Source: Cristatella mucedo (lineage: Eukaryota; Bryozoa; Phylactolaemata; Cristatellidae). From it: 64,000 bases of DNA. This document shows positions 1-64,000 of the stretch, one piece after another. The stretch is taken from contig WPIO01000024.1 of assembly GCA_009760855.2 (NCBI GenBank), forward strand, positions 4,674,501-4,738,500, given 5' to 3'. Below the pieces are notes generated by a model. That model had not been told where the DNA came from. It made no database searches and saw only the letters and a list, made by a program, of their open reading frames with translations. Position 1 is the stretch's first letter. Each line of letters starts with the position of its first letter. Made by a program: the position numbers and the translations under genes.

Positions 1-420
1 TCGGAATGCAACAGTTTACCAATACCTCATACAAACTAAAAATCTTTTAGAGACCATGATTTTAGTTCGTATGCTCCCAAAGCCTGGAACTCCCTCCCAA
101 CTTGCGTCAGAACATTCCCTGACTTGACAACATTTATAAAGAACTTAAAAACACACCCTTTAAGGACAGCATTTAGTGAGTCCCTGTGATCGTCCTTTAT
201 GTGCTTATGTGTGCTAACACTGTGCATGCTGCCACTAACCGCATTTGCATGCTGACCCTGTGCATGTCGCCCCTAACCATATTATTCATTTTGTTTGTTT
301 TTCAAGCATGATTTTACTTACCATTTCATTGCATTTCACTTTGCAGCAAATTTAAAGGGCCTAGAAAGTGATTAATTTCTCTCTGAGGGCGTTTTATCAA
401 GTGCATTATTATAATTGTTT
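1..420 (+). mobile_element. LINE-A copy, 3' end (enters from left edge)
   Basis: This is the 3' part of a CR1/L2-like non-LTR retrotransposon, cut by the window edge. The first 190 bases still resemble the C-terminal coding part shared by other copies (motifs like WNSLP and LKTHL, with frame damage). The 3' UTR follows (GTGCATGCTGCCACTAACC blocks) and then the family 3' end, a GAGGGCG-TTTATCAAGTGC block with an (ATT)n-like tail near 400-418. Family membership rests on comparison with the copies near 20 kb and 37 kb. Confidence 0.8.
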
Positions 421-718
421 GTGTACTTGTGTTTTTATGTGGAAGTGTGTGTGTGTGTGTGCGTGTTTGTGTGCACAAGTGTGTTTTGTGGTTCTGTTGC
501 TTAAGCTGGACCAAATTTATTGAGTTCCTTTTACCTCATAATAGAAAAGCTTAGATTTAAGTTTACAAAATAAATTTATAGATTCAGTTAGTGGGCCTAG
601 TTACTGAATTACTCATTATTTTCGCAATAAAGTTAAACCATATTGACCGATACTTAGCATGATATGACATGTCTTGTGGAGTTGCACTTGAAATGTAAAT
701 GTTCATGTGAGCATGTGT

Positions 719-722
719 GCTC

Positions 723-766
<44 letters not shown>

Positions 767-903
767 GTGTGAGTGTGTGTGTGTCTGCTTGCATATAAAC
801 GGTTGTCATACTTAAGCACGACTGAATATCCTGTTGACAGTAAAATACACAAACTTAGATCTGAGTGAACAGAATAAAATTATATATATATATATATATA
901 TAT
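719..903. repeat. (GT)n and (TA)n microsatellites
   Basis: A (GT)n tract runs at about 724-784 with a few interruptions, and a pure (TA)n tract of about 20 bases follows at about 881-902. A shorter GT-rich patch lies upstream at 443-475. Confidence 0.95.
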
Positions 904-1825
904 TAGTTAATAAATGCAGTTAATTCATAAATCAACCATTTTCAAATGTAAAAATTTAAGGTAAACTGCCTTGGCCGTAAGTGAGCTAAACCATACTCGC
1001 CGGTTGTTTCCCTTGCAGGACGAATTTTCTCGGCTTCCCTGTATTAGCGAACTTACCGATGGTGGACTTTATTCTAAGCGCTTCCAATATACCTAAACCT
1101 TCTAAGTTATTTTGTGTTGGCTTGACTGTAGACGCACTTTCTTTACTTTAGTTGTTGCATGAACAATATTTGCTACTTGCTTGCTTCATTCTACGACCTC
1201 AATAAAGTTCCACTTTGTTTGGTTGGCCGGCCCAAGTGTCCACTGACCTAGAAGCCGAGCCTCGCCCACTGACTCCTGGCTTACAGCTTTATTTACTATA
1301 TTGTAAGCCCCACCCCAGATAAATCTATGGGAGATTCTACTTGCCCATGTCTATCGCATACAAGATGTAGGTGCAGCATGACGTTTGGGTCGGTCGAGGT
1401 CAATCAAGCTGCTTTCCAATACACCAAATCAGCATGTGCAAGCATAAGCTTCCGTATTGCTAGTGATAAATTGGGTTCGGTAGGGTCAGAGAATTCAGGG
1501 TGCTGTTATTTCAAAGCCAATCGTAGCAGAATTCTTTTAAGTTCATGGTTATGTAAAGTCCTACCATATCGTTGTCCATTATAACCTATGAGAGATGTCG
1601 CAACCACATATACGAATTATCAAATTGGCTCTTCATTTCCACTTCTAATCACCGAAAACTTACGACAGCATAAATATTGCTTGTCATCTCGAAGGACGCA
1701 TCGTAAATTTGTCAGTCTTGGACCGAAAAAGAGAAAAACTAAGGGATTGACTAAAAACCGACCTTTCTTACCGATTTTGATATCATGCTTTAATCGTTTC
1801 AGCAAGAACAGGTTTTGAAACTATT
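904..1825. other. No recognisable feature
   Basis: Two small plus-strand open frames fall here (1327-1584 and 1588-1818). Neither has a recognisable domain or clear splice context, so I see no supportable gene. Confidence 0.5.
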
Positions 1826-3290
1826 GGAAACAACAATAACAATAATAAAAACTGGATATAGCTGCCTCAGTAAAATTAACCTCTTTCTAAGAACGTTATT
1901 TTGTTGCAAATAAAGCATCATCAAATGGTTAGTTGTAGCATTCTCAATGACAATTAGTATAGTTTGGTTAGAGTTGACATACACAGGATCAAGCATGCAT
2001 ATACGGTTAGTGGCAGCATTCATGGTATAAACACACATAAGCGCATATAGGACGAATCACAAGGAGCCACTAAATTCTGTGATGCATTTGTAAGATTTTT
2101 ATTTTTTGTCTACAGAACATAGGATTTCATGATGGCTGACAGAAAAGTGCAGGCTTTGGGAGCATACCAGCTAAAGGCAGATTCTCCGAGCGATTAGAGG
2201 TCGTACGAGCTATCTGATTATTGTCACAAAAGCTGGTGGTTCGATACCTAGCCTGCTGAATGAGTAGCTCTAATATGAAAGCTGGAGCTAACGATTGAAA
2301 GCACCTAAAACTATCTGAGAGAAACTTGAAGTCGATGCCTTGCTTCACTGGTAGCAAGTCCATGTCGGCAAGATGTGGTTTGATGTGGCAACCACGAACA
2401 CATATTAGGCAAGCCTAGCTGCAGAGAATTACACCAACTGCAAGCGAATGATTGCAAATGCCTAAGGAACACCAACTAGTGAGTTACAGAAATCAAGACG
2501 GCATGTCACATTTTTGCACCAATTTGGATTTACTATAACAGTCTAAGCAAGTCAGAATTTTAAAAGTGTTATGCTGCTGAAAGTCGGTAAGATGTATTGT
2601 GGAGCAAATGGCTTAATCTAATTGAATGTGACTTCTAACGGGACTCCAAGATTCCATGGAGATTCAGCAGGAGGAATGCTAGCAGAGCCCATTTTGAGTG
2701 CTAGGTTTTCCAATTTCTGAACTGCACTTTGTTTGCCCGTAGCTAGTAGGTTGGTTTCGCGATCGTTTAATTTTAGAAAGCTTGCTGCCGTCCCTGTGTA
2801 GATGTCAATAATACATGCAGCAAGGGAATTGAGAGAACTCGGCGTACTGGATGGCTGGCAAATATGAATGCGAATGTACAATTGAGTGCCATATGCAAAG
2901 AAGTGAAAACCTAAATTGTGCATGACAATCACATCGGTAAGATGGGAGGATAAACCATAAAATGAACCGGACCAAGCAAAACCTCCCTATGTATCATAGA
3001 CGTCTTTGGTTTATCGTATTATGTTTTGTTCATTAACATTTATAATCTTGAGTCTCCTACTGAAATCGGACCAGAAAAAATTCAGTGCAGTGCCATTGAT
3101 GCCCAGGCGAGATAAGAAACCTTGGACAAAGACGTGTTGATCGCTAGTATCGAAAGCTGCCATGCGATCGAGCAAAATCTAAACAGAGACTCGACCTAAG
3201 TCTGCATTCTGAGGATCGTAAGAGACCTGAAGCATTACTGACTCCGTGGAGTGATTATCTCTAAACGAAGACATAAACTTACTGGTAATG
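1826..3290 (-). mobile_element. LINE-A copy, 5'-truncated and degenerate
   Basis: Read on the minus strand, the family 3' end with ATT-like tail lies at about 1826-1900, then the 3' UTR blocks, then degenerate reverse transcriptase coding sequence. At 2618-2932 the RT catalytic region reads FAYGTQLY where the intact family has FYADDTQL, so both catalytic aspartates are lost. Sequence matching the AAFDT RT motif is found near 3150. Many frameshifts show it is dead. Confidence 0.8.
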
Positions 3291-4686
3291 TTGGTTACAC
3301 GCTTGTTTTCCTAGTTATAATATCGTGCTGAGTACATACCTTTACGTTTTAATTCGAGGGTGGGATTTATAATTACGGCATTTGCTAGGTAATATACGTT
3401 TGTTTTCGCTTATAACTTGACAAGTTATGCTAGTAATGTAGATACGTGAAATTATATTTAGAAAACCTCGATCAGACTGGATATGAATTTTTTATTGGTG
3501 TCGTCATTAAAAACCAAAATATATCCAGCTCTCTTTTCTGACAAGATTAGAAGTAGCTAGCTTGAAATTCAAAGCTAAGAAATAATGGACATGCTCAGTT
3601 ACTTACAAAAAATAGCCTGTAACATAAAGTACAGCTTTGCTTTGCATAAATGCTTGAAAATGAATGGATACGATGGGTCTTTCATTAGCATGTTTTAAAA
3701 TCCAGCATATTTTTAGATAAGCACTTTTCTATGGCAAGCGATAGTAACCTACTTAGGTTAACTAGCCAATATTTAGGGATGTGCTGGAATGGTCAACCTA
3801 ATACGTTATCAGAGACGGCACCATTTTGCAAGCCTTATCTAACATCAAGCAAATACAAATTTGAGTTCTAACGAACAGCAGCAATCCCCAAATCAAGTTA
3901 TGGTTATTCAGTAAAAAAACAGCACACATGATGGAACTCACAAAAGTTGAGAGAACGACTCAAGAAAACTGTTTCTCTATCTTAAGGCTTCATTCAGATA
4001 AAGTTCAGTTAAGCCATTCCAAGAATAGAAAATGAATTCATGATTGCACTACACATATCAAGGCTATTAATTTATACTACATAGGGAATTTTGAAAGAAT
4101 TAGAAAACAGTCCTAATTAAATGCATACATAGATACTGTTTCATCAGTGGGTATCTCCCAATTTAGGTGATACATCATCTGGGTCCGGACGGGTTAGCAA
4201 GAAATGTGACCTTTCGTGTTTGCAAAATACTAAGATTGGTTCTCCCATTATTTTAAAAATGGCTGCTTGCCACTCGAAAACGTGTAAATAAGGAAAACTA
4301 GGCAGTTAGTAACTTTTAGGTAAATATCATAAAGGAAATCTGCTGAAACGAACTTACTGTTTTGCTTTTATGGGATCACCTACTTTTTGTTGTGTGAAAT
4401 GGGACTTCAATTTATATTTTTGCTTTGCTTTCAAATAGGGAAGTATGCACAGGCTATGTGGCACAAACTGCTATTAGTAATCTAATCATGATTCTTTGAC
4501 TGAGCCACCAGGCATTATGAAAAGGTATCTAAAGGGGAGCAATTTATTGTTACCGATTTTTAATCGTAATTATTCATCCGACAGTTTAATTATCTACAAA
4601 ATCAGTCACTACGTAGGTCATGAAGTTATGCTTGATGCATTTGAACTTTTCGGATTAGCCCAATCGAATTTCCTAGATGGTGGTCT
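3291..4686. other. No recognisable feature (downstream of gene 1)
   Basis: AT-rich sequence beyond the 3' end of gene 1. No conserved coding, RNA or repeat structure was recognised. Confidence 0.5.
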
Positions 4687-4692
4687 TTTATT
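4687..4692 (-). terminator. Candidate polyadenylation signal of gene 1
   Basis: TTTATT on the plus strand is AATAAA on the minus strand, about 175 bases past the gene 1 stop codon at 4867-4869. A second AATAAA lies near 4541. In AT-rich DNA this hexamer arises by chance, so support comes only from position. Confidence 0.4.
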
Positions 4693-4866
4693 CTTTTTTT
4701 CATAAAGTAGTATTTATAAGAATAATTTTGCATTGCACCCGGAAAGAACCTTTTTCTATCCAGGTGCTTGAAAATTTACTCGGAGAGAATCAGATGCTAA
4801 GAGTTAATGGCATCCTAGATATCATGCTTAGATATGCAGGCAACATAAAGTACACTGTTTCATTTC

Positions 4867-5329
4867 TTAGACATGCAGGAGTAAGATTGAAGAAGATACT
4901 TGGGGCTGCCCGTAATTTAGATTGATAATTTGCAAGCTGCTGTGAATATTGGGCTGACTTAAGTTAGCTAGTAATGCAGTAAACACAAAGGCAAGTTCAA
5001 CTGCACCACGATTACTCAGCAGAGCCGATGCTTTAACAAAATTTCTCACAATTTGAAGCAATGTCTCAATACCGGCATGTTTTTTAGTGCTTGAACTTAA
5101 ATGTAATGCTCTGTTCAATCCATCGCTTGACTGTCGTGAACGTTGAGAACCTTCTCGGGGCACTGGCAAAGGATTTTTTGTTACCATTGACGTAGATGTC
5201 ATCAACTTCGCATGGCATTCGAGGAATAGAAATCCGTCATACCCAGTGAACGTGAAAGCCGGATATTTGAACTGGTATTTATGATGACCTGAAGAATCAA
5301 TTATCTTTACCCAGTCCACTGCTGGGAGG
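4867..5329 (-). CDS. Gene 1 exon: end of ZP-C and C-terminal tail
   Basis: The acceptor (TTTGTAG) lies just above 5329, and the first base completes a split Gly codon, phase 2. The exon opens with LPAVDW, then the ZP-C hallmark [18 protein letters not shown], in which a conserved Phe-rich strand precedes a cysteine. Further cysteines normally expected after this point are not seen. A basic stretch, SQRSRQSS, could be a proprotein-convertase site. Later there is a hydrophobic patch ([16 protein letters not shown]) and a stop at 4867-4869. The tail is about 90 residues, cysteine-free and unlike known ZP tails. A further small intron inside the tail (GT at the ATG-GTAACA site) cannot be excluded. 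Confidence 0.75.
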
Positions 5330-8300
5330 CTACAAAGATTGCCAAATAACAGTTTTTAAGCTAGACATACGAGGCCGTAGTTGATTGTATTCGGTAAGCC
5401 GGTAAAACAACGAGCTTTTTGTGCAACTTAATAATCCGTATAATGAATGCATCTTGTTTAATGGCTGCAACATTTTCCTAATCTAATAACATTTTTAGAA
5501 CATTTCGCAGTACTACTGAGTGAAATGTGAGCATTTGTTAAGTTATTTGCTTCAAGTTACCCTCAATCTTAGTGTCTGCTCTATATTTTCTCTGTAAATT
5601 CTAAGCTCTTACATGTCTTTGAAGAGATTGAATTATCTGGAAGTGCTAGGAAAATAAATATGGTTGTAATCAATGTTTCATCCTGAAAAAAATCAGCATC
5701 TATATTGACCAGCATGATGCAAAATTGCCTGCGTAATCTGGATCGGAGTTCAGTATACCGCTTTTGCTTCTATCAAATGGGTAAAATTACGCAGGAAATA
5801 TGTTAAAAACTAACTGAAACTGATTTTCTTAGGTTATTTCTAAGCTTTTGTCTATGGTTGTGGATTTTACTACAAGCTCATCACAAGAAAAACTCAAGAG
5901 ACCTCGCTTGTCTTCTTAGGTCCCTACTAGCAAAAAAATTGTTGCTATTGAATATAGGATAGTTTTAAAGTACTATACAATAAATGGTTTTTATGTTATA
6001 TCTAATTTCACGTGTATCTACTAGAGCAATGTCGAACATTCTGATTCTTTTTATCAAAGCTATTGCAACAGAAACGTGCTCGGAAATAACTATAGGAGTA
6101 ACAGATCGGCTGTATTAGTAGCATTTCCCAAACCTTAGTATACCTCTAATTATGCTAATAATTTATTAGAGTATAACAATTAACTAATTAAATATCTAAT
6201 AACTTGACCGAGCTTAAAGCCTCGGATTGAATTCATCTGGTCTTTTGAACACTTCAAGCTGATACTAAGTCAAAAATCATTTTAAATGTTGCGATCGTAT
6301 ATTCTGTTTTCGAAATATTTCTGATGCTAACATGTCAATTTCTTCCTTGGTGGTCAGCCTATTCTCCGAGATTTAAGGTAATCCTAAAGAGCACAGCCAT
6401 CAATCTGCATGATCGTAGTGAGCCAACACGTGCCGCAAACCAAGTTTTCTCTGGTGGCTTTCAAGATCATTACGATGCGATTAGAATTTCATCTCAATAT
6501 CTTTTTCATCATAGGCACAAGTAAGAAATAGAAAAATTAATACTAAAAATATAAATTCTTAATTTCGATGAAATTACGGTTACGAAATGAATGTCATGCT
6601 CACAACGCTTTTCACAGTGGCTCTTCAAAGTAAATGAAGATCGTCGCTTACCAGCTAAGTGAACTAAATGTAAAAACCCAGGAAAATGCTTGCATTATCT
6701 CTTATATTCACACTTTTAAGTCTTCAGAAGAACTATTAAGTCAAGAACGTGTATTCTGAGAGAAAGTTCTTCCTTGTGAGTGTAAGCACTTACATAGATT
6801 AATTAAATTTATAGGCTACGTGAATTAAGGAAAATATGGCAACATGTTTAGCCAGATTTACTTAGTAATTGCGGACGCAATTTTGCATGGCATATCAGTT
6901 ACATTAGAAAATAGATACCTCCAAAAAAATTAAATATATCATGACTGAAGTGGTTTCTACCGATTGGAAGTCTAAGTAAATCACAAGCTGGTCAAAACGC
7001 ATATACTGTCGTACTGCAGTGCTAAAGAACCACATTCAACAAGATATACCTAAGCAAAATTACGTGAAAGAAATGATGACTTCCACATATCTATCTGAAC
7101 AAATATGATGGCTCACCCGTTTAAAATAACTTGATCGTTTAGTTTATATGTTCACTTTCAGGGAATCTCCATTTTGAGGCTGGTATGAATAAAGCTGCTA
7201 GTGGGCATTTCCAGCCATATCATTTACCATAATTCTCACAGCTAAAAATTCTCATTTGGAATATTCGAAATTGCATAACCACCACGACTCGATGCATAGG
7301 CAAATCGGTATCACTTTTACTTATTACCTAGCTTCGATTCCAGTGAGAACTCTCTCCTGGCTAACTGGGAGACACTAATATGGTATTCTCACTAAGGAAA
7401 AAATCGTAACTTCTCATTTACAACGATATCGCATCGACTTAAGCAATTTATGACTACACATGCTATTTCAGTGAGATGTACGTTTACTCGTCCTTGCAGA
7501 CTGCAAAAAAAAGTTGACCAAATATACCAGGGGTGTACACCACGTGGCCCGCGTGCCTCAATCCGGCCCGCCGAGGTCTTCTATGCGGCCCGCAACGTTA
7601 TCCCAAAAATATTTGTCACTCCATGTTTTTCGTTAATTTTTATTTATTACTAACGGCGATATAAGGTGCTGTGATGTATTTCACGCATGCTTGAAGCGTG
7701 AAGGTGTCCGAATAGCTATTTTGGGATGAAGGTAAAAAAATCGATTTATTTTGCTAGCCTTTAGTGAACATTTTGGCGTGAAAGGGCAATATATTTGTGC
7801 TACAGTGTCGCCATTACGATCAAATTTATAAAGCTTCCGCAAGCGGAATTAACTGTTTCACACTGTGGATAGAAAAAAGAGCCGTTTCTCAGCTGCTGCT
7901 GCACGAACTGGAATCAGTCAGGTAGTTTTTTCACAAAACGCGTATTGCTCAGCTTACTTACTAATAATAAGGTATTGCTGTGATAAAATATAAATTAATC
8001 AATTCGTAACTGATCTGTTTTTATTTCACAGACAAAAATTGTGGCGAATGTGAATACTAGCAAAAAACGAAAACTTGACTCAGAAGGAAGACATCTTGGA
8101 CTGTAGACTATTTTGTAATGGAACGCTTCGGTAGGATAATGTGCCTAATGTGTCAAGAAACAATTGCCGTTTCAAAGGAGTACAATGTTAAGCAACATTT
8201 TCAACAAAGCATGGCGACAGGTACAACAGCCTGACTGGTAAACTTCGAATTGATCGCATGAACTCGTTAAAACAGGGCATCATCGGACAGCATTTATTGT

Positions 8301-11300
8301 TTACAGCAGTCAGCAACAAGTCTGAGGCTTCAACCAAAGTAAGTTTTTTAATAGCTGAAGCTGTAGCTAACCGGGGGAAATCATTTTCCGATGGTGAATT
8401 TGTTAAGGAATGCCTCAGGCTGTTCACTGGTGTGGTCTGTCCAGAAAACGGTTCTCAAACAGAAACTTTCTCATCAAACGGTTGCGAGAACAGTTGACGA
8501 ACTCGCATCCAACATAGAAGAAAGTCTCACTAAAAGAATTGCTGAATGCGAATTTTATTCTCTTGCGCTCGACGAAAGCACGGACAATAGCTATACGGCT
8601 CAACTGTCGGTGTTTGTACGAGGAGTAACAGGAAAGTTTGTCCTTATCGAAGAACTGTTGGATATATGTTCAATGAAAGGCACTACAACGGGGAGGGATA
8701 TTTTGGATCAGGTCAAGAGGGTCCTCACAAAATGTAATCTTCCGGAAACTAAATTGATTGGTTTAACCACAGACGGAGCCCCTTCAATTACAGGTAGACA
8801 CAATGGATTTGTATCTTTAATGGTAAAATTAGTACCTCACAAAATTTTCAGTCATCACTGCATCATCCACCAAGAACAGCTATGTGAAAACGCCTTGAGC
8901 GTGCAACATGTAATGGACAATGTAGTTTCAACAGTCAATGTGATAAAGTCTAGTGCGCTTAACCACAGACAATTTTAGGCTTTCCTTGAAGAGTTGGGAT
9001 CAGATCATTGTGATGTTATTTATTTCTGCCAAGTCTGTTGGCTAAGTAGGGCAAACACGTTAGCCAGGTTTTGGTCACTTCGGGACGAAATAAAAACATT
9101 TATGACAGAAAATGGGAAAAGATGTTGGTTTCCTCGATGACCAGCAGTGGTTGAATGACTTGGCTTTTTTGGTGGACATGACCAAACATCTTGCAGATCT
9201 TAATGTCAAACTCCAAGGTAAGGATTGAATGGTCCATAAAATGTTTGAGTGTGTTGTCGCGTTTGTGCAAAAGCTGAAACTTTTCCGGAAACACTTAGAT
9301 CAGAAGAAACTGTTGCATTTCACAACACTAGCACCAAGATCGCCTGAAACGCTGGCTCATATGAAGTACTCCAATCTTGTTAGCAAACTGGTTGATGAAT
9401 TCGATGAGAGGTTTCAGGATTTCCAGCAACATGCGGATGACATGACCATGACTAGTAATCCATTTAATATCGATGCACCTGATGAATTTCAACTCGAACT
9501 AATCGACATTCATAATGACAGCAATTTAAAAACTGCTTATGATCAGCACGACCTTGTTACCTTTTACAAGCAGTATGTTTCATCAGAGTCTTTTCCTAAC
9601 CTAGCCAAACATGCTCGCAGGTATATTGCACTTTTTGGCAGCACATATCGCTGTGAACAGCTTTTTTCCAGACTGAAAAATGTAAAAACAAGGACTTAAT
9701 CCGTTCTCACAGATGAACACGTATCAGGAATCCTTAGAATTGCCACATCCACTGTTGTAGCAGATGTCGACTTTTTATGCAAACAGAAGGAATGCCAAAT
9801 ATCTCATTGATGCCTGCAGTGCAGAAGACATTTAATACCTGTGGCCTTTAATTAATCCGAAGACATTAATATTATGTGAGTCCTTGCCATGTAATTTTGT
9901 AAGTTTTATAAGTTTTCTGTCTTCATGTTATTAAAATAAAAATCCAAAAGTAAAAGATTGACCATAATGTCTATCAAAATATTTTCCAAGACACATGATT
10001 AAATTTTTATTATCTATTACTTTTAATTATAATTATGCCAAAAAATACCATTGTATTGCGGTTTATTTATTAAGTATAATAGTAATAGTCATATTAAATT
10101 ACGATCTTATTTTCTGATGCAGTCAACTACGCCAATTTACATGTGGCCCCCGGACCTTTTAAATTTTTTTAATGTGGCCCCCCAACGCAAAATGGTTGGA
10201 CACCCCTATAATATTCCAAACAAAAAACATAGAATACGAGCCAGCTCTCATTCAGGCCTTCAAACAGCTCACCCGTTTGTTATAAGGGTAACCGATTTCA
10301 TTTCTATCCAATCTTGAGGTCGGACTGAGCAGTTCTTCACGACAAACGTCAGATCGACATCCTGAGTACTTAGTGAAATTTCTGCATACAAAACGGCGCT
10401 CTCCATAGTTGTATCATCCCTAATTTTGGCGGTACAATTGACATTGTAGCATAGTTGCATGCTGAAACCAAATAATTCATCCATGTGAAGCGAGAAGGAT
10501 ACTGTTAGGAAGTGCATACCACTTGACGTAGTATAAAATCAGGCAAGATAGAAAAAAATAAGCATACAACTCCAGCGTGCATCACCAGGCAATGCTGTCA
10601 TACAGCATTCAGTTTCGGGATGAGTGCAGACAACTTGTCTGATTGGGCTTATATGGGCTTAAACAAATTTGCATATTGACCGAATTTGGATCAACAGATT
10701 TACTGCTTAACATTATAACTATTTGTTTTTATAACAGAGCTGTTCTTACAATCTTGCAATTTGAAATCTTGCAATTGCTTTCATATAAGCAGTGCTATGA
10801 ATTCAATTTTAATTTAAAAAATCATTGCATAGATTTTGCTTACACAAAATTTAAACGTCTATATACCACATTTATTCATCGTATGAATGTGCTTGCAAAA
10901 ATATAAATGAAAATAAGTGCAGCTTGAAAATCTTACTAGAGTGATCCAAGCTTGTTAACACCGATAATATATCTTAAGACGAAAATAAGTATTACAGCTA
11001 CTGGGTATGCTCATCCTTTTTTAATTCCGGAATATATATCTTTATTTTTTTTCCTGCCTGGCTTACACATTCTGCTAGGCTAGAGAACCTTTTTTTTATC
11101 TGCACTCGCATACTGCTAAGCACTACGTGCTTCAAATCGTCAGCTCACAAGTGCCGACAGCTTGTCTATTAAAGCAGGGTCTCCAAAGCATTTCAGAGTA
11201 GTTCGAGACAAACTAAACGAATTGAGAGAGAAGAGCAGGTGGTACGATGCATAGCATGATTGGGTAATGTTTCTCTAGGTAGGCTGAAAGGAAGAGAAAA

Positions 11301-14300
11301 AAAGGGACTACAAGTGAATGACAATACCTTAAAGTCCAAGCGAAGCTAGGTTTGGAGCTACTTCAAAGCAGATAGAAGTCGCAGAACAAGGCATCGGTGA
11401 TGCTCACAACAGATATATTTAACTGTAAAACTGCGAGCCCAGTTAAAGCACCTGATTGCAGAGACTGGTGGAACTTCAAGCAGTGAGCTGCGTAAGTCGA
11501 TAAGGGAGGTCAGAAACGAATGAAACAAATAGGATGTGGTAGGTTGGTCTTTGCAGAATCATATTTTAGCAACTTTACGTGTCTGATAGTAGACAACCTT
11601 GCCTGTGGAGCTGATGTGATTGACTTGTGAGAGGTCATTTTTGGAACAGAAAACCTTTCGAGCAGTGTCTAGGAAAAGAATGCTGGCACAGCCGATTTGG
11701 AGCATAATATTTCCGATTTTTGAATCATCACTTTGTTTACCCACATCTAGTAACTTGGTCCGTTTCGTCATTCAGTTAAAAAGGTTTTCGGTTATAAACG
11801 TGCAGATGTACGGAATTCATGCAGGAGGAGAAATGTGGGATTAGAGCAAGTGGCAGAGAGCACCTTGCTTAATCATGTTAAAATTCCGAGCACCGGCTTG
11901 CCTTAAGTTTGTTGAGCCAATACTTGTAGGTGCCGTAGTTAATGTGACGGGAACCGTCTTCACCAAAGCGGAGGATGAACTTCTCCGCCCAATGATGCAA
12001 GTAAATGGAATGTTGACGGTGGCAGCAAACCGTATTATGGAGTTCTTGATATGGCTTCCTTGGCTGACCACCACGTTTCTATACTTTATGCCATCTCTCT
12101 CTTCCTGAAAAATAAATATAGCTGGACCCTCAGCTATGAATGTATGATATAACCCCCCAATGACTAATCAATGAACCAGAAAGTACGGTCGTAGTAAATC
12201 ACTTCTCCCTCCACAGCAGTTATACTCCCGCAAAAAAACCACAAGTTATAGTCATTAATGCTATTAGACTTTGATCGCATAAAAATAATCACTAGCAAAG
12301 ATGCTTTGAAAACATCTATTTATGAATGTCCTAAGCATCATCTTAAGCACTGCTTCAGGCTAATACAACTAGATTATACTCATTAGTAGTCTTTTAAAGC
12401 AGTCAAAAACTTTAGTAATGAGCACAGCTGCAAACAAAAGCTCTCAGTCGCAGGAGCACTAAATGCTAAAATCCAAAATCCTCGACTGCATGAATTCATC
12501 AAGCCTTATTTACTGTGTAGGAGCTAAGAGATTCTATCAAAATACATTCCAAAGAATGGAATAATAAAACAGTAAAGCTATTAATCCGCTATAGAGAATT
12601 CATCCTAGTATCTACACATGCCAGTGGATAATTATTTTTACTGCATTTTTAGCTCACATACTCACGATATAAGTTTTGAATGCATCTAACACATCCACTA
12701 AATAACCTAATTTAATCATGCAGCTTTTCCTATCTACAGATGGAAAACTTAAGTTTGGGAGATAACAAACTACTGCAATATAACTCAATGGCTGTGCTAA
12801 ATATTTCCATTAAATCTGTTGGCCAACTCCCTTTGTGCAGAGCCCATCTCGCAGAGCCCATTCATGTTCGGTTTAGTGTCAGGGTGGGCAGCCAGATATA
12901 TGCACTGGAACTGTTGGTGATTAGAGATTTTATTGCGCATGCTAGAGAAGAGAGTAGCTGAGCAGGCTATAGGCACCAGAGACTTTAAGTGCCGGCGATA
13001 TGATGACAATGGAAAGCTAAAAAAAACAGTATGCTTAATAATTTAAAAAACTCATTCAATTGCTGTAGCCACAGCTAAGTTACAGTTGGTGGTAAAACTA
13101 GAAATATGAGCAGACAGATTGAACTAATTCCAAAATATCCTTCATAGGATGTATTTGCTGTTATACTTTTTGTTTATCTTATAATGGTGATATTCTTTAG
13201 CTTTCTCCTTAAGTACGGTGAGAACTTGTTAGTGAGGATTCGATATTTTAAACTGATCATGTTTGTCTGCTTTAGCTGGAAAAAAATCTCAGACAAGGTT
13301 TTCCGGTGTATTTGAATAAAAGCACAAACTGAGGAAAATTAGATCGTACACTTATGTTGTTTACTCAAAATGGATGCGGCTCTTCGCTCATCAACAGCAA
13401 TGCGTTCTTAATGTAGAATCCTTAGACGGTCAAAACTGCATCCTTCTTGGCATACTATAAAATCGCTTATTCGTGGCATTCTGTCGTAATATCTTTCAAT
13501 ATCTTTGATATTCATCAAATTCAAACGGGTCGTAATATCTTTGAAAGACTAGGCTCGTCCGCTTCAGGTGACTCCGAAAAGTGGGAATCGAGTGAATCAG
13601 TTGGTAGCTGGCCTTGGCTTGACTTTACCCGACTGCGAAGCAGAATGAAGAGACAAGGCAAAGTGTTGACATTACTCAGTGTCTCATCTGTCTCGGAGAC
13701 TAAGCACAAGCTAAGCACATTTACTATAAGAGGATTAGCTCCAAGTCAAAAAGACCAATGGCATCGAGTTTGCTTGCGCCAACAGTGAATTCATCTACAC
13801 GAAATGCTGAAAGATGATTATTGGGATATTTTCATGCAGCCAGATAAAAAATATCCATTGAATCACCACTGAATCAAAAATTGAAAGCATTACGGACCGT
13901 TTCTATTGCCGATTTGAAGAGGCCAACGCAAAATGCTTGGTCGGTCTGTTCGTTCCCTCATTTATCGAGGAACAGCCACGTCGGTCACAGTTAGCAATCA
14001 TATAGCTTCAATGAAGCAAACGTCTTTGACCTCGACTAGCAGGCAATGGAATCCAATTTTGGGTAAGTCCAGTGATTCCCAAACGGTAACATTCACCGAG
14101 CCTTCTACACTCAGTCTATCGTGGACTACCTGTTTCTATTCCTGTGATAGCTTATGTGTGGTGAGCTAAATTTCTCACATCAGGTGTAGTTAAAGGCTTT
14201 GGAAGGCCAAGTGCATTTTTTGCGGTAGCCCAGCCAAAACAAAGTTACAATTATCTATTAGAAGCAGAACTACAGAGCTCGTTTAAAGATACATTCCAAT

Positions 14301-17300
14301 CTTACAGAGGGCTGCCTGCAAATGGCTAGCTTACAATTGTGAATGGCTAGCCGTGAAGCAGTATTATTAATGAAGCTTTCATAATTGAGGCTGCTATCAA
14401 AGGCGATATCTAAATTCCGAACTAAGATTAGGTCGCACACCTGCATCACCTTTTAGATGTGCACAGCCTTCTAGCCCAGCCAGAAACCTTTGATTTTCCG
14501 TGAGTAGCAGTACTGTTTTATTGTCGTTACGTTTAGAAAAGTTTGCCGACATACATGGCCAAATATCTGCATGGCAATTAATCAATGTCACAGTCACTGT
14601 AGCACACTCCGGAGGTTTAAATGACACATAAATCTGAGTTTCTTCAGGATAAAAGCTATACACTGTTCCATTGACCCTAATCACATTTGCCAAATGTAAA
14701 ATATAAAGTTGCAATTCCAAAGGACCAATGATAGACATTTTAAGGACTCCACAGGTGATTGCTCTGGTGCATGATACCAAACTGCGTTCTATATGTATTG
14801 AATATGAACGGAAAGTTCATGTTTCAAGTTCATTTTCAGTTCAATAAACCACAAGGTAATTTTGCTGCGAAAAATCTCTTCAGAAGACAAAACGTACATG
14901 ACTTCTATTATAAATTTCCGCCTTTTAAAAACTGAACACTTTTAAAACCACACTTACTGATTGTTCAGTCATGCAGCTGTCGTACCTCGTGGTGAATACT
15001 AAATGAGTTGAGTTTACTTTTGGTTTGCATTCATTACCCAAAAGTGTTACCTCTTCTGGCGATAGCATTGGATAAGCATCTTTCACGAAAGAGACAGTCA
15101 TTCTGTCAGATTCACATTGGATATTCAATCCAGTTGCTGCAAGTCAGAGCAGTTACAAACATGTTAGCTTTTATACCACGCCACATGTTCACAAAGGTAC
15201 AAACTAAATTGACAAGTTGCAAGGTACTAACCTGTGCATTGTTCCGTCAACACGTCCCATTTCATGTAAGTGGGGCAAGTGCACCTGCTTGAACCAATAG
15301 TATTCACGCAACCGTGTGAGCACCCTCCATTTTCTTCGAGGCACTCATCGACATCTAGTAAATTAAATTAGTGATAAAACTTTAAAACTATTTTCTAACC
15401 ATTGAATACCACATAAAACATCTCATACAAAATCTGCGTACACACAGCATTTACATACCGATGCAAGCTGTCAGGTTTCCAGGAGCAGGAGAATATCCAT
15501 GTCGGCAGCCACAAATTTCCGACGAATTAACTGGGTTGCTGTAGCAGATCTGGCTGCAACCGCCATTTTGTTCTCGGCATCTTGATTCTTGCAATAAAAA
15601 GTATCATGGTATTCACCAAGAATTTATCTTGCTTCGCAAAGCTCAGTGAGATACTTAGTGAAATCGTAAATATTTATGGGTAACGCCTATGTAAGTATTT
15701 TATAAGCTAATGTTTTAATAAAGCAATCGAGTAGCACTTTAGGAGAATCTATCCAATATTATCACTTGATAACCTACTACTCTGCATGAAGAATCATAGC
15801 ATTTGTATACTGCTGCGTCCTCAAAGTTTTAAGCTACATTTCTTGTGCATTCGAATGTCTTGCGCATGGTATATTAATGGTGTCTGCATCAGTAAGAAAA
15901 CCTGAGAAAATTCTCCGTGCCAGTGGACAGGCGACAGATCCAGCGTTTAAGTACTTTAAAAAGCAAACTAGTGGTAGGCAAATTCTACACTATTGAGAAA
16001 TAGGTTGTACTGAAAGTCCAGGTTGCCAGTTCATTCACATACTAGATATTATTATAGGCTACAGGTTTAAACATGAATGAAAGCTGTCATATGAACCGGC
16101 GTGATAGCCATCCAGGTCTTGAACACGTTGGGCCGAGCTTGTACTTCGAGGAAGGTCGTAAGCCAGCAATAAAGTAGACGGATTTTGTACTTGATACTCC
16201 GGAGAAAGGGATAGATATAGAGAGCTAGTGAAAGAAAAAGAGAAAGCGACCAATAGAGAAATACAGAGACGGAAAGGGAGAGAGAGAGAGATAGCGAGGG
16301 AAAAGAGAAATAAGCTACGTTCTTTAGTGGTTGATTTGTATTGACATTTAAAAAATTGCATCGACATGACAGTCAGTATAAGTGGGCAAATGATAGCCTC
16401 TTCCTTCTGGACATGGAGGCACAGTGAAGAGCGTTATAGCTTACAATCGCGATCGGGTTTGGTTTGTAGCGTGGAAGCTACATTGAACATTACTATTATG
16501 AAGCACATCACAAACACATTCAACAGTATCCCTAAAAAGCAAGTGCAGGCATTGAGGTAACTGACGACTAACTTATAAACAAAGCTAACTTGAATGCTGA
16601 TGACATCCCGAGCACTAGGTTTAGTATAGAGTGATCCTATTACACATGTTGCCCAATTTGCTACAAAATCTTTACATTAAGTAATTAGCAAGTTTATAAT
16701 GCAAAGACTGCATCACCATGCAAAACAGCATCAAGCAAACTGAGCTGGCAGTGTGGAGCTCATGCACGATACCAGGATGGAACACCCCGAGGTTACTGAT
16801 CTCTCAATCTAAAAGAAGGTATGTGTGCCATGCAAATATGAAGCTGAGTCGGGGCTATTACCCTTCTACTTAAAAAGAGTATCCTGATGACTTTTTTCGG
16901 TGCAAAGAAGGAATCAGCTGATGCTGTTATCACCTGCTAAGTCTGAGAAGACACGTTTACGACCTTTCCACTTCTCAGCAGCCTGCACTAATTTTGCACC
17001 AGTTCTTGACCTGCTGCTATCCGAACTAGTTCCCAATATGGCGAGACATCTCACCACTGCTGTTCTTACTTCATTATTTTATCTGAGAATACAATCAGCC
17101 TATATTTAGCTCCTACCATCAGAAAGGCTGGAACTTCATCTCGACTTACGTAATGACATCCTTTGACTTCTCACTACACCTCTTTTCACTGCCATGCACT
17201 GGCTAGCCGTCGATCAGCTCCTGTATCACTCACAGCAGACGTTCTGCCGCTTGGCTGTGCAACTTAAAAAGCAACCAGCTTATCAAAATTGTGGTCCTGT

Positions 17301-18587
17301 CTGTTATTTTGAGTTCCCTTTGTTCTCTTGCACGGCCATACTTTTCGAATAACAGGCCGGTACATCACTAAGCGATGCAAAAAATGCACACCCAGCTGAG
17401 CTGTGCCTTTAAACGATTGGTAGTTTAATGCGAAACAATCTTTGATCTCCCAGTGCAGATCGGTTGCGTTGGACCTCCTGATAATAGGGAGGATTTGAGC
17501 AATATATATCGTAAATAAGGCTCTTAAAACGCAAATCATCTAGCGTCGTCGTGAACAACCCAGAAAAAATCAGTATTTCCTAAAATGTAGGTTCTAAATG
17601 CACTTGAACAATACTTGTCTGATATGAAGACATCTCATGATTTTGTGAAATTTAAAATGAGTCCTCAGTGCACCGGCTCTCGCAGCATCACGGTGTCCTA
17701 GTGCAATGTCCTCAGTGTGCCTATGGTTCTGCCAATGTATATAATTGCTGATATATGATTCTGCAAATATATAACAGTATTATCTGCTACAAACTGTCTT
17801 TTAATTGTGTTAGAGGCTCAGCCAATGACCTGAAAAAGAATAATGGACAGCACGGTGGACCACAAGGATGATTCGGATTGTGGGACTTTTAAAGGTTGCC
17901 ATAGACGTTTAACTGGAAACAATGGCATTTGTGACTGACAAGCCTTTCTGCCATTTGTTCCAATTGAATCTCTAGACACTCAAAACATTTCTCAAATTTG
18001 AGCTCCTGTACTGTACTCAAAACCTCGCCGGAACTTGATTTGGGTATACTTTCCTCTTATCAGCTGCTAAACTTTGTTATCAGTATGCAATTTAGTGCCG
18101 CTGCGTTATCTGGTCTATCTTTTCTCTGTATGTGACTACTTCAACCCCTTATTTCATCAAAGGAGGTGACGGAAGAATAAAATAACGGGCTGAGTAATGC
18201 CAGCAAACGAAAAGTTACATAGACAAAATTCAACTAGTTAAGCTACTAAATATTATTATTGAGATTATTTCAATACTTGCTTAGCCCTGCATTCACACAG
18301 GTTTTTAAGTGCTCGCCTTAAAGAATGACGTCAAGATGGATGCATTTGTTGACCGAGGTCATGGGCCCGAGCCCTAGGGAATGCGGTGCACCCGAATAGA
18401 AAGACTATGTTCTCTTACAGCACTGTGCAAATGAATTATACATGTATATATATATATATATTTTTTTTATATATATATTTATATTATATAAATATATTTT
18501 AATATATATATATGTGTGTGTGTAAATATATTTGTATATATTGATATATGTGTGCGTGCGTGTGTGTGTGTGAGCGCGAGCGCGCGC

Positions 18588-18667
<80 letters not shown>

Positions 18668-21600
18668 TACGCCACTCACCATTACATCTTAGCCACAAGT
18701 CATAACTTCCCTGCAGTAGGAGATTTATTTGAGACAGGCTGAAGCATTGAGCAATGGTAGACTCATTTCCCAGGCAATTCACAGCTGCCAGATTCATGCG
18801 GTTGGAGTATTCGTGCGTATAATAATAGTTATTCGTCCCATAGCCATACAGGTATCGTCCGTATCCCAGGCTCCTACACAAGACATTACCAGTCTGACTT
18901 GAAATACTTCCGTAGTGGTTAGGTGACAATGCTCTCACCCATGACCTGAAATAAAACTTTTGAAGTTTGCAATCTTGTAAAAAAATCGAGATTCAACCTA
19001 CTTTAATCAACAAATATTCAAACAAACAAGAATACATGCTTATTCTTTCCTATTGAAATTGTATTAGTATTACTGGGTTGTTCGTTTGCTTGAATCCCGA
19101 AATTCACGGCAGCCAACTGCCACATTAGTAGATGCTGTATCTCCCTGCTATATTGATTGAGTTTATGGTCAGGATAGTTTGCCATTGTAATGCAACACCA
19201 TAAAATTCCATATTACTGAAATTAACGTTAAATTAGATAGTAATTTGAAAAGATTTACGAAGCACATTATAAATAGCCGAAGTTTCGGCGTACAAACTCT
19301 ATTCATATTAACCTAATATTGCTGTTTCGGTTTTGCACAACTAAACAGGACCTGCAAGAGGTTTAACGAGCCGAGCAGATATAAAAAATATTTATTTTTA
19401 TTTTTATGGCTTTTACTACAGTGCTATGAAATTTTAAAATTATCACTTTTCAGACTGGTTTGCATTTGGCTGTCTGGTCAGCACAAACGTGCCCAGAATT
19501 GCGGTAGAAAGGGTCCCACAACCTGTATCTTTTTAAACTAAGCCTAAGGTTTATGGTACTAGTATGACGAAAAAGATGGTAAATTGCAAGCAACACCGAA
19601 TTTTTAAACCGTTTAACGTTCCAGCTTTAAACTATGCTAGCGATCACATACTGTTTTTCGACAATGCTTAGTGGCTGGAAATAGATCTAGTTTCCTAGTG
19701 GCTCTAAGCTCACCCATTTTTTATTTTTAGTATCAGGTTGAAAGCTGAGCTTAATAGAAGAATGTGAACTATGCGAGTTACGAAACGCAAATGTCGTACT
19801 TTTGGAACCGCTAGTCTTTAATAATAATAATAATAATGTACTTGATAAAGCGCCCTCAGAGAACGTAATCTCTTTATAGGTGCTTTACATTTGCTGCAAA
19901 GGGAAATGCAATTGAATGGTAACTAAAATCATGCTTTAAAAACAAACAAAATGAATAACATAGTTAGGGGTGACATGCACAGGGTCAGCATGCAAATGTG
20001 GTTAGTGGCAGCATGCACAGTGTCAGCATGCATAAGCACGTGAAGGACGAATCACAGGGACCCACTAAATGCTGTCCTTAATAGGTGTGTTTTTAAGTTC
20101 CTTTTAAATGTGGTCAGGTCAGGGAATGTTCTGACGCAGGTTGGGAGTGAGTTCCAGGTTTTGGGAGCATACGAACTAAATGCACGGTCTCCATAGGATT
20201 TAAGGTTTGTACGAGGTATTTGAAGACTGTTCGATTTTGAAAAGCGGGTGGTACGATGCTTGGCCTGATGGGGGAGTATGTCGGAGAGATAGGCTGGAGC
20301 CATAGAATGAAGGGACCTAAAAGTGAGCGACAAAACCTTGAAGTCAATCCGTTGCTTGACTGGTAGCCAGCGCAGGTCGGCGAGAAGTGGAGTAATGTGG
20401 CAACTGCGACGCTCACGACAGACAAGCCTGGCTGCAGAGTTTTGCACCAGCTGCAATCGCCTGATCGCACATGCTGGTAGGCCAGTAAGCAGTGAGTTGC
20501 AGATGTCGAGACTGGATGTCACGAATGCATGGACCAACTTAGACGTGGGATCCTTATTTAAGCGAGCCCGAATTTAAAAATGAGAAGCAGTCATTTCATT
20601 CAGATTTATCATGGAGGAGACGGCTATACGGAAATTAGTGGTTGTACTCACAATCTTGCAATGAACGAAAAAACCAATAAGCTTATGCTGAATAGGTGGC
20701 CTAGCCTCTGCCAATCTGCTTGTGCTACATAAGATTGTTTTGAGTTGGGCTCCGAATTCACAGGATACACCAGAGCTCACTCAAGCACTTCTGGAGGAGC
20801 TGAGTTAAGAATTTTGAGCATTTTTTGCCTTGCACTTGTGCTTTTGAATTTTTGAGCACTGTTTACCAAGCCAGTGCTCAATGGGCATTCAGTTGTACAA
20901 TCCAGGAAACTAATAGGCGATATGAGCAGTAAGCCAGAACTCAGTAAATGTTAAGCGACAGTTCAGAATACGAATTGGTTATGCCAAAGAAAGACCTCGG
21001 AAAATTAGCATGAACTCTTAAATACTAACTCAGAATAAACGCCTCTCTATTACCTTCCTGCCGTTCTACTTCTACGATCACAGATTTTTTGCAGCCGTGT
21101 ATAATTAACATAAGAAATATGACCTTGAAAATAGTACCTATACACTGAAACTTCAAGCCTAGCAAGCAAGTTCCAGTTTGACCTTTGAGCTGATAACACT
21201 AAAGAGTCAGCACGTCCTATGATGTATACAGATCTCAGGAACGCATAAGTGGGGAAAGCCTAACTGCTTATTTTGCTTGATCTTTCGGCAGCACATGATT
21301 TCATTAATCGTCACTTACTTCTTGACTGCCTCCCGTCTTACCCCAGCATTATCCACCCTAAAGTATCATGGTTTAGGTCTTATTCCGGTGGTAGACTCCA
21401 GAATATTGATTAGAACAGAAATCATCATCCGAGGAAACACCGAAGTATGATGCACCTCAGGCAGGCTCTGTGCTTGGTATTCTTCTAGTGGCAACGAATA
21501 CTCGGCGATTCGATTGCCAGGCATAATCTAGGTTTTCATTTCTTTGCCGGAGACTCTCACTTGCACTTATACTGTATTCACCCTCACCCTTTCTGTACGA

Positions 21601-24600
21601 CAAACCATCTGAAATTCTTTCTGCACATATTGCTACATCAACGTATGGATGACAGCGACACTTTTCAAATTAGATGAAGATAAAATCCAAGTTCCTACTT
21701 ATGGGCTAATCAAGTGGCATGCCGAAATTGGAAAATGTAACCCAAAAAATACGCTACGACAGCGTATCACCTATAGTATATGCTCAAAATCTAGGTTTCC
21801 GGTTTCAAATTGACGCTTTCCTGGGTGACCACGTCAGTTCCATAGTAGAGTTCGCCTAATTTCAGCTAAATAACATCTCTAATAAATGAGCTAGCATAGT
21901 TCAAGATACTACGTGGAAATTGGTCTATTTACTTGCAACATTCCGCTTCGACTTCGGCAACTCACTAATTCTTGGTCTATTGAACTGTGCAATACAGAAA
22001 TTAAATACTAGCTTATTCAACAGCCTCTTTTGTATAGCGACAGAAGAGCCTTTACGGTTACCACCACCGTTTTTAAAGACAATTATGGATCACCAACGAC
22101 AGGATTCCAACCCCCGACCTCAACCAACGTCGGGAAAAGAAACCGCCTTACCTAGATCAAGTACTTACAGTTGCTTTAAATTCTGCAGCTAGTCTTGTCA
22201 GTCGTGATTGTCCCTGTCGCCTCATCGAATAACATCTTGCCGACCTGCACTGGCTTATAACCCAGCACCACATCGACTTCCAGGATCTGCCACTCACTTT
22301 AAAGTCCGTTCGTTTTCTGGCTCATGCCTAGCTACATGAAACACTCTCAATCAGGGTAAGAATCGTGCCGCCCGATTTTGGTTCAATTCATTTAGCTACA
22401 CCTCATACGTTCCTTTAAGTGTTTTGAAAATCGTGCCTTTAATTAACATGCTCTCAAAGACTGTAAACTCCTCCCTATTGATGTCATGACATTTCTCCAC
22501 TTGATGACATTTAAAAAGGATCTCGAAGCCCACCTTTTGACAGCATTTGGTTGGTACTTGTAAACTTTTCTTAATTGGCTCATTAATGCCGACACTGTGA
22601 ATAATGTTTGTGTGTACATCTCTGTCTGTAACTTTACAAATACCATGTGGCTTGTAGGCAAGAACGTTCTGTATAGCATGCTCAAAGCCTAAGCAGCTAT
22701 CGGTATGCATTTTGTATCCAACCGATTCCATCTCACAAAGCATAGAGAAAGTGAGTAGCGTGGCTGAGTCAGGAGAGCAGTTGTGGTAGTGAATAGTATT
22801 AAAGAAGCAGTTCATGACGGATGGAAATTGAGGTCATATTCGGAAGCGGGAAAGTATTTGTCCGTGCCTATGAATTGTGGAAGTGATTTCCACAGTCTAG
22901 TACCTGAAGAGAAAAAGCTTCTGTCACCAACGGACTTTACCCGGATGAATGGAGCAGCTGGTTTATTGTCCAAGCAGAACCTAAGGGCATGAGGAAGCTG
23001 AAACTGGAGCAAGTAGCTCAGGTTAGTATGAAGAAGCCAAGCCATGATGCCACTATTATTGTTACCGTGCATATCACCCTAACCATATTAGGCTTATTAA
23101 AATCGTGCGTTTCACGACAAATCTTTTGATCATGCTTACCGTACTCATTTAAAGAGCCTAAAAAGTGGTTAAGCTGTCTGAGAGGGCTATGCTAAGCAAA
23201 TGTGATGTATTTCTTATACTTATGAAATTAACCACTTCCATACTCACTGCAACAAATTTAGTAGCCATATAATTTATTATGATATTACATTGTATTAAAA
23301 TATTAGTAACTCTATTATCACAGCATTACTGAGCTAGTGAACATTTTAAAGTCTGAGCCAGGCTCTCGGAAAGATGCTTTGATCAACTTTGAGAGCAACA
23401 TGAGAATAAATAGCATCTCTCGTCAAACACAAGGCATTCCTAGCAATTTTACGTGGAAAAGTGATCTGCCTCACTGAAATAGCGATCAGATATCACACCA
23501 AAGTTGAAGTCTGAGCTTAGTTAACGTTTCAATTGGTATTCTGAATAACCCGGAACACTCTTTGGACCAACTTCGAACTCCGAGGCAGTGAAGAAGCAAT
23601 ATTTTATCGGAAATACATTTTATTAACATTGTATCAATTTTAAATGAACAAATAAGTTTAGAATGTCTACTAAATTACTTCCAATAAAATTTTCGGCAAT
23701 CGTTATGACATCCTTTTATAAACTCTCTAACCGTGATGCAATGTTCTGGTAGGCTTCTGAAACAAAAACAACCGCCAGCTTTCCTGAATAGGAAGGCTCG
23801 TGGTTCATTATTGCCTAGCTAAAATGCCTTAATTGATACAAAATAAAAAAAACTGATGATTTATTACCCGCCTCTTTGAAAACAAAAACTTTTGACAATT
23901 AAAGTTTCTGTGTGAGGAAAATACTTAATTACAAGAGGTAATCTGATGGTTCGGGTTTTCTATTTAGGTAGCGTAAGGTAAACTAGAACGTTTTCTACTA
24001 AAATGCAGTCCAGCAGTGAATTTAATAGAATAACGTCATGGCTTTATTTTTGTTCCGCATTTATGGCAGAAAGAAAGAGAGACATTGGAGAGAGAGAGAG
24101 AGAGAGAGAGACAGAAAGAGAGAGATTTCTGCTTAGCTGTGCATTTGGACTTTACTGCACCACATCTTGGCTGTACCACATGTAAGCACAGTCAAGATCA
24201 TGCAGGATCGCATTATCTTTAAGGTTCCCAATAAAAATTGCTTTTCTTTAAACAATGTTCTAGCCCTGGCCAACGCATTACCTCAATTTAGTATCCTGAC
24301 GACCTGATTAGCCAGATTGTCACTAGTATCACTCAAGCAGCACTAAGAAATTACATTTCGTAGTAGAGCTATCACATTATTATAAGAGCAAAGTGCGATC
24401 ATGAATAAAAAATATCAACATCTGTAAAACAGAAAGAGCAAAACTACATGTGAATCTAACTTTTTTGTGGTATCAATCTTGGTACATCAACAGTCAAAAA
24501 TTAGTTGTTTTCGTTTGATCCTCACATGAGATGCCTTAAGATCTTTCCGGAACAGTTATGAGCATTCATGCCAAAAATAGTGTCCAGATCAACCTTAAGA

Positions 24601-25325
24601 AGTCAGAGTTGCTTGTTTTTCTAGAGAAATAATTGCTTAAAAACAATAAAGTAAATTTGATTCAATCTGTGTGTCGGCAGAATTTTTCTCAAAGATCCGA
24701 TTCCAGGGCTAAAGACCGACTCCTTGTAGAATAATTTACAGCGAAATTGAGGTTGATTCATCTTCTGCAATCACTTTAAATTAAGGCCCAGAGAACCTTA
24801 ATTTTAGCTCTGGGCTATATTTACATCGCTGGTCAAATGTCCTAATTACATTGCGAGGGAACGATTGACCTTGCGGCAGCAGCTCAATTAAAACGTATCA
24901 TGTTTAATTTAATTATTTTTCAAAGCAAAATCTGTTAAAACTTTACGAAGTCTTTAGTCAACCATAGTAAAAAATCACGACTTTTCTCATGTTTACTCTA
25001 TTTTTAAATACTTTGAGTGAATATTTGATGTAAATCTGGTGAATAGTTTACACATCATAATACGTTTAGTAGAAGAGAAATCTTATCTAATTGCATAATC
25101 CAAGTATTTATAGCCGAGAATCGTTAGATTCCAAATTATTAAGCTATCGTTGAACACGCGTATTACAAGAGATCGAGAGATCAATAGATCGTATTACAAG
25201 AGATCAGTTTCAATTTAAGGATCTTACCCGTTATTTCTTTGTAGCTCCAGTATTCCATATATCTCTCTGCCATCATAACGGCTGTCCACTAATCTTGTGG
25301 CATTGATGTCTCCAACCTGAGACTT
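4867..25325 (-). CDS. Gene 1: SRCR-EGF-EGF-ZP domain protein (spliced, 5' incomplete)
   Basis: Eight exons were read by eye: 25228-25325, 18680-18945, 15459-15587, 15232-15354, 14958-15136, 11924-12104, 10273-10501 and 4867-5329. Their lengths sum to 1668 bases, and every junction keeps phase (0 in, then 2, 1, 1, 1, 0, 1, 2, stop). The product is one SRCR domain, two six-cysteine EGF-like domains with no linker, and a whole ZP module (ZP-N then ZP-C). Known proteins with ZP modules are extracellular, polymerise through ZP-N and ZP-C, and form coats or matrices; SRCR and EGF parts usually bind ligands. The role here is inferred. No signal peptide exon was identified, so at least one 5' exon is missing. 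Introns hold LINE-A, LINE-B, SINE and hAT insertions. No lesion was seen in any exon, which argues for a live gene. Confidence 0.85.
5330..7527. other. Gene 1 intron, no recognisable feature
   Basis: AT-rich intron sequence between the last exon and the hAT element. No domain, RNA gene or repeat family recognised. Confidence 0.5.
7528..10208 (+). mobile_element. hAT DNA transposon, inactive
   Basis: The left end starts CAGGGGTGTACACC; the right end finishes GGTTGGACACCCCT, an inverted repeat of the left end with the last base changed. Both ends carry GTGGCCC/GCGGCCCGC blocks, as in many Charlie-like hATs. The flanks aaatatac (7520-7527) and taatattc (10209-10216) agree at 6 of 8 positions, which fits the 8-base target duplication of hAT elements. 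It lies in a gene 1 intron, opposite to the gene's direction. Confidence 0.9.
8041..9810 (+). pseudogene. hAT transposase, broken (GTF2IRD2/ZBED-like)
   Basis: The order matches hAT transposases related to the one fused in GTF2IRD2. A basic KKRK patch near 8067 precedes a zinc-finger segment ([17 protein letters not shown], about 8145-8205). The RNase H-like core follows with LALDESTDN (about 8565) and TDGAPSITG (about 8770), and the C-terminal dimerisation region has [17 protein letters not shown] (about 9620-9670). Lesions: frameshifts near 8090, 8210, 8450-8500 and 9115, and in-frame stops at 8976-8978, 9226-9228 and 9697-9699. A possible 5' intron runs from CAG|GTAGTT at about 7920 to TTTCACAG at about 8032. 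It cannot make a transposase. Confidence 0.88.
10273..10501 (-). CDS. Gene 1 exon: ZP-C subdomain, first part
   Basis: The acceptor is CTTCCTAACAG (exon from 10501, phase 1) and the donor is AACGG|GTGAGC (phase 2). The peptide includes [12 protein letters not shown], a Cys-rich bit LCYNVNC, then the typical ZP-C strand order [19 protein letters not shown], where family members have an aromatic or acidic strand followed by a conserved Cys. Length is 229 bases. The matching exon of gene 2 is 61820-62008. Confidence 0.85.
11120..11850 (-). mobile_element. LINE-A fragment in gene 1 intron
   Basis: Degenerate match on the minus strand to the C-terminal part of the LINE-A polyprotein. Cognates of the [12 protein letters not shown] region (near 11380-11410) and of the region just after the RT catalytic box (11559-11771, where [12 protein letters not shown] aligns with the LEIGSASI segment of the copy at 36.8 kb) can be seen. 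No 3' UTR is present. Confidence 0.65.
11924..12104 (-). CDS. Gene 1 exon: ZP-N second part and linker
   Basis: The acceptor has a strong pyrimidine tract (TATTTTTCAG) before 12104, in phase 0. The peptide opens [13 protein letters not shown] and includes [10 protein letters not shown], which supplies the fourth conserved ZP-N cysteine after the I-F-C pattern; a Ser/Thr-rich linker follows. The donor chosen is ACAA|GTATTG, phase 1, because it matches the next exon; a GC-AG donor nearby (AAG|GCAAGC) would break the frame. Length is 181 bases. Confidence 0.8.
12105..14199. other. Gene 1 intron, no confident feature
   Basis: Several short open frames exist on both strands (for example 13447-13788 plus) but none shows a known domain. 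12800-12960 has repeated GCAGAGCCCAT-like words without a wider repeat match. Confidence 0.45.
14200..14780 (-). mobile_element. LINE-B fragment (RT core) in gene 1 intron
   Basis: The minus-strand reading (14397-14780) follows the LINE-B copy at about 56.3-56.6 kb: [14 protein letters not shown] stands where the intact copy has FYADDTQLYLSFKP. Later NDNKTVLLL and AGLEG correspond to NDDKTKLLL and AGLKG. The catalytic YADD is lost. It is truncated at both sides. Confidence 0.8.
14958..15136 (-). CDS. Gene 1 exon: ZP-N first part
   Basis: The acceptor is CTGACTTGCAG before 15136 (phase 1) and the donor ATCA|GTAAGT (phase 0). The peptide contains [23 protein letters not shown] and RYDSCMTEQ, which give the first three conserved ZP-N cysteines with the usual spacing and the LG.eC.P signature. 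Together with the cysteine of the next exon the four-cysteine ZP-N fold is complete. Length is 179 bases. Confidence 0.9.
15232..15354 (-). CDS. Gene 1 exon: EGF-like domain 2 (calcium-binding type)
   Basis: A single symmetric phase 1-1 exon of 123 bases, acceptor TTTACTAG, donor ACAG|GTTAGT. It encodes a full six-cysteine EGF-like domain starting DVDEC, with NGGCSHGC and [10 protein letters not shown]. The D-V-D-E start and the NT.GS motif are those of calcium-binding EGF domains, although the aromatic residue after GS is replaced by S. Confidence 0.92.
15459..15587 (-). CDS. Gene 1 exon: EGF-like domain 1
   Basis: A symmetric phase 1-1 exon of 129 bases, acceptor TATTGCAAG, donor ATCG|GTATGT. 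Six cysteines in the order [16 protein letters not shown] and TAC form one EGF-like domain. It lacks the DxDE calcium motif. It joins EGF 2 directly, without linker residues. Confidence 0.9.
15588..18344. other. Gene 1 intron, mostly featureless
   Basis: A GA-rich patch lies at about 16200-16310. Weak open frames at 16900-17109 (plus) and 17264-17539 (minus) show no domain. The rest holds nothing I can support. Confidence 0.5.
18345..18440 (+). mobile_element. SINE-1 fragment
   Basis: The segment matches the 3' two thirds of SINE-1: a B-box-like region (GGTCATGGGCCCGAGCCC), the GAATAGAAAGACTATGTTCTCTTACAG tail block in degenerate form, and AATGAATTAT. The A-box end is missing. Confidence 0.65.
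18441..18664. repeat. (AT)n / (GT)n compound microsatellite
   Basis: AT-rich alternation runs to about 18545, then GT-rich sequence with a short (GC)n interruption, then an almost pure (GT)n from about 18592 to 18664. On the gene 1 transcript strand this is a (CA)n tract that begins about 15 bases after the exon 18680-18945 donor. Confidence 0.97.
18680..18945 (-). CDS. Gene 1 exon: main part of SRCR domain
   Basis: The acceptor is TTTTATTTCAG before 18945 (phase 2) and the donor TAATG|GTGAGT (phase 1). Length is 266 bases. The SRCR signature is clear: [11 protein letters not shown], then [17 protein letters not shown], then DLWLRCN at the end. The usual W-G-x-V-C start is changed to YGSIS, and the penultimate cysteine is also missing, leaving four cysteines. 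Open reading beyond the donor into the CA repeat is an artefact. Confidence 0.9.
19815..20577 (-). mobile_element. LINE-A copy, 5'-truncated, well preserved
   Basis: On the minus strand an open frame at 20052-20537 (161 codons) encodes the LINE-A C-terminal region: [67 protein letters not shown]. The 3' UTR and the family end with (ATT)n follow at about 19815-20050. The open frame makes it one of the younger LINE-A copies. The break at 20577 is the 5' truncation. Confidence 0.9.
21235..22599 (+). mobile_element. LINE-A copy, degenerate, left part (host of nested insertions)
   Basis: It opens at RT motif sequence ([12 protein letters not shown] near 21270, compare LDLSAAFDT), goes through degenerate RT to the C-terminal region, and is broken by a SINE-2 at 22012-22165. 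A LINE-B copy in the opposite direction interrupts it near 22600. The 3' UTR resumes at 23059. Confidence 0.75.
22012..22165 (-). mobile_element. SINE-2 copy nested in LINE-A
   Basis: The minus-strand SINE-2: AACAGCCTCTTTTGTATAGC at the 3' side, the AGCCTTTACGG block, a degraded B box (GGATTCCAACCCCCGACCT) and a CTTACCTAG end. LINE-A coding sequence continues on both sides (before 22012 and after 22165). Confidence 0.8.
22600..23058 (-). mobile_element. LINE-B 3' end nested in LINE-A
   Basis: On the minus strand the open frame at 22812-23072 carries [21 protein letters not shown] and RLWKSLPQF, matching DNKLAVPF, LKTVGDRSFSSAG and RLWNSLPQF of the intact LINE-B. The LINE-B 3' end block (compare ACGGAGATACATT) is at 22600-22640. 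LINE-A 3' UTR lies on both sides. Confidence 0.8.
23059..23260 (+). mobile_element. LINE-A 3' UTR, right part
   Basis: It continues the LINE-A copy from 21235: GTGCATATCACCCTAACCAT and, later, a degraded family 3' end (AAGAGCCTAAAAAGTGGTTAAG..GAGAGGGC) near 23150-23200. Confidence 0.65.
23261..25227. other. Gene 1 intron, no recognisable feature
   Basis: AT-rich intron sequence. A short (GA)n tract lies at about 24088-24125. No domain or repeat family recognised. Confidence 0.5.
25228..25325 (-). CDS. Gene 1 exon: N-terminal strand of SRCR domain
   Basis: The acceptor is CGCTTTTGCAG before 25325 (phase 0) and the donor AACGG|GTAAGA (phase 2). Its 98 bases encode [20 protein letters not shown] followed by QRNNG, the usual opening of an SRCR domain (RLv.g....GrvEv...G). 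It joins 18680-18945 in phase across a 6.3-kb intron. A further 5' exon with a signal peptide is expected, since this exon starts without a Met. Confidence 0.8.
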
Positions 25326-26164
25326 CTGCAAAAGCGTTTTCGATTCCTCATAACTGCGCTTTCTTTTATAATGAATCTTTTACAGCAAGTTGATATTTTA
25401 TAAAAATAAATATTACTAGTTATTAGTAGAAAACTTTCATAAATTTTGTGCAGCAATGTGTTAATTGAAAATACATTTACTGGATGTATGCACTAATATT
25501 TGTGCCTGTGTGAGCGTTATTATGCTAAATTTGCAAACCCTGAAGGAGCAGGACATCATTGCACTCTTGATTATTCTAATAGAGTAGCTGCTCTCAGGCT
25601 AGCTTACAATATTGGCCCATGAGTGCATTTGCCTGAGGAAAACAACGTTACGCCAACTTGAATAGTGCTACCACGTTCGGGAAGCTAGCTTCGATTTTCA
25701 ACTGGGCACGTCCTTTGACCCCTACTTTTTCTCGCCGTCACTCAGCCCCGACCCTGCTCGCATCTTTTCCTGTTTCTATCGTTCCATTGCTGTTTTCTCT
25801 GCTACTCGTCTTCATCTCCTCAACTTCACCTTCTTTCCAATTTCTTGCCAACCGGCACTTTCGAACACGAGGTCTTCTTCTAGTTTAGTTTGCTGCAATT
25901 TTGTCATTCGCCGTTCGTATAGCTACACACAGAATCCAACGTTACGTGACCAGGGTGCTGAAGGAGTCGCCAGGGAGCGACTGTGGACCACGCTGATGCA
26001 TTGAACATAACAGTTAACTTCAGATGTGAGAGATTAAGTGGTTCGAGCTAATAACGTCAAGAGCCTTCTGCTGTCCTCAGAAAAGAAAGCGAATTGAAAG
26101 GCTGGGGCGAAGCCAATTGCAAAAGCTTTGATTAAACTAGTTGTTGATCTCAGCCATTTCTCAC

Positions 26165-26370
26165 CTGAGACTAACGAGACAGCTCGGACGATGATTAAAA
26201 CATTAGGCGGCCATATTGTCACTGGCTAACCCAGGTTGGAGGCCACGAGCCCAGCTTAACTGCCGGCTGATGAAACCCGCTCTGGAGTACACACTGCTCT
26301 CGGTCAGCTACCACAGCCAGAGTACTGTAGTAGATGCTCGCTCGCTCGCTCGCGGCCAATCGCAATTGCG
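26165..26370 (-). promoter_or_regulatory. Candidate promoter and non-coding first exon of gene 1
   Basis: On the minus strand there is a CCAAT-type box in reverse (GCGATTGGCCGCGAGC), a (GAGC)n run, a YY1-like CAATATGGCCGCC near 26215, and a consensus 5' splice site TCTCAG|GTGAGA at 26165. It is about 0.8 kb upstream of the first gene 1 exon found, in locally GC-richer sequence. No in-frame ATG leads to the donor, so any exon would be 5' UTR. This is a guess from motifs and position. Confidence 0.25.
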
Positions 26371-26751
26371 ATGGCAGCTCAGTCGAAGAGCTAGCAGCAG
26401 CCACCCTCTAGATGGACCTGAAGAAAAGCTGCTACCGCCACCCAGGTGCATCTCTCCTTCACCATTTTCTCTCATGTCCCTGCAACCAATCTGTTCTGCT
26501 CCTGATTTGTGGCAGTCTAATTCCATTGCAATGGTCTCCACCTGCAACTTTTTTCTCTTTTTATTCCTTGACCGCTGTCTTTCCTCGACACTGCTTGAGC
26601 TTGGCCAAGACTGCATCATTCACGTGTTCTTCTGCTATGATATGATATCTCTCGTCGACTTAACATCCCGTTCAATTAGGTATTATTATATTTTACATTG
26701 CTAAACAATTTCACTTTTCCATTCTTTCTTAACATCGTGGGGACTGGAAAA

Positions 26752-26825
26752 TAGTAATAATAATAATACCTTTGATATAGCACCCACAGAGAACTCATAA
26801 TTTTTCTTGGCACTCTACGTTTGTG
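26752..26825 (-). mobile_element. LINE-A 3' tip (separated by LINE-B insertion)
   Basis: (TAA)n followed by ATATAGCACCCACAGAGAACT is the family 3' end on the minus strand. The element continues at 27713 after the LINE-B insertion. Confidence 0.7.
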
Positions 26826-27712
26826 ATGTAATTTAATGTATCTCCGTCTGTAACTCCACAAAGTCATAAAGACCACGCAGGTGTTACGCACGAGAGTTTT
26901 TTGTAGCCCACTCGCAGCCTAAGCGGCTTTCGGTACGCATTCAGTAGCCCACAGACTTCGTCTCACGCATCATAGAGAAAGTGGGAAGCATAGCAGAGTC
27001 AGGAGAGCAGTTGAGGTAGTGAGTAGCATAGAAGTAGCAGCTCAGGACTGCTGAAAAGGATGAGCCATAGTCAGCAGTAGGAGAGTAGTTATCGTTGCGC
27101 AAGAATCGTGGAAGCGAGTTCTACAACCTAGGACCTGCAGAGCTCAAGCTTCTATTGCCAACGGTCTTTAAACGGAGGAATGGAACAACTAATTTATTAT
27201 CCACAGAGGACCCGAGGGCGTAAACAGGCTGAAACTGAGGCAGCAGTTCAGCTAGGTACGCAGGAGCCAAGCCGTGGTGGTTCTTGTGGGTCAGCGTAAG
27301 AACTTTGCTCTGTATCCGTTGCTCAATCGGCATTCATCCTATCTCCTTTAGCAAAGGAGACACGTGCTCAAACCTCTGGGACTTGAAGACTAGCCTTGCA
27401 GCCATATTCATAGTCTGCTGCAGTGGCCTTATAGCTTTCGTAGTTAGCCCTGCCAAAGGGAATAACAATAATCAAGCCAAGACAGAACTAAGGAGCTCGT
27501 TAAATTTTTTACAAGCTACGGTGGGAAGCAGCTCCTGATCTTGAATAGAGGATCGGACGTGATGGCTAGCTGTAGAAGCAGTTTTCTGAATGAAGCTTTT
27601 CAAATTGAGGCAGCTGTCGAAAACAACACCTAAATTTCGAGCACGTAGTGATGGTCGCAAGATAGCATCACCTTAGAAGAGCAAAGCCTTTTAATCCAGC
27701 CACACGCTTAGC
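26826..27712 (-). mobile_element. LINE-B copy nested in LINE-A
   Basis: The minus strand begins with the LINE-B 3' end (AATGTATCTCCGT in plus reading), then the C-terminal coding part (27121-27333: QSKVLTLTHKNHHGLAP, FLRLKTVGNRSLSSAGPRL) and RPSLRARNLGVVFDSCLNL (27472-27660). It stops near 27712 at the AGCGTGT word that follows the RT catalytic domain. One or more frameshifts separate the frames. Confidence 0.85.
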
Positions 27713-28430
27713 GTGTTGCAGCAAAGCAAGCACGATTGAATGATTAGTGGTAGGTTGCTCAACGACAACAAGCATAGTACAGTTAGGGACGATATAGCCT
27801 GGGTTAGCATGCAAATGTGGTGAGTGCCAGCGTGCATAGTTTCAGCACACATAAGCTCATAAAGAACAAATCACGCGGACCCACTAAATAACATGGTGCG
27901 TAGACACATTTCAGTCTCCTCTTAAATGTAGTTAAGTCAGAGGATGTCGTAACGCAAGTCAAAATTGAGTTCTGGCTTTGGAGCATACATGCAATAGGCT
28001 CCGTCTCCAAAGGATTTGAAGTTCGCACGAGGTATAGCTAATTATAATAATAGTGCACTGGTTATAGAGCCCTCAGTGAGATTAAGCTCTTTCTAGGCGC
28101 TTTACAATGCGAAAAACGAGTGATACGAAGGCTAGCCTTGCGGGGATCTGATAGGTAGGCTGTAGCCAGAGAATGAAGAGACCTACGAGTGAGTGACCGA
28201 CCCTTAAAGTCGCTGCTTTTCTAGACTCGGAGCCGGTGCAGGTCGCAGAGAAGGGGTGTAATATGGCAACTGCGTCGCTCACGACAGACAAGCCTTGCAG
28301 CAGATTTGTGCACCAACTGTGAGTGCCTCATTGCACAGGTCAGTTGACCAGCATGCAGTGATTTTTAGAAGTCAAAATGGGATGTCACATTATGCCAGAA
28401 CCAATTTAGAGTTGGCGTCCCGTCTAAGAA
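27713..28430 (-). mobile_element. LINE-A copy, main part
   Basis: 3' UTR words (TTAGCATGCAAATGTGG, CACATAAGCTCATAAAG) followed by degenerate C-terminal coding sequence. It is the rest of the copy that begins at 26752. A 70-base insertion of a LINE-A 3' tip lies at about 28033-28103. Confidence 0.75.
28033..28103 (-). mobile_element. Extremely short LINE-A 3' end inserted in LINE-A
   Basis: About 70 bases: TTATAATAATAGTGCACTGG, then GAGCCCTCAGTGAGATTAAGC and TCTAGGCGCTTTACA, which is the family 3' end alone. It replaces or splits the coding segment between GAGGTAT and AAAACGAG. Such tips are typical of early abortion of target-primed reverse transcription. Confidence 0.65.
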
Positions 28431-29584
28431 AGCCTAAATTAAAGCAATATCATGTAGTCGTCGGCATCAGCCTTATACACCCCTGAACTAATTCTTATTT
28501 AAAAGACAATCATCTTAATTGCTCTTCTTATCTATGTGCAAGATCATAATTTTAAGAGAGACTTGCCATATAATACCTCCAATGTTTCTAAACAGGGCAT
28601 AAAGGAAAAATTGCCAGCCTGTTGAACTAAATAATGTTTGCAGTTCATGACCAATCAAGCTAGTGTTATCATGTTTTTTATTTTTAATTGCACAGTATGA
28701 ATATAAATATGGCAACAGAACAGTCGTCCGAACCACGATATCAGTCACTTGCGTCGCACTAGTTATGCTAACTGATTTTGCAGGTTACGACTCAAGTCAC
28801 CCGTAATTTCGGCATAAGTATTTTCTGACTTACCCGACAACGACATGCCAGCAGACCAAGTCTAATTCAAATAATTATCCTCATCATTGTGCCACCGTAA
28901 GGGTAGAAATTTGTTGTTACTTTCAAACTCACTCCAGCTTATGGTCATGCGCCAATACTGAAACGCTGGAATGCTCTATCCGCCAAATCATTTAACCACA
29001 CGGAGTAATTAGCGGGATCTGAATTACAGTCTACATCAACTCTAAATTCGATAAGTAATAGTCAGGCAGTGTTAATTTTAGCTTTTAGCTAGCCAGATGT
29101 GCATACTGTACATCTTTTCTCTGCACACTATTAAATAATTTGTGTAGTTAGGGAACTGTACGAGCCATTATTAGTGCGAGCATTCTCCAACGTTCCTGTG
29201 CTCTGCTAATGTCAGCCTACCTGCATATAACGTACATCAGGCTCGTGCAGGGAAGTGAACCGGATATAAGCTATTTTGTGGCTGTTCGTTTTACTTGAAA
29301 AACCATACAGCATATTTGAAGACGTACACATCCACTACTCGGCTGATCGGAGATTCACAATGGCTACCTGTGAGGCTAGTCCTGCTTTAATTACTTGCCA
29401 TACGCAAGTTTCCACAGTCATTAGACGCCCTTTCCAGCTAGGCTAACCACAAGTAACTTACGTGATCAGTGACCGTACTATGGCTAGAGATCAGGCAGTT
29501 TACAGCCACCGGGAATTGGGGGCGCCAGCCGTCACGACTCGCGTCATTGGCTGGAATGCCACCGCAACGGGATCCCTCGGTAAT
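28431..29584. other. No recognisable feature
   Basis: The minus-strand open frame at 28515-28748 has no domain that I recognise. The rest appears non-coding. Confidence 0.45.
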
Positions 29585-29696
29585 GTAATATATAATTCAT
29601 TTACATAGCGCCCCAAGAGAACTTAATCTCTATTCAGATGCTCAGCAGGACCTTAGTCGGGGCGAGCACCTTAACCGCTGGACCAAACCAGCTCGG
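29585..29696 (-). mobile_element. SINE-1 copy with internal deletion
   Basis: On the minus strand: AGCTGGTTTGGTCCAGCGGTTAAGGTGCTCGCCCCGAC (5' tRNA-like part with A box, here given in two pieces, GGTCCAGCGGTTAAGG and GTGCTCGCCCCGAC). The tail block AGAGATTAAGTTCTCTTGGG then follows. The B-box region is deleted. Confidence 0.8.
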
Positions 29697-29769
29697 CTTT
29701 TTTCCATTGCAAGCGGCAGCGAAAGCCATTAACGGGGTAGCCAGCGAAAAAGTCCTGGCATATACAAAG

Positions 29770-29932
<163 letters not shown>

Positions 29933-30073
29933 TATGTATTAAAAGGTTGAATTCGATCATTTTATATCTATTCGCCTACAGCGGACAAGGGTGCTGGACA
30001 CAGTTGTAGTCCGAGACTAGACTAGCAAATTCAGTTGGTGAAATCAGTAAAATTGGGCTGGCTTACAGCACTT

Positions 30074-30212
30074 AATAATAATAATAATAATATTGCACTT
30101 GATAAAGCGCCCTCAGAGAACTCAATCTCTCTCTAGGCGCTTTACATTTGCTGCAAAGGGAAATGCAATTGAATGGTGAGTAAAATCATGCTTGACAAAC
30201 AAACAAACTTGC
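30074..30212 (-). mobile_element. LINE-A 3' end fragment
   Basis: (TAA)n, then CACTTGATAAAGCGCCCTCA, GGCGCTTTACATTTGCTGC and GAATGGTGAGTAAAATCATG: the last 140 bases of LINE-A, sharply truncated. Confidence 0.9.
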
Positions 30213-30277
30213 AAAAACCGAATTATCAGAGGTTATAATTCAGTCGTCAGTACATACGCATATATATGTTTATTTAT

Positions 30278-30640
30278 TTATTTATTAACTTTGAAATCAT
30301 TCTGGTGCAAACTGTGAGGCGATCCAGGAGTCTCGGCGTCGAAACAGTGACGACACGTCTTCCGAGCAGCTAAATGCAGCCGATGCGCCGCCCCAGGATG
30401 GCAGCCTCTCGTGCACTCGGCGTTCCAAAGTCCGCCAAGCGCACACAAATTATTTCTCGAGGAAACTGGTGTCGGTGACCCAACAGGGTACAAAGGGCAC
30501 ACAGATCTGAAGCCCGCAGTCGGTGCTATACGATTACCGGACACGTCCAAGAGGGAAGAGTTGAGAAATGAGAACAGGAATGACGCAACTGAGTACCGAT
30601 TAGTATTAATGGAACCGCGAAGTAAAGCCTAATTTGCTCG
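30278..30640 (-). other. Unassigned Cys/His-rich open frame in GC-rich patch
   Basis: The minus-strand frame 30278-30550 is open for 90 codons, with words such as NAECTRGCHPG and RKTCRHC. I see no known domain and no clear splice sites. It could be part of an unrecognised transposon. Coding status is doubtful. Confidence 0.2.
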
Positions 30641-31129
30641 ACCAAATCACTGTCAAACTATAGTTGATATCATAGGACGTCGTCTTCGCTTCAAAATAAT
30701 TATATAATAATAATAATAATAATAAATAATTCAGTGAATGTGAAGATAGTGGGCAGCTATTAAGGGGTGGCTGACGGCTTACAGACTTTGACCGCCTGCA
30801 GACCGATAAAGCAGCGCTTTTACAAATGAACGGTGACCCCTTCTGCCTATGAATGTAACTTCGCAGCAAACTAGGAGCCTGCAACGAGTCTAGTCCTAGC
30901 CGAAGCTCACAAAAAATAACTTTTAGTCTCTGAACCTCTGAATTCCGGCCAACCAGTGATCAACAAAACCTCTATTAAACAGTGACCTCATTTCTGGAGA
31001 AACTTTGAGCTGCACCCGTTTACCGAGACCTGACTAAAGTCATTATTTGGCGGCTCACTAAATGTATTGATCACCGTCTTGTCACAAAAACCTGTGGAAG
31101 CGCTTTTCTTGCGCTTACATTTTTTGTGG

Positions 31130-31296
31130 GTTCGTCTGTGTGTGGCGCATGTATTTTTGTACGTTTGTGCGTTTTTTTATGGACGTGTGTGCGTTTCTAT
31201 ATGCTTGTGCGTGTATGTGTGTATGCGTGTATGTGGGTGCATGCGTGTGCTCGCGTATTTGCATGCGTGTGCGCGTGTGTGTGTATGTGTACTCTG
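31130..31296. repeat. Imperfect (GT)n-rich tract
   Basis: Strongly biased G and T on the plus strand with GTGTGCG and GTATGTGT words; aged microsatellite. Overlapping open frames in several readings are composition artefacts. Confidence 0.85.
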
Positions 31297-31299
31297 GGC

Positions 31300-31472
31300 G
31301 TAGTTGCCGGACGGTGAAGCCAAAACCCCTGGCCAAGGTCAACGCGAGCGTATTTGATGACCGATGTTGTGAGCTTGAGCCCAGTGGCATATGCGTAGCA
31401 CCTGAATAGTGATTAATTTCTCTTAGGGCGCTATAAAAAAGTGTTTACCATTATTATTATTATTATTAAAAG
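31300..31472 (+). mobile_element. SINE-1 copy
   Basis: The degenerate 5' part (GTTGCCGGACGGTGAAG..CCCTGGCCAAGG) is followed by a B-box region (GTGAGCTTGAGCCC) and the tail AATAGTGATTAATTTCTCTT, AGGGCGCTATA. A (ATT)n tract closes it at about 31451-31469. Confidence 0.75.
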
Positions 31473-31734
31473 GAACCTTTTGTTAGGTTGGATCATTTTC
31501 AAATGTAATAATAATAATTAATCTTTGTATAGCTCACTAACAGAACTTAAATCTATAACCATGAGCTGTGCATCAGGCTTCCAGAGAATTAATAACCAAG
31601 AGTTGAAAATACAAAAGGCAGGTTGCTAAAGCAAGTTTGTAAATTAATTTATTATCCTGCAAAGATAAGCACATGAAAATACATATGACTCGCGACTTTT
31701 AGCACAGAATTTCCTTAAAAACTACTAGCTGATT

Positions 31735-31893
31735 TAACAGCATCTTTTGTATAGCGCCAGTCAAGCCTTTACGGCTAACACCACCGTTTGCAGCTGCAAT
31801 AAAATATTGCCCGCCGTAACATTCAAATCTACGACTTCAGACCGAGGTCGTGAAAAGCAACAACTTAACCTAGTGTGACATCACGGTTCAGCA
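31735..31893 (-). mobile_element. SINE-2 copy
   Basis: Minus strand. The 3' block is TTTAACAGCATCTTTTGTATAGC, split here as AACAGCATCTTTTG and TATAGCGCC; then AGCCTTTACGGCTAA, a degenerate B box (ATTCAAATCTACGACTTC) and the A-box end (AACTTAACCTAGTGTGACATC). Confidence 0.85.
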
Positions 31894-32299
31894 ATAATTC
31901 TTGTCTAAAACAGCTCAGGTAGATAAACCTAACAGCAAAAAAGACCGGTCCCCTGGGGGGGGTGCTATTACACACTTACCTACCTGGTGCCTTTATTCAC
32001 GACTGGTACAGGGTATTAGCACATTGCCTCAAAATAGGGCAGTAGTCTGGCAGTGCAAGGGCTCTGCGGAGAATGGCGGCATTCAGATTTATTTTGAACA
32101 TTACTAAATTAGAAAAGGACCTGTGTCAGTTTGTCAACAATTTCGAAATACTGGGCGCGTCAGAAACCAACCCGTTGTGTTTGAGTGATTTCAGGCTTGT
32201 TATGAGCGTAATGCATCGATCAGAATATGAAAACCATTTAAAAAAATCATGAGGTGTGACGTGAGGAATACAGTGAAACTAATTCAGATCATTATGCCA

Positions 32300-32870
32300 A
32301 AACAACACAATAGAGGAACAAACGGATGAGAGATGGGAGCTTAAATTCAAGATTGAATTTGACTGGTAGCCCAGGCATATTGGTAAGCAGTTGCTTATCT
32401 TGAAAGACTTTGGCAACAACACCTAAAAACAGTGACTTACAGCAGTTTAGTTGGGATTTTAAGAATGCACAATACACTAGGTCTGCGGTTTAATTATCCA
32501 AGCAAGCCAGAATTCTAGTAATGCTCTGCAAGTAAATGTAATCAGGCTTGACTACTCAGGAGATACGATCATCTTTCACCAAGTCGTTTGGAGGAGGACA
32601 CCGAGATGCAGGGCAGAAGCTGAGGAGAAATGCTGGCATATTTGGAGAGTCAGGCCTTCCAGTTTCTGAGTATCCCTTTTTCTCATCAACAGTATGACTA
32701 TTGTAGCACTATTCATATTCAGAAAGTTATAAGCCATCAAAGTGGGAAAGTGGGCAATGCCTGCCTTGACTTTTGCACTCACATGACTCTTGAGAAACTC
32801 AACACCTTGTGCATACTTAGCAAACGACCTATGGCCGCAGCATTGCTCTCTGTAAACAAAGCTACATAAA
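32300..32870 (-). mobile_element. LINE-A fragment, degenerate
   Basis: Minus-strand reading at 32576-32782 follows LINE-A: NFLNMNSATIVIL and KLEGLTLQI correspond to NFLELNDDKTNLT and NLEWLTLEI of the 36.7-kb copy. Upstream on the transcript strand are remnants of the RT thumb region (32292-32477). No 3' UTR. Confidence 0.6.
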
Positions 32871-33419
32871 TGAGCACTCCTTGCTGCTTTCCCTACTAGA
32901 CCGATTCAAAGTTAGCTGTCCATAGCTAAGACAAAGAGACCTGCACTTTAATGGTGCTGCAAGGCTTTGCAGACTTACCCACCCGTCACTGGTGACAATT
33001 TTCAAGCGATTGGACATCGGCTTTCCACTTCTGCACCGGTATTTGCCAGTTTATAAAGCTGCCTTTCTGGGTGGTACTTTGTAGTTTTAATGTTATCAAA
33101 GGAGAGGCGACACGGTTTGATTGCCCTAGGAACCTACTCCAACAGAATGCATTAGCTCATGGCTAGATATTCATAATCGTCAGCAGTTCAGCATATTATA
33201 TCGCCTACTTCGAAATTTAAATCTAACTTTAGGATTGAGAAACCGAAATACTAAGAACCACTGAAAGCTCAAAGGGTGGATCAAGTCAACCACCGGAGTC
33301 TAGCCACTCAAGGAAATTAATTCTTAGTAACATGATGGGCCTGCCCACTTCTCTCATGTTAAGTGCCAAAAAAAAATTTGGTTTCCTTAGCTCGTACTAA
33401 AAGAATGTTATATAGACAT

Positions 33420-33690
33420 CAGCATTGTCCGTGGTCCGGCATGTTGAATTCCATTAACACTAATCTGTCGATATGCTGCCTTCCCAGCATGCGTAGCAAT
33501 GAAAACACTACATTATCGTTATAGTTGCAACCATCATTTAGTCTCCCGTGCTTGAGCTCTGTTCTATGGTTACTTGAACCAGTGGGCATGCAATTTAGTT
33601 CAACAGCACTTGCTCTAGTGATTGCACAGAGCACCAGAAGACCACATACCAGTGAAAGGGCACAGGAGTGAGTACAAAAGGAGGCAATTG
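33420..33690 (-). other. Possible exon: signal peptide-like start and lectin/F5-8-like segment
   Basis: The minus frame 33419-33763 contains a hydrophobic run (SCALSLVCGLLVLCAITRASA) like a signal peptide with an A-x-A end. Next come VELNCMPTGSSNHRTELKHG and LNDGCNY, then MLGRQHIDRLVLM. This order (S-S, then DG-C, then LG..hid.l.l) faintly resembles fucolectin or F5/8-type sugar-binding domains. There is no convincing start codon context. An alternative is that the hydrophobic run is a pyrimidine tract before an acceptor (AATCACTAG). Confidence 0.25.
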
Positions 33691-34208
33691 CAGAGCCATG
33701 CAGAATTTTCAAGGTACAACATGCGTGCTGTCTGTTTTGCACCACGCAGGTAACACGGCACAAGGTGAGCGGCTGCGAATAATGATGACCCTGTCATGCA
33801 GCCGTCTTACCTGAGCTTGGCAGGTTTGGCAAAAAAGAGCAAGCAGGCAGGCGAGCTTGGCCGAGCTTGTTTTACGATGCATGGCAAACGAGTGGCTGGC
33901 ACCAACTACTGCACCACTCGTCGTCTGAGCCTTGGTGGCTTAAATTACTGGCACCTGAGACATTCACAGACAGGGAGAAAGGGCGAGCATTCTCGCCTCC
34001 TGACATGGAGCTCTCTAACGACTGTTTGTGTTCGTTGCAGAATTCTTCCGAAAACCGAAGTTCTTGCGAACATCGTATACGAAAGCGAAATGGCTAAGAC
34101 CATTTAAAGTTATTCTGATTGTTGTTTGACCATAGCGCGTTAGAAATTACATGCCTGTGGATATCTAAACGCTTATCGCTTCGGGCTGCTGGGTCTCCCA
34201 CGCAGGTG

Positions 34209-34271
34209 GCTGCCTTGGCTACGCCAGCAGCTGCCCTAGCTACACCGGCAGCTGCCTTAGCAACGCTGGCT
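34209..34271 (+). repeat. Three 21-base tandem repeats
   Basis: GCTGCCTTGGCTACGCCAGC-type unit three times with a few changes, encoding AALATPA, AALATPA, AALATLA in one frame. It lies just upstream of the long LINE-A copy and may belong to its 5' UTR. Confidence 0.85.
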
Positions 34272-34559
34272 GCTAGTAACCTGTATGTTAGTTATGATCA
34301 TCAGCAGCTGTTATCGCTTCGTCATCGTAGATAAAATGCATTCCTAGATATTAATGTTGTTGCTAAGATTCATAAACTATGCATTAAGAAAAGAAAAGCA
34401 CCCCATAGCCGCATCGGTGGCCGGAACCCCCACGTCAGATGCCGCTCGTTGGGCAGGAACTGTGAGCTGAGTACCCGCTCGTTTGGTATTCCTAGCATTG
34501 TCTCGAACGTCTCAGCACTCTCCCGCACATGCCTCACTGTAAATCTCTCTAACTTAGTG

Positions 34560-37500
34560 GTCATCAGGCATGTTGTAACTCCATCGGCCAGACTTAACGC
34601 TTGCCTTTGTAATCCTCGTTCAATGTGCAATAATGCAATAAACCACTAGTAGTAAGTGACCTTTCTTCTGAAAATGGTATCGATGTGCTCACCCCAACTG
34701 AAACTTGGCTAAAATCGATAAACTGCCCAACAATTAAAGACGCTACCCCATCTGGTTTTCTCGTTCTTTCACACCCCTAGATCAATCAAAACTGGAGGTA
34801 GAGTTGCTATTATTGTGCTCTCGAAATTCAACTTCAAGCCATTTGCAGTACCCTTGAAGCAGTCTTTTGATTCAATTGTATTGGTCTCATCCGAAAAGAA
34901 GCTACTGATGGAGGCAGTAGTCTATCGCCCACCAGGTACCAAATCCTCTTTTATCTCAGATTTCTCCAATCTCATTTCGATTCTGTGTGCAAGAAATTGA
35001 TCCTTCCTCGCTATGTGTGATTTCAACGTTCACTTTGATAACTTATCTGACGCTTTCAGTACCAAATTTCGTGCATTCACTGACTCATTTTATTGTCTCT
35101 TGTGGCTCATGTGCATGGCCCTACTCACATCAAGGGTCACACACTCGACCAGATTTTCTCATGCTTGTGCACTTTGTCATCACCAATTATCACCAAATCC
35201 ATCTTATCTGACCACATGCAGATCTCATTCAATCTACAGTGTGTGCCCACCTCCTCCCTTAAAATAACATGTAAATCGCGAAACCTCAAGGCCCTTGACA
35301 TCGATGCTTTCCGTGCGATAATTCTGCTTCACCTCTGCTGCTCAGTCCTCCCTCCGATCTGTCATCATTGGTAGATAGCTACAACACGACACTAGCTGAC
35401 TCGCTCGACGAGTTTGCACCTCTAACAAATGCGCACTGTGCGCCCTCTCCCAGATGGCCTATGCTTTACCACGGAAATTAAACTAGCCGGGTCTAGTAAG
35501 TGAAAGCTTAAAAAGGATACAAAAGATCTGGCCAGACTGTCCATCGACAGGCATATGAAGACTACTGCATGTCGTACCAATCAATAATAGCAAAGGCTAA
35601 GTCTAGCTTCTATAGAAACATTGCTGAATCACAGATGCACAATCCAAAAATGCTGATGTCGACGATCAACCATCTCCTCAACCACTCACAGATTAGCTCC
35701 TTACCTGATGATCCTTGTGATAATCTAGCCGATCGCTTCTCTCGATTCTTTGTGCAGAAGATGGACAAGATCGGAGAATCCATCCCTGCGATGACAACCT
35801 CCCCACTAGAATGCTGTTCCTCGGTTCCTGGCTGCACCTCAATGTCTGCATTTAAACAGGTCACTAGTGATCTAGTCCTAAAGTTCGTATCCTAATCAAA
35901 GAAGACTACAAGTCCCCTGGATGTTATTTCCACTGTCCTGCTCCTAAGTTGCATTGATCTGCTGCTGCCATGCATAACTAACATATATGTCATATATGTC
36001 AATATGTCATTAGTATCGGGTCATGTCCCAGCACCTTTCAAAAAAGCTGTAGTCAGGCCACTTCTCAAGAAAGTGACACTAGACCAAGAGAACTTAAGCA
36101 ACTACCGCCCAGTCTCTCTTCTACCATTCCTATCAAAGACAATGGAACGGGTCGTGGCGGACATGCTAAACTCATAGACCGAATCTTCACACCTTGCTAG
36201 TAAGTAATAGTATGGCTGTAGAGCTAATCACTCAACAGAGTCAGCATTGCTTAGGGTATACAACGACCTACTTAGGAATGCAGACATGGGTAGAGTGTCT
36301 CTGCTTGTTTTGCTTGATCTTTCGGCAGCTTTTGATACTATCGATCATGAAATTCTTCTAGAGCACCTCTTATCCCACCTGATCATCACTGGCATTGCTC
36401 TATTATTGCTCAGGTCCTATCTCAGCGCTAGACTCCCGAGTCTTGAGGAGAATGGACAAAGGTCATCTGATGTACCTCTGAAATATGGGGTACCTCGGAG
36501 CTCCGTGCTAGATCTGATTATTTTCACAGTTTATACTCTCCCTCTTGCTGATGTGATTGCTAAGTTCAATCTAGGCTTTCACTTCTATGCGGATGACACT
36601 CAGTTGCACCTTTGCTTTGATCCCTCCCAGCCTTCGAGCACCTCAAACTCTCTCAACTCACTTGCTGCATGTATTGATGACATCCACTAATGGATGGCAG
36701 CAAACTTTCTAGAACTAAACGATGATAAAACTAACTTAACAGTTAGGGGCAAGCCCAGTGTGATCACCAACTTGGAATGGCTGACGCTCGAAATTGGCTC
36801 TGCCAGCATATTTCCTGTTGAATCAGCTCGAAATCTAGGTGTCATGTTCCAAAGCGAGCTTCCATCAGACGACCATGTCAGCTCTACAGTCAAATCGGCC
36901 TATTTTCAGCTTCATAACGTTGCTAAAATTTGGGCTTGTTTAGATAAGGATATCACGTCCTAGTTAATCCATGCATTTGTGACACACAGTCTCGATTTCT
37001 GCAACTCACTGCTTACTGGCCTACCGGCATGTGCGATCCGGCAATTGCAGCTGGTGCCAAACTCCACAGCTAGGCTTGTCTGTCGTGAGCGTCACAGTTG
37101 CCACATTACTCCACATATCGCCGACCTGCACTGGCTTCCAGTCAACCCACGGATTGACTTCGAGGTTTTGTTGCTCACTTTTAGGTCACCTCATTCTTTG
37201 GCTCAAGCCTATCTCTCAGATTTAGTTCCTCACCAAGCCAAAGAATCGTACCACCTGCTTTTCGGAATCCAACAGTCTACATGTACCTCGTACAAACTTC
37301 AAATCCTTTGGAGACGATGCTTTTAGTTCGTTTGCACCACCTTGAACTCCCTCCCGACTTGCCTTAGAACATCCCCTGACTTGACATTTAAAAAGAACTT
37401 AAAAACACACCTATTTAGCACAGCATTTAGTGGGTCCTTGTGATTCGTCCTTCATGTGCTTGGGCGTGCATACACTGTGCATGCTGTCACTAACCACATA

Positions 37501-37690
37501 TGCATGCTGACCCTGTCCATGTCACCTCTAACCATGTAATTCATTTTGTTTGTATATCAAGCATGATATCACTCACCATTCAATTGCATTTTCCTTCGCA
37601 GCAAAGGTAAAGACCCTAGAGAGAGAGTTTGAGTTCTCCGAGGGCGCTTTATCAAATGCATTATTATTATTATATTATTATTATATGCTT
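34560..37690 (+). mobile_element. LINE-A, longest copy (CR1/L2-like non-LTR retrotransposon)
   Basis: Domain order is that of a CR1/L2-type LINE. The endonuclease starts near 34600 (LNACLCNPRSMCNNA), continues with TPTETWLKS (about 34695), AVVYRPPGTKSSF (about 34915) and a degraded C-terminal part. A linker and RT follow: NYRPVSLLPFLSKTMER (about 36105), LLVLLDLSAAFDTIDHEI (about 36305) and the catalytic FYADDTQL at 36583-36606. The post-RT region holds CRERHSCHITPHI and LHWLPVNPRIDFEV. The 3' UTR ends GAGGGCGCTTTATCAAATGC plus (ATT)n at about 37655-37690. Several frameshifts and stops make it inactive, though YADD survives. The 5' limit is uncertain and may reach about 33830. Confidence 0.88.
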
Positions 37691-37739
37691 TATTTTGACC
37701 CCTGAGCCTGGCTGTAGTGTAAGCTATATGTACAGCAAC

Positions 37740-38310
37740 TCGCACACATGTAACCTATGCCGGTGAGTGAAAGCATGTGTTCGTTACTGTTCCGTCAGGT
37801 CAGTATAGCCAAGCTGGGGTTGCTGGTACTTATTCGGCTTTTGATTGGGTAAACTCAATTGCACGGTATGTTCCGAACAGACGATTTGCGGCTTTGTGTT
37901 GAGATCTGCTCAGAACAAGCTTGTAACCGCGCAGAAACTCGTCCCCCGGCTCTCTACCTTTGGACTGTGTGGGGCAGTGCTGCGGTGCGGTTAAATCACA
38001 GGCGGCCACAACTGGGTGCCGAAAGCAACAGTTTATTGTGGACCTGTTAGTAGTGGTTACGCTTCAGCGAAGGTGCTTTACACGGCGCGAACCGGACCAA
38101 CGGAGTTAACTGAGCGAACTCCCGAAGCCCGCGCATAATAAATATCCTATGCGAGCGTCGCTAGCGATTGTCCCAACCCCGAAGGCGGGCCGCTACAGCA
38201 CCCCAAGATACGAGCAGCTAACTGAGTAGCCGGCAGAACACAACTGCACAGTCTAAGTTGCACTTAGCTGCAACAACTACCGAAGCTGCAGCCCTGAGCT
38301 CTGTCAGTCC
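37740..38310. other. GC-rich segment of unknown origin
   Basis: Base composition is higher in G+C than the flanks. TTTATT (AATAAA on the minus strand) occurs at 38032-38037. No coding domain. It might be a solo terminal repeat read from the minus strand, but no matching second copy was found by eye. Confidence 0.3.
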
Positions 38311-38321
38311 TGTCGTTTTAT

Positions 38322-38322
38322 A

Positions 38323-38362
<40 letters not shown>

Positions 38363-38381
38363 TTTTCTTTCTCTCTTGCTT

Positions 38382-38464
<83 letters not shown>

Positions 38465-38678
38465 ATCTTTCTCTCTTTCTTTCTCTCTTTCTTTCTCTCT
38501 TTCTCTCTTTCTCTCTTTCTCTCTTTCTCTCCTTCTCTCCTTCTCTCTTTCTGTCCTTCTCTCCTTCTCTCCTTCTCTCCTTCTCTCCTTCTCTCCTTCT
38601 CTCCTTCTCTCCTTCTCTCCTTCTCTCCTTCTCTCATTCTCTCCTTCTCTCCTTCTCTCCTTCTCTCTCTCTCTCTCT
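38322..38678. repeat. (CT)n tract with 8-base higher-order repeat
   Basis: Pure and interrupted (CT)n to about 38530 is followed by about 17 units of TTCTCTCC and variants to about 38665, then (CT)n again. The long open frames over it on both strands are artefacts. Confidence 0.97.
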
Positions 38679-38766
38679 GCCCTCTTGACCTTGGGCGTGG
38701 CTGCTATTGTTTTTGTCGGACCCTAGCTCTCGGTGTCCGTCATCGGCCTAATTTGTTTGGCTCGTC

Positions 38767-38855
38767 CTTGGCTAGTAATTGGCTAGTCCTTGGCTAGTCC
38801 TTGGCTAGCCCCTAGCTAGTCCCTGGCTAGTCCTTGGCTAGTCCTTGGCTAGTCC
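38767..38855. repeat. 11-base minisatellite TTGGCTAGTCC
   Basis: About eight head-to-tail units of TTGGCTAGTCC with single-base variants (for example TTGGCTAGCCC, CTAGCTAGTCC). Confidence 0.92.
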
Positions 38856-38959
38856 GCCCGCTGCTGTTGCTCTAGGTGCCCTAGTCAGATCCACTAAAGC
38901 AAGGGCTAATATCGCGGCTAGCCTTGAGAGCTGCTCCGTTGCAATCTATGTCGCCACCA

Positions 38960-39420
38960 CGACTTTTTGCCGGCCTTCTGCACTGGCTCCTAATGAAACA
39001 GGTAATGGCGTTCCATGTTTTGACATTCATTGTTGGGTCTCTTCGTTGCCTAGCTTCGGATTATTTATCAGAACAACTCCTAATCAGACTTGGAATCTCA
39101 TACCCACTCGTTTAACTTGAGTTGTTTACCTGTGCCCTAAAGGACCTCAAATCCATTGAGACCGCGCTTTTAGCCCACATGCTCCCAAAGCCCGGAACTC
39201 GCATTTCACAAATACTTTAATAACCCCTGACTTGACTCAACTGAAACAGAAACTAAAACCCTTGTGCTCCACACAGCATAAATCCTTTAAAGTGAAGATT
39301 CGCGTGGTGTAATATAAAGATAAACGACGATGAGCATGCTCTAACTAACCAATTGATATGTTTACTTGCTAACGTATTCTATCATGCTTGCTGCAATATG
39401 CTGTGGTCTTAAGTCCATTG
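38960..39420 (+). mobile_element. LINE-A fragment, degenerate 3' coding end
   Basis: GLLHWLLMKQVMAFHVLTF and LASDYLSEQL correspond to DLHWLPVNPRIDFEVLLLTF and LAQAYLSDLV. Then CCCAAAGCCCGGAACTC (coding around KxWNS) and the LTQLKQKLK region. The 3' UTR is nearly unrecognisable. Confidence 0.7.
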
Positions 39421-39726
39421 GCCACAGATGAAATGGAACTCTCGCTGTGGAGCTGCTCCTTGCCGATTCCTGAAAAATGTATGCAATGGTGCCACCTTAA
39501 CACACATATTATCTCTAGTAGTAACATTAAAGGGCAGAAATAATCAGCTCCTCTCCAGGATTACAACTTATCCTTATCTACAGTCTATTACACTTCCTTT
39601 CAAAGCAACAGGGATTCGTGGGTGCATAGATTCAGACACAGTGCACATTTCTCAAGGCCCATTGAAAGCTGACCAACTTTTTACACGAATTTGGCTTTTT
39701 AGGCCACCAAACTTTCAATCAAATGG

Positions 39727-39905
39727 TGAGCCGTGATGGCACACTAGGTAAGGCGGTTGCTTTCACGACCTCGGTCCCGAGATCGTGAGTTCGATTCCTG
39801 TGGTGGGCGATTCTTTATCGCCACTGCAAGTGGTGGGGATAGCCGTAAAGTCATTTACGTCGCTACACAAAAAGAGGCTGTTTAATCGGCTAGGATTTAT
39901 TTATT
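39727..39905 (+). mobile_element. SINE-2 copy, near full length
   Basis: tRNA-derived head: A box TGGCACACTAGG matches the pol III consensus, and the B box is GAGTTCGATTCC. The body holds two self-complementary blocks (TATCGCCACTGCAAGTGGTG..GATA, and AGCCGTAAAG). The tail GAGGCTGTTTAATCGGCTAGG is followed by (ATTT)n. Confidence 0.92.
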
Positions 39906-40289
39906 ATTTATATAATTAAAAGGAACCTTTCATCACTAGAAATTAGGAATCAGGAGTTAAATCTGGGCGGTCGTAATCTTGCTAATATATCATGCCAACT
40001 TTTCAATGTTTGCAGTTACTAGAGAGAAACAGTTCCTTTATAGATATAACAAACGTCGAAATAGAAAGTATGCTTAGCTTTATTGTGATTATTTAAGGCG
40101 GCAAAAGGGGTTTCAAAACTGCCTCCGCTCAAGTCAACTAGGTTACGATCATTTCTAGAGATTATTAGACGTTCCTAGTGACCTTAAAGAGATGATGTGA
40201 TCATTCAATTTTAAATCAAGCGCCCTACTACACAGATGTGGCCTTTTTTGTTGGGAAAAATATGTAGCCAGGATCCATCACTCTCCGAC

Positions 40290-40557
40290 TCTTTCCTACC
40301 AACCAGGACGACTCCCCAATAGGCCAGGCAGGGTCCGGCCAGCTTTTCTGAATAATAATTTAGCCATACCTTGCACCAACGTCAAATCCCTTGGATAGCA
40401 CGCCTTTAATCCATATGCTCCATAAGTACAAAACTCTATCCCGAATGCTGTCCAAAATCCTTTATTTGATAAAATGCAAACGAAACTTTTAATACACCTG
40501 CTCGTCACAACATTAGGTGAGTCAGTATGATTCTTCCTGCTACAACGTAAAGCGCCC

Positions 40558-40650
<93 letters not shown>

Positions 40651-40691
40651 GACAGAGAGACAGAGAGAGAGACAGAGAGAGAGAGAGAGAC

Positions 40692-40732
<41 letters not shown>

Positions 40733-40900
40733 GACAGAGGCAGAGAGACAGAGCGAGACAGAGACAGAGAGAGACGGAGACAGAGACAGACAGGCAGACA
40801 GACAGACCGAGAATGTGAGAGACAGAGGGACAGAGATATAGAGAAAGAGAGCTTGAGTTCTCTGAGGGCGCTTTAACAAGTGTATTATTGTTATTATTAA
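40290..40900 (+). mobile_element. LINE-A 3' part with (GA)n expansion
   Basis: Degenerate C-terminal coding sequence (40300-40510) and a much shortened 3' UTR are followed by AAGCGCCCAGAGAGAG. The (GA)n array follows, and then GCTTGAGTTCTCTGAGGGCG and the (ATT)n-like tail. The array has replaced the GAAAGAGATTGAG stretch of the family 3' end. Confidence 0.8.
40557..40850. repeat. (GA)n / (GACA)n array
   Basis: Nearly pure (GA)n to about 40640, then GA interrupted by CA with a (CAGA)n stretch at about 40700-40735. It lies inside a LINE-A 3' end. Confidence 0.97.
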
Positions 40901-40999
40901 TATTGCTTGATTAATTTTGTATGCAACCAAGAGTGGTGACACTGCGACTGCTTCCACTAACCAAAATAACATGTTGAGGCCGGTCATGCCCCTGTAAAG

Positions 41000-41745
41000 G
41001 ATTGTTTGTATGTAATGTATCTCCGTTTGTAATTCCAGCAAGTCATAAAGACTATGTGGGTGTTACTCAGGAGAGTTTTGTATAGCCCACTCACTGCCTA
41101 AGCGGCTTTCGGTACGCATTCGGTAGCCACCAGACTTTGTCTGACGCAACGCAGAAAAAGTGGGAAGCATAGCAGAGTCAAGAGAGCAGTTGAGGTAGTG
41201 AGTAGCATGGAAGCAGCAGCTCAGGACCACTGAAAAAAATGAGCGATAGTCGGCAGCAGGAGAGTAGTTGCAGTTTCGTAAGAATTGTGGAAGCGAGTTC
41301 CACAGTCTCGGACATGCAGAGCTAAAGCTTCTATCGCCAACGGTCTTTAAGCGGAGGAATGGAACAACTAATTTATTGTCCACACAGGACCTGTGGGCGC
41401 GAAGAGGCTGAAACTGGTGCAGCCGTTCTGCTAGGTACGAAGGAGCCAAGCCGTGGGGGGCCTTGTGGGTCAGGGTAAGAACTTTGCTTTGTATCCGTTG
41501 GTCAACCGGCATCCATCCTAGCTCATTTAGCAAAGGAGACACGTGCTCAAACCTCTGCAACTTGAAGACTAGCCTGGCAGCAATATACATAGTCAGCTGC
41601 AGCGGTCTAGTTTCTGCCTTTGGTAGCCCAGCCAAAAGGGAATTACAATAATCAAGCTGAGGCAGAACGAAGGAGCTAGTTAAATTGTTTACAAGCCACT
41701 GTTGAAGACAGCTCCTAATCTTTGATATGAATAGGGATAGGGATT
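41000..41745 (-). mobile_element. LINE-B copy, 5'-truncated, well preserved
   Basis: Minus-strand open frame 41063-41635 (190 codons) matches the C-terminal third of LINE-B: LVFKLQRFEHVSPLLNELGW, VDQRIQSKVLTLTHKAPHG, DNKLVVPFLRLKTVGDRSFS, RLWNSLPQFLRN. The 3' end (AATGTATCTCCGT in plus reading) is at about 41015. The frame ends with TESRLGSEWAIQNSPE and runs without interruption, so this copy is relatively young. Confidence 0.9.
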
Positions 41746-41799
41746 CCCTGCTAACTAAGTCCAGCTTTATAACCTGGCACCTACAGTCATAACCATTTG

Positions 41800-41880
41800 G
41801 TGAATGGAAACAGATTCAGTTCTCTTAAAGCACTTTCCCAATATATTATTATCGTTATTATTATTATTATTATTATCATG
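41800..41880 (+). mobile_element. SINE-1 or LINE-A 3' tip with (ATT)n
   Basis: AACAGATTCAGTTCTCTTAA and AGCACT match the shared 3' tail of SINE-1 and LINE-A, followed by (ATT)n at about 41850-41877. Too short to assign. Confidence 0.6.
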
Positions 41881-42004
41881 CATTGTCTGAACGATAGAGA
41901 ATGTCAGGTCTGGAAGACAAGGCACTGGATCTATACAAACCGCTCTTTTCTAATTGTGCTCGATCAATATAGGGTATTTGTTGTATCTGGTACATGAGAC
42001 CAGT

Positions 42005-42460
42005 TGCCAATAGAATTCAGAAGGATCTGTTCTCCTTCGTTTACTTATTTCCCTGCATTCCGACCATCTCTCAAAAATTATTCACTTCTCAGCTTACGAT
42101 GCACGGTTCTTTTGTCGTTTAACTATCAGACTATGGCTTCTCTAACTAATCAACTTGATGATTGTCTTGCACATATTCGATCAGGTCAGTCAGCCAATTG
42201 CTTTAGACTAGATGATAATTAAACCAAATTCACCATAGTATATCCCGAACGCTCGGCTGGACTGAAGACTTCAACTTTGTAATTGGTGACGCTGTAAACT
42301 TACTCTCATCGTGAGCTCGGAATCTGCGTTTAAATTAATCAGACTTCTTCCGAATCTAGCTACCGCGATTGATCCCTGTCACAGATTATGGACCCTTTTA
42401 CACAGGCGCTTATCAAAAATCCTTCAAGCTCCCAGGTTCTCTTGAGGTCGGACTATACCT
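42005..42460 (+). mobile_element. LINE-B fragment, degenerate
   Basis: NQLDDCLAHIRSGQSANCF and RLDDN (42148-42222) correspond to EKLNACLADIRSWMSENFL and KLNDD just after the RT catalytic box. AGL and the GDA..NL region follow. Stops and deletions throughout. Confidence 0.65.
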
Positions 42461-42469
42461 ATTCTGATT

Positions 42470-42652
42470 TAAATAAATAAATCCTATCTGATTAAACAGC
42501 CTCTTTTTGTATAGCGACAGAAGAGCCTTTACGGCTATCACCACCGCTTGCGGTGGCGATAAAGGATCGCCAACCGCAGGAATCGAACCCACGACCTCGA
42601 GACCGAGGTCGCGAAAGCAATCACCTTACCTAGTGTGCCATCACGGCTTACT
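42470..42652 (-). mobile_element. SINE-2 copy, near full length
   Basis: On the minus strand: A box TGGCACACTAGG, B box GGGTTCGATTCC, the TATCGCCACCGCAAGCGGTGG hairpin block (given within 20 bases as TCGCCACCGCAAGCGGTGG), AGCCGTAAAGG, then AGAGGCTGTTTAATC and (ATTT)n-like end. One of the best preserved copies. Confidence 0.93.
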
Positions 42653-43089
42653 GAAGTACCTGAAAATTCATTAATCCACCGTAGCTAGTGACGAATGTGG
42701 CTGCAAAGCTAGTAAAGAAATGCAGAGATTTACCAGTGTGCCTTTTCTATTAAATGATCTCTGATAGCTCCCTGATTATTACCGGATAATGAGTGACGAG
42801 TTATGAGCTAATCAACAAGGCTGACCATGGCTTGACTAATTCACATCTAGCTGAACAGGGGTACCACTTTCAGCATCTCGTGCATTCAGATACTGGGCTA
42901 GTCAGACAAGTAATCTATTAGCGGTTAAACATCTATGCAGAAAAAGGTAGCCAGGCATCATGAAATGCAGGATAAAGTGATTCTACAGGTGGAAAAAAGA
43001 AAAATATGAGAAGGCCACGTGACGCCACTCTATGAAAAATGAAAATTATTCCTCTCCTTCATCATAAATCAGCGTTAGGCGTCCTTAAG

Positions 43090-45760
43090 CCGAATCTATA
43101 CATTTTTTGCCGTCAACTGAAACGAGGTCTTCGGAGAGTCAACAACAACCACATAACATCTAGTAGCGCCGAAGGCTTGGCGGAGTAGGCTTGACCTGCC
43201 GCTTACCTAGCGGCGTAACCTAGCGCCTAATGTCGTTCGGTGTGCGTCTACGCGCCATAAGCTCGCCGCCATGAAACGAGCGTTTCTGGCGCTGACCTGC
43301 TTACCGTTACTAAACAGGGGTCATGAGTCCAGGGGCATGAATTGAAAAGCGAGACACACAAATTAGGGATTTTACTTAGCTTTATTCGCAAGTGCATAAA
43401 GTCGCTGCGCGTCTAGCTCAGCTTTATCTCCACACTCCTTGCCCGCTCTCAACGCACCACCACTCTTTCGCAGGGAATACGTCTCCACACTGAGGCTACT
43501 TACGTCTATAGTGGGGAACGACCCAAATAGATGGAGCCCGAACCGGAGCCTAAACCCTGACCGGAGAACTAATACTCCATTTTCACTAGTGCGGTAGGAA
43601 TACCCCACACAGGCCAAGCACGTTGAGCTCGCGCCGGCAACTCCTTATGCCGAGACCACGTGCTAGCACACGAACACAAAACACGAAAGAAACACAAAAT
43701 GCTTGCTCGGGTGCGATACGTGCGATATTAGGTGGAGTCCACCGAATCCTCCTAGAGCTGCCTCGTCCTGCTCCGTTCATTGCCGGCAGACAGCCTGCCC
43801 TCCTCCCTCGCTTTCAGAGAAACGAATCCGACGGCGTCGAAGCGCGAAGTCTAACAAAAAGACCCAAAAGACCAAGAGCGAGCGTCGCTCGACTCTTAAA
43901 TACTTAGTTGAGACAATCGGGCAAGAGCTTAGTGGCATTGGGCCCGATACCATAACCCATTACGGTAAGGAATTAATACCATCACTAGGCCACTGGAAGT
44001 GCACCTCTGTCCAGCTTGAATGTGCGAATGGGTTCCAGGCAATTCTTTTTGGACACAGTGATGGCGGAGGTTGACAGGCCAGCCGACATCAATCAGCAGC
44101 TCCCACGGGTATCGGACCAATTCTAAAGGCCGAATCGCCACCGCTAGTCACAGAGCTTCCTGGCTTGCTCTTAAGCTCTTGCTCTCTAACCGCACTGGCG
44201 CTCCTCTCTGGCTCACTGCTCCAGGACAAAGGACTTCTTGCCCGCCGCCGAACAGCGTTTGTTCGTGCTAAAATTTAGCCAAGGCCAGAAAGGCGCTACA
44301 ACCTAGTGCAGGCACATAGTACGCCCAGCGGCGTGCGGCGCTTGTGGAGATATTCTCAAACCCTGCAGTTTAGAAGAGGCTTCGGCAGTCGTGCTTGCAG
44401 AGTGCCAATAAAGCGAACGCGATGACGCGGGCAAGAAAAAGGCTGGTTGGACCGAGGGGGCCGGCCAAAGCGACCAGCAGCGGCTGCAACAATGGCAGAT
44501 AGCACGCCGTGTGCCGAAGGTAGGCCTGGCTGCAACGTCGGAACACGAGTATCGGGCAGTGAGCGGCAGCGGCGTCCGGCAGAAAGTGGTCAAGTCCGGC
44601 AGAGGCTCGGCGGCATATCGCAGAGAGGCGGCGGCGGTGACATCCGGCAGAGATGCGGTGGCGGCCGGCTGCGCAGCGGTTGAGAGTGAGACGGCGCCGG
44701 TGGATTGTTGGGAAACGGAGGCGGCGGTTGGAGCGCCAGTGCCGGCGGAAGTGCGCGACGCGCGCCCGTCGAGGAGGCGCGCAATTTCCTGGGGGCGGAG
44801 ATTCCGACGGCGATTACGCGGTAGAGGCCGAAGTAGCAGGTGGATGCTATGGCGCTGAAGCGGCTGCAGGCGAAGGCACGTAAGCAGCAGAAACAGGCAG
44901 TGACTTGGCAGTCAGCGGAAATGATCTCCGAGGCAGCCATTACGGTGACGTCAGCTTGCGACTCGCCGAGGGGCTGCGACGCTTCGTTAGGCTGCGACTC
45001 GCCGTGACATGCGGCGCTAGCCAGAGATGCGGCGCAGGCCAGCGAGGAGAATTGTACCGCGAAGCCGTCGACCTGCGTTGCACCCGCAAAAGAAACGAGG
45101 CTCGAGATGCATGCCTCGCAGGAGAAGCACGAGGGGACGGCAGCTTCGGTCCGGAAGATGACAGCTGTAACAATTCGTGTAGCATCGACGATGAGTTTAG
45201 CGACAACGGCCGGAAATGATGAAATAGCGGCCGGCGCTGGGTTGAATGGCCGGCGCTCCGTACGGCGGCAGAGACCGACACCGCGTCGGACATTAGCTGT
45301 GCGGTTGTTGCGTGGCGGCGGCTCCAGCAGCAGCTGTTCTAGTGGGAGTCTCACGGAGACACAGAGGGTGCACGTGCTTGGTCAACGAGACTCTGCTTTA
45401 TTCCTCTCAACGGCACACATAAGAGCTCGATCAATCGCAGCAGATGACACGAAATATAATCCGCATTAGTGGCCCTACGCTGCGCTGCTTCAATGACTTA
45501 ACTATTGGCCACACCTGAGGCATGTACATTAGTGTCAGGTGCTTCGCTAATTACAGCAGAAGCCTCAGGTGCACACCACATCCCTTCCACCATAGCAAAT
45601 AGATTTCTTAGTCCATCAGCCTAGCTGGGGAGGCTGCCCCCCTCACGACTGGTACGTCGCTGTAGCCACTGGCTCCCCGCTCTGTCCTCTTCTGCCTGCT
45701 AAGGTGCGGTGCCCGGTCCCTTGGCTTGTCGTTCGGGCTCTGTCAGGATATTAATTTAGC
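43090..45760. other. GC-rich block, probably mobile, no recognised gene
   Basis: G+C is visibly much higher than in the flanking AT-rich DNA, most of all at 44300-45350, where codon-like frames are open on both strands (for example 44590-45354 minus, 254 codons). Such multi-frame openness is expected from composition alone, and no domain was recognised. AATAAA on the minus strand occurs at about 43380 and 45400, each a short way inside a GC-rich segment, which could suggest terminal repeats. No inverted or direct end repeat was confirmed by eye. Confidence 0.35.
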
Positions 45761-45922
45761 CTTAACGGCCAATAGGCATGTACGGTTGCATTATTAATAA
45801 GTGCTTAAGGCAAGAACAATTTTTGAGTAAGTTGGAACAGAAAAAGCATTCTAACAATGCCTATTTTGAAAAAGACAGGTTGATCGCAATGAATCAAAAT
45901 TATTCGCATGACATGCATGCCT

Positions 45923-45923
<1 letters not shown>

Positions 45924-45957
<34 letters not shown>
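45924..45957. repeat. (GT)n microsatellite
   Basis: Pure (GT)n of about 33 bases. Confidence 0.97.
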
Positions 45958-45959
<2 letters not shown>

Positions 45960-46318
45960 TAGATGTTGGTGTGCCTAAAAGCACATATTTCTAAAGATCA
46001 TGTTCCTGACGTTTGAAAAACGTTTTCCTTTTATTCTTTTTCTAAGGAGAACAGTATAAAACGCGTTTTAACCCAAAAATGACCCTTGTAACCATGTATA
46101 GCTAAACGATTTAATGCTTTGAAATCTTTATTTTCAATCAAACGTAAAATGCCATTAGTGTAGCGAATTAATACAAAGCACTATCATTTAAGGCACATCT
46201 CAGAACCATACCTTTAGAACAGAAATTACAGCACGTTTTAGCTTGAGACACAAATTTCTACTCCTGATAATAAGTCTCACCAGTTAATCAAATTCTGAGA
46301 CTCCGGTACATTACCAAT

Positions 46319-46324
46319 TTTATT
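46319..46324 (-). terminator. Candidate polyadenylation signal of gene 2
   Basis: AATAAA on the minus strand about 95 bases past the stop codon at 46417-46419. It supports 46417-46588 being the terminal exon. Confidence 0.45.
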
Positions 46325-46416
46325 AAGAAAAAAGCAATGAACCACTCTTTATATAGGTACACTTATTTTTCTTACTTCAAACTGAACGCCACTGTAGCAG
46401 TCACTCAAGCTTTGCC

Positions 46417-46588
46417 TCATTTCTTGCGAGCCCCTTTACCACAGGCAGTATCGCACGAGCTGTCTTCAGTTGTGCAGAATTGGACGTCACAGAAAACACG
46501 TGTACCCTGCTCGTCGTGTAGGTAAGATGGTATTCTCATCATGAATGTGTCTTGCATTAGTATCTGGACGTCTTTGTCCACAGGACAG
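46417..46588 (-). CDS. Gene 2 exon: end of ZP-C, terminal
   Basis: The acceptor is TTGTTTTTAAG (phase 2). The peptide starts CPVDKDVQIL, the usual CPvD motif of ZP-C, continues with DTFMMRIPSYL, then RVFCDVQFC, SSCDTAC and ends GKGARKK before TGA. The cysteine pattern C-x4-C, C-x3-C is typical of the ZP-C end. The basic GARKK end could be a remnant of a cleavage site. Confidence 0.85.
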
Positions 46589-49500
46589 CTTAAAAACAAT
46601 TAAAGCGGAAAACTAATAATTCAAGAACAAAACAACACTCAAAATAAGAGTGTAAACTGACCGTTGGCTAGCAGACTGAGAATACAAACCTTTGCTGAAA
46701 ATGAGCTTGTTTATTACCCTAACAAAGGATAGAGAGAGAGACTCAAAGATAACTTTTGTTTCTGAGCCTGAAATCTTCGTGCCATAAAGCCAAAATGTCA
46801 CCTAAATAGGTTAGTAAGCTATAACTTGACTTTCGTGTGCTTGATTTTTTAAGTTTGATAAAACTAAGGCTTTTCTATTTCACCCTTCAAGAACCTCTTC
46901 CAAGGCACTTCGCGTGGGCTGTAAAAAGTCATTCAAGCTATAGATGACAATAACTGATTTCAGATCGTGTACGTGCACAGAGACAAATTTAGAGGGGCAA
47001 TACAATTTAGAGAGTAGATTTTAAATTTAAGCTTCGCTTTGAATGTCCTCGAGTCAGGGGTTGTTGCCGTGTTCGGTAGCTAGTTGTAGGTTTGGATGCC
47101 TAAGATCTCAAGTCGAGGTTTCTAATGAATAGAATTCGAGCTTTATTATTGGTAGTCTTATCAACCGTCGTCAGATTATTAACCCAGTTTAGCTCATGCA
47201 GGCGGGATGCAGATTCTACACTAGGGACGACAGCGTAGACTAAACGCCTATTTTTTTACTACTTGCAATCGATTAAAGAGTACGAGGATAGGAATTATTC
47301 GAATGCTGAGTAGGCTCCGGAATAGTTCTAATATTTGTAAGGAAACATTCAAATGGTATACCAATCTAAGGGAATTGGATTTGTATTACGAAACTCTGCT
47401 ATGCTATGTAGGAAGCGTGCAAGTAAGGTTAGTGAGTGCTTCTTAGATAAAACAAAATGCAGCTTGCATCAATATTCTGATGGTTCTCACCGAGGTAAGA
47501 CCATACCTAGATTAAAGCTACACTAGATTGATACATGAGCTTGTGGAAAGGCACTTTAAAAAAAGGCTCTGGTTGTCAATAATTGCAAATGCTATCAATA
47601 GGCCTGCTTGCTGTGCCGGTAGTAGGACCATACCTCGGTCAGCTTTGTTCAGATAGTAACAGGATATCCATAGATAAGTAGCGCACTACGTGTGGTGGTT
47701 CCTTTCACGATCGCGGTCCCCGAGGTCGTGGGTTCGATTCCTGCGGTGGGCGATCCTTTATCGCCACTGCAAGCAGTGCTAATAGCCGTAAAGGCTCTAC
47801 TGTCGCTATGCAAAAACAGGCTGCTTAATCAGCTAGGATGTATTTATTATTTATTTATTTAAAGCTTATGTTTAACGGCAAAAATTGCATGTTGACGATA
47901 AACCATAGCAAGATCTTATGAATGAGTGTCTGTATTTAGTTGCTGGGCAACCATTTATGTATTCCAACCTTGCACGGGGCTAGTCAATTTATAAAAGCGA
48001 GACTCGACACCAAATATCCTTACTTTTCTTGATCTTGGGCTGCCGTCGAAGTAATAATAATAATAATAACGATAATAAAAATAAGATTACATTGTATAGC
48101 ACCCTCAGATATCTTAATTGCTTTCTAATCACTTTAGGGTGCTGCATAGAAAGACTTACCAAGTAATTGGCGGTAAAATCCGCAAGCAGCAGGCACGGTG
48201 TAAGCAGGTCTATGCACACTAAGAAGAAATCGCCAAGACCCATCAAATGCTGTAAAGAACAGGTGCACATTTAAGCTCGTTTTTCAAATTCTTCCGTACG
48301 TGAGGACATCGTGACATGCCTTAATAGTGAGTTTCATACTTTGGAACAATGGGAGCTACAGACAACAGTCGAGGTCTTGTGGAGGTTAATATGAGGTCAG
48401 GTTACACAATTCAAGTCGGAACAGCAAGTTGGACAATTCTTCGCCTGGTGAGAGAGTAGTTGTGATAAGTATGCTGGAGCCGGAGAATAAATGAGCCTAA
48501 AAGTAAGTGATCGAACCTTGATCATGATGCACTGCTTTATTGGAAGACAGTGCATGTCAGTAAGGAGTGGTGTGATATTGCAGTTGCCGTGCCCCAGACA
48601 AACGATGTTAGCTGCACAGTTTTGCACCAGCTATAAGCACCAGATTTCATACTCAGGGAGAAACTAAAGCAATGGATTACAAAATTCAAGAAAGGAATTT
48701 AAAACTGAATGGACCAATTTGGATTTAGTATCCTTGTCTATGCAAGACAGCATTTTGGAAGGGTTATGCAACTGACAGTAGGCAGACTCGACTGTGGAGC
48801 TGAAATGATCGTCTAACGAAAGTTAACTTTTGAAAAGAAAACCTGGATTACGTGCAGACTCAACTGCATAAGTTATATTTAGTAAGTGGTAAATAGTATA
48901 TTAAGTGGTCAAAAAAGCTGTTTTTCGATGTGTAGCAACTTTGACGTTAGCCACGGACAATTATTTATATTTGTTGTCATTTAGTCACAGGGGCAAACTC
49001 ATCAATAAAATAGCTAGCTTCGTCGTATTATGTTGAATAATACAAATAAGGTTGGTCTAGCATTAAACGCGAAGCCAAGGGATGGAAATTCGCTTCTGAC
49101 CGAACAAAAAAGAGATCACAGGTCTCTTGACTCAAACGTGATTTTGGATATTAAATCCGTAACATATTCTAATGAGGATTAAATTCACGCACGATCTAAT
49201 ATACTAAAATGGGTAATCTTATGGTCAATATAGAACAACCACAAGAGAAAGTAAAGTAGAGGGTGTGAGCTTTTACATTTGTAGGCGTTTGAAGGTGTGC
49301 AGAAAGACGGAAATGTTACTACAGTGAAAGCATATTAGAAATGTCGAATAAGATGGCTTATGAAAAATGGTATCAAAATCAAATAGAGTGAAACGATCGT
49401 CACTGCGTTAGCAAAATTTTAGGAAATAGTCTCATAACTCCTAGATTAATCTGGAGTTACTGCCGGCAACGGTTAAGTGTGCTTTATTAATCGGACATAA

Positions 49501-52500
49501 AAGCAAATTCAAAGAGCTGGCCTTCACGAGGAGCATTGTCACCGATTAATAAAGTCACGGATTAAAATGAAGTTACCGATGTTAGAATTAGCTGTATCGT
49601 TAATTCAGAAAAAAATCAGTCCTTTTAAAGGAAAACGTGTTTTGCAGTCACTAAGAATCTATAATATAGCGAGATCACTTTTCATATCGCTATATGGTTG
49701 TAATTAAGGTTAATCAATTATTGGGTTAAACACATTATCTTAATATAAAAGCATTTCATAATTTTGAATTCAATTTACCTACCTAATAATAAGTGCTTTT
49801 ATACAAATTCAGATTTCTATAATTACATCTGGGTTCCGAGATGCAATATAGAATCTAAGGAAACTATCAACTCATCAGGTAGCATGGTTACTAAAAATAA
49901 TATAAATGATGGTAGCGGATGCCTATTCATTCACATAACATCAATTGGTATTCTCTTACTTCTAAACATAAAATTATGTCTATCTGAATTTAGTAGTACC
50001 TCAAGAACATAAGGTTTGTGGTGTTTTTTAATCTGGAAAGCCATTAGGTGGTTGTGGCTACATATTTTCAATCAATCACCGAAAACCTTTTGGACTGTTA
50101 GTGAAGAATCAATTACCTTCATTACATGCCACAGGGAAAGATCTATAATGTTTATTATAGGCTAATTAATTTTTTTTATAAATAGGCCAGACCATCTTAA
50201 TCCGATATAGACAGGTCTCTTTTTTCTTTAATTCACTGTACCTAAGATACAAAGAAATCTGACAGGCTCAATTAAGTTACAATTTTTCATACTCAGTTTT
50301 TAAACGCTGAAACATTTAAGAAATTGTATTGAATACTCTTCAAACATGAAATATTATTATTAAATAGTCCTACATTACAAAATGAAATATTACTATTAAA
50401 AAGTCACTCTTGAATGTCTTGCAGCCATCTGAAACCTTTAATTAGCGATCTCCATCTTGGGAGTCTAACCATTGAAGCTCTTATCAAAATGGCTGCTAGC
50501 AAACGTCCCAATAAACAATCCGAAGCATTCCTTTACTCAAGCTCATCCTTAGAACTGTAGCTCCAGAACCGAATACAATTACTCCGGCGCTCTACTTGTT
50601 TAACTGTGGTGAGCAGTGGTCTAAAAAAATTGTTAACCATCCTGTGACACATCAGTAAGCTGTTATATTTCTTCACATTTTTATTTAAAGATGACGCTTA
50701 GTATAAGATACTTGAAATAATTAATTTCTTCTCTGCTAATTTTGAGAATCTAACGTGAATACCGATATGCAGGACCGACTCTCGGATTCTCGGGGCTTTA
50801 CCTGCGGCCTCGTCAATACCAGCTATCAAGGCCTAAGCAGAAGCCAGAACTTTACTCGAAACCACGGGATTGTCGTAGAAAAATTTTAAAAATGGAACGC
50901 CTCCAAGCTCAAATCTTTGTATCTCCTACTATTTAGATAAGACAAATAGGCCTAATCTGAATCCACGCAGTCTCACACTTGTGGTTAGGATTGGAAGAAG
51001 AGCTCTAAATAGATGAATCATTCTTTTCATGCTTGCAACCTATGTTCAAGTGGATTGTGGTACACTAAGTATCATTAAAAATCATGAATCTTCAAAATTC
51101 AGAAAAATTGGAAAGCATGTAAGGGTCAAGTACATGTAGGGATGCCTGTCGTATGCCTTGAAAAAGGTCTCAATTGTTCGTGACTCTGATATCCGCTAGG
51201 TGGAGTGTTAAGATCATGAAATCTGGATGATTTCCGGTGTACCTTACAGTCTAATATCGTACTAGATGACTAGTGGCTGTTGATTTCTGCACTCTAACCG
51301 AGAGAGTATTCCAAGCACAGCAGTGCTTTCCTAGTACAGAGACTTTGTGTTAGAGAAGGACCTGGTGACCTAAAGATAGCTACCAACCAAATTTAAAGAA
51401 TCTAGAAAGAGATTGAGTTCTGTTATGCCACTTTATTGAACGTTTAATTAGTATTAGTATTATTACCGCGCCAATAGGAGCAAAGGGGAAGGTTCACTTT
51501 TGACAGCCGTCCAGCAGTGCAGTGAGCAGGGCAGCCTCCTATTGCTATGCTCAACGACATTCACCATTGGTGAAATTATGGTCTAGTTCTACGCATGGAG
51601 CAACTGCCTTGTCCGTTTCAAATAAAGGCTATAATCTGGTGCTATAAAAGTTCAATAATTGCACATCTTGCCAGCCTTCTTCGAAATCTTGTGGGTCTTG
51701 CCTCATACATAAACATTTTGCTGGCCTTGCCCCCTCAATGAAAATCCCGGTTCATCCACTGATCACGATATTTTACCGACTTAGACTAATTTCAGGTCAG
51801 TTTCCCGTACAGCAACAGCCATAAGAAGTTTTTTCTTAATTTAAAAGAAGCTGTCGTACGCACCTTCCTTGTGTCGTAGCTTCAATATAAACACGGCGGC
51901 AGGCCGGCGGGCAAAGGGTGGAGTCTTGGATAAACCCAGCCTTCTCAGAATGCGACCCCGGTAGCTGTGTGGATAGGTGCGAGACTGCTGACATGCCGAT
52001 GCGTTTACTCCTGCCAGTAGTGATCCTAGTAGCCCCTATGTAGAGGTTGTTCTGCTTCTGTGCCTAGGGCTCTTAAAACTCTGAATTTCTGTACTGGTCT
52101 GCAAATATCTACTTGACGGCTCGTATCTAGCACGACGCCTTAGGTCTGACTAAAGGAATAATAATAACAATAAAAAACTTGATAAAGCGCCCTCATGGAA
52201 CTCAGTCGCTTTCTAGGTGCCTTACATTTGCTGCGAAGGAAACACGATCGAATAGTGAGCGGTATCGTGCTTGATAAACAACAGGAACAACATGATTAAG
52301 GGTTACATGCACCGGGTCAGAGTGCAAGCATGGTTAGTAGCAGAATGCAACAGTGTCAGCACCCATGAGCACATACAGGCCGAATCACAGTGACCTACTA
52401 AATGTTGTCATAAATGGATGCGTTTTTAATTTTTTTCATATGGTCACGTCGTGGCATATCGTAACGAAACTTGTAAGTGATCTCCAGGCTTTATGACCAT

Positions 52501-55500
52501 ACGAACTAAAGGTACGCTCGTCAAAAGATCTTTGGTTTTGACGAGGTATAAATAAACAGTTCGATTCCAAAAAGTGCATGGTACGATGCTTAGCCAGGTA
52601 GGGCAGTAGATCTGAAAGGTAGGCTGGAGCCAAAGAATGAAAGGACCTACAAGTCAACGACAAAACCTTGAAGTAGATCGGTTGCTTAACCGGTAGCCAG
52701 TGCAGGTCGGTGAGAAGTGATGTGATGTGGCATTAGCGATGCTCACAACAGGCAAGCCTAGCTGCAGAGTTTTGGGCCAGCAGCAAGCACGTGACTGCAC
52801 GCTCCGGAAGACCAGCAACCAGTTACATACAGTAGTCAGGACGGTATTTCACAAATGCATGGACCAACTTAGATGTGGTATGCCTGGCTAAACAAGCCCT
52901 AGTTTTTGCAATGCTATGTTTCTGAAAGTAGGCATACTTGTTAGTGGAGTTGACGTAGTCGTCTAACGAAATGTCACTTTGGAACGTGACACCTAGATTT
53001 CGTTCAGATTCCACAGGATATATCCTAGCAGAGCTAATTTTGAGCGTAAGCCTTTCCTATTTCTGAATTACACTTGGTTTACCCATAACTTGTAAGATAA
53101 TTTAATCAGCATTTAATTTAAGAAAATTGGCTGCCATCCATGTGGGGATGTCATCGCCGAGCTGGTTCGGTCTAGCGATTAAGGTGCTCTCCCCGACCAA
53201 GGCCTGACTGAGGTCGTGGGCTCGAGCCCCGAGGCATATGTGAAGCCCCTGAATAGAGATTAAGTTCTCTTGGGACGCTGTATAAATGAATTATATTTAT
53301 TTTATTTATTTTATCATTACATGCAGCAAGTGAGTTGAGCGAATTTGACGGGCTCGAGGGCTAGGTACAATTGATTCCCATCCGCATAGAAGTGACAGCC
53401 TAGATTGTGCTGGGCAATCACATCGGCAAAGATAGAGAGTTTAAATTGCGAAAAGAGCAGAATCAAATACGGCACCCTGAGGTAGCCATATTTCTGAGGT
53501 ACTTCTGACGATCTTCGTAATTCACATCAATACTCTAGAGTCGCCTTCTGAGATAGTACCAGAACCATTGCTGGGCTATGTAAGTGATGCCCTGGCGAGA
53601 CGAGAGGCGCTCAAAAAAAACCTGATGCTAATTGGCGTCAAAAGCTGCCGAAAGATCGAGCAGAACAAGCAGAGATACTCTACACATGTCTGCATTCCTA
53701 AGTAGGTCGTTTTACCCCTAAGCAATGCTGATTCTGTGATGATAAGCTCTGAAGCTAGATTGGAACTTACTAAAATGGTTTGAAGCTTCAATATATTAGT
53801 CCAGCTGGTCTGACTCGTTCGAGTGTGTTTAATAGGAATAATAAAAAAGAGACTGGTGGTAGTTTCTTAAGTTCTCTTGGTCTGGTGTCGCTTTTTTTTA
53901 AGTGGCCTGACTACAGCTTTATTCATTCCTCCCCGCGCTAAAGAGTGGCCTCGGGCGACTCCTAGCCTGGTGTGGACCTTTGCTTGATTTCTCCGTAATA
54001 TCTTCGGGTATTCCGCTGCTATTTTCGCTGTGACTATTTATGAGCTGTCCTCGGATATGCTACGCAAAACAGGACCTGCTTAGCATAAGATGCGATGTCG
54101 CCATTAGTCGATACCTACCGGCGGGCCTTCTTCGGCGGGTCAATGAGAACCTACCTGCATCATGCGTTCGCCCCGTCAACAGCTCGGCTATCAAACCTAC
54201 GACTCGTAAGTTTAAAGCGCTAAATAGTACTTGTTGCGGTAGTAGCCCACCCGCTGTAGCCCAGCACGTTGTGAAACGTCGTCCCACGGCCGTTACCAAG
54301 GTCCAATTCAAATTCGAAGAACCAGCGTCCGCCAGGCCAGGCGCAAACGGTAGAGAATACGAGCCACTTCATCGCCGTCGCCCAGTTGTTGGACAGCCTC
54401 TTAAATTCCGCCTACTAAATGTCCGCTCGCTAAAAACCAAGGGGTTACTTATCCGCGATCAGGTGGTCCAGGAGAAGCTAGATGCATTTCTGCTTACCGA
54501 AACCTGGATGACGCCTTGTTTCGGTAGCTGTATTTCCGAGACCACCCCACCCGGGAATCTCATTCTATCAGTCCATGCGTTCTGACAAGGTTGGTGGCGG
54601 GTTGCAATTGTTTTTCGCGAATCGTTTGGCTATAAAATGTGCAGTTTCTCGCATGGGTCATCGTTTGAATCGGTTGCTATCAGGTCATCATCAAAGACAA
54701 TGCCTCTCACCGTTGTGATATACCGGCCCCCTTCTGGCTGTCTAAACTTGTTTATAGAGGAGTTTTCAGAGTTCCTCGCTAAAATATTTGTGTGTGACAG
54801 GCCGCTACTGATTGTAGCAGACTTCAATATTCACGTTGACAACCCAAGCAACAGCCAGGTCCGCTCATTTCTTGACTGTCTGGAGAATCTTGGTTTGGCC
54901 CAACACGTTAATCATAGCACCCACGTCGGTGGCCACATTCTAGATCTCGTGATCACTAAGGATGTCCTCCCCACTGACTTTGTGGTGTGCCCACTGACCC
55001 TCTCAGATCATTGTTCGGTCTCGTTTACTGTTCCTGCTCCTTTGTACGCTAAGGGCAATGTCGAATTTGCCAAACGACGTAACTTACAAAGCATTGACAT
55101 GGACAAGTTTTTGGAATCTGTTTGGGATGCAGGTCTTCTTGATATGCATTCAGACTCGACCGGCAGCCTCGATACCCTCACTGATGCGATGAACATGACA
55201 CTCAGGAGTACTCTTGACAAGCATGCTCCCGTTCGCTCTATCCGTGTTCAAAGTCGTCGAGATTGCTTTCAATTTACAAAAAAACTCCTTAAGATGGGCC
55301 GTGTTAAGCGCAGGCTGGAACGTCGTTTCAAGAAATCGAGGTCTGAGGCAGACCTAGTCAATTTTAAAGACTCCCTTCGAGTTTACACCCGAAAGCTTAA
55401 AAAAGCCAGGGCTTCTTTTTTCATTAGAAAACTGAATTCCTGCCAGTCGGACACTAAACAGATTTATAAGATGGTAAACCATTTACTGGCCAATGCTGCC

Positions 55501-58500
55501 AGGTCTGACTCCTCAGATACTAAGGGCTCAGCCGAAAAGTTTTCAGCCTTCTTTACTGAAAAAATTGTGCACATTCGTGCCTCCATTAAGTCCCCTCCGA
55601 CCAAAGCAATCGCCGTTCCTCAACCTGTGACCTTTCTTAAAAGGTTCTCTGATGTCTCTGCCTGTGATGTGGCTGGCTTAATAAGGTCTAGCAAAAAGAG
55701 CTCGTCTCCTGAAGACCCTATACCTTCATCTCTGTGGTCTTCACTTGCAGACCAACTTAGCCCTGCCATAACCAAGATTTTTAATGCTTCTTTGGGAAAA
55801 GGGGTCGTCCCCAAGTCCTTTAAATCGGTAATCGTTAGACCTATTCTTAAAAAGCCTGGACTAGACACAGAGGTCCTAGCAAACTATCGTCCAGTTTCCC
55901 TTCTTCCGTTCTTATCAAAGATTCTTGAAAAATTTGTTGCTAAGCAGCTAGTCGAACATATTGAAAATAATGGAATGTCAGAAACATTTCAATCAGGTTT
56001 CAAGAGGCAGCACTCTACTGAAACTGCTCTCCTCCGTGTTAACACTGACATTCTACGTGGCAACGACGACGGGAATGTCACTGCCCTAGCTCTGCTAGAT
56101 CTGTTTGCTGCCTTCAACACCATTGATCACGAAGTTCTGCTTGAACGATTGAGAACAACGATCGGTCTGGCAGACGAAGCACTGGCGTGGTTTAAATCAT
56201 ACTTGTCTGATCGTGTTCAATCCGTATCGTGTGGGGGTCAGGTCTCAGGCATGAGAAGGGTCACCTGTGAAGTCCCTCAAGGGTCTGTACTTGGTCCCTT
56301 GCTGTTCTCCATTTATACGCAACCTCTGGGAAAAGTGATTAAGGCCCATGGAATAGAATATCACTTCTATGCTGACGATACTCAGTTGTATTTGTCCTTT
56401 AAACCGTCGGAATCTGCTGCAGCAACTGAGAAACTGAATGCTTGCCTTGCCGATATTCGATCCTGGATGTCGGAAAACTTCCTGAAATTAAATGACGATA
56501 AAACCAAACTGCTTCTCATAGGACACCCTAAGCGTGTGGCTGGATTAAAAGGCTTTGCTGTTCTAATAGGTGATGCTATTGTGCGACCTTCACCACGTGC
56601 TCGTAATCTAGGTGTCGTGTTTGACAGCTGCCTTAATTTCAAAAGCTTCATTCAGAAGACTGCCTCTACAGCTAGCCATCACATCCGATCCCTATCCAAG
56701 ATTAGAAGCTGTCTCCCACAGTGGCTTGTAAAAAATTTGACTAGCTGTTTAGTTCTGTCTCGGCTTGATTATTGTAATTCCCTTTTGGCTGGGCTACCAA
56801 AGAAAGCTATTATGCCACTACAGCGGACTTTGAATATGGCTGCAAGGCTGGTCTTCAAGTCCCAGCGGTTTGAGCACGTGTCACCTTTGCTGAAAGAGCT
56901 AGGATGGTTGCCGGTTGAGCAAAGGATATAGAGTAAAGTTCTTATGCTGACCCACAAGGCCCGCCACGGCTTGGCTCCTTCGTACCTAGCAGAACTGCTG
57001 CATCAGTTTCAGCCTGTTCGCGCCCTCAGGTCCTGTGTGGACAATAAATTAGCTGTCCCATTCCTCTGCTTGAAGACAGTTGGCGACAGAAGCTTTAGCT
57101 CTGCAGGTCCTAGACTGTGGAACTCGCTTCCACAATTCTTAGGCAACGACATCTACTCTCCAACTGCCGACTATGGCACATCTTTTTCAGCGGTCCTGAA
57201 CTGCTACTTCTATGCTACTCACTACTTCAACTGCTCTCCTAACTCTGCTATGCTTCCCACTTTCTCTTTGTTGCGTGAGACGAAGTCTGTTGGCTACCGA
57301 ATGCGTACCGAAAGCCGCTTAGGCTGTGAGTGCTCTATACAAAACTCTCCTGGGTAACACCCACATGGTCTTTATGACTTTGTGGAGTTACTGACGGAGA
57401 TACATTGAAACATGCTGGGACATTACCAGAGGTATATTATTAAAATAATTTGTTTGTATAGCGCCCCAAGAGAACTTAATCTCTATTTAGGCGTTTCGCA
57501 TACGCCTCGGGCTTGACCCCTCGACCTCAGTCAGATCTTGGTCGGGGCGAGCACCTTAAACGCTTGACCAAACCAGCTATGATGTTAGTTATCCATGGCA
57601 GCAGCCGATCAATGTAGCACAGGAGCAGGACAGTGGGATTAGGGTTCAAATGACTTGTCTTCTTCGATTGGGATATGAACTTTAGGACGAGATCACTAGT
57701 GATCTGCTTGAATCTACCCACTGAGGTATTGCATGGAATCGGTGGACAGCATTCTAGGGGGATGCTGCCATTGCGGGGATGGACGCCTTGATTTTGTCTA
57801 TCATCTGAACAATGAAGCTGGATAAGCGATTAGCTAGATCATCACATGGTTCATCAGGTAAAGAGATAACTCTCGAGCGGTTGAGGAGATAGTTAATCGC
57901 TGACATCAGCATTTTTGGATTTTGCATCCATGATTCAACAATGTTTATATAGAAGCTAGAAATGGCATGCAGCCATTTATTTGGAGATGACTTAAAGGCT
58001 CTGCTTCAAAATGGTGGATGTGAATTAGGCCGGCATCTTTGAGCATATGCCTGTGAAGGAGCCAGTTGATTTTTTTACGATTAACTTGCTAAACCTATTT
58101 AGCACCACACCTTACTGCACAGTCTCAGGCCATCCAAATAAGAATCCATAGTGTCTTTAGGATGGGAGGAATATGAGTATACCAGACGGCCTTTAGAGGG
58201 TGAGCTTAAAGCTTATTCCGAAACGTTCGGTTAGCAATTTTTTGGATCAAGCTACAGAGCTTCTACAAGTGGTACTCCTTCATCGTACACATTAAAGCTC
58301 GATCATTTAGGTAGGTTGTATGGTATGGAGAGAAGTTATGTAATTGCAGCTGGGTGAAATTTTTCTGTCGACATCGTAAGAAGAAATTAAAGCGTCGGTA
58401 AACCGGCGTAAAAATACCGAAGCTAAGCGTAGCAAGTCTTAGCCACTTACTGCCATCTCTTCTAGTTGACTGCTGCGAGTTTAATAAAAGCTTATTTTGA

Positions 58501-61500
58501 GCACCAGGGAGCGCTTGTCACCTTGCCACTGCGAATTATTTTGTTACTGCCGCATAGTTTACGTAAGGAGAAATAAAAAAATGTCTGAGAAAAAGTCACT
58601 ATTTTCCCCAAAAGCCCTTTATCTCGTTATCTTACTATGGCACTAAGATAGCAGCTTGTGGACTGCCTAACCCATTGTTTGCAAACATTGGCAGAGCCGG
58701 GTGGGCAGCTAGCGGCAATTTTCTTACCTGCATCCTCCCAGGGCCCCGAATAGTCCCCCTACCTTAAAGTCCGAGACAGTTACCAACAATAGAGATCAAA
58801 TGGGGTCGTATTTCTACTCGATCAGCAACTGCTGATTTTATTTCCAATGACCAATGCTCACATATGCTTTATTTGAGAGTAGAGACCTGCCAATATCGCA
58901 ATCTTGCGAGTGTTTGCCCCTAGTGAAAGTGTATGTCCCACGGCTGGTTATTAACCTGGAGTCAGCGAAAGTTTAAGCGGCAATGGATATGTTACTGGGT
59001 GAAATTCGTTGACAATCTCAATTTGATCATCAATATATTTCAGTGCATTTATTTTTTATATCATTAAATACCTAATAATACATAGGTCTCAATATTGGTG
59101 ACTGAAAAAACCCACAAATAATAACAGGTTTGCATGGGAGGCAAATGAAAACGATCAGCTGATACTCAATCTATATCTCCGTCACGACTTGGCAGCTATA
59201 ATTGTTCTCCTTTTATGGAAATCTAGTACATGACGGGCAAAAAAGTGCATAGAAACAAAGTTGTTTTCTTTAAAATTAAAAGAGGTTACAATTGCGGTTT
59301 CTAGTTGAGAAGTATGGTGTACAATCATTAAACTCTAAATAATTATTTTTTAAGCAATGATTACATCTGAAATGTTAACTTTTTAAATATTAGCGCCAGC
59401 CAAAGTATTGAACACGATAATATTAGTAATAATAATGCTCTTGACAAAGCGACCACAGAGAACGCAATCTCTTTCTAGGTGCTTCACGTTTGCTCCAAAG
59501 AGAAACGTGATTGAATGGTGAGTAATATCATGCTTGATAAACAACAGGAATAACATGGTTAGGGGTGACGTGCAAAGGGTCAGCATGCAAATGTGATTAG
59601 TGGCAGCACGCACGATGAAGTAGTTTCTTTAGTCACTGTGACTTATTTTTCTGCTTCGGCAAGTATTTTTGTAATAGGTTCTGCAAGAAGTTCAGAAACA
59701 CTACTGGCGTAAACCGTGTTATTTCATTAGATGTAATGCGTTTTGGATGTTCATTTAAGAAACGAAGCAGAATGAAGTTATGAGCTACCATGTGAATTTT
59801 GCTAGCTTTCAAGCTAACACAATTAATTGTACTGATTCTTCTTAGAGAAGATATCGTCTCTTTTCGTCCATAAAGAAGTTACTTTCGGAAGACAATGACG
59901 GTAAGTAATGAAATCAGGGTCATTCCTGTTTCTAACTATTGCATTCCTATATATTCATGGGCTGAACCGTTGATCAAATCCCTGCGGCCACTCTTATTCA
60001 TGTTGCTAAAAGACTGAGAAATATCTCCTCTAGAATCCGAAAGTGACTGGGGAGGTTGGAGATAGACAGCTGCTAACAATTTTGTATGTTAGACAAAGTG
60101 ATCCTTCAAAATAGAAACATGAGTGAGCAAACGTTATGAGTATCTCTCTAGCCCGAATTGCTCAAGGATCTGGATACTCTGTTAAACTTTTGAAAAGGTT
60201 ATTTCTGATAGGGCTACCTAAATTTGCAACATGGATTCCTAATACTACCTAGCCGGCATGGAAGGCGATATATAAGGGTGTATCTGATTCATCCATTTCG
60301 TACTTGTCCATGTTGACCCTGTGCGTGTCACCCCTAATCATGTTATGCTTGCTTTCATTGAGCATGCTACCACTAACCATTCGATCGTGCTTCTATTGCA
60401 GCAAATGTGAATTGCCTAGAAAGAGATTTAGTGAGCTGAGACTGCTAAATCATATGTATTATTATTACTATTACTATTAATGCAAAGAACATGCAAAACT
60501 ATGCAACTATGCAACTATGCAACTATGCAAAAGAACATCTCTGTAACAGTTGAACAAATTAAAAAATATGTAGATACAAATTATAAATCAACGAGCCTCT
60601 ATGAGTATGAGTGACAATGAAAATAGGTCTAAACTTACAGATACTGTAAGCTACGAGCTCTCTGATGTCATTTGGAACAACAAACAAACGTAAGCCACGA
60701 TTTTTGTGAACCAGTTATTGTACAAAAAACACCTAAAATAGATTGATTTCCAAGACGAAATTCAAGCTAACATTCAAAGACAACTCAACAGTTATATCGT
60801 ATTATTCAAGCCAAAATGAAAACGAATTCACTGACCTGATTATCCTAATGGGCGCGTTAAGCTTTATGCTTTTCATTTGTGTATGCAGTGACGATTAACT
60901 ATCGTGCAAAAAAGTGAGTAATAATTCATGTATGACTATGTAGTTTATTCGTACTTTGTATGTCATAAACTAGTGGACTCAATCAATTCTCATTCTCGAA
61001 AATATCCCAGTTGCATGCGGATTATTTTATTGTGCTTGAATGCGTTTTTTCTAAAATAAGAGTCCATCATCTCAAACTTTTTTCAAAGCTGTTTAAGAAT
61101 CAACTAAATCAGAACGACCGATTGAGGAAGCGTTTCCATCTACTTCCGGTCAAGCCAGATGCCAGGCCAAGGTTTAGTCCTCCTCCAATCAAATCTTAAC
61201 GATAGGACTGGTATACATTTAGTTCTATCTGCTTGATTAAATCTTTACATTTAAAAACTGTTATATAGATCTCTAGACTAAATCTAGAAAATTCAAAATC
61301 GCTACATATTTCTCAATCTCGCTGTCTCTCTCTCTCTCTTTCTCTCACATAAGCTTAGCACTCCAAAAAGAATACTAATAATGATAAGCTTGATCATGAG
61401 CGCTCAGATAACTCAATCTCTTTCTAGGCGCTTTGCATAAGCAGCAAAGGAATCATATTTGAATGTTAGTGGTAGCATGCTCAATAAACAACGAGAACAG

Positions 61501-62008
61501 CATGGTTAGGGTGACATGCACAGGGTCAGCATGCAAGTATGGTTAGTGACGGCATGCACGGCGTCAACACACATAAACACATAAAGGTCAAATCACAGTA
61601 ACAAACTAAAGGTTGTAATTAATTTTGATTTCTTTTTAAAATTCAAAAATTCTATTTCTAAATTTTGATTTATTTTATTTCTTATTAAATGAGGTCAAGT
61701 CAGGGATGTCGTGACGGAAGTCTGGGGTGAGTTCCAGGCTAGTTAGATTTCTTGCTGAGGCTCCCCATGGATTTCCTATTCATAAAGCACTGCGAAAAAA
61801 TTTACAGAGCGTTACATACCTTTCATTTATTATCTGATGCCCTTTTAAATTAGTGCTAGCACCTCCGAGGTAACAATAACGAAGTGCCAATCGGAGGTTT
61901 TTCGATACGCTAGCAGGCAACACTTTAACGTATACGGTTTCGCCTTCTGGGATTTCGGACAAATTATCCAGCAGTTTTGTAAATTGTTCATCTTTAGACA
62001 TCACTATT
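46417..62008 (-). CDS. Gene 2: ZP domain protein, 3' part (spliced)
   Basis: Two exons, 61820-62008 and 46417-46588, join in phase 2 across a 15.2-kb intron and encode 119 complete codons of a ZP-C subdomain with its stop. The protein is probably secreted, like other ZP proteins, and may be a paralogue of gene 1 because the intron position and phase agree. The ZP-N part and any upstream domains were not found before the right edge. There is no transmembrane segment after the last cysteine, unlike many ZP proteins, so a free secreted form is inferred. An alternative donor inside the last exon (TGTG|GTAAAG near 46446) could lead to another 3' exon. The large intron holds the LINE-A/LINE-B nest. 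Confidence 0.78.
46960..47340 (-). mobile_element. Possible fragment of a third CR1-like LINE
   Basis: On the minus strand, words such as RLHELNWVNNLTTVDKTTNN and KARILFIRNLDLRS resemble the post-RT region of CR1-like LINEs (compare [10 protein letters not shown]..). It matches neither LINE-A nor LINE-B well. Degenerate. Confidence 0.35.
47681..47863 (+). mobile_element. SINE-2 copy, slightly 5'-truncated
   Basis: GCGCACTACGTGTGGTGG is a changed A-box region; the B box GGGTTCGATTCC is perfect. TCGCCACTGCAAGCAGTG, AGCCGTAAAGGC, CAGGCTGCTTAATCAGCTAGG and (ATTT)n follow in SINE-2 order. Confidence 0.9.
48045..48870 (-). mobile_element. LINE-A fragment, 3' part
   Basis: (TAA)n at 48051-48068, then TATAGCACCCTCAG, a degraded 3' UTR and minus-strand coding remnants (48397-48627: GHGNCNITPLLTDMHCLPIK aligns with [21 protein letters not shown]). 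Confidence 0.8.
48871..51389. other. Gene 2 intron, no recognisable feature
   Basis: AT-rich intron sequence. The open frame 49764-50012 shows no domain. Nothing else can be supported. Confidence 0.5.
51390..51475 (+). mobile_element. LINE-A 3' tip
   Basis: AATCTAGAAAGAGATTGAGT, a damaged GGGCGCTTTATC block, and TTAGTATTAGTATTATTA tail. Only the 3' end is present. Confidence 0.7.
51476..52154. other. No confident feature
   Basis: GC content is a little higher here. A stretch near 51955-52030 (GTAGCTGTGTGGATAGGTGC) is faintly tRNA-like but has no B box, so it was not called. Confidence 0.4.
52155..53930 (-). mobile_element. LINE-A copy, 3' half (interrupted)
   Basis: Minus strand: (TAA)n-like tail at 52155, 3' UTR, C-terminal coding (52436-52663: RSFHSLAPAYLSDLLPYLAK), the RT region to the LLDRSAAFDANQ-like motif near 53650, and up to GGCCACTT (VRPLLKK region) at about 53905. 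A SINE-1 at 53157-53313 and the LINE-B at 53931 interrupt it; the upstream half resumes at 57408. Confidence 0.88.
53157..53313 (+). mobile_element. SINE-1 copy, full length, nested in LINE-A
   Basis: tRNA-derived head GAGCTGGTTCGGTCTAGCG and GATTAAGGTGCTC, the B box GGGCTCGAGCCCC, then AATAGAGATTAAGTTCTCTT, GGGACGCTGTATAAATGAAT and an A/T-rich tail. The flanks read GATGTCATC and ATCATTACATGCAGC, against uninterrupted LINE-A GATGTCATCAATACATGCAG; this suggests a short target duplication around ATCA. Confidence 0.92.
53931..57407 (+). mobile_element. LINE-B, near full-length copy (CR1/L2-like)
   Basis: It inserts in a minus-strand LINE-A copy and runs from a GC-rich 5' UTR (CCCCGCGCTAAAGAGTGGCC) through one long coding frame to a 3' UTR ending GAGTTACTGACGGAGATACA, TTGAA. 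Length is about 3.5 kb. Flanking LINE-A sequence continues on both sides (TGCTGGGACATTACC at 57413). Exact target duplication could not be fixed by eye. Confidence 0.92.
54040..57357 (+). pseudogene. LINE-B polyprotein: endonuclease and reverse transcriptase, nearly intact
   Basis: One frame, about 1100 codons. An N-terminal basic stretch of about 120 residues precedes the APE-type endonuclease: LLNVRSLKTK, LLTETWM, VIYRPPSG, LIVADFNIHVD, LDLVIT and SDHCSV. RT follows: VRPILKKPG, NYRPVSLLPFLSKI, TALALLDLFAAFNTIDHEV, VPQGSVLGPLLF and catalytic YADD at 56368-56379. Last comes a CR1-type C-terminal region with VGDRSFSSAG and LWNSLPQFLG. Lesions are few: two compensating indels, near 54553-54560 and 54610-54660, change about 20-35 residues and bring a stop at 54583-54585; one nonsense codon TAG at 56929-56931 stands where another copy has Gln. 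It would have copied RNA at the target site; this copy is probably inactive. Confidence 0.92.
57408..58125 (-). mobile_element. LINE-A copy, 5' half (continuation of 52155-53930)
   Basis: After LINE-B, TGCTGGGACATTACC continues LINE-A (GGTGCTGGGACATGACC in the other copy, minus strand). A SINE-1 interrupts at 57437-57580. Then ATGTTAGTTATCCATGGCAG and further words match, in reverse, the 35.55-35.98 kb part of the long LINE-A copy. Recognition fades near 58125. Confidence 0.82.
57437..57580 (-). mobile_element. SINE-1 copy nested in LINE-A
   Basis: Minus strand: AGCTGGTTTGGTCAAGCG, TTAAGGTGCTCGCCCCGACC, a changed B box, AAATAGAGATTAAGTTCTCT, TGGGGCGCTATACAAACAAA. LINE-A flanks both sides. 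Confidence 0.9.
58126..59405. other. Gene 2 intron, no recognisable feature
   Basis: No domain, repeat family or RNA gene recognised. LINE-A traces may extend into the first bases. Confidence 0.45.
59406..59617 (-). mobile_element. LINE-A 3' end fragment
   Basis: TTAGTAATAATAATGCTCTT, GACAAAGCGACCACAGAGAA and 3' UTR words to GATTAGTGGCAGCACGCAC: about the last 210 bases of LINE-A, 5'-truncated. Confidence 0.85.
59618..60304. other. No recognisable feature
   Basis: Short open readings exist on the minus strand but no known domain is seen. Confidence 0.4.
60305..60480 (+). mobile_element. LINE-A 3' end fragment
   Basis: GTTGACCCTGTGCGTGTCAC, ACTAACCATTCGATCGTGC, GCCTAGAAAGAGATTTAGTG and an (ATT)n-like tail: the last 170 bases of LINE-A. 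Confidence 0.85.
60496..60530. repeat. 8-base tandem repeat AACTATGC
   Basis: Four direct units of AACTATGC, next to the tail of a LINE-A fragment. Confidence 0.9.
61370..61745 (-). mobile_element. LINE-A 3' end fragment
   Basis: Minus strand: AATAATGATAAGCTTGATCA, GAGCGCTCAGATAACTCAAT, 3' UTR, then an AT-rich internal expansion (61615-61690) and the end of the coding region (TTCCAGGCT, around KxWNSP). Confidence 0.8.
61820..62008 (-). CDS. Gene 2 exon: ZP-C first part
   Basis: The acceptor has a strong tract (CATTCATTTTTCAG), the donor is GAAAG|GTATGT, and both ends are phase 2 (189 bases). The peptide includes IVMSKDEQFTKLL, GETVYVKVLPASV and LRLALRYCYLGG, the ZP-C strand order with its conserved cysteine. 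It ends IINE before the split codon that leads to CPVD in the next exon. The open frame beyond the donor is an artefact. Confidence 0.82.
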
Positions 62009-62409
62009 CTGAAAAATGAATGCACCATCGTCAATGCCAGCAAATAACATCTGTGCCTCACTTGAATTACTGTAAAAGTTATACAGTCACTGGCTACATT
62101 GTTACGTCAATTGTATAAAATCAATTCCGTAATATCCGCAATAATGTCTTGTCTGAGCTCTTTCTAACCTTTCATTCTATGAAGTTTTAAAAATTTAAAA
62201 TCTTTCAATTTGTAAGTTCCAAGCATCAGCCATCAATTTTAACTGCAATCTAGTAAATTACCAAGTCATTGAAGTTACATTTTCATAACTAATAAATACA
62301 GCTAATCACTATCTGAATGTCTGAATCACTGCATATCAGCAAACGCAAACAAGACCTTGTCTACTGCAAGATAGATGACTAATTCAACTGCTGCTATTTT
62401 GACTAATCA

Positions 62410-62880
62410 TACAGAGCTTATGCTGACCCTCAAGGCAGTCCACGACTTGGCTAACCCTCGGCTGGCTAAATGGCTGCACCAGTTCCATCTGGTTCTGTAT
62501 GTACGATAGTTTAACTGTTCCGTTCCCCCAGTTTTACAACCGTTGGCGACAGAAAAGTTCGCTCTTCAGGTCCAGGGCTGTCGAACTCGCTTCCACAATC
62601 AATTCTTGCTCGACGACAACTGTTCTTCTGCTGCCAAATATTTCACATCCTTACCAGCAATACTAAACTGCCACTGCCATGCTACTCACAACCTCCACTG
62701 CTCTCTTTGCTTAACTATGCTTCCCAGATTTTCTTTATCACATGAGATCATGTCTGTCGTCCACCTAATGAGTACCTACAGCTGCTCAGGCTGCGAGAGA
62801 GCTATGTGAAACTTTCCTGCCTAAATTCCCTTAGTCGTTGTGGCTCTGTGGGATAACGGTCCTAGATACATTACACTACA
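62410..62880 (+). mobile_element. LINE-B 3' end fragment, degenerate
   Basis: MLTLKAVHDLANP, VGDRKVRSSGPGL and the PTIN..DNC region correspond to MLTHKARHGLAPS, VGDRSFSSAGPRL and the following residues; then GGATAACGGTCCTAGATACATT is the changed 3' end (split as GGATAACGGT and CCTAGATACATT). Frames are broken. Confidence 0.8.
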
Positions 62881-63058
62881 TAGCTTTAATTACATCGATG
62901 AGCTGGGATTGAACGCTATTCTGCATTCTTCTCAGCGTTTCAGAGCCCTCAGAAACTACAACATTCCTTTCCATTAGGTTAATTACTACTTTACTGATAT
63001 TTCCAAGCAGTGAGCAAGTGCTTTTTATGTGTATCGTGTCAAGAGTCATTATATTCAT
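62876..63058 (-). other. Unassigned open frame, possible helical exon
   Basis: Sixty codons on the minus strand with a heptad-like, hydrophobic-spaced sequence (LLGNISKVVINLMERNVVV, LRRMQNSVQSQLIDVI). Helical segments of this sort occur in GAIN-type and other extracellular domains. Splice signals are weak, and it starts right after a LINE-B fragment. It could be an upstream exon of gene 2, or chance. Confidence 0.2.
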
Positions 63059-63099
63059 AATTTTATGTCCTGCTTGCGGCGGGGCTTATTTCAATAATT

Positions 63100-63545
63100 A
63101 AATCTCGATTCGTCCTTTATGTGCTTATGCCTACTGAAACTGTGCATGCTGCCAATAACCAAACTTGCATTCTGACTCTGTGCATGTAACCCATAGCCAT
63201 GTTATTCTTGTTGTTATTGAGCATAAACATGCAAAATAGTAAGACTAAATAAATAAATACCACCTAATTTAACAGCTTCTTTTGTATAGCTACGGAAAAG
63301 CCTTTAGGCTACCATCACTGCTTGTAGTGGCGATACAGGGTCGCCCACCACAGGATTCGAACCCGCGACCTCGGGCAGAGTTCGTAAAAAGCAACCGTCT
63401 TACCTAGTGAACCACTACGGCTCACCACAGGCAACCACTAACCATTCGATCGTGCTGTTTATGCAGCAAATGTAAAGTGCCTAGAAAAAGATTGAGTTGT
63501 CTCAGTGAACTATATTGCATAGATATTATTATTGTTGCTATTAGG
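63100..63545 (+). mobile_element. LINE-A 3' end, split by SINE-2
   Basis: CTTTATGTGCTTATGC..GTGCATGCTGCCAATAACC belongs to the 3' UTR; after the SINE it resumes with AACCACTAACCATTCGATCG, GTGCCTAGAAAAAGATTGAG and an (ATT)n-like end at about 63520-63545. Confidence 0.85.
63262..63428 (-). mobile_element. SINE-2 copy nested in LINE-A 3' UTR
   Basis: Minus strand: GAGCCGTAGTGGTTCACTAGG (A-box end, given here as GTAGTGGTTCACTAGG), B box GGGTTCGAATCC, the hairpin blocks, AGCTTCTTTTG tail side and AAATAAATAAATA as the (ATTT)n tail. LINE-A 3' UTR lies on both sides. Confidence 0.92.
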
Positions 63546-64000
63546 CGATATTTTCTGCATGACGAGTGTGATTAAATCATGTGCTATTATAGTAAATTGA
63601 GCCTTGTTTTTTAGGAAACGCAGCTACTCAGTAATAGATTTATACCTCAGCTGAGCACTACCCTGTTATTTGCTTGAGAAATTAAGTCATCAGATTTAAT
63701 TATTAAATTTAGTAGAAACTGTTTCGAGTCATCCTAACTAAACTGCTCTTAGATATTGACCCCACTTCTAACAATCACTTCATTTCTTCTGGCTATAAGG
63801 TCTGTAAATCCACAATTTTTTATTAGTCCAGACTAGCTCTTGATAGATTGGATCCATGGCATCCAAATTACAGTGTTTTTCAGTTACTTATGATTTTTTT
63901 TAAACGACTCACTTTAGAACACACATTAGCGAAAATAGCCTCGCTTTCAAATCACTAAATATGCCAATTTTTTAACAGTGCATGAGTTTAAATAATATGG
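63546..64000. other. No recognisable feature (right edge)
   Basis: AT-rich; no ZP-N exon of gene 2 or other domain was found. Confidence 0.45.

Follow-up and report, generated by a model that had tools for sequence, protein, structure and literature searches.

The stretch of DNA considered here (the window, 64,000 nucleotides from the bryozoan Cristatella mucedo) lies on a contig, C166, that carries a gene, A, together with two tandem paralogs, B and C, order and strand being alike in all three. Gene A was assembled in full as 15 exons (2940 nt from ATG to stop, 979 residues) with all 14 junctions in phase. The window appears to hold its nine 5' exons (Table 1), the remainder lying beyond the window edge, where the fibrinogen exon is found at C166:4674161. 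The front half of the gene would then appear to belong to a larger secreted protein, whose fibrinogen C domain and second ZP module (ZP2) are encoded past that edge.

The preliminary description had presented the locus as eight minus-strand segments with splice sites, totaling 1668 bases and ending at a stop. Recomputation of the chain gave exactly 1668 nt and the stop at 4867, and all eight segments recur, in the same order, in the two tandem paralogs. The start of the gene was missed, however: the exon carrying the start codon lies farther upstream, and paralog B has its equivalent, with a GTAAGA donor and 14 of 24 residues identical.

Table 1. Exons of gene A and of paralog B within the window (a slash marks the splice boundary).
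Feature	Position	Strand	Remarks
Gene A, exon with start codon, signal peptide MHRKTSSAKLACLLALFCQTCQAQ	33811..33882	(-)	donor CAG/GTAAGA, phase 0; 5' of exon 1 of the preliminary description
Gene A, exon 1, first third of SRCR domain	25228..25325	(-)	phase 0 to 2; 21/32 residues as in B
Gene A, exon 2, remainder of SRCR domain	18680..18945	(-)	phase 2 to 1; 59/83 as in B
Gene A, exon 3, EGF 1	15459..15587	(-)	phase 1 to 1; 39/42 as in B
Gene A, exon 4, EGF 2 (DVDEC, calcium-binding type)	15232..15354	(-)	phase 1 to 1; 36/40 as in B
Gene A, exon 5, ZP1 ZP-N, first part	14958..15136	(-)	phase 1 to 0; 45/59 as in B
Gene A, exon 6, ZP1 ZP-N, end, and linker	11902..12104	(-)	phase 0 to 2; donor TTAAG/GCAAGC
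Gene A, exon 7, ZP1 ZP-C, first part	10273..10461	(-)	phase 2 to 2; acceptor TTTCAG/C
Gene A, exon 8, ZP1 ZP-C, end, and linker	5073..5329	(-)	phase 2 to 1; weak donor CCG/GTATTG
Gene A, open stretch 3' of exon-8 donor (C-terminus of the preliminary description)	4867..5072	(-)	probably intronic; may serve as an alternative, short 3' end
Paralog B, exon, ZP2 ZP-C, first part	61820..62008	(-)	phase 2 to 2
Paralog B, last exon, ZP2 ZP-C, end with stop (SSCDTACGKGARKK, then stop)	46417..46588	(-)	AATAAA about 90 nt past the stop

All seven joins of the original chain are compatible in phase, as had been claimed, but the sixth (11924/10501) was misplaced. It should run from 11902, the end of exon 6, to 10461, the start of exon 7, across a GC-AG intron. 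At the exon 6 donor, B has TTGAG/GCAAGC and C an ordinary phase-2 GT site (TTTGC/GTGAGT); the acceptor of exon 7 is identical in A, B, and C, and the junction is of phase 2 in all three copies, as it is at the equivalent intron of ZP2. Donors at 11924, 11864, and 11964 were rejected, their scores being weak and their phases in disagreement with the paralogs. The Pfam ZP-C score could not separate the three variants of this junction (36.2-36.7 bits for all three), because the profile begins past it.

The domains named previously (SRCR, EGF, EGF, ZP) are present in the order given, with ZP matched only when pieces of the product are scanned. Joining neighboring exons raises the scores: for SRCR from 32.5 bits (exon 2) to 38.6 (signal exon joined to exons 1 and 2), and for the ZP-N half of the first ZP module (ZP1) from 29.8 bits (exon 5) to 46.3 (exons 5 and 6, profile 1-98 of 101), above the cut-off. 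Exon 7 alone gives no match to ZP-C, and exons 7 and 8 together (exon 8 was scanned only when joined) give 37.1 bits, also above the cut-off. The exon chain is therefore more than chance. The EGF pair, scanned as a piece, matches FXa_inhibition with 45.6 bits (cut-off 33.4) and lies just under the cut-off for EGF_CA (24.7 vs 27); the DVDEC of EGF 2 fits the calcium-type D-x-D-E-C. The joined fibrinogen exons score 149 bits against PF00147 and amount to a complete domain (profile 20-219 of 221), their closest solved chain being fibrinogen-like protein 1 (E 8e-29). ZP2 ZP-C, scanned as a piece, exceeds its cut-off in both A (30.4 bits) and B (31.6 bits), and ZP2 ZP-N lies below its own (15.5 bits, E 0.022; cut-off 24.7). 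When the joined product was searched, as had been proposed, SRCR stood above the Pfam cut-off in the whole 979 residues (34.7 bits vs 26.1, profile 8-99 of 100) and FXa_inhibition below its cut-off (29 bits vs 33.4); ZP profiles were absent at E up to 0.01 from the scans of two joined products (555 and 575 residues) and at E up to 0.1 from that of the 979 residues. Similarity between ZP1 and ZP2 is only weak (BLASTP E 0.026), and the intron phases of both are 1,0,2,2.

Two of the three copies, A and C, are complete in splicing, with 15 exons in the same phases and products of 979 and about 1019 residues, respectively. Copy C shares all 14 junction phases and has no internal stop, its signal exon being a candidate picked out by pattern. 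In copy B, 14 of the 15 exons are present, in the same phases as in A; no recognizable first exon of ZP2 was found in the sequence that could be read, and a candidate for it at C166:4743648 was not convincing. Gene A is identical to its nearest paralog at 683 of 896 residues, with an omega of 0.28. Between A and B, omega is 0.355 over the first nine exons (bootstrap 0.28-0.46), 0.273 over the fibrinogen exons (0.16-0.49), and 0.147 over three ZP2 exons (0.07-0.24). The sequence itself shows purifying selection on both halves of the gene, along with the exons, phases, domains, and three copies. A genome search placed 23 of 51 matches on this same contig, including all those to the SRCR and ZP1 parts except one partial match (C77, query 160-256), and the matches to ZP2 all fell on C166. 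PF00100, searched against the whole genome, was uninformative, giving one match, on another contig.

The end of the gene had been placed at 4867, but segment 8 is probably not the last exon: with a donor at 5073, the gene would continue past the window, and the stop seems to be reached by reading through an intron, judging from the phase-1 donors at the equivalent place in B (GCAG/GTAGGT) and C (AAAC/GTAAGT). A block conserved between A and B at C166:4678134 was rejected as the next exon, since it has stops in every frame. Perhaps gene A instead makes a short SRCR-EGF-EGF-ZP protein, through retention of the last intron or early poly(A), alone or beside the long form; the product would be an ordinary coat protein of the EGF-ZP type with an SRCR domain in front. 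The frame of A stays open for 68 codons past the exon-8 donor, an A(A/T)TAAA motif lies at 4692 (3' of the stop), no donor in the exon-8 stretch of A scores above 2 with a simple matrix, and the residues past the proposed donor are moderately hydrophobic (best 19-residue mean 1.41), all of which would suit a short form. However, B closes its frame 4 residues past the equivalent place, C has its GTAAGT donor there, a frame open equally long is encountered by chance at 4.3% of random non-exon points (1626 of 37886), and gene A has undamaged fibrinogen and ZP2 exons, which are under constraint relative to B. A short product is thus unlikely, and the open stretch as a transmembrane C-terminus was rejected, as the paralogs disagree. 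It is also conceivable, though distinctly unlikely, that each repeat unit holds two genes, SRCR-EGF-EGF-ZP1 and then a separate fibrinogen-ZP2 gene with its own start. Taken singly, either half looks like a protein of known kind, and in A the large introns and the weak donor could conceal a first exon; against this, the phase-1 donor of exon 8 meets the phase-1 acceptor of the fibrinogen exon in all three copies, and the constancy of order and strand argues in the same direction. We infer that both halves form one transcript. The compact layout described at the outset, a single SRCR with two EGF domains and one ZP, is very likely a truncation at the window edge, for the fibrinogen C domain and ZP2 follow on that strand, in phase. 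The case shows how a long gene, cut by the edge of a window, can pass for a credible short one.

We therefore favor, with a probability of about 0.62, a secreted protein encoded by one gene of a three-gene array, its parts running signal-SRCR-EGF-EGF-ZP1-fibrinogen C-ZP2-basic tail and its ZP halves assembling extracellularly. The ZP halves might build an extracellular filament or attach to one (in an apical coat, mucus, or an egg coat), with the SRCR, EGF, and fibrinogen domains serving as ligand-binding arms. The cysteines bear on which halves would do so. ZP1 ZP-N has C1-C4 in all three copies, and ZP2 ZP-C keeps all six of its cysteines (C5-C8, CysA-CysB), likewise in all three. ZP1 ZP-C, in every copy, has C5 and C7 and lacks Cys6, Cys8, CysA, and CysB; ZP2 ZP-N lacks Cys2-Cys3 in both copies having the first exon of ZP2. 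Since ZP1 ZP-N and ZP2 ZP-C have their full cysteine sets and the other two halves are stripped, the two complete halves would be the likeliest working pair for head-to-tail assembly, with the fibrinogen domain held in between.

ZP2 ends in a short basic tail and the stop. Limited comparisons of the tails (5 kb for C) found neither a membrane anchor nor a convincing membrane exon. Between A and B there is one weak hydrophobic pair just past the stop, in another frame (E 0.018); the 144 pairs of the A and B tails look to be mostly repeats, and the most hydrophobic pair printed (1.69) is a transposon-like frame. The last cysteine of gene A sits at a donor-like TGTG/GTAAGA, and a further exon might follow. 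According to PMC7737619, uromodulin filaments are built through head-to-tail contacts of ZP-N and ZP-C, and uromodulin that is truncated ahead of the hydrophobic patch at its C-terminus polymerizes inside the cell instead of being secreted. A ZP2 that ends at a basic tail is therefore not an obvious ordinary filament subunit. One might postulate, as a tentative and fairly unlikely model, a split ZP protein in which ZP1 ZP-N and ZP2 ZP-C polymerize, while the stripped ZP1 ZP-C and ZP2 ZP-N clasp the fibrinogen domain, giving a secreted filament that would dispense with anchor and proteolytic release and carry SRCR and fibrinogen heads at a fixed spacing.

That the protein is not a coat subunit but a receptor or co-receptor is very unlikely. 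ZP1 would then bind a growth factor, as betaglycan and endoglin do, and the protein would act as a soluble trap or scaffold. In favor, betaglycan chains are the only solved relatives of ZP found by sequence, making up all but one of the five chains listed at E up to 10 (from a query with the misplaced exon 6/7 join; the fifth, a ferredoxin at E 1.5, is a chance match), and the loss of Cys6-Cys8 and CysA-CysB in ZP1 matches that reported for the co-receptor endoglin, a known precedent (PMC7456536). But the similarity to betaglycan (best E 2e-9) may reflect conservation of the fold only, and no membrane-spanning segment or cytoplasmic tail was found. The product is most likely a secreted subunit of a coat, of mucus, or of an egg coat; the proposal of a coat, mucus, or innate-immune surface protein stands insofar as the domains most naturally suggest work outside the cell, in a coat, in mucus, or in recognition. 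In the model of ZP polymerization drawn from uromodulin, a single ZP module is tethered to the membrane by a tail that can be cleaved (PMC7737619). A conserved protein whose two ZP modules complement each other and which apparently lacks a tether would test whether the tail is needed, and the fibrinogen domain lying between its modules would show a route by which recognition heads of the immune or gamete type enter a coat filament.

The literature searched, mostly exclusive of subscription papers, yielded no recognized description of an SRCR-EGF-ZP-fibrinogen-ZP architecture. Like the gene A product, proteins of the DMBT1 or hensin type are secreted and carry both SRCR and ZP; to our knowledge, they differ from it in having numerous SRCR and CUB domains, a single ZP, and no EGF or fibrinogen C domain. 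Uromodulin resembles the gene A product in having EGF plus ZP, but it has one ZP module, a GPI anchor, and a cleavable C-terminal patch, whereas the second ZP of gene A ends at the basic tail; we know of no SRCR or fibrinogen domain in it. Betaglycan, the closest solved ZP sequence to the gene A product, and endoglin are membrane receptors that have one ZP module each, and neither is known to carry an SRCR, EGF, or fibrinogen domain. Proteins in which a lone ZP module accompanies one or two EGF domains are reported to be common in several animals, nemerteans among them (PMC11673550). Like the gene A product, the nemertean NeZPL1/4/5/6 (signal peptide, one or two EGF, ZP module) and the molluscan shell matrix protein EGFZP (one or two EGF plus ZP) are of this kind, NeZPL6 being located at the egg surface and EGFZP in the shell matrix (PMC11673550, PMC13361971, both as accessible). 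The NeZPL proteins, as described there, carry a furin site and a transmembrane region past the single ZP, whereas gene A has SRCR before it, fibrinogen C and a second ZP after it, and no anchor that was found. In ascidians, v-Themis is a fibrinogen-type protein on an egg coat of ZP proteins; the portion of PMC8849226 available describes the fibrinogen-like and ZP proteins as separate molecules, whereas gene A would join them in one polypeptide. The mitochondrial code argues against an ascidian here: a 301-base piece of COX1 has two AGR codons at positions usually occupied by Ser and three ATA codons at positions usually occupied by Met, which fits the invertebrate code and speaks against an ascidian, vertebrate, echinoderm, cnidarian, or sponge. 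Two ZP modules per gene, as here, occur in pufferfish and alligators (three genes in three species), but the accessible text of PMC6262864 describes these as recent duplications in vertebrate ZP genes, whereas the two of gene A have diverged strongly and lie on either side of a fibrinogen domain. The preliminary description had called the compact form a less familiar layout; EGF proteins with a single ZP being common, it is the predicted full architecture, not the compact form, that is unfamiliar.

The gene outlined in the preliminary description is real, but its boundaries were wrong. The window corresponds to C166:4674501-4738500 of the genome searched (572 Mb), which by its content belongs to an animal. 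Eight minus-strand segments found there encode 555 residues and a stop; since the inner borders had not been given, they are taken to be the proposed chain on the strength of their exact 1668-nt total. The SRCR, EGF, EGF, and ZP content claimed for it held up, in that SRCR and EGF types match over the joined product, while ZP-N and ZP-C match when their respective pieces are scored apart. When the joined products were scanned whole, no ZP profile was listed, either at 555 and 575 residues (E up to 0.01) or for the 979-residue product discussed below (E up to 0.1), a result that HMMER's filters may explain.

Coordinates of the exons and gene copies under study (unprefixed positions are those of the window)
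Feature	Position	Strand	Remark
Signal exon of A, MHRKTSSAKLACLLALFCQTCQAQ	33882-33811	minus	ends CAG|GTAAGA, phase 0
Exon chain taken to be the one first proposed	25325-25228, 18945-18680, 15587-15459, 15354-15232, 15136-14958, 12104-11924, 10501-10273, 5329-4867	minus	total 1668 nt
Fibrinogen exon 1 of A	C166:4674161-4673664	minus	phase-1 acceptor; about 5.4 kb past exon 8, just beyond the window
Fibrinogen exon 2 of A	C166:4671137-4670967	minus	joins the preceding fibrinogen exon
Four ZP2 exons of A	C166:4667165-4666963, 4660869-4660679, 4658962-4658774, 4650336-4650165	minus	second ZP module
Copy B	signal exon C166:4793042, exon 8 end C166:4763331	minus	upstream of A; last exon inside the window
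Copy C	C166:4640510 to about 4579700	minus	downstream of A

The gene (A) is flanked on its contig (C166) by two tandem paralogs, B and C, seen in an examination of 200 kb of flanking sequence, and all eight segments have a counterpart in both. A genome search with the joined product, in which only the best candidates were scored, gave 51 matches, 23 of them on C166; the remaining 28, on other contigs, all fall inside query residues 123-256, chiefly the EGF pair. Matches to SRCR exons number at least 82 genome-wide, many of them clustered on C266, C289, C47, C337, C299, and C442. The minus-strand segments 46417-46588 and 61820-62008 are the last two exons of B (ZP-C of its second ZP module), so that two genes of the array are represented, each in part, within the window.

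An open frame in the exon 5/6 intron (14397-14816, minus) resembles by eye a decayed LINE reverse transcriptase (compare 54586-56931, plus). Pieces of LINE reverse transcriptase, presumably, with a CR1/L2 look, lie at 54034-57357 (plus), 35512-37326 (plus), and 20052-20573 (minus), one of them with a 781-residue open frame, and frames at 8367-9699 (plus) resemble a hAT-type transposase. To judge by the listed frames, long simple CA, TA, and GA repeats occupy 18479-18690, 29596-30009, 38218-38797, and 40296-41062. The same nuclear contig carries a COX1-like stretch with TGA codons (C166:4375626-4376390), in all likelihood mitochondrial DNA copied into the nucleus.

All but one of the seven proposed junctions stand. 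The exception is the join between exons 6 and 7: exon 6 should end at 11902 and exon 7 begin at 10461, because there the phases agree in A, B, C, and the second ZP module. The exon 6 donors (A TTAAG|GCAAGC, B TTGAG|GCAAGC, C TTTGC|GTGAGT) are all of phase 2, as are the exon 7 acceptor TTTCAG|C, common to the three copies, and the equivalent intron of the second ZP module. The intron (11901-10462, minus) is of GC-AG type in A and B, whereas C uses a normal GT donor at this site. On the acceptor side, A and B are identical at 153 of 189 positions in 10461-10273, at 27 of 40 in the extra stretch 10501-10462 of the first proposal, and at 11 of 20 immediately before it; on the donor side, at 18 of 22 in 11923-11902, 9 of 12 over the next 12 bases, and 52 of 90 beyond, a pattern that agrees with the revised borders.

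Taken as a full protein, the first product lacks a signal peptide, because the signal exon lies beyond the chain. A scan yielded 23 hydrophobic ATG frames, from which that exon was chosen by its donor and by its phase, which fits the phase-0 acceptor at 25325. B carries the same exon (14 of 24 residues identical, identical donor), and a pattern search gave a candidate of 20 residues with a GTAAGT donor in C.

Nor, probably, does the gene end where the compact SRCR-EGF-EGF-ZP layout would have it: the actual architecture appears to be richer, with exons outside the window for a fibrinogen C domain and a second ZP module (ZP2, the first being ZP1). Two other arrangements must be weighed against this continuation, a short product specific to A and two genes in each repeat unit. 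The exon 8 donor of A (CCG|GTATTG, phase 1) is weak, no donor in the stretch scoring above 2 in a simple matrix, a score that the accepted donors of exons 3 and 5 also fail to reach. Phase-1 donors stand at equivalent places in B (GCAG|GTAGGT), whose frame closes 4 residues farther on, and in C (AAAC|GTAAGT). The two fibrinogen exons joined give a nearly complete domain (149 bits, profile 20-219 of 221). ZP-C of ZP2 clears its cut-off both in A (30.4 bits) and in B (31.6 bits); ZP-N stays below its own (15.5 bits, E 0.022), yet aligns over profile 1-100 of 101; the module terminates in A with a stop after SSCDSACGKMARKR. Continued in this way, A comprises 15 exons, 2940 nt, and 979 residues, with 14 of 14 junctions in phase. 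C has 15 exons with the same 14 phases, no internal stops, and a final serine and stop; B yielded 14 of 15, its first ZP2 exon not being found in the part of its sequence that could be read. The second fibrinogen exon has in all three copies a cysteine-rich CVCTCLTCG or CSCTCLTCG after GGWWY.DC, where the solved relative compared has a different loop.

Across the 14 exons that A and B have in common, the two agree at 683 of 896 aligned residues (dS 0.495, dN 0.140, omega 0.283; Nei-Gojobori, own script). Omega is 0.355 for the first nine exons (bootstrap 0.28-0.46), 0.273 for the fibrinogen exons (0.16-0.49), and 0.147 for three ZP2 exons (0.07-0.24), single exons ranging from 0.11 to 0.77; these values are compatible with working genes on either side of the window edge. 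The unevenness of dS (0.18-0.24 in EGF exons, 0.26 in fibrinogen exons, 1.03 in ZP2) hints at local gene conversion.

When the genome was searched with the fibrinogen-ZP2 half, 17 of the 47 matches fell on C166. The 30 on other contigs are all confined to the fibrinogen region (query 12-205), and ZP2 was accordingly seen in this search only in the C166 array. The intron phases of ZP1 and ZP2 are the same (1,0,2,2), but in sequence the modules are barely similar (21/100, E 0.026). With cysteines numbered by our own alignment to the order given in PMC7456536, ZP1 retains C1-C4, C5, and C7 in all three copies, lacks C6, C8, CysA, and CysB in all three, and has an additional close pair (LCYNVNC and equivalents). 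ZP2 retains all six ZP-C cysteines (C5-C8, CysA, CysB) in the three copies, and in the two with a known first exon, its ZP-N keeps C1 and C4 without C2 and C3. Endoglin, as described in the same source, also lacks Cys6-Cys8 and CysA-CysB.

The protein is probably a secreted component of a coat, mucus, or egg coat, with the SRCR, EGF, and fibrinogen domains serving as recognition arms. Since the disulfides are partitioned between ZP1 and ZP2, one may speculate that ZP-N of ZP1 and ZP-C of ZP2 form the working assembly pair. A ligand trap of the betaglycan type is a rival reading, and betaglycan chains are the sole solved ZP relatives found (four of the five chains listed). In uromodulin (PMC7737619), subunits join head to tail, the ZP-N of one binding the ZP-C of another, after cleavage that frees a C-terminal patch; a cut ahead of that patch gives intracellular polymers and no secretion. 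Here ZP1 leads into the fibrinogen domain instead of an anchor, and ZP2 ends in a basic tail. No convincing membrane-spanning exon follows ZP2 in the tails compared (C with A and B; A with B). An additional exon after ZP2 of A is nevertheless conceivable, because a weak hydrophobic A/B pair, read in a different frame, lies directly past the stop and because the last cysteine of A coincides with a donor-like TGTG|GTAAGA; in B, AATAAA occurs about 90 nt past the stop.

The combination of SRCR with EGF, ZP, and further modules defines an already known class of proteins, ZP being among the partner modules in a survey of 1747 SRCR genes from 29 animals (PMC10855680, in part). In the literature searched, without a domain-architecture database, we recognized no protein uniting SRCR, EGF, fibrinogen, and ZP, which is weak evidence of novelty. 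What may surprise specialists in ZP or innate immunity is the predicted tandem of partitioned ZP modules flanking a fibrinogen domain. Limpet adhesive mucus contains SRCR and EGF proteins, fibrinogen going unmentioned in the excerpted account (PMC7333891). Several animals commonly possess EGF-ZP proteins, those of nemerteans being anchored and carrying a single ZP (PMC11673550), whereas here two ZP modules are predicted and a convincing anchor was not found. Two ZP modules per gene, as predicted for A, have been reported from three vertebrate species (PMC6262864, in part). Ascidian egg coats bear fibrinogen-like proteins as separate molecules (PMC8849226, in part); here, by contrast, the fibrinogen domain is predicted to lie in the same polypeptide as ZP.
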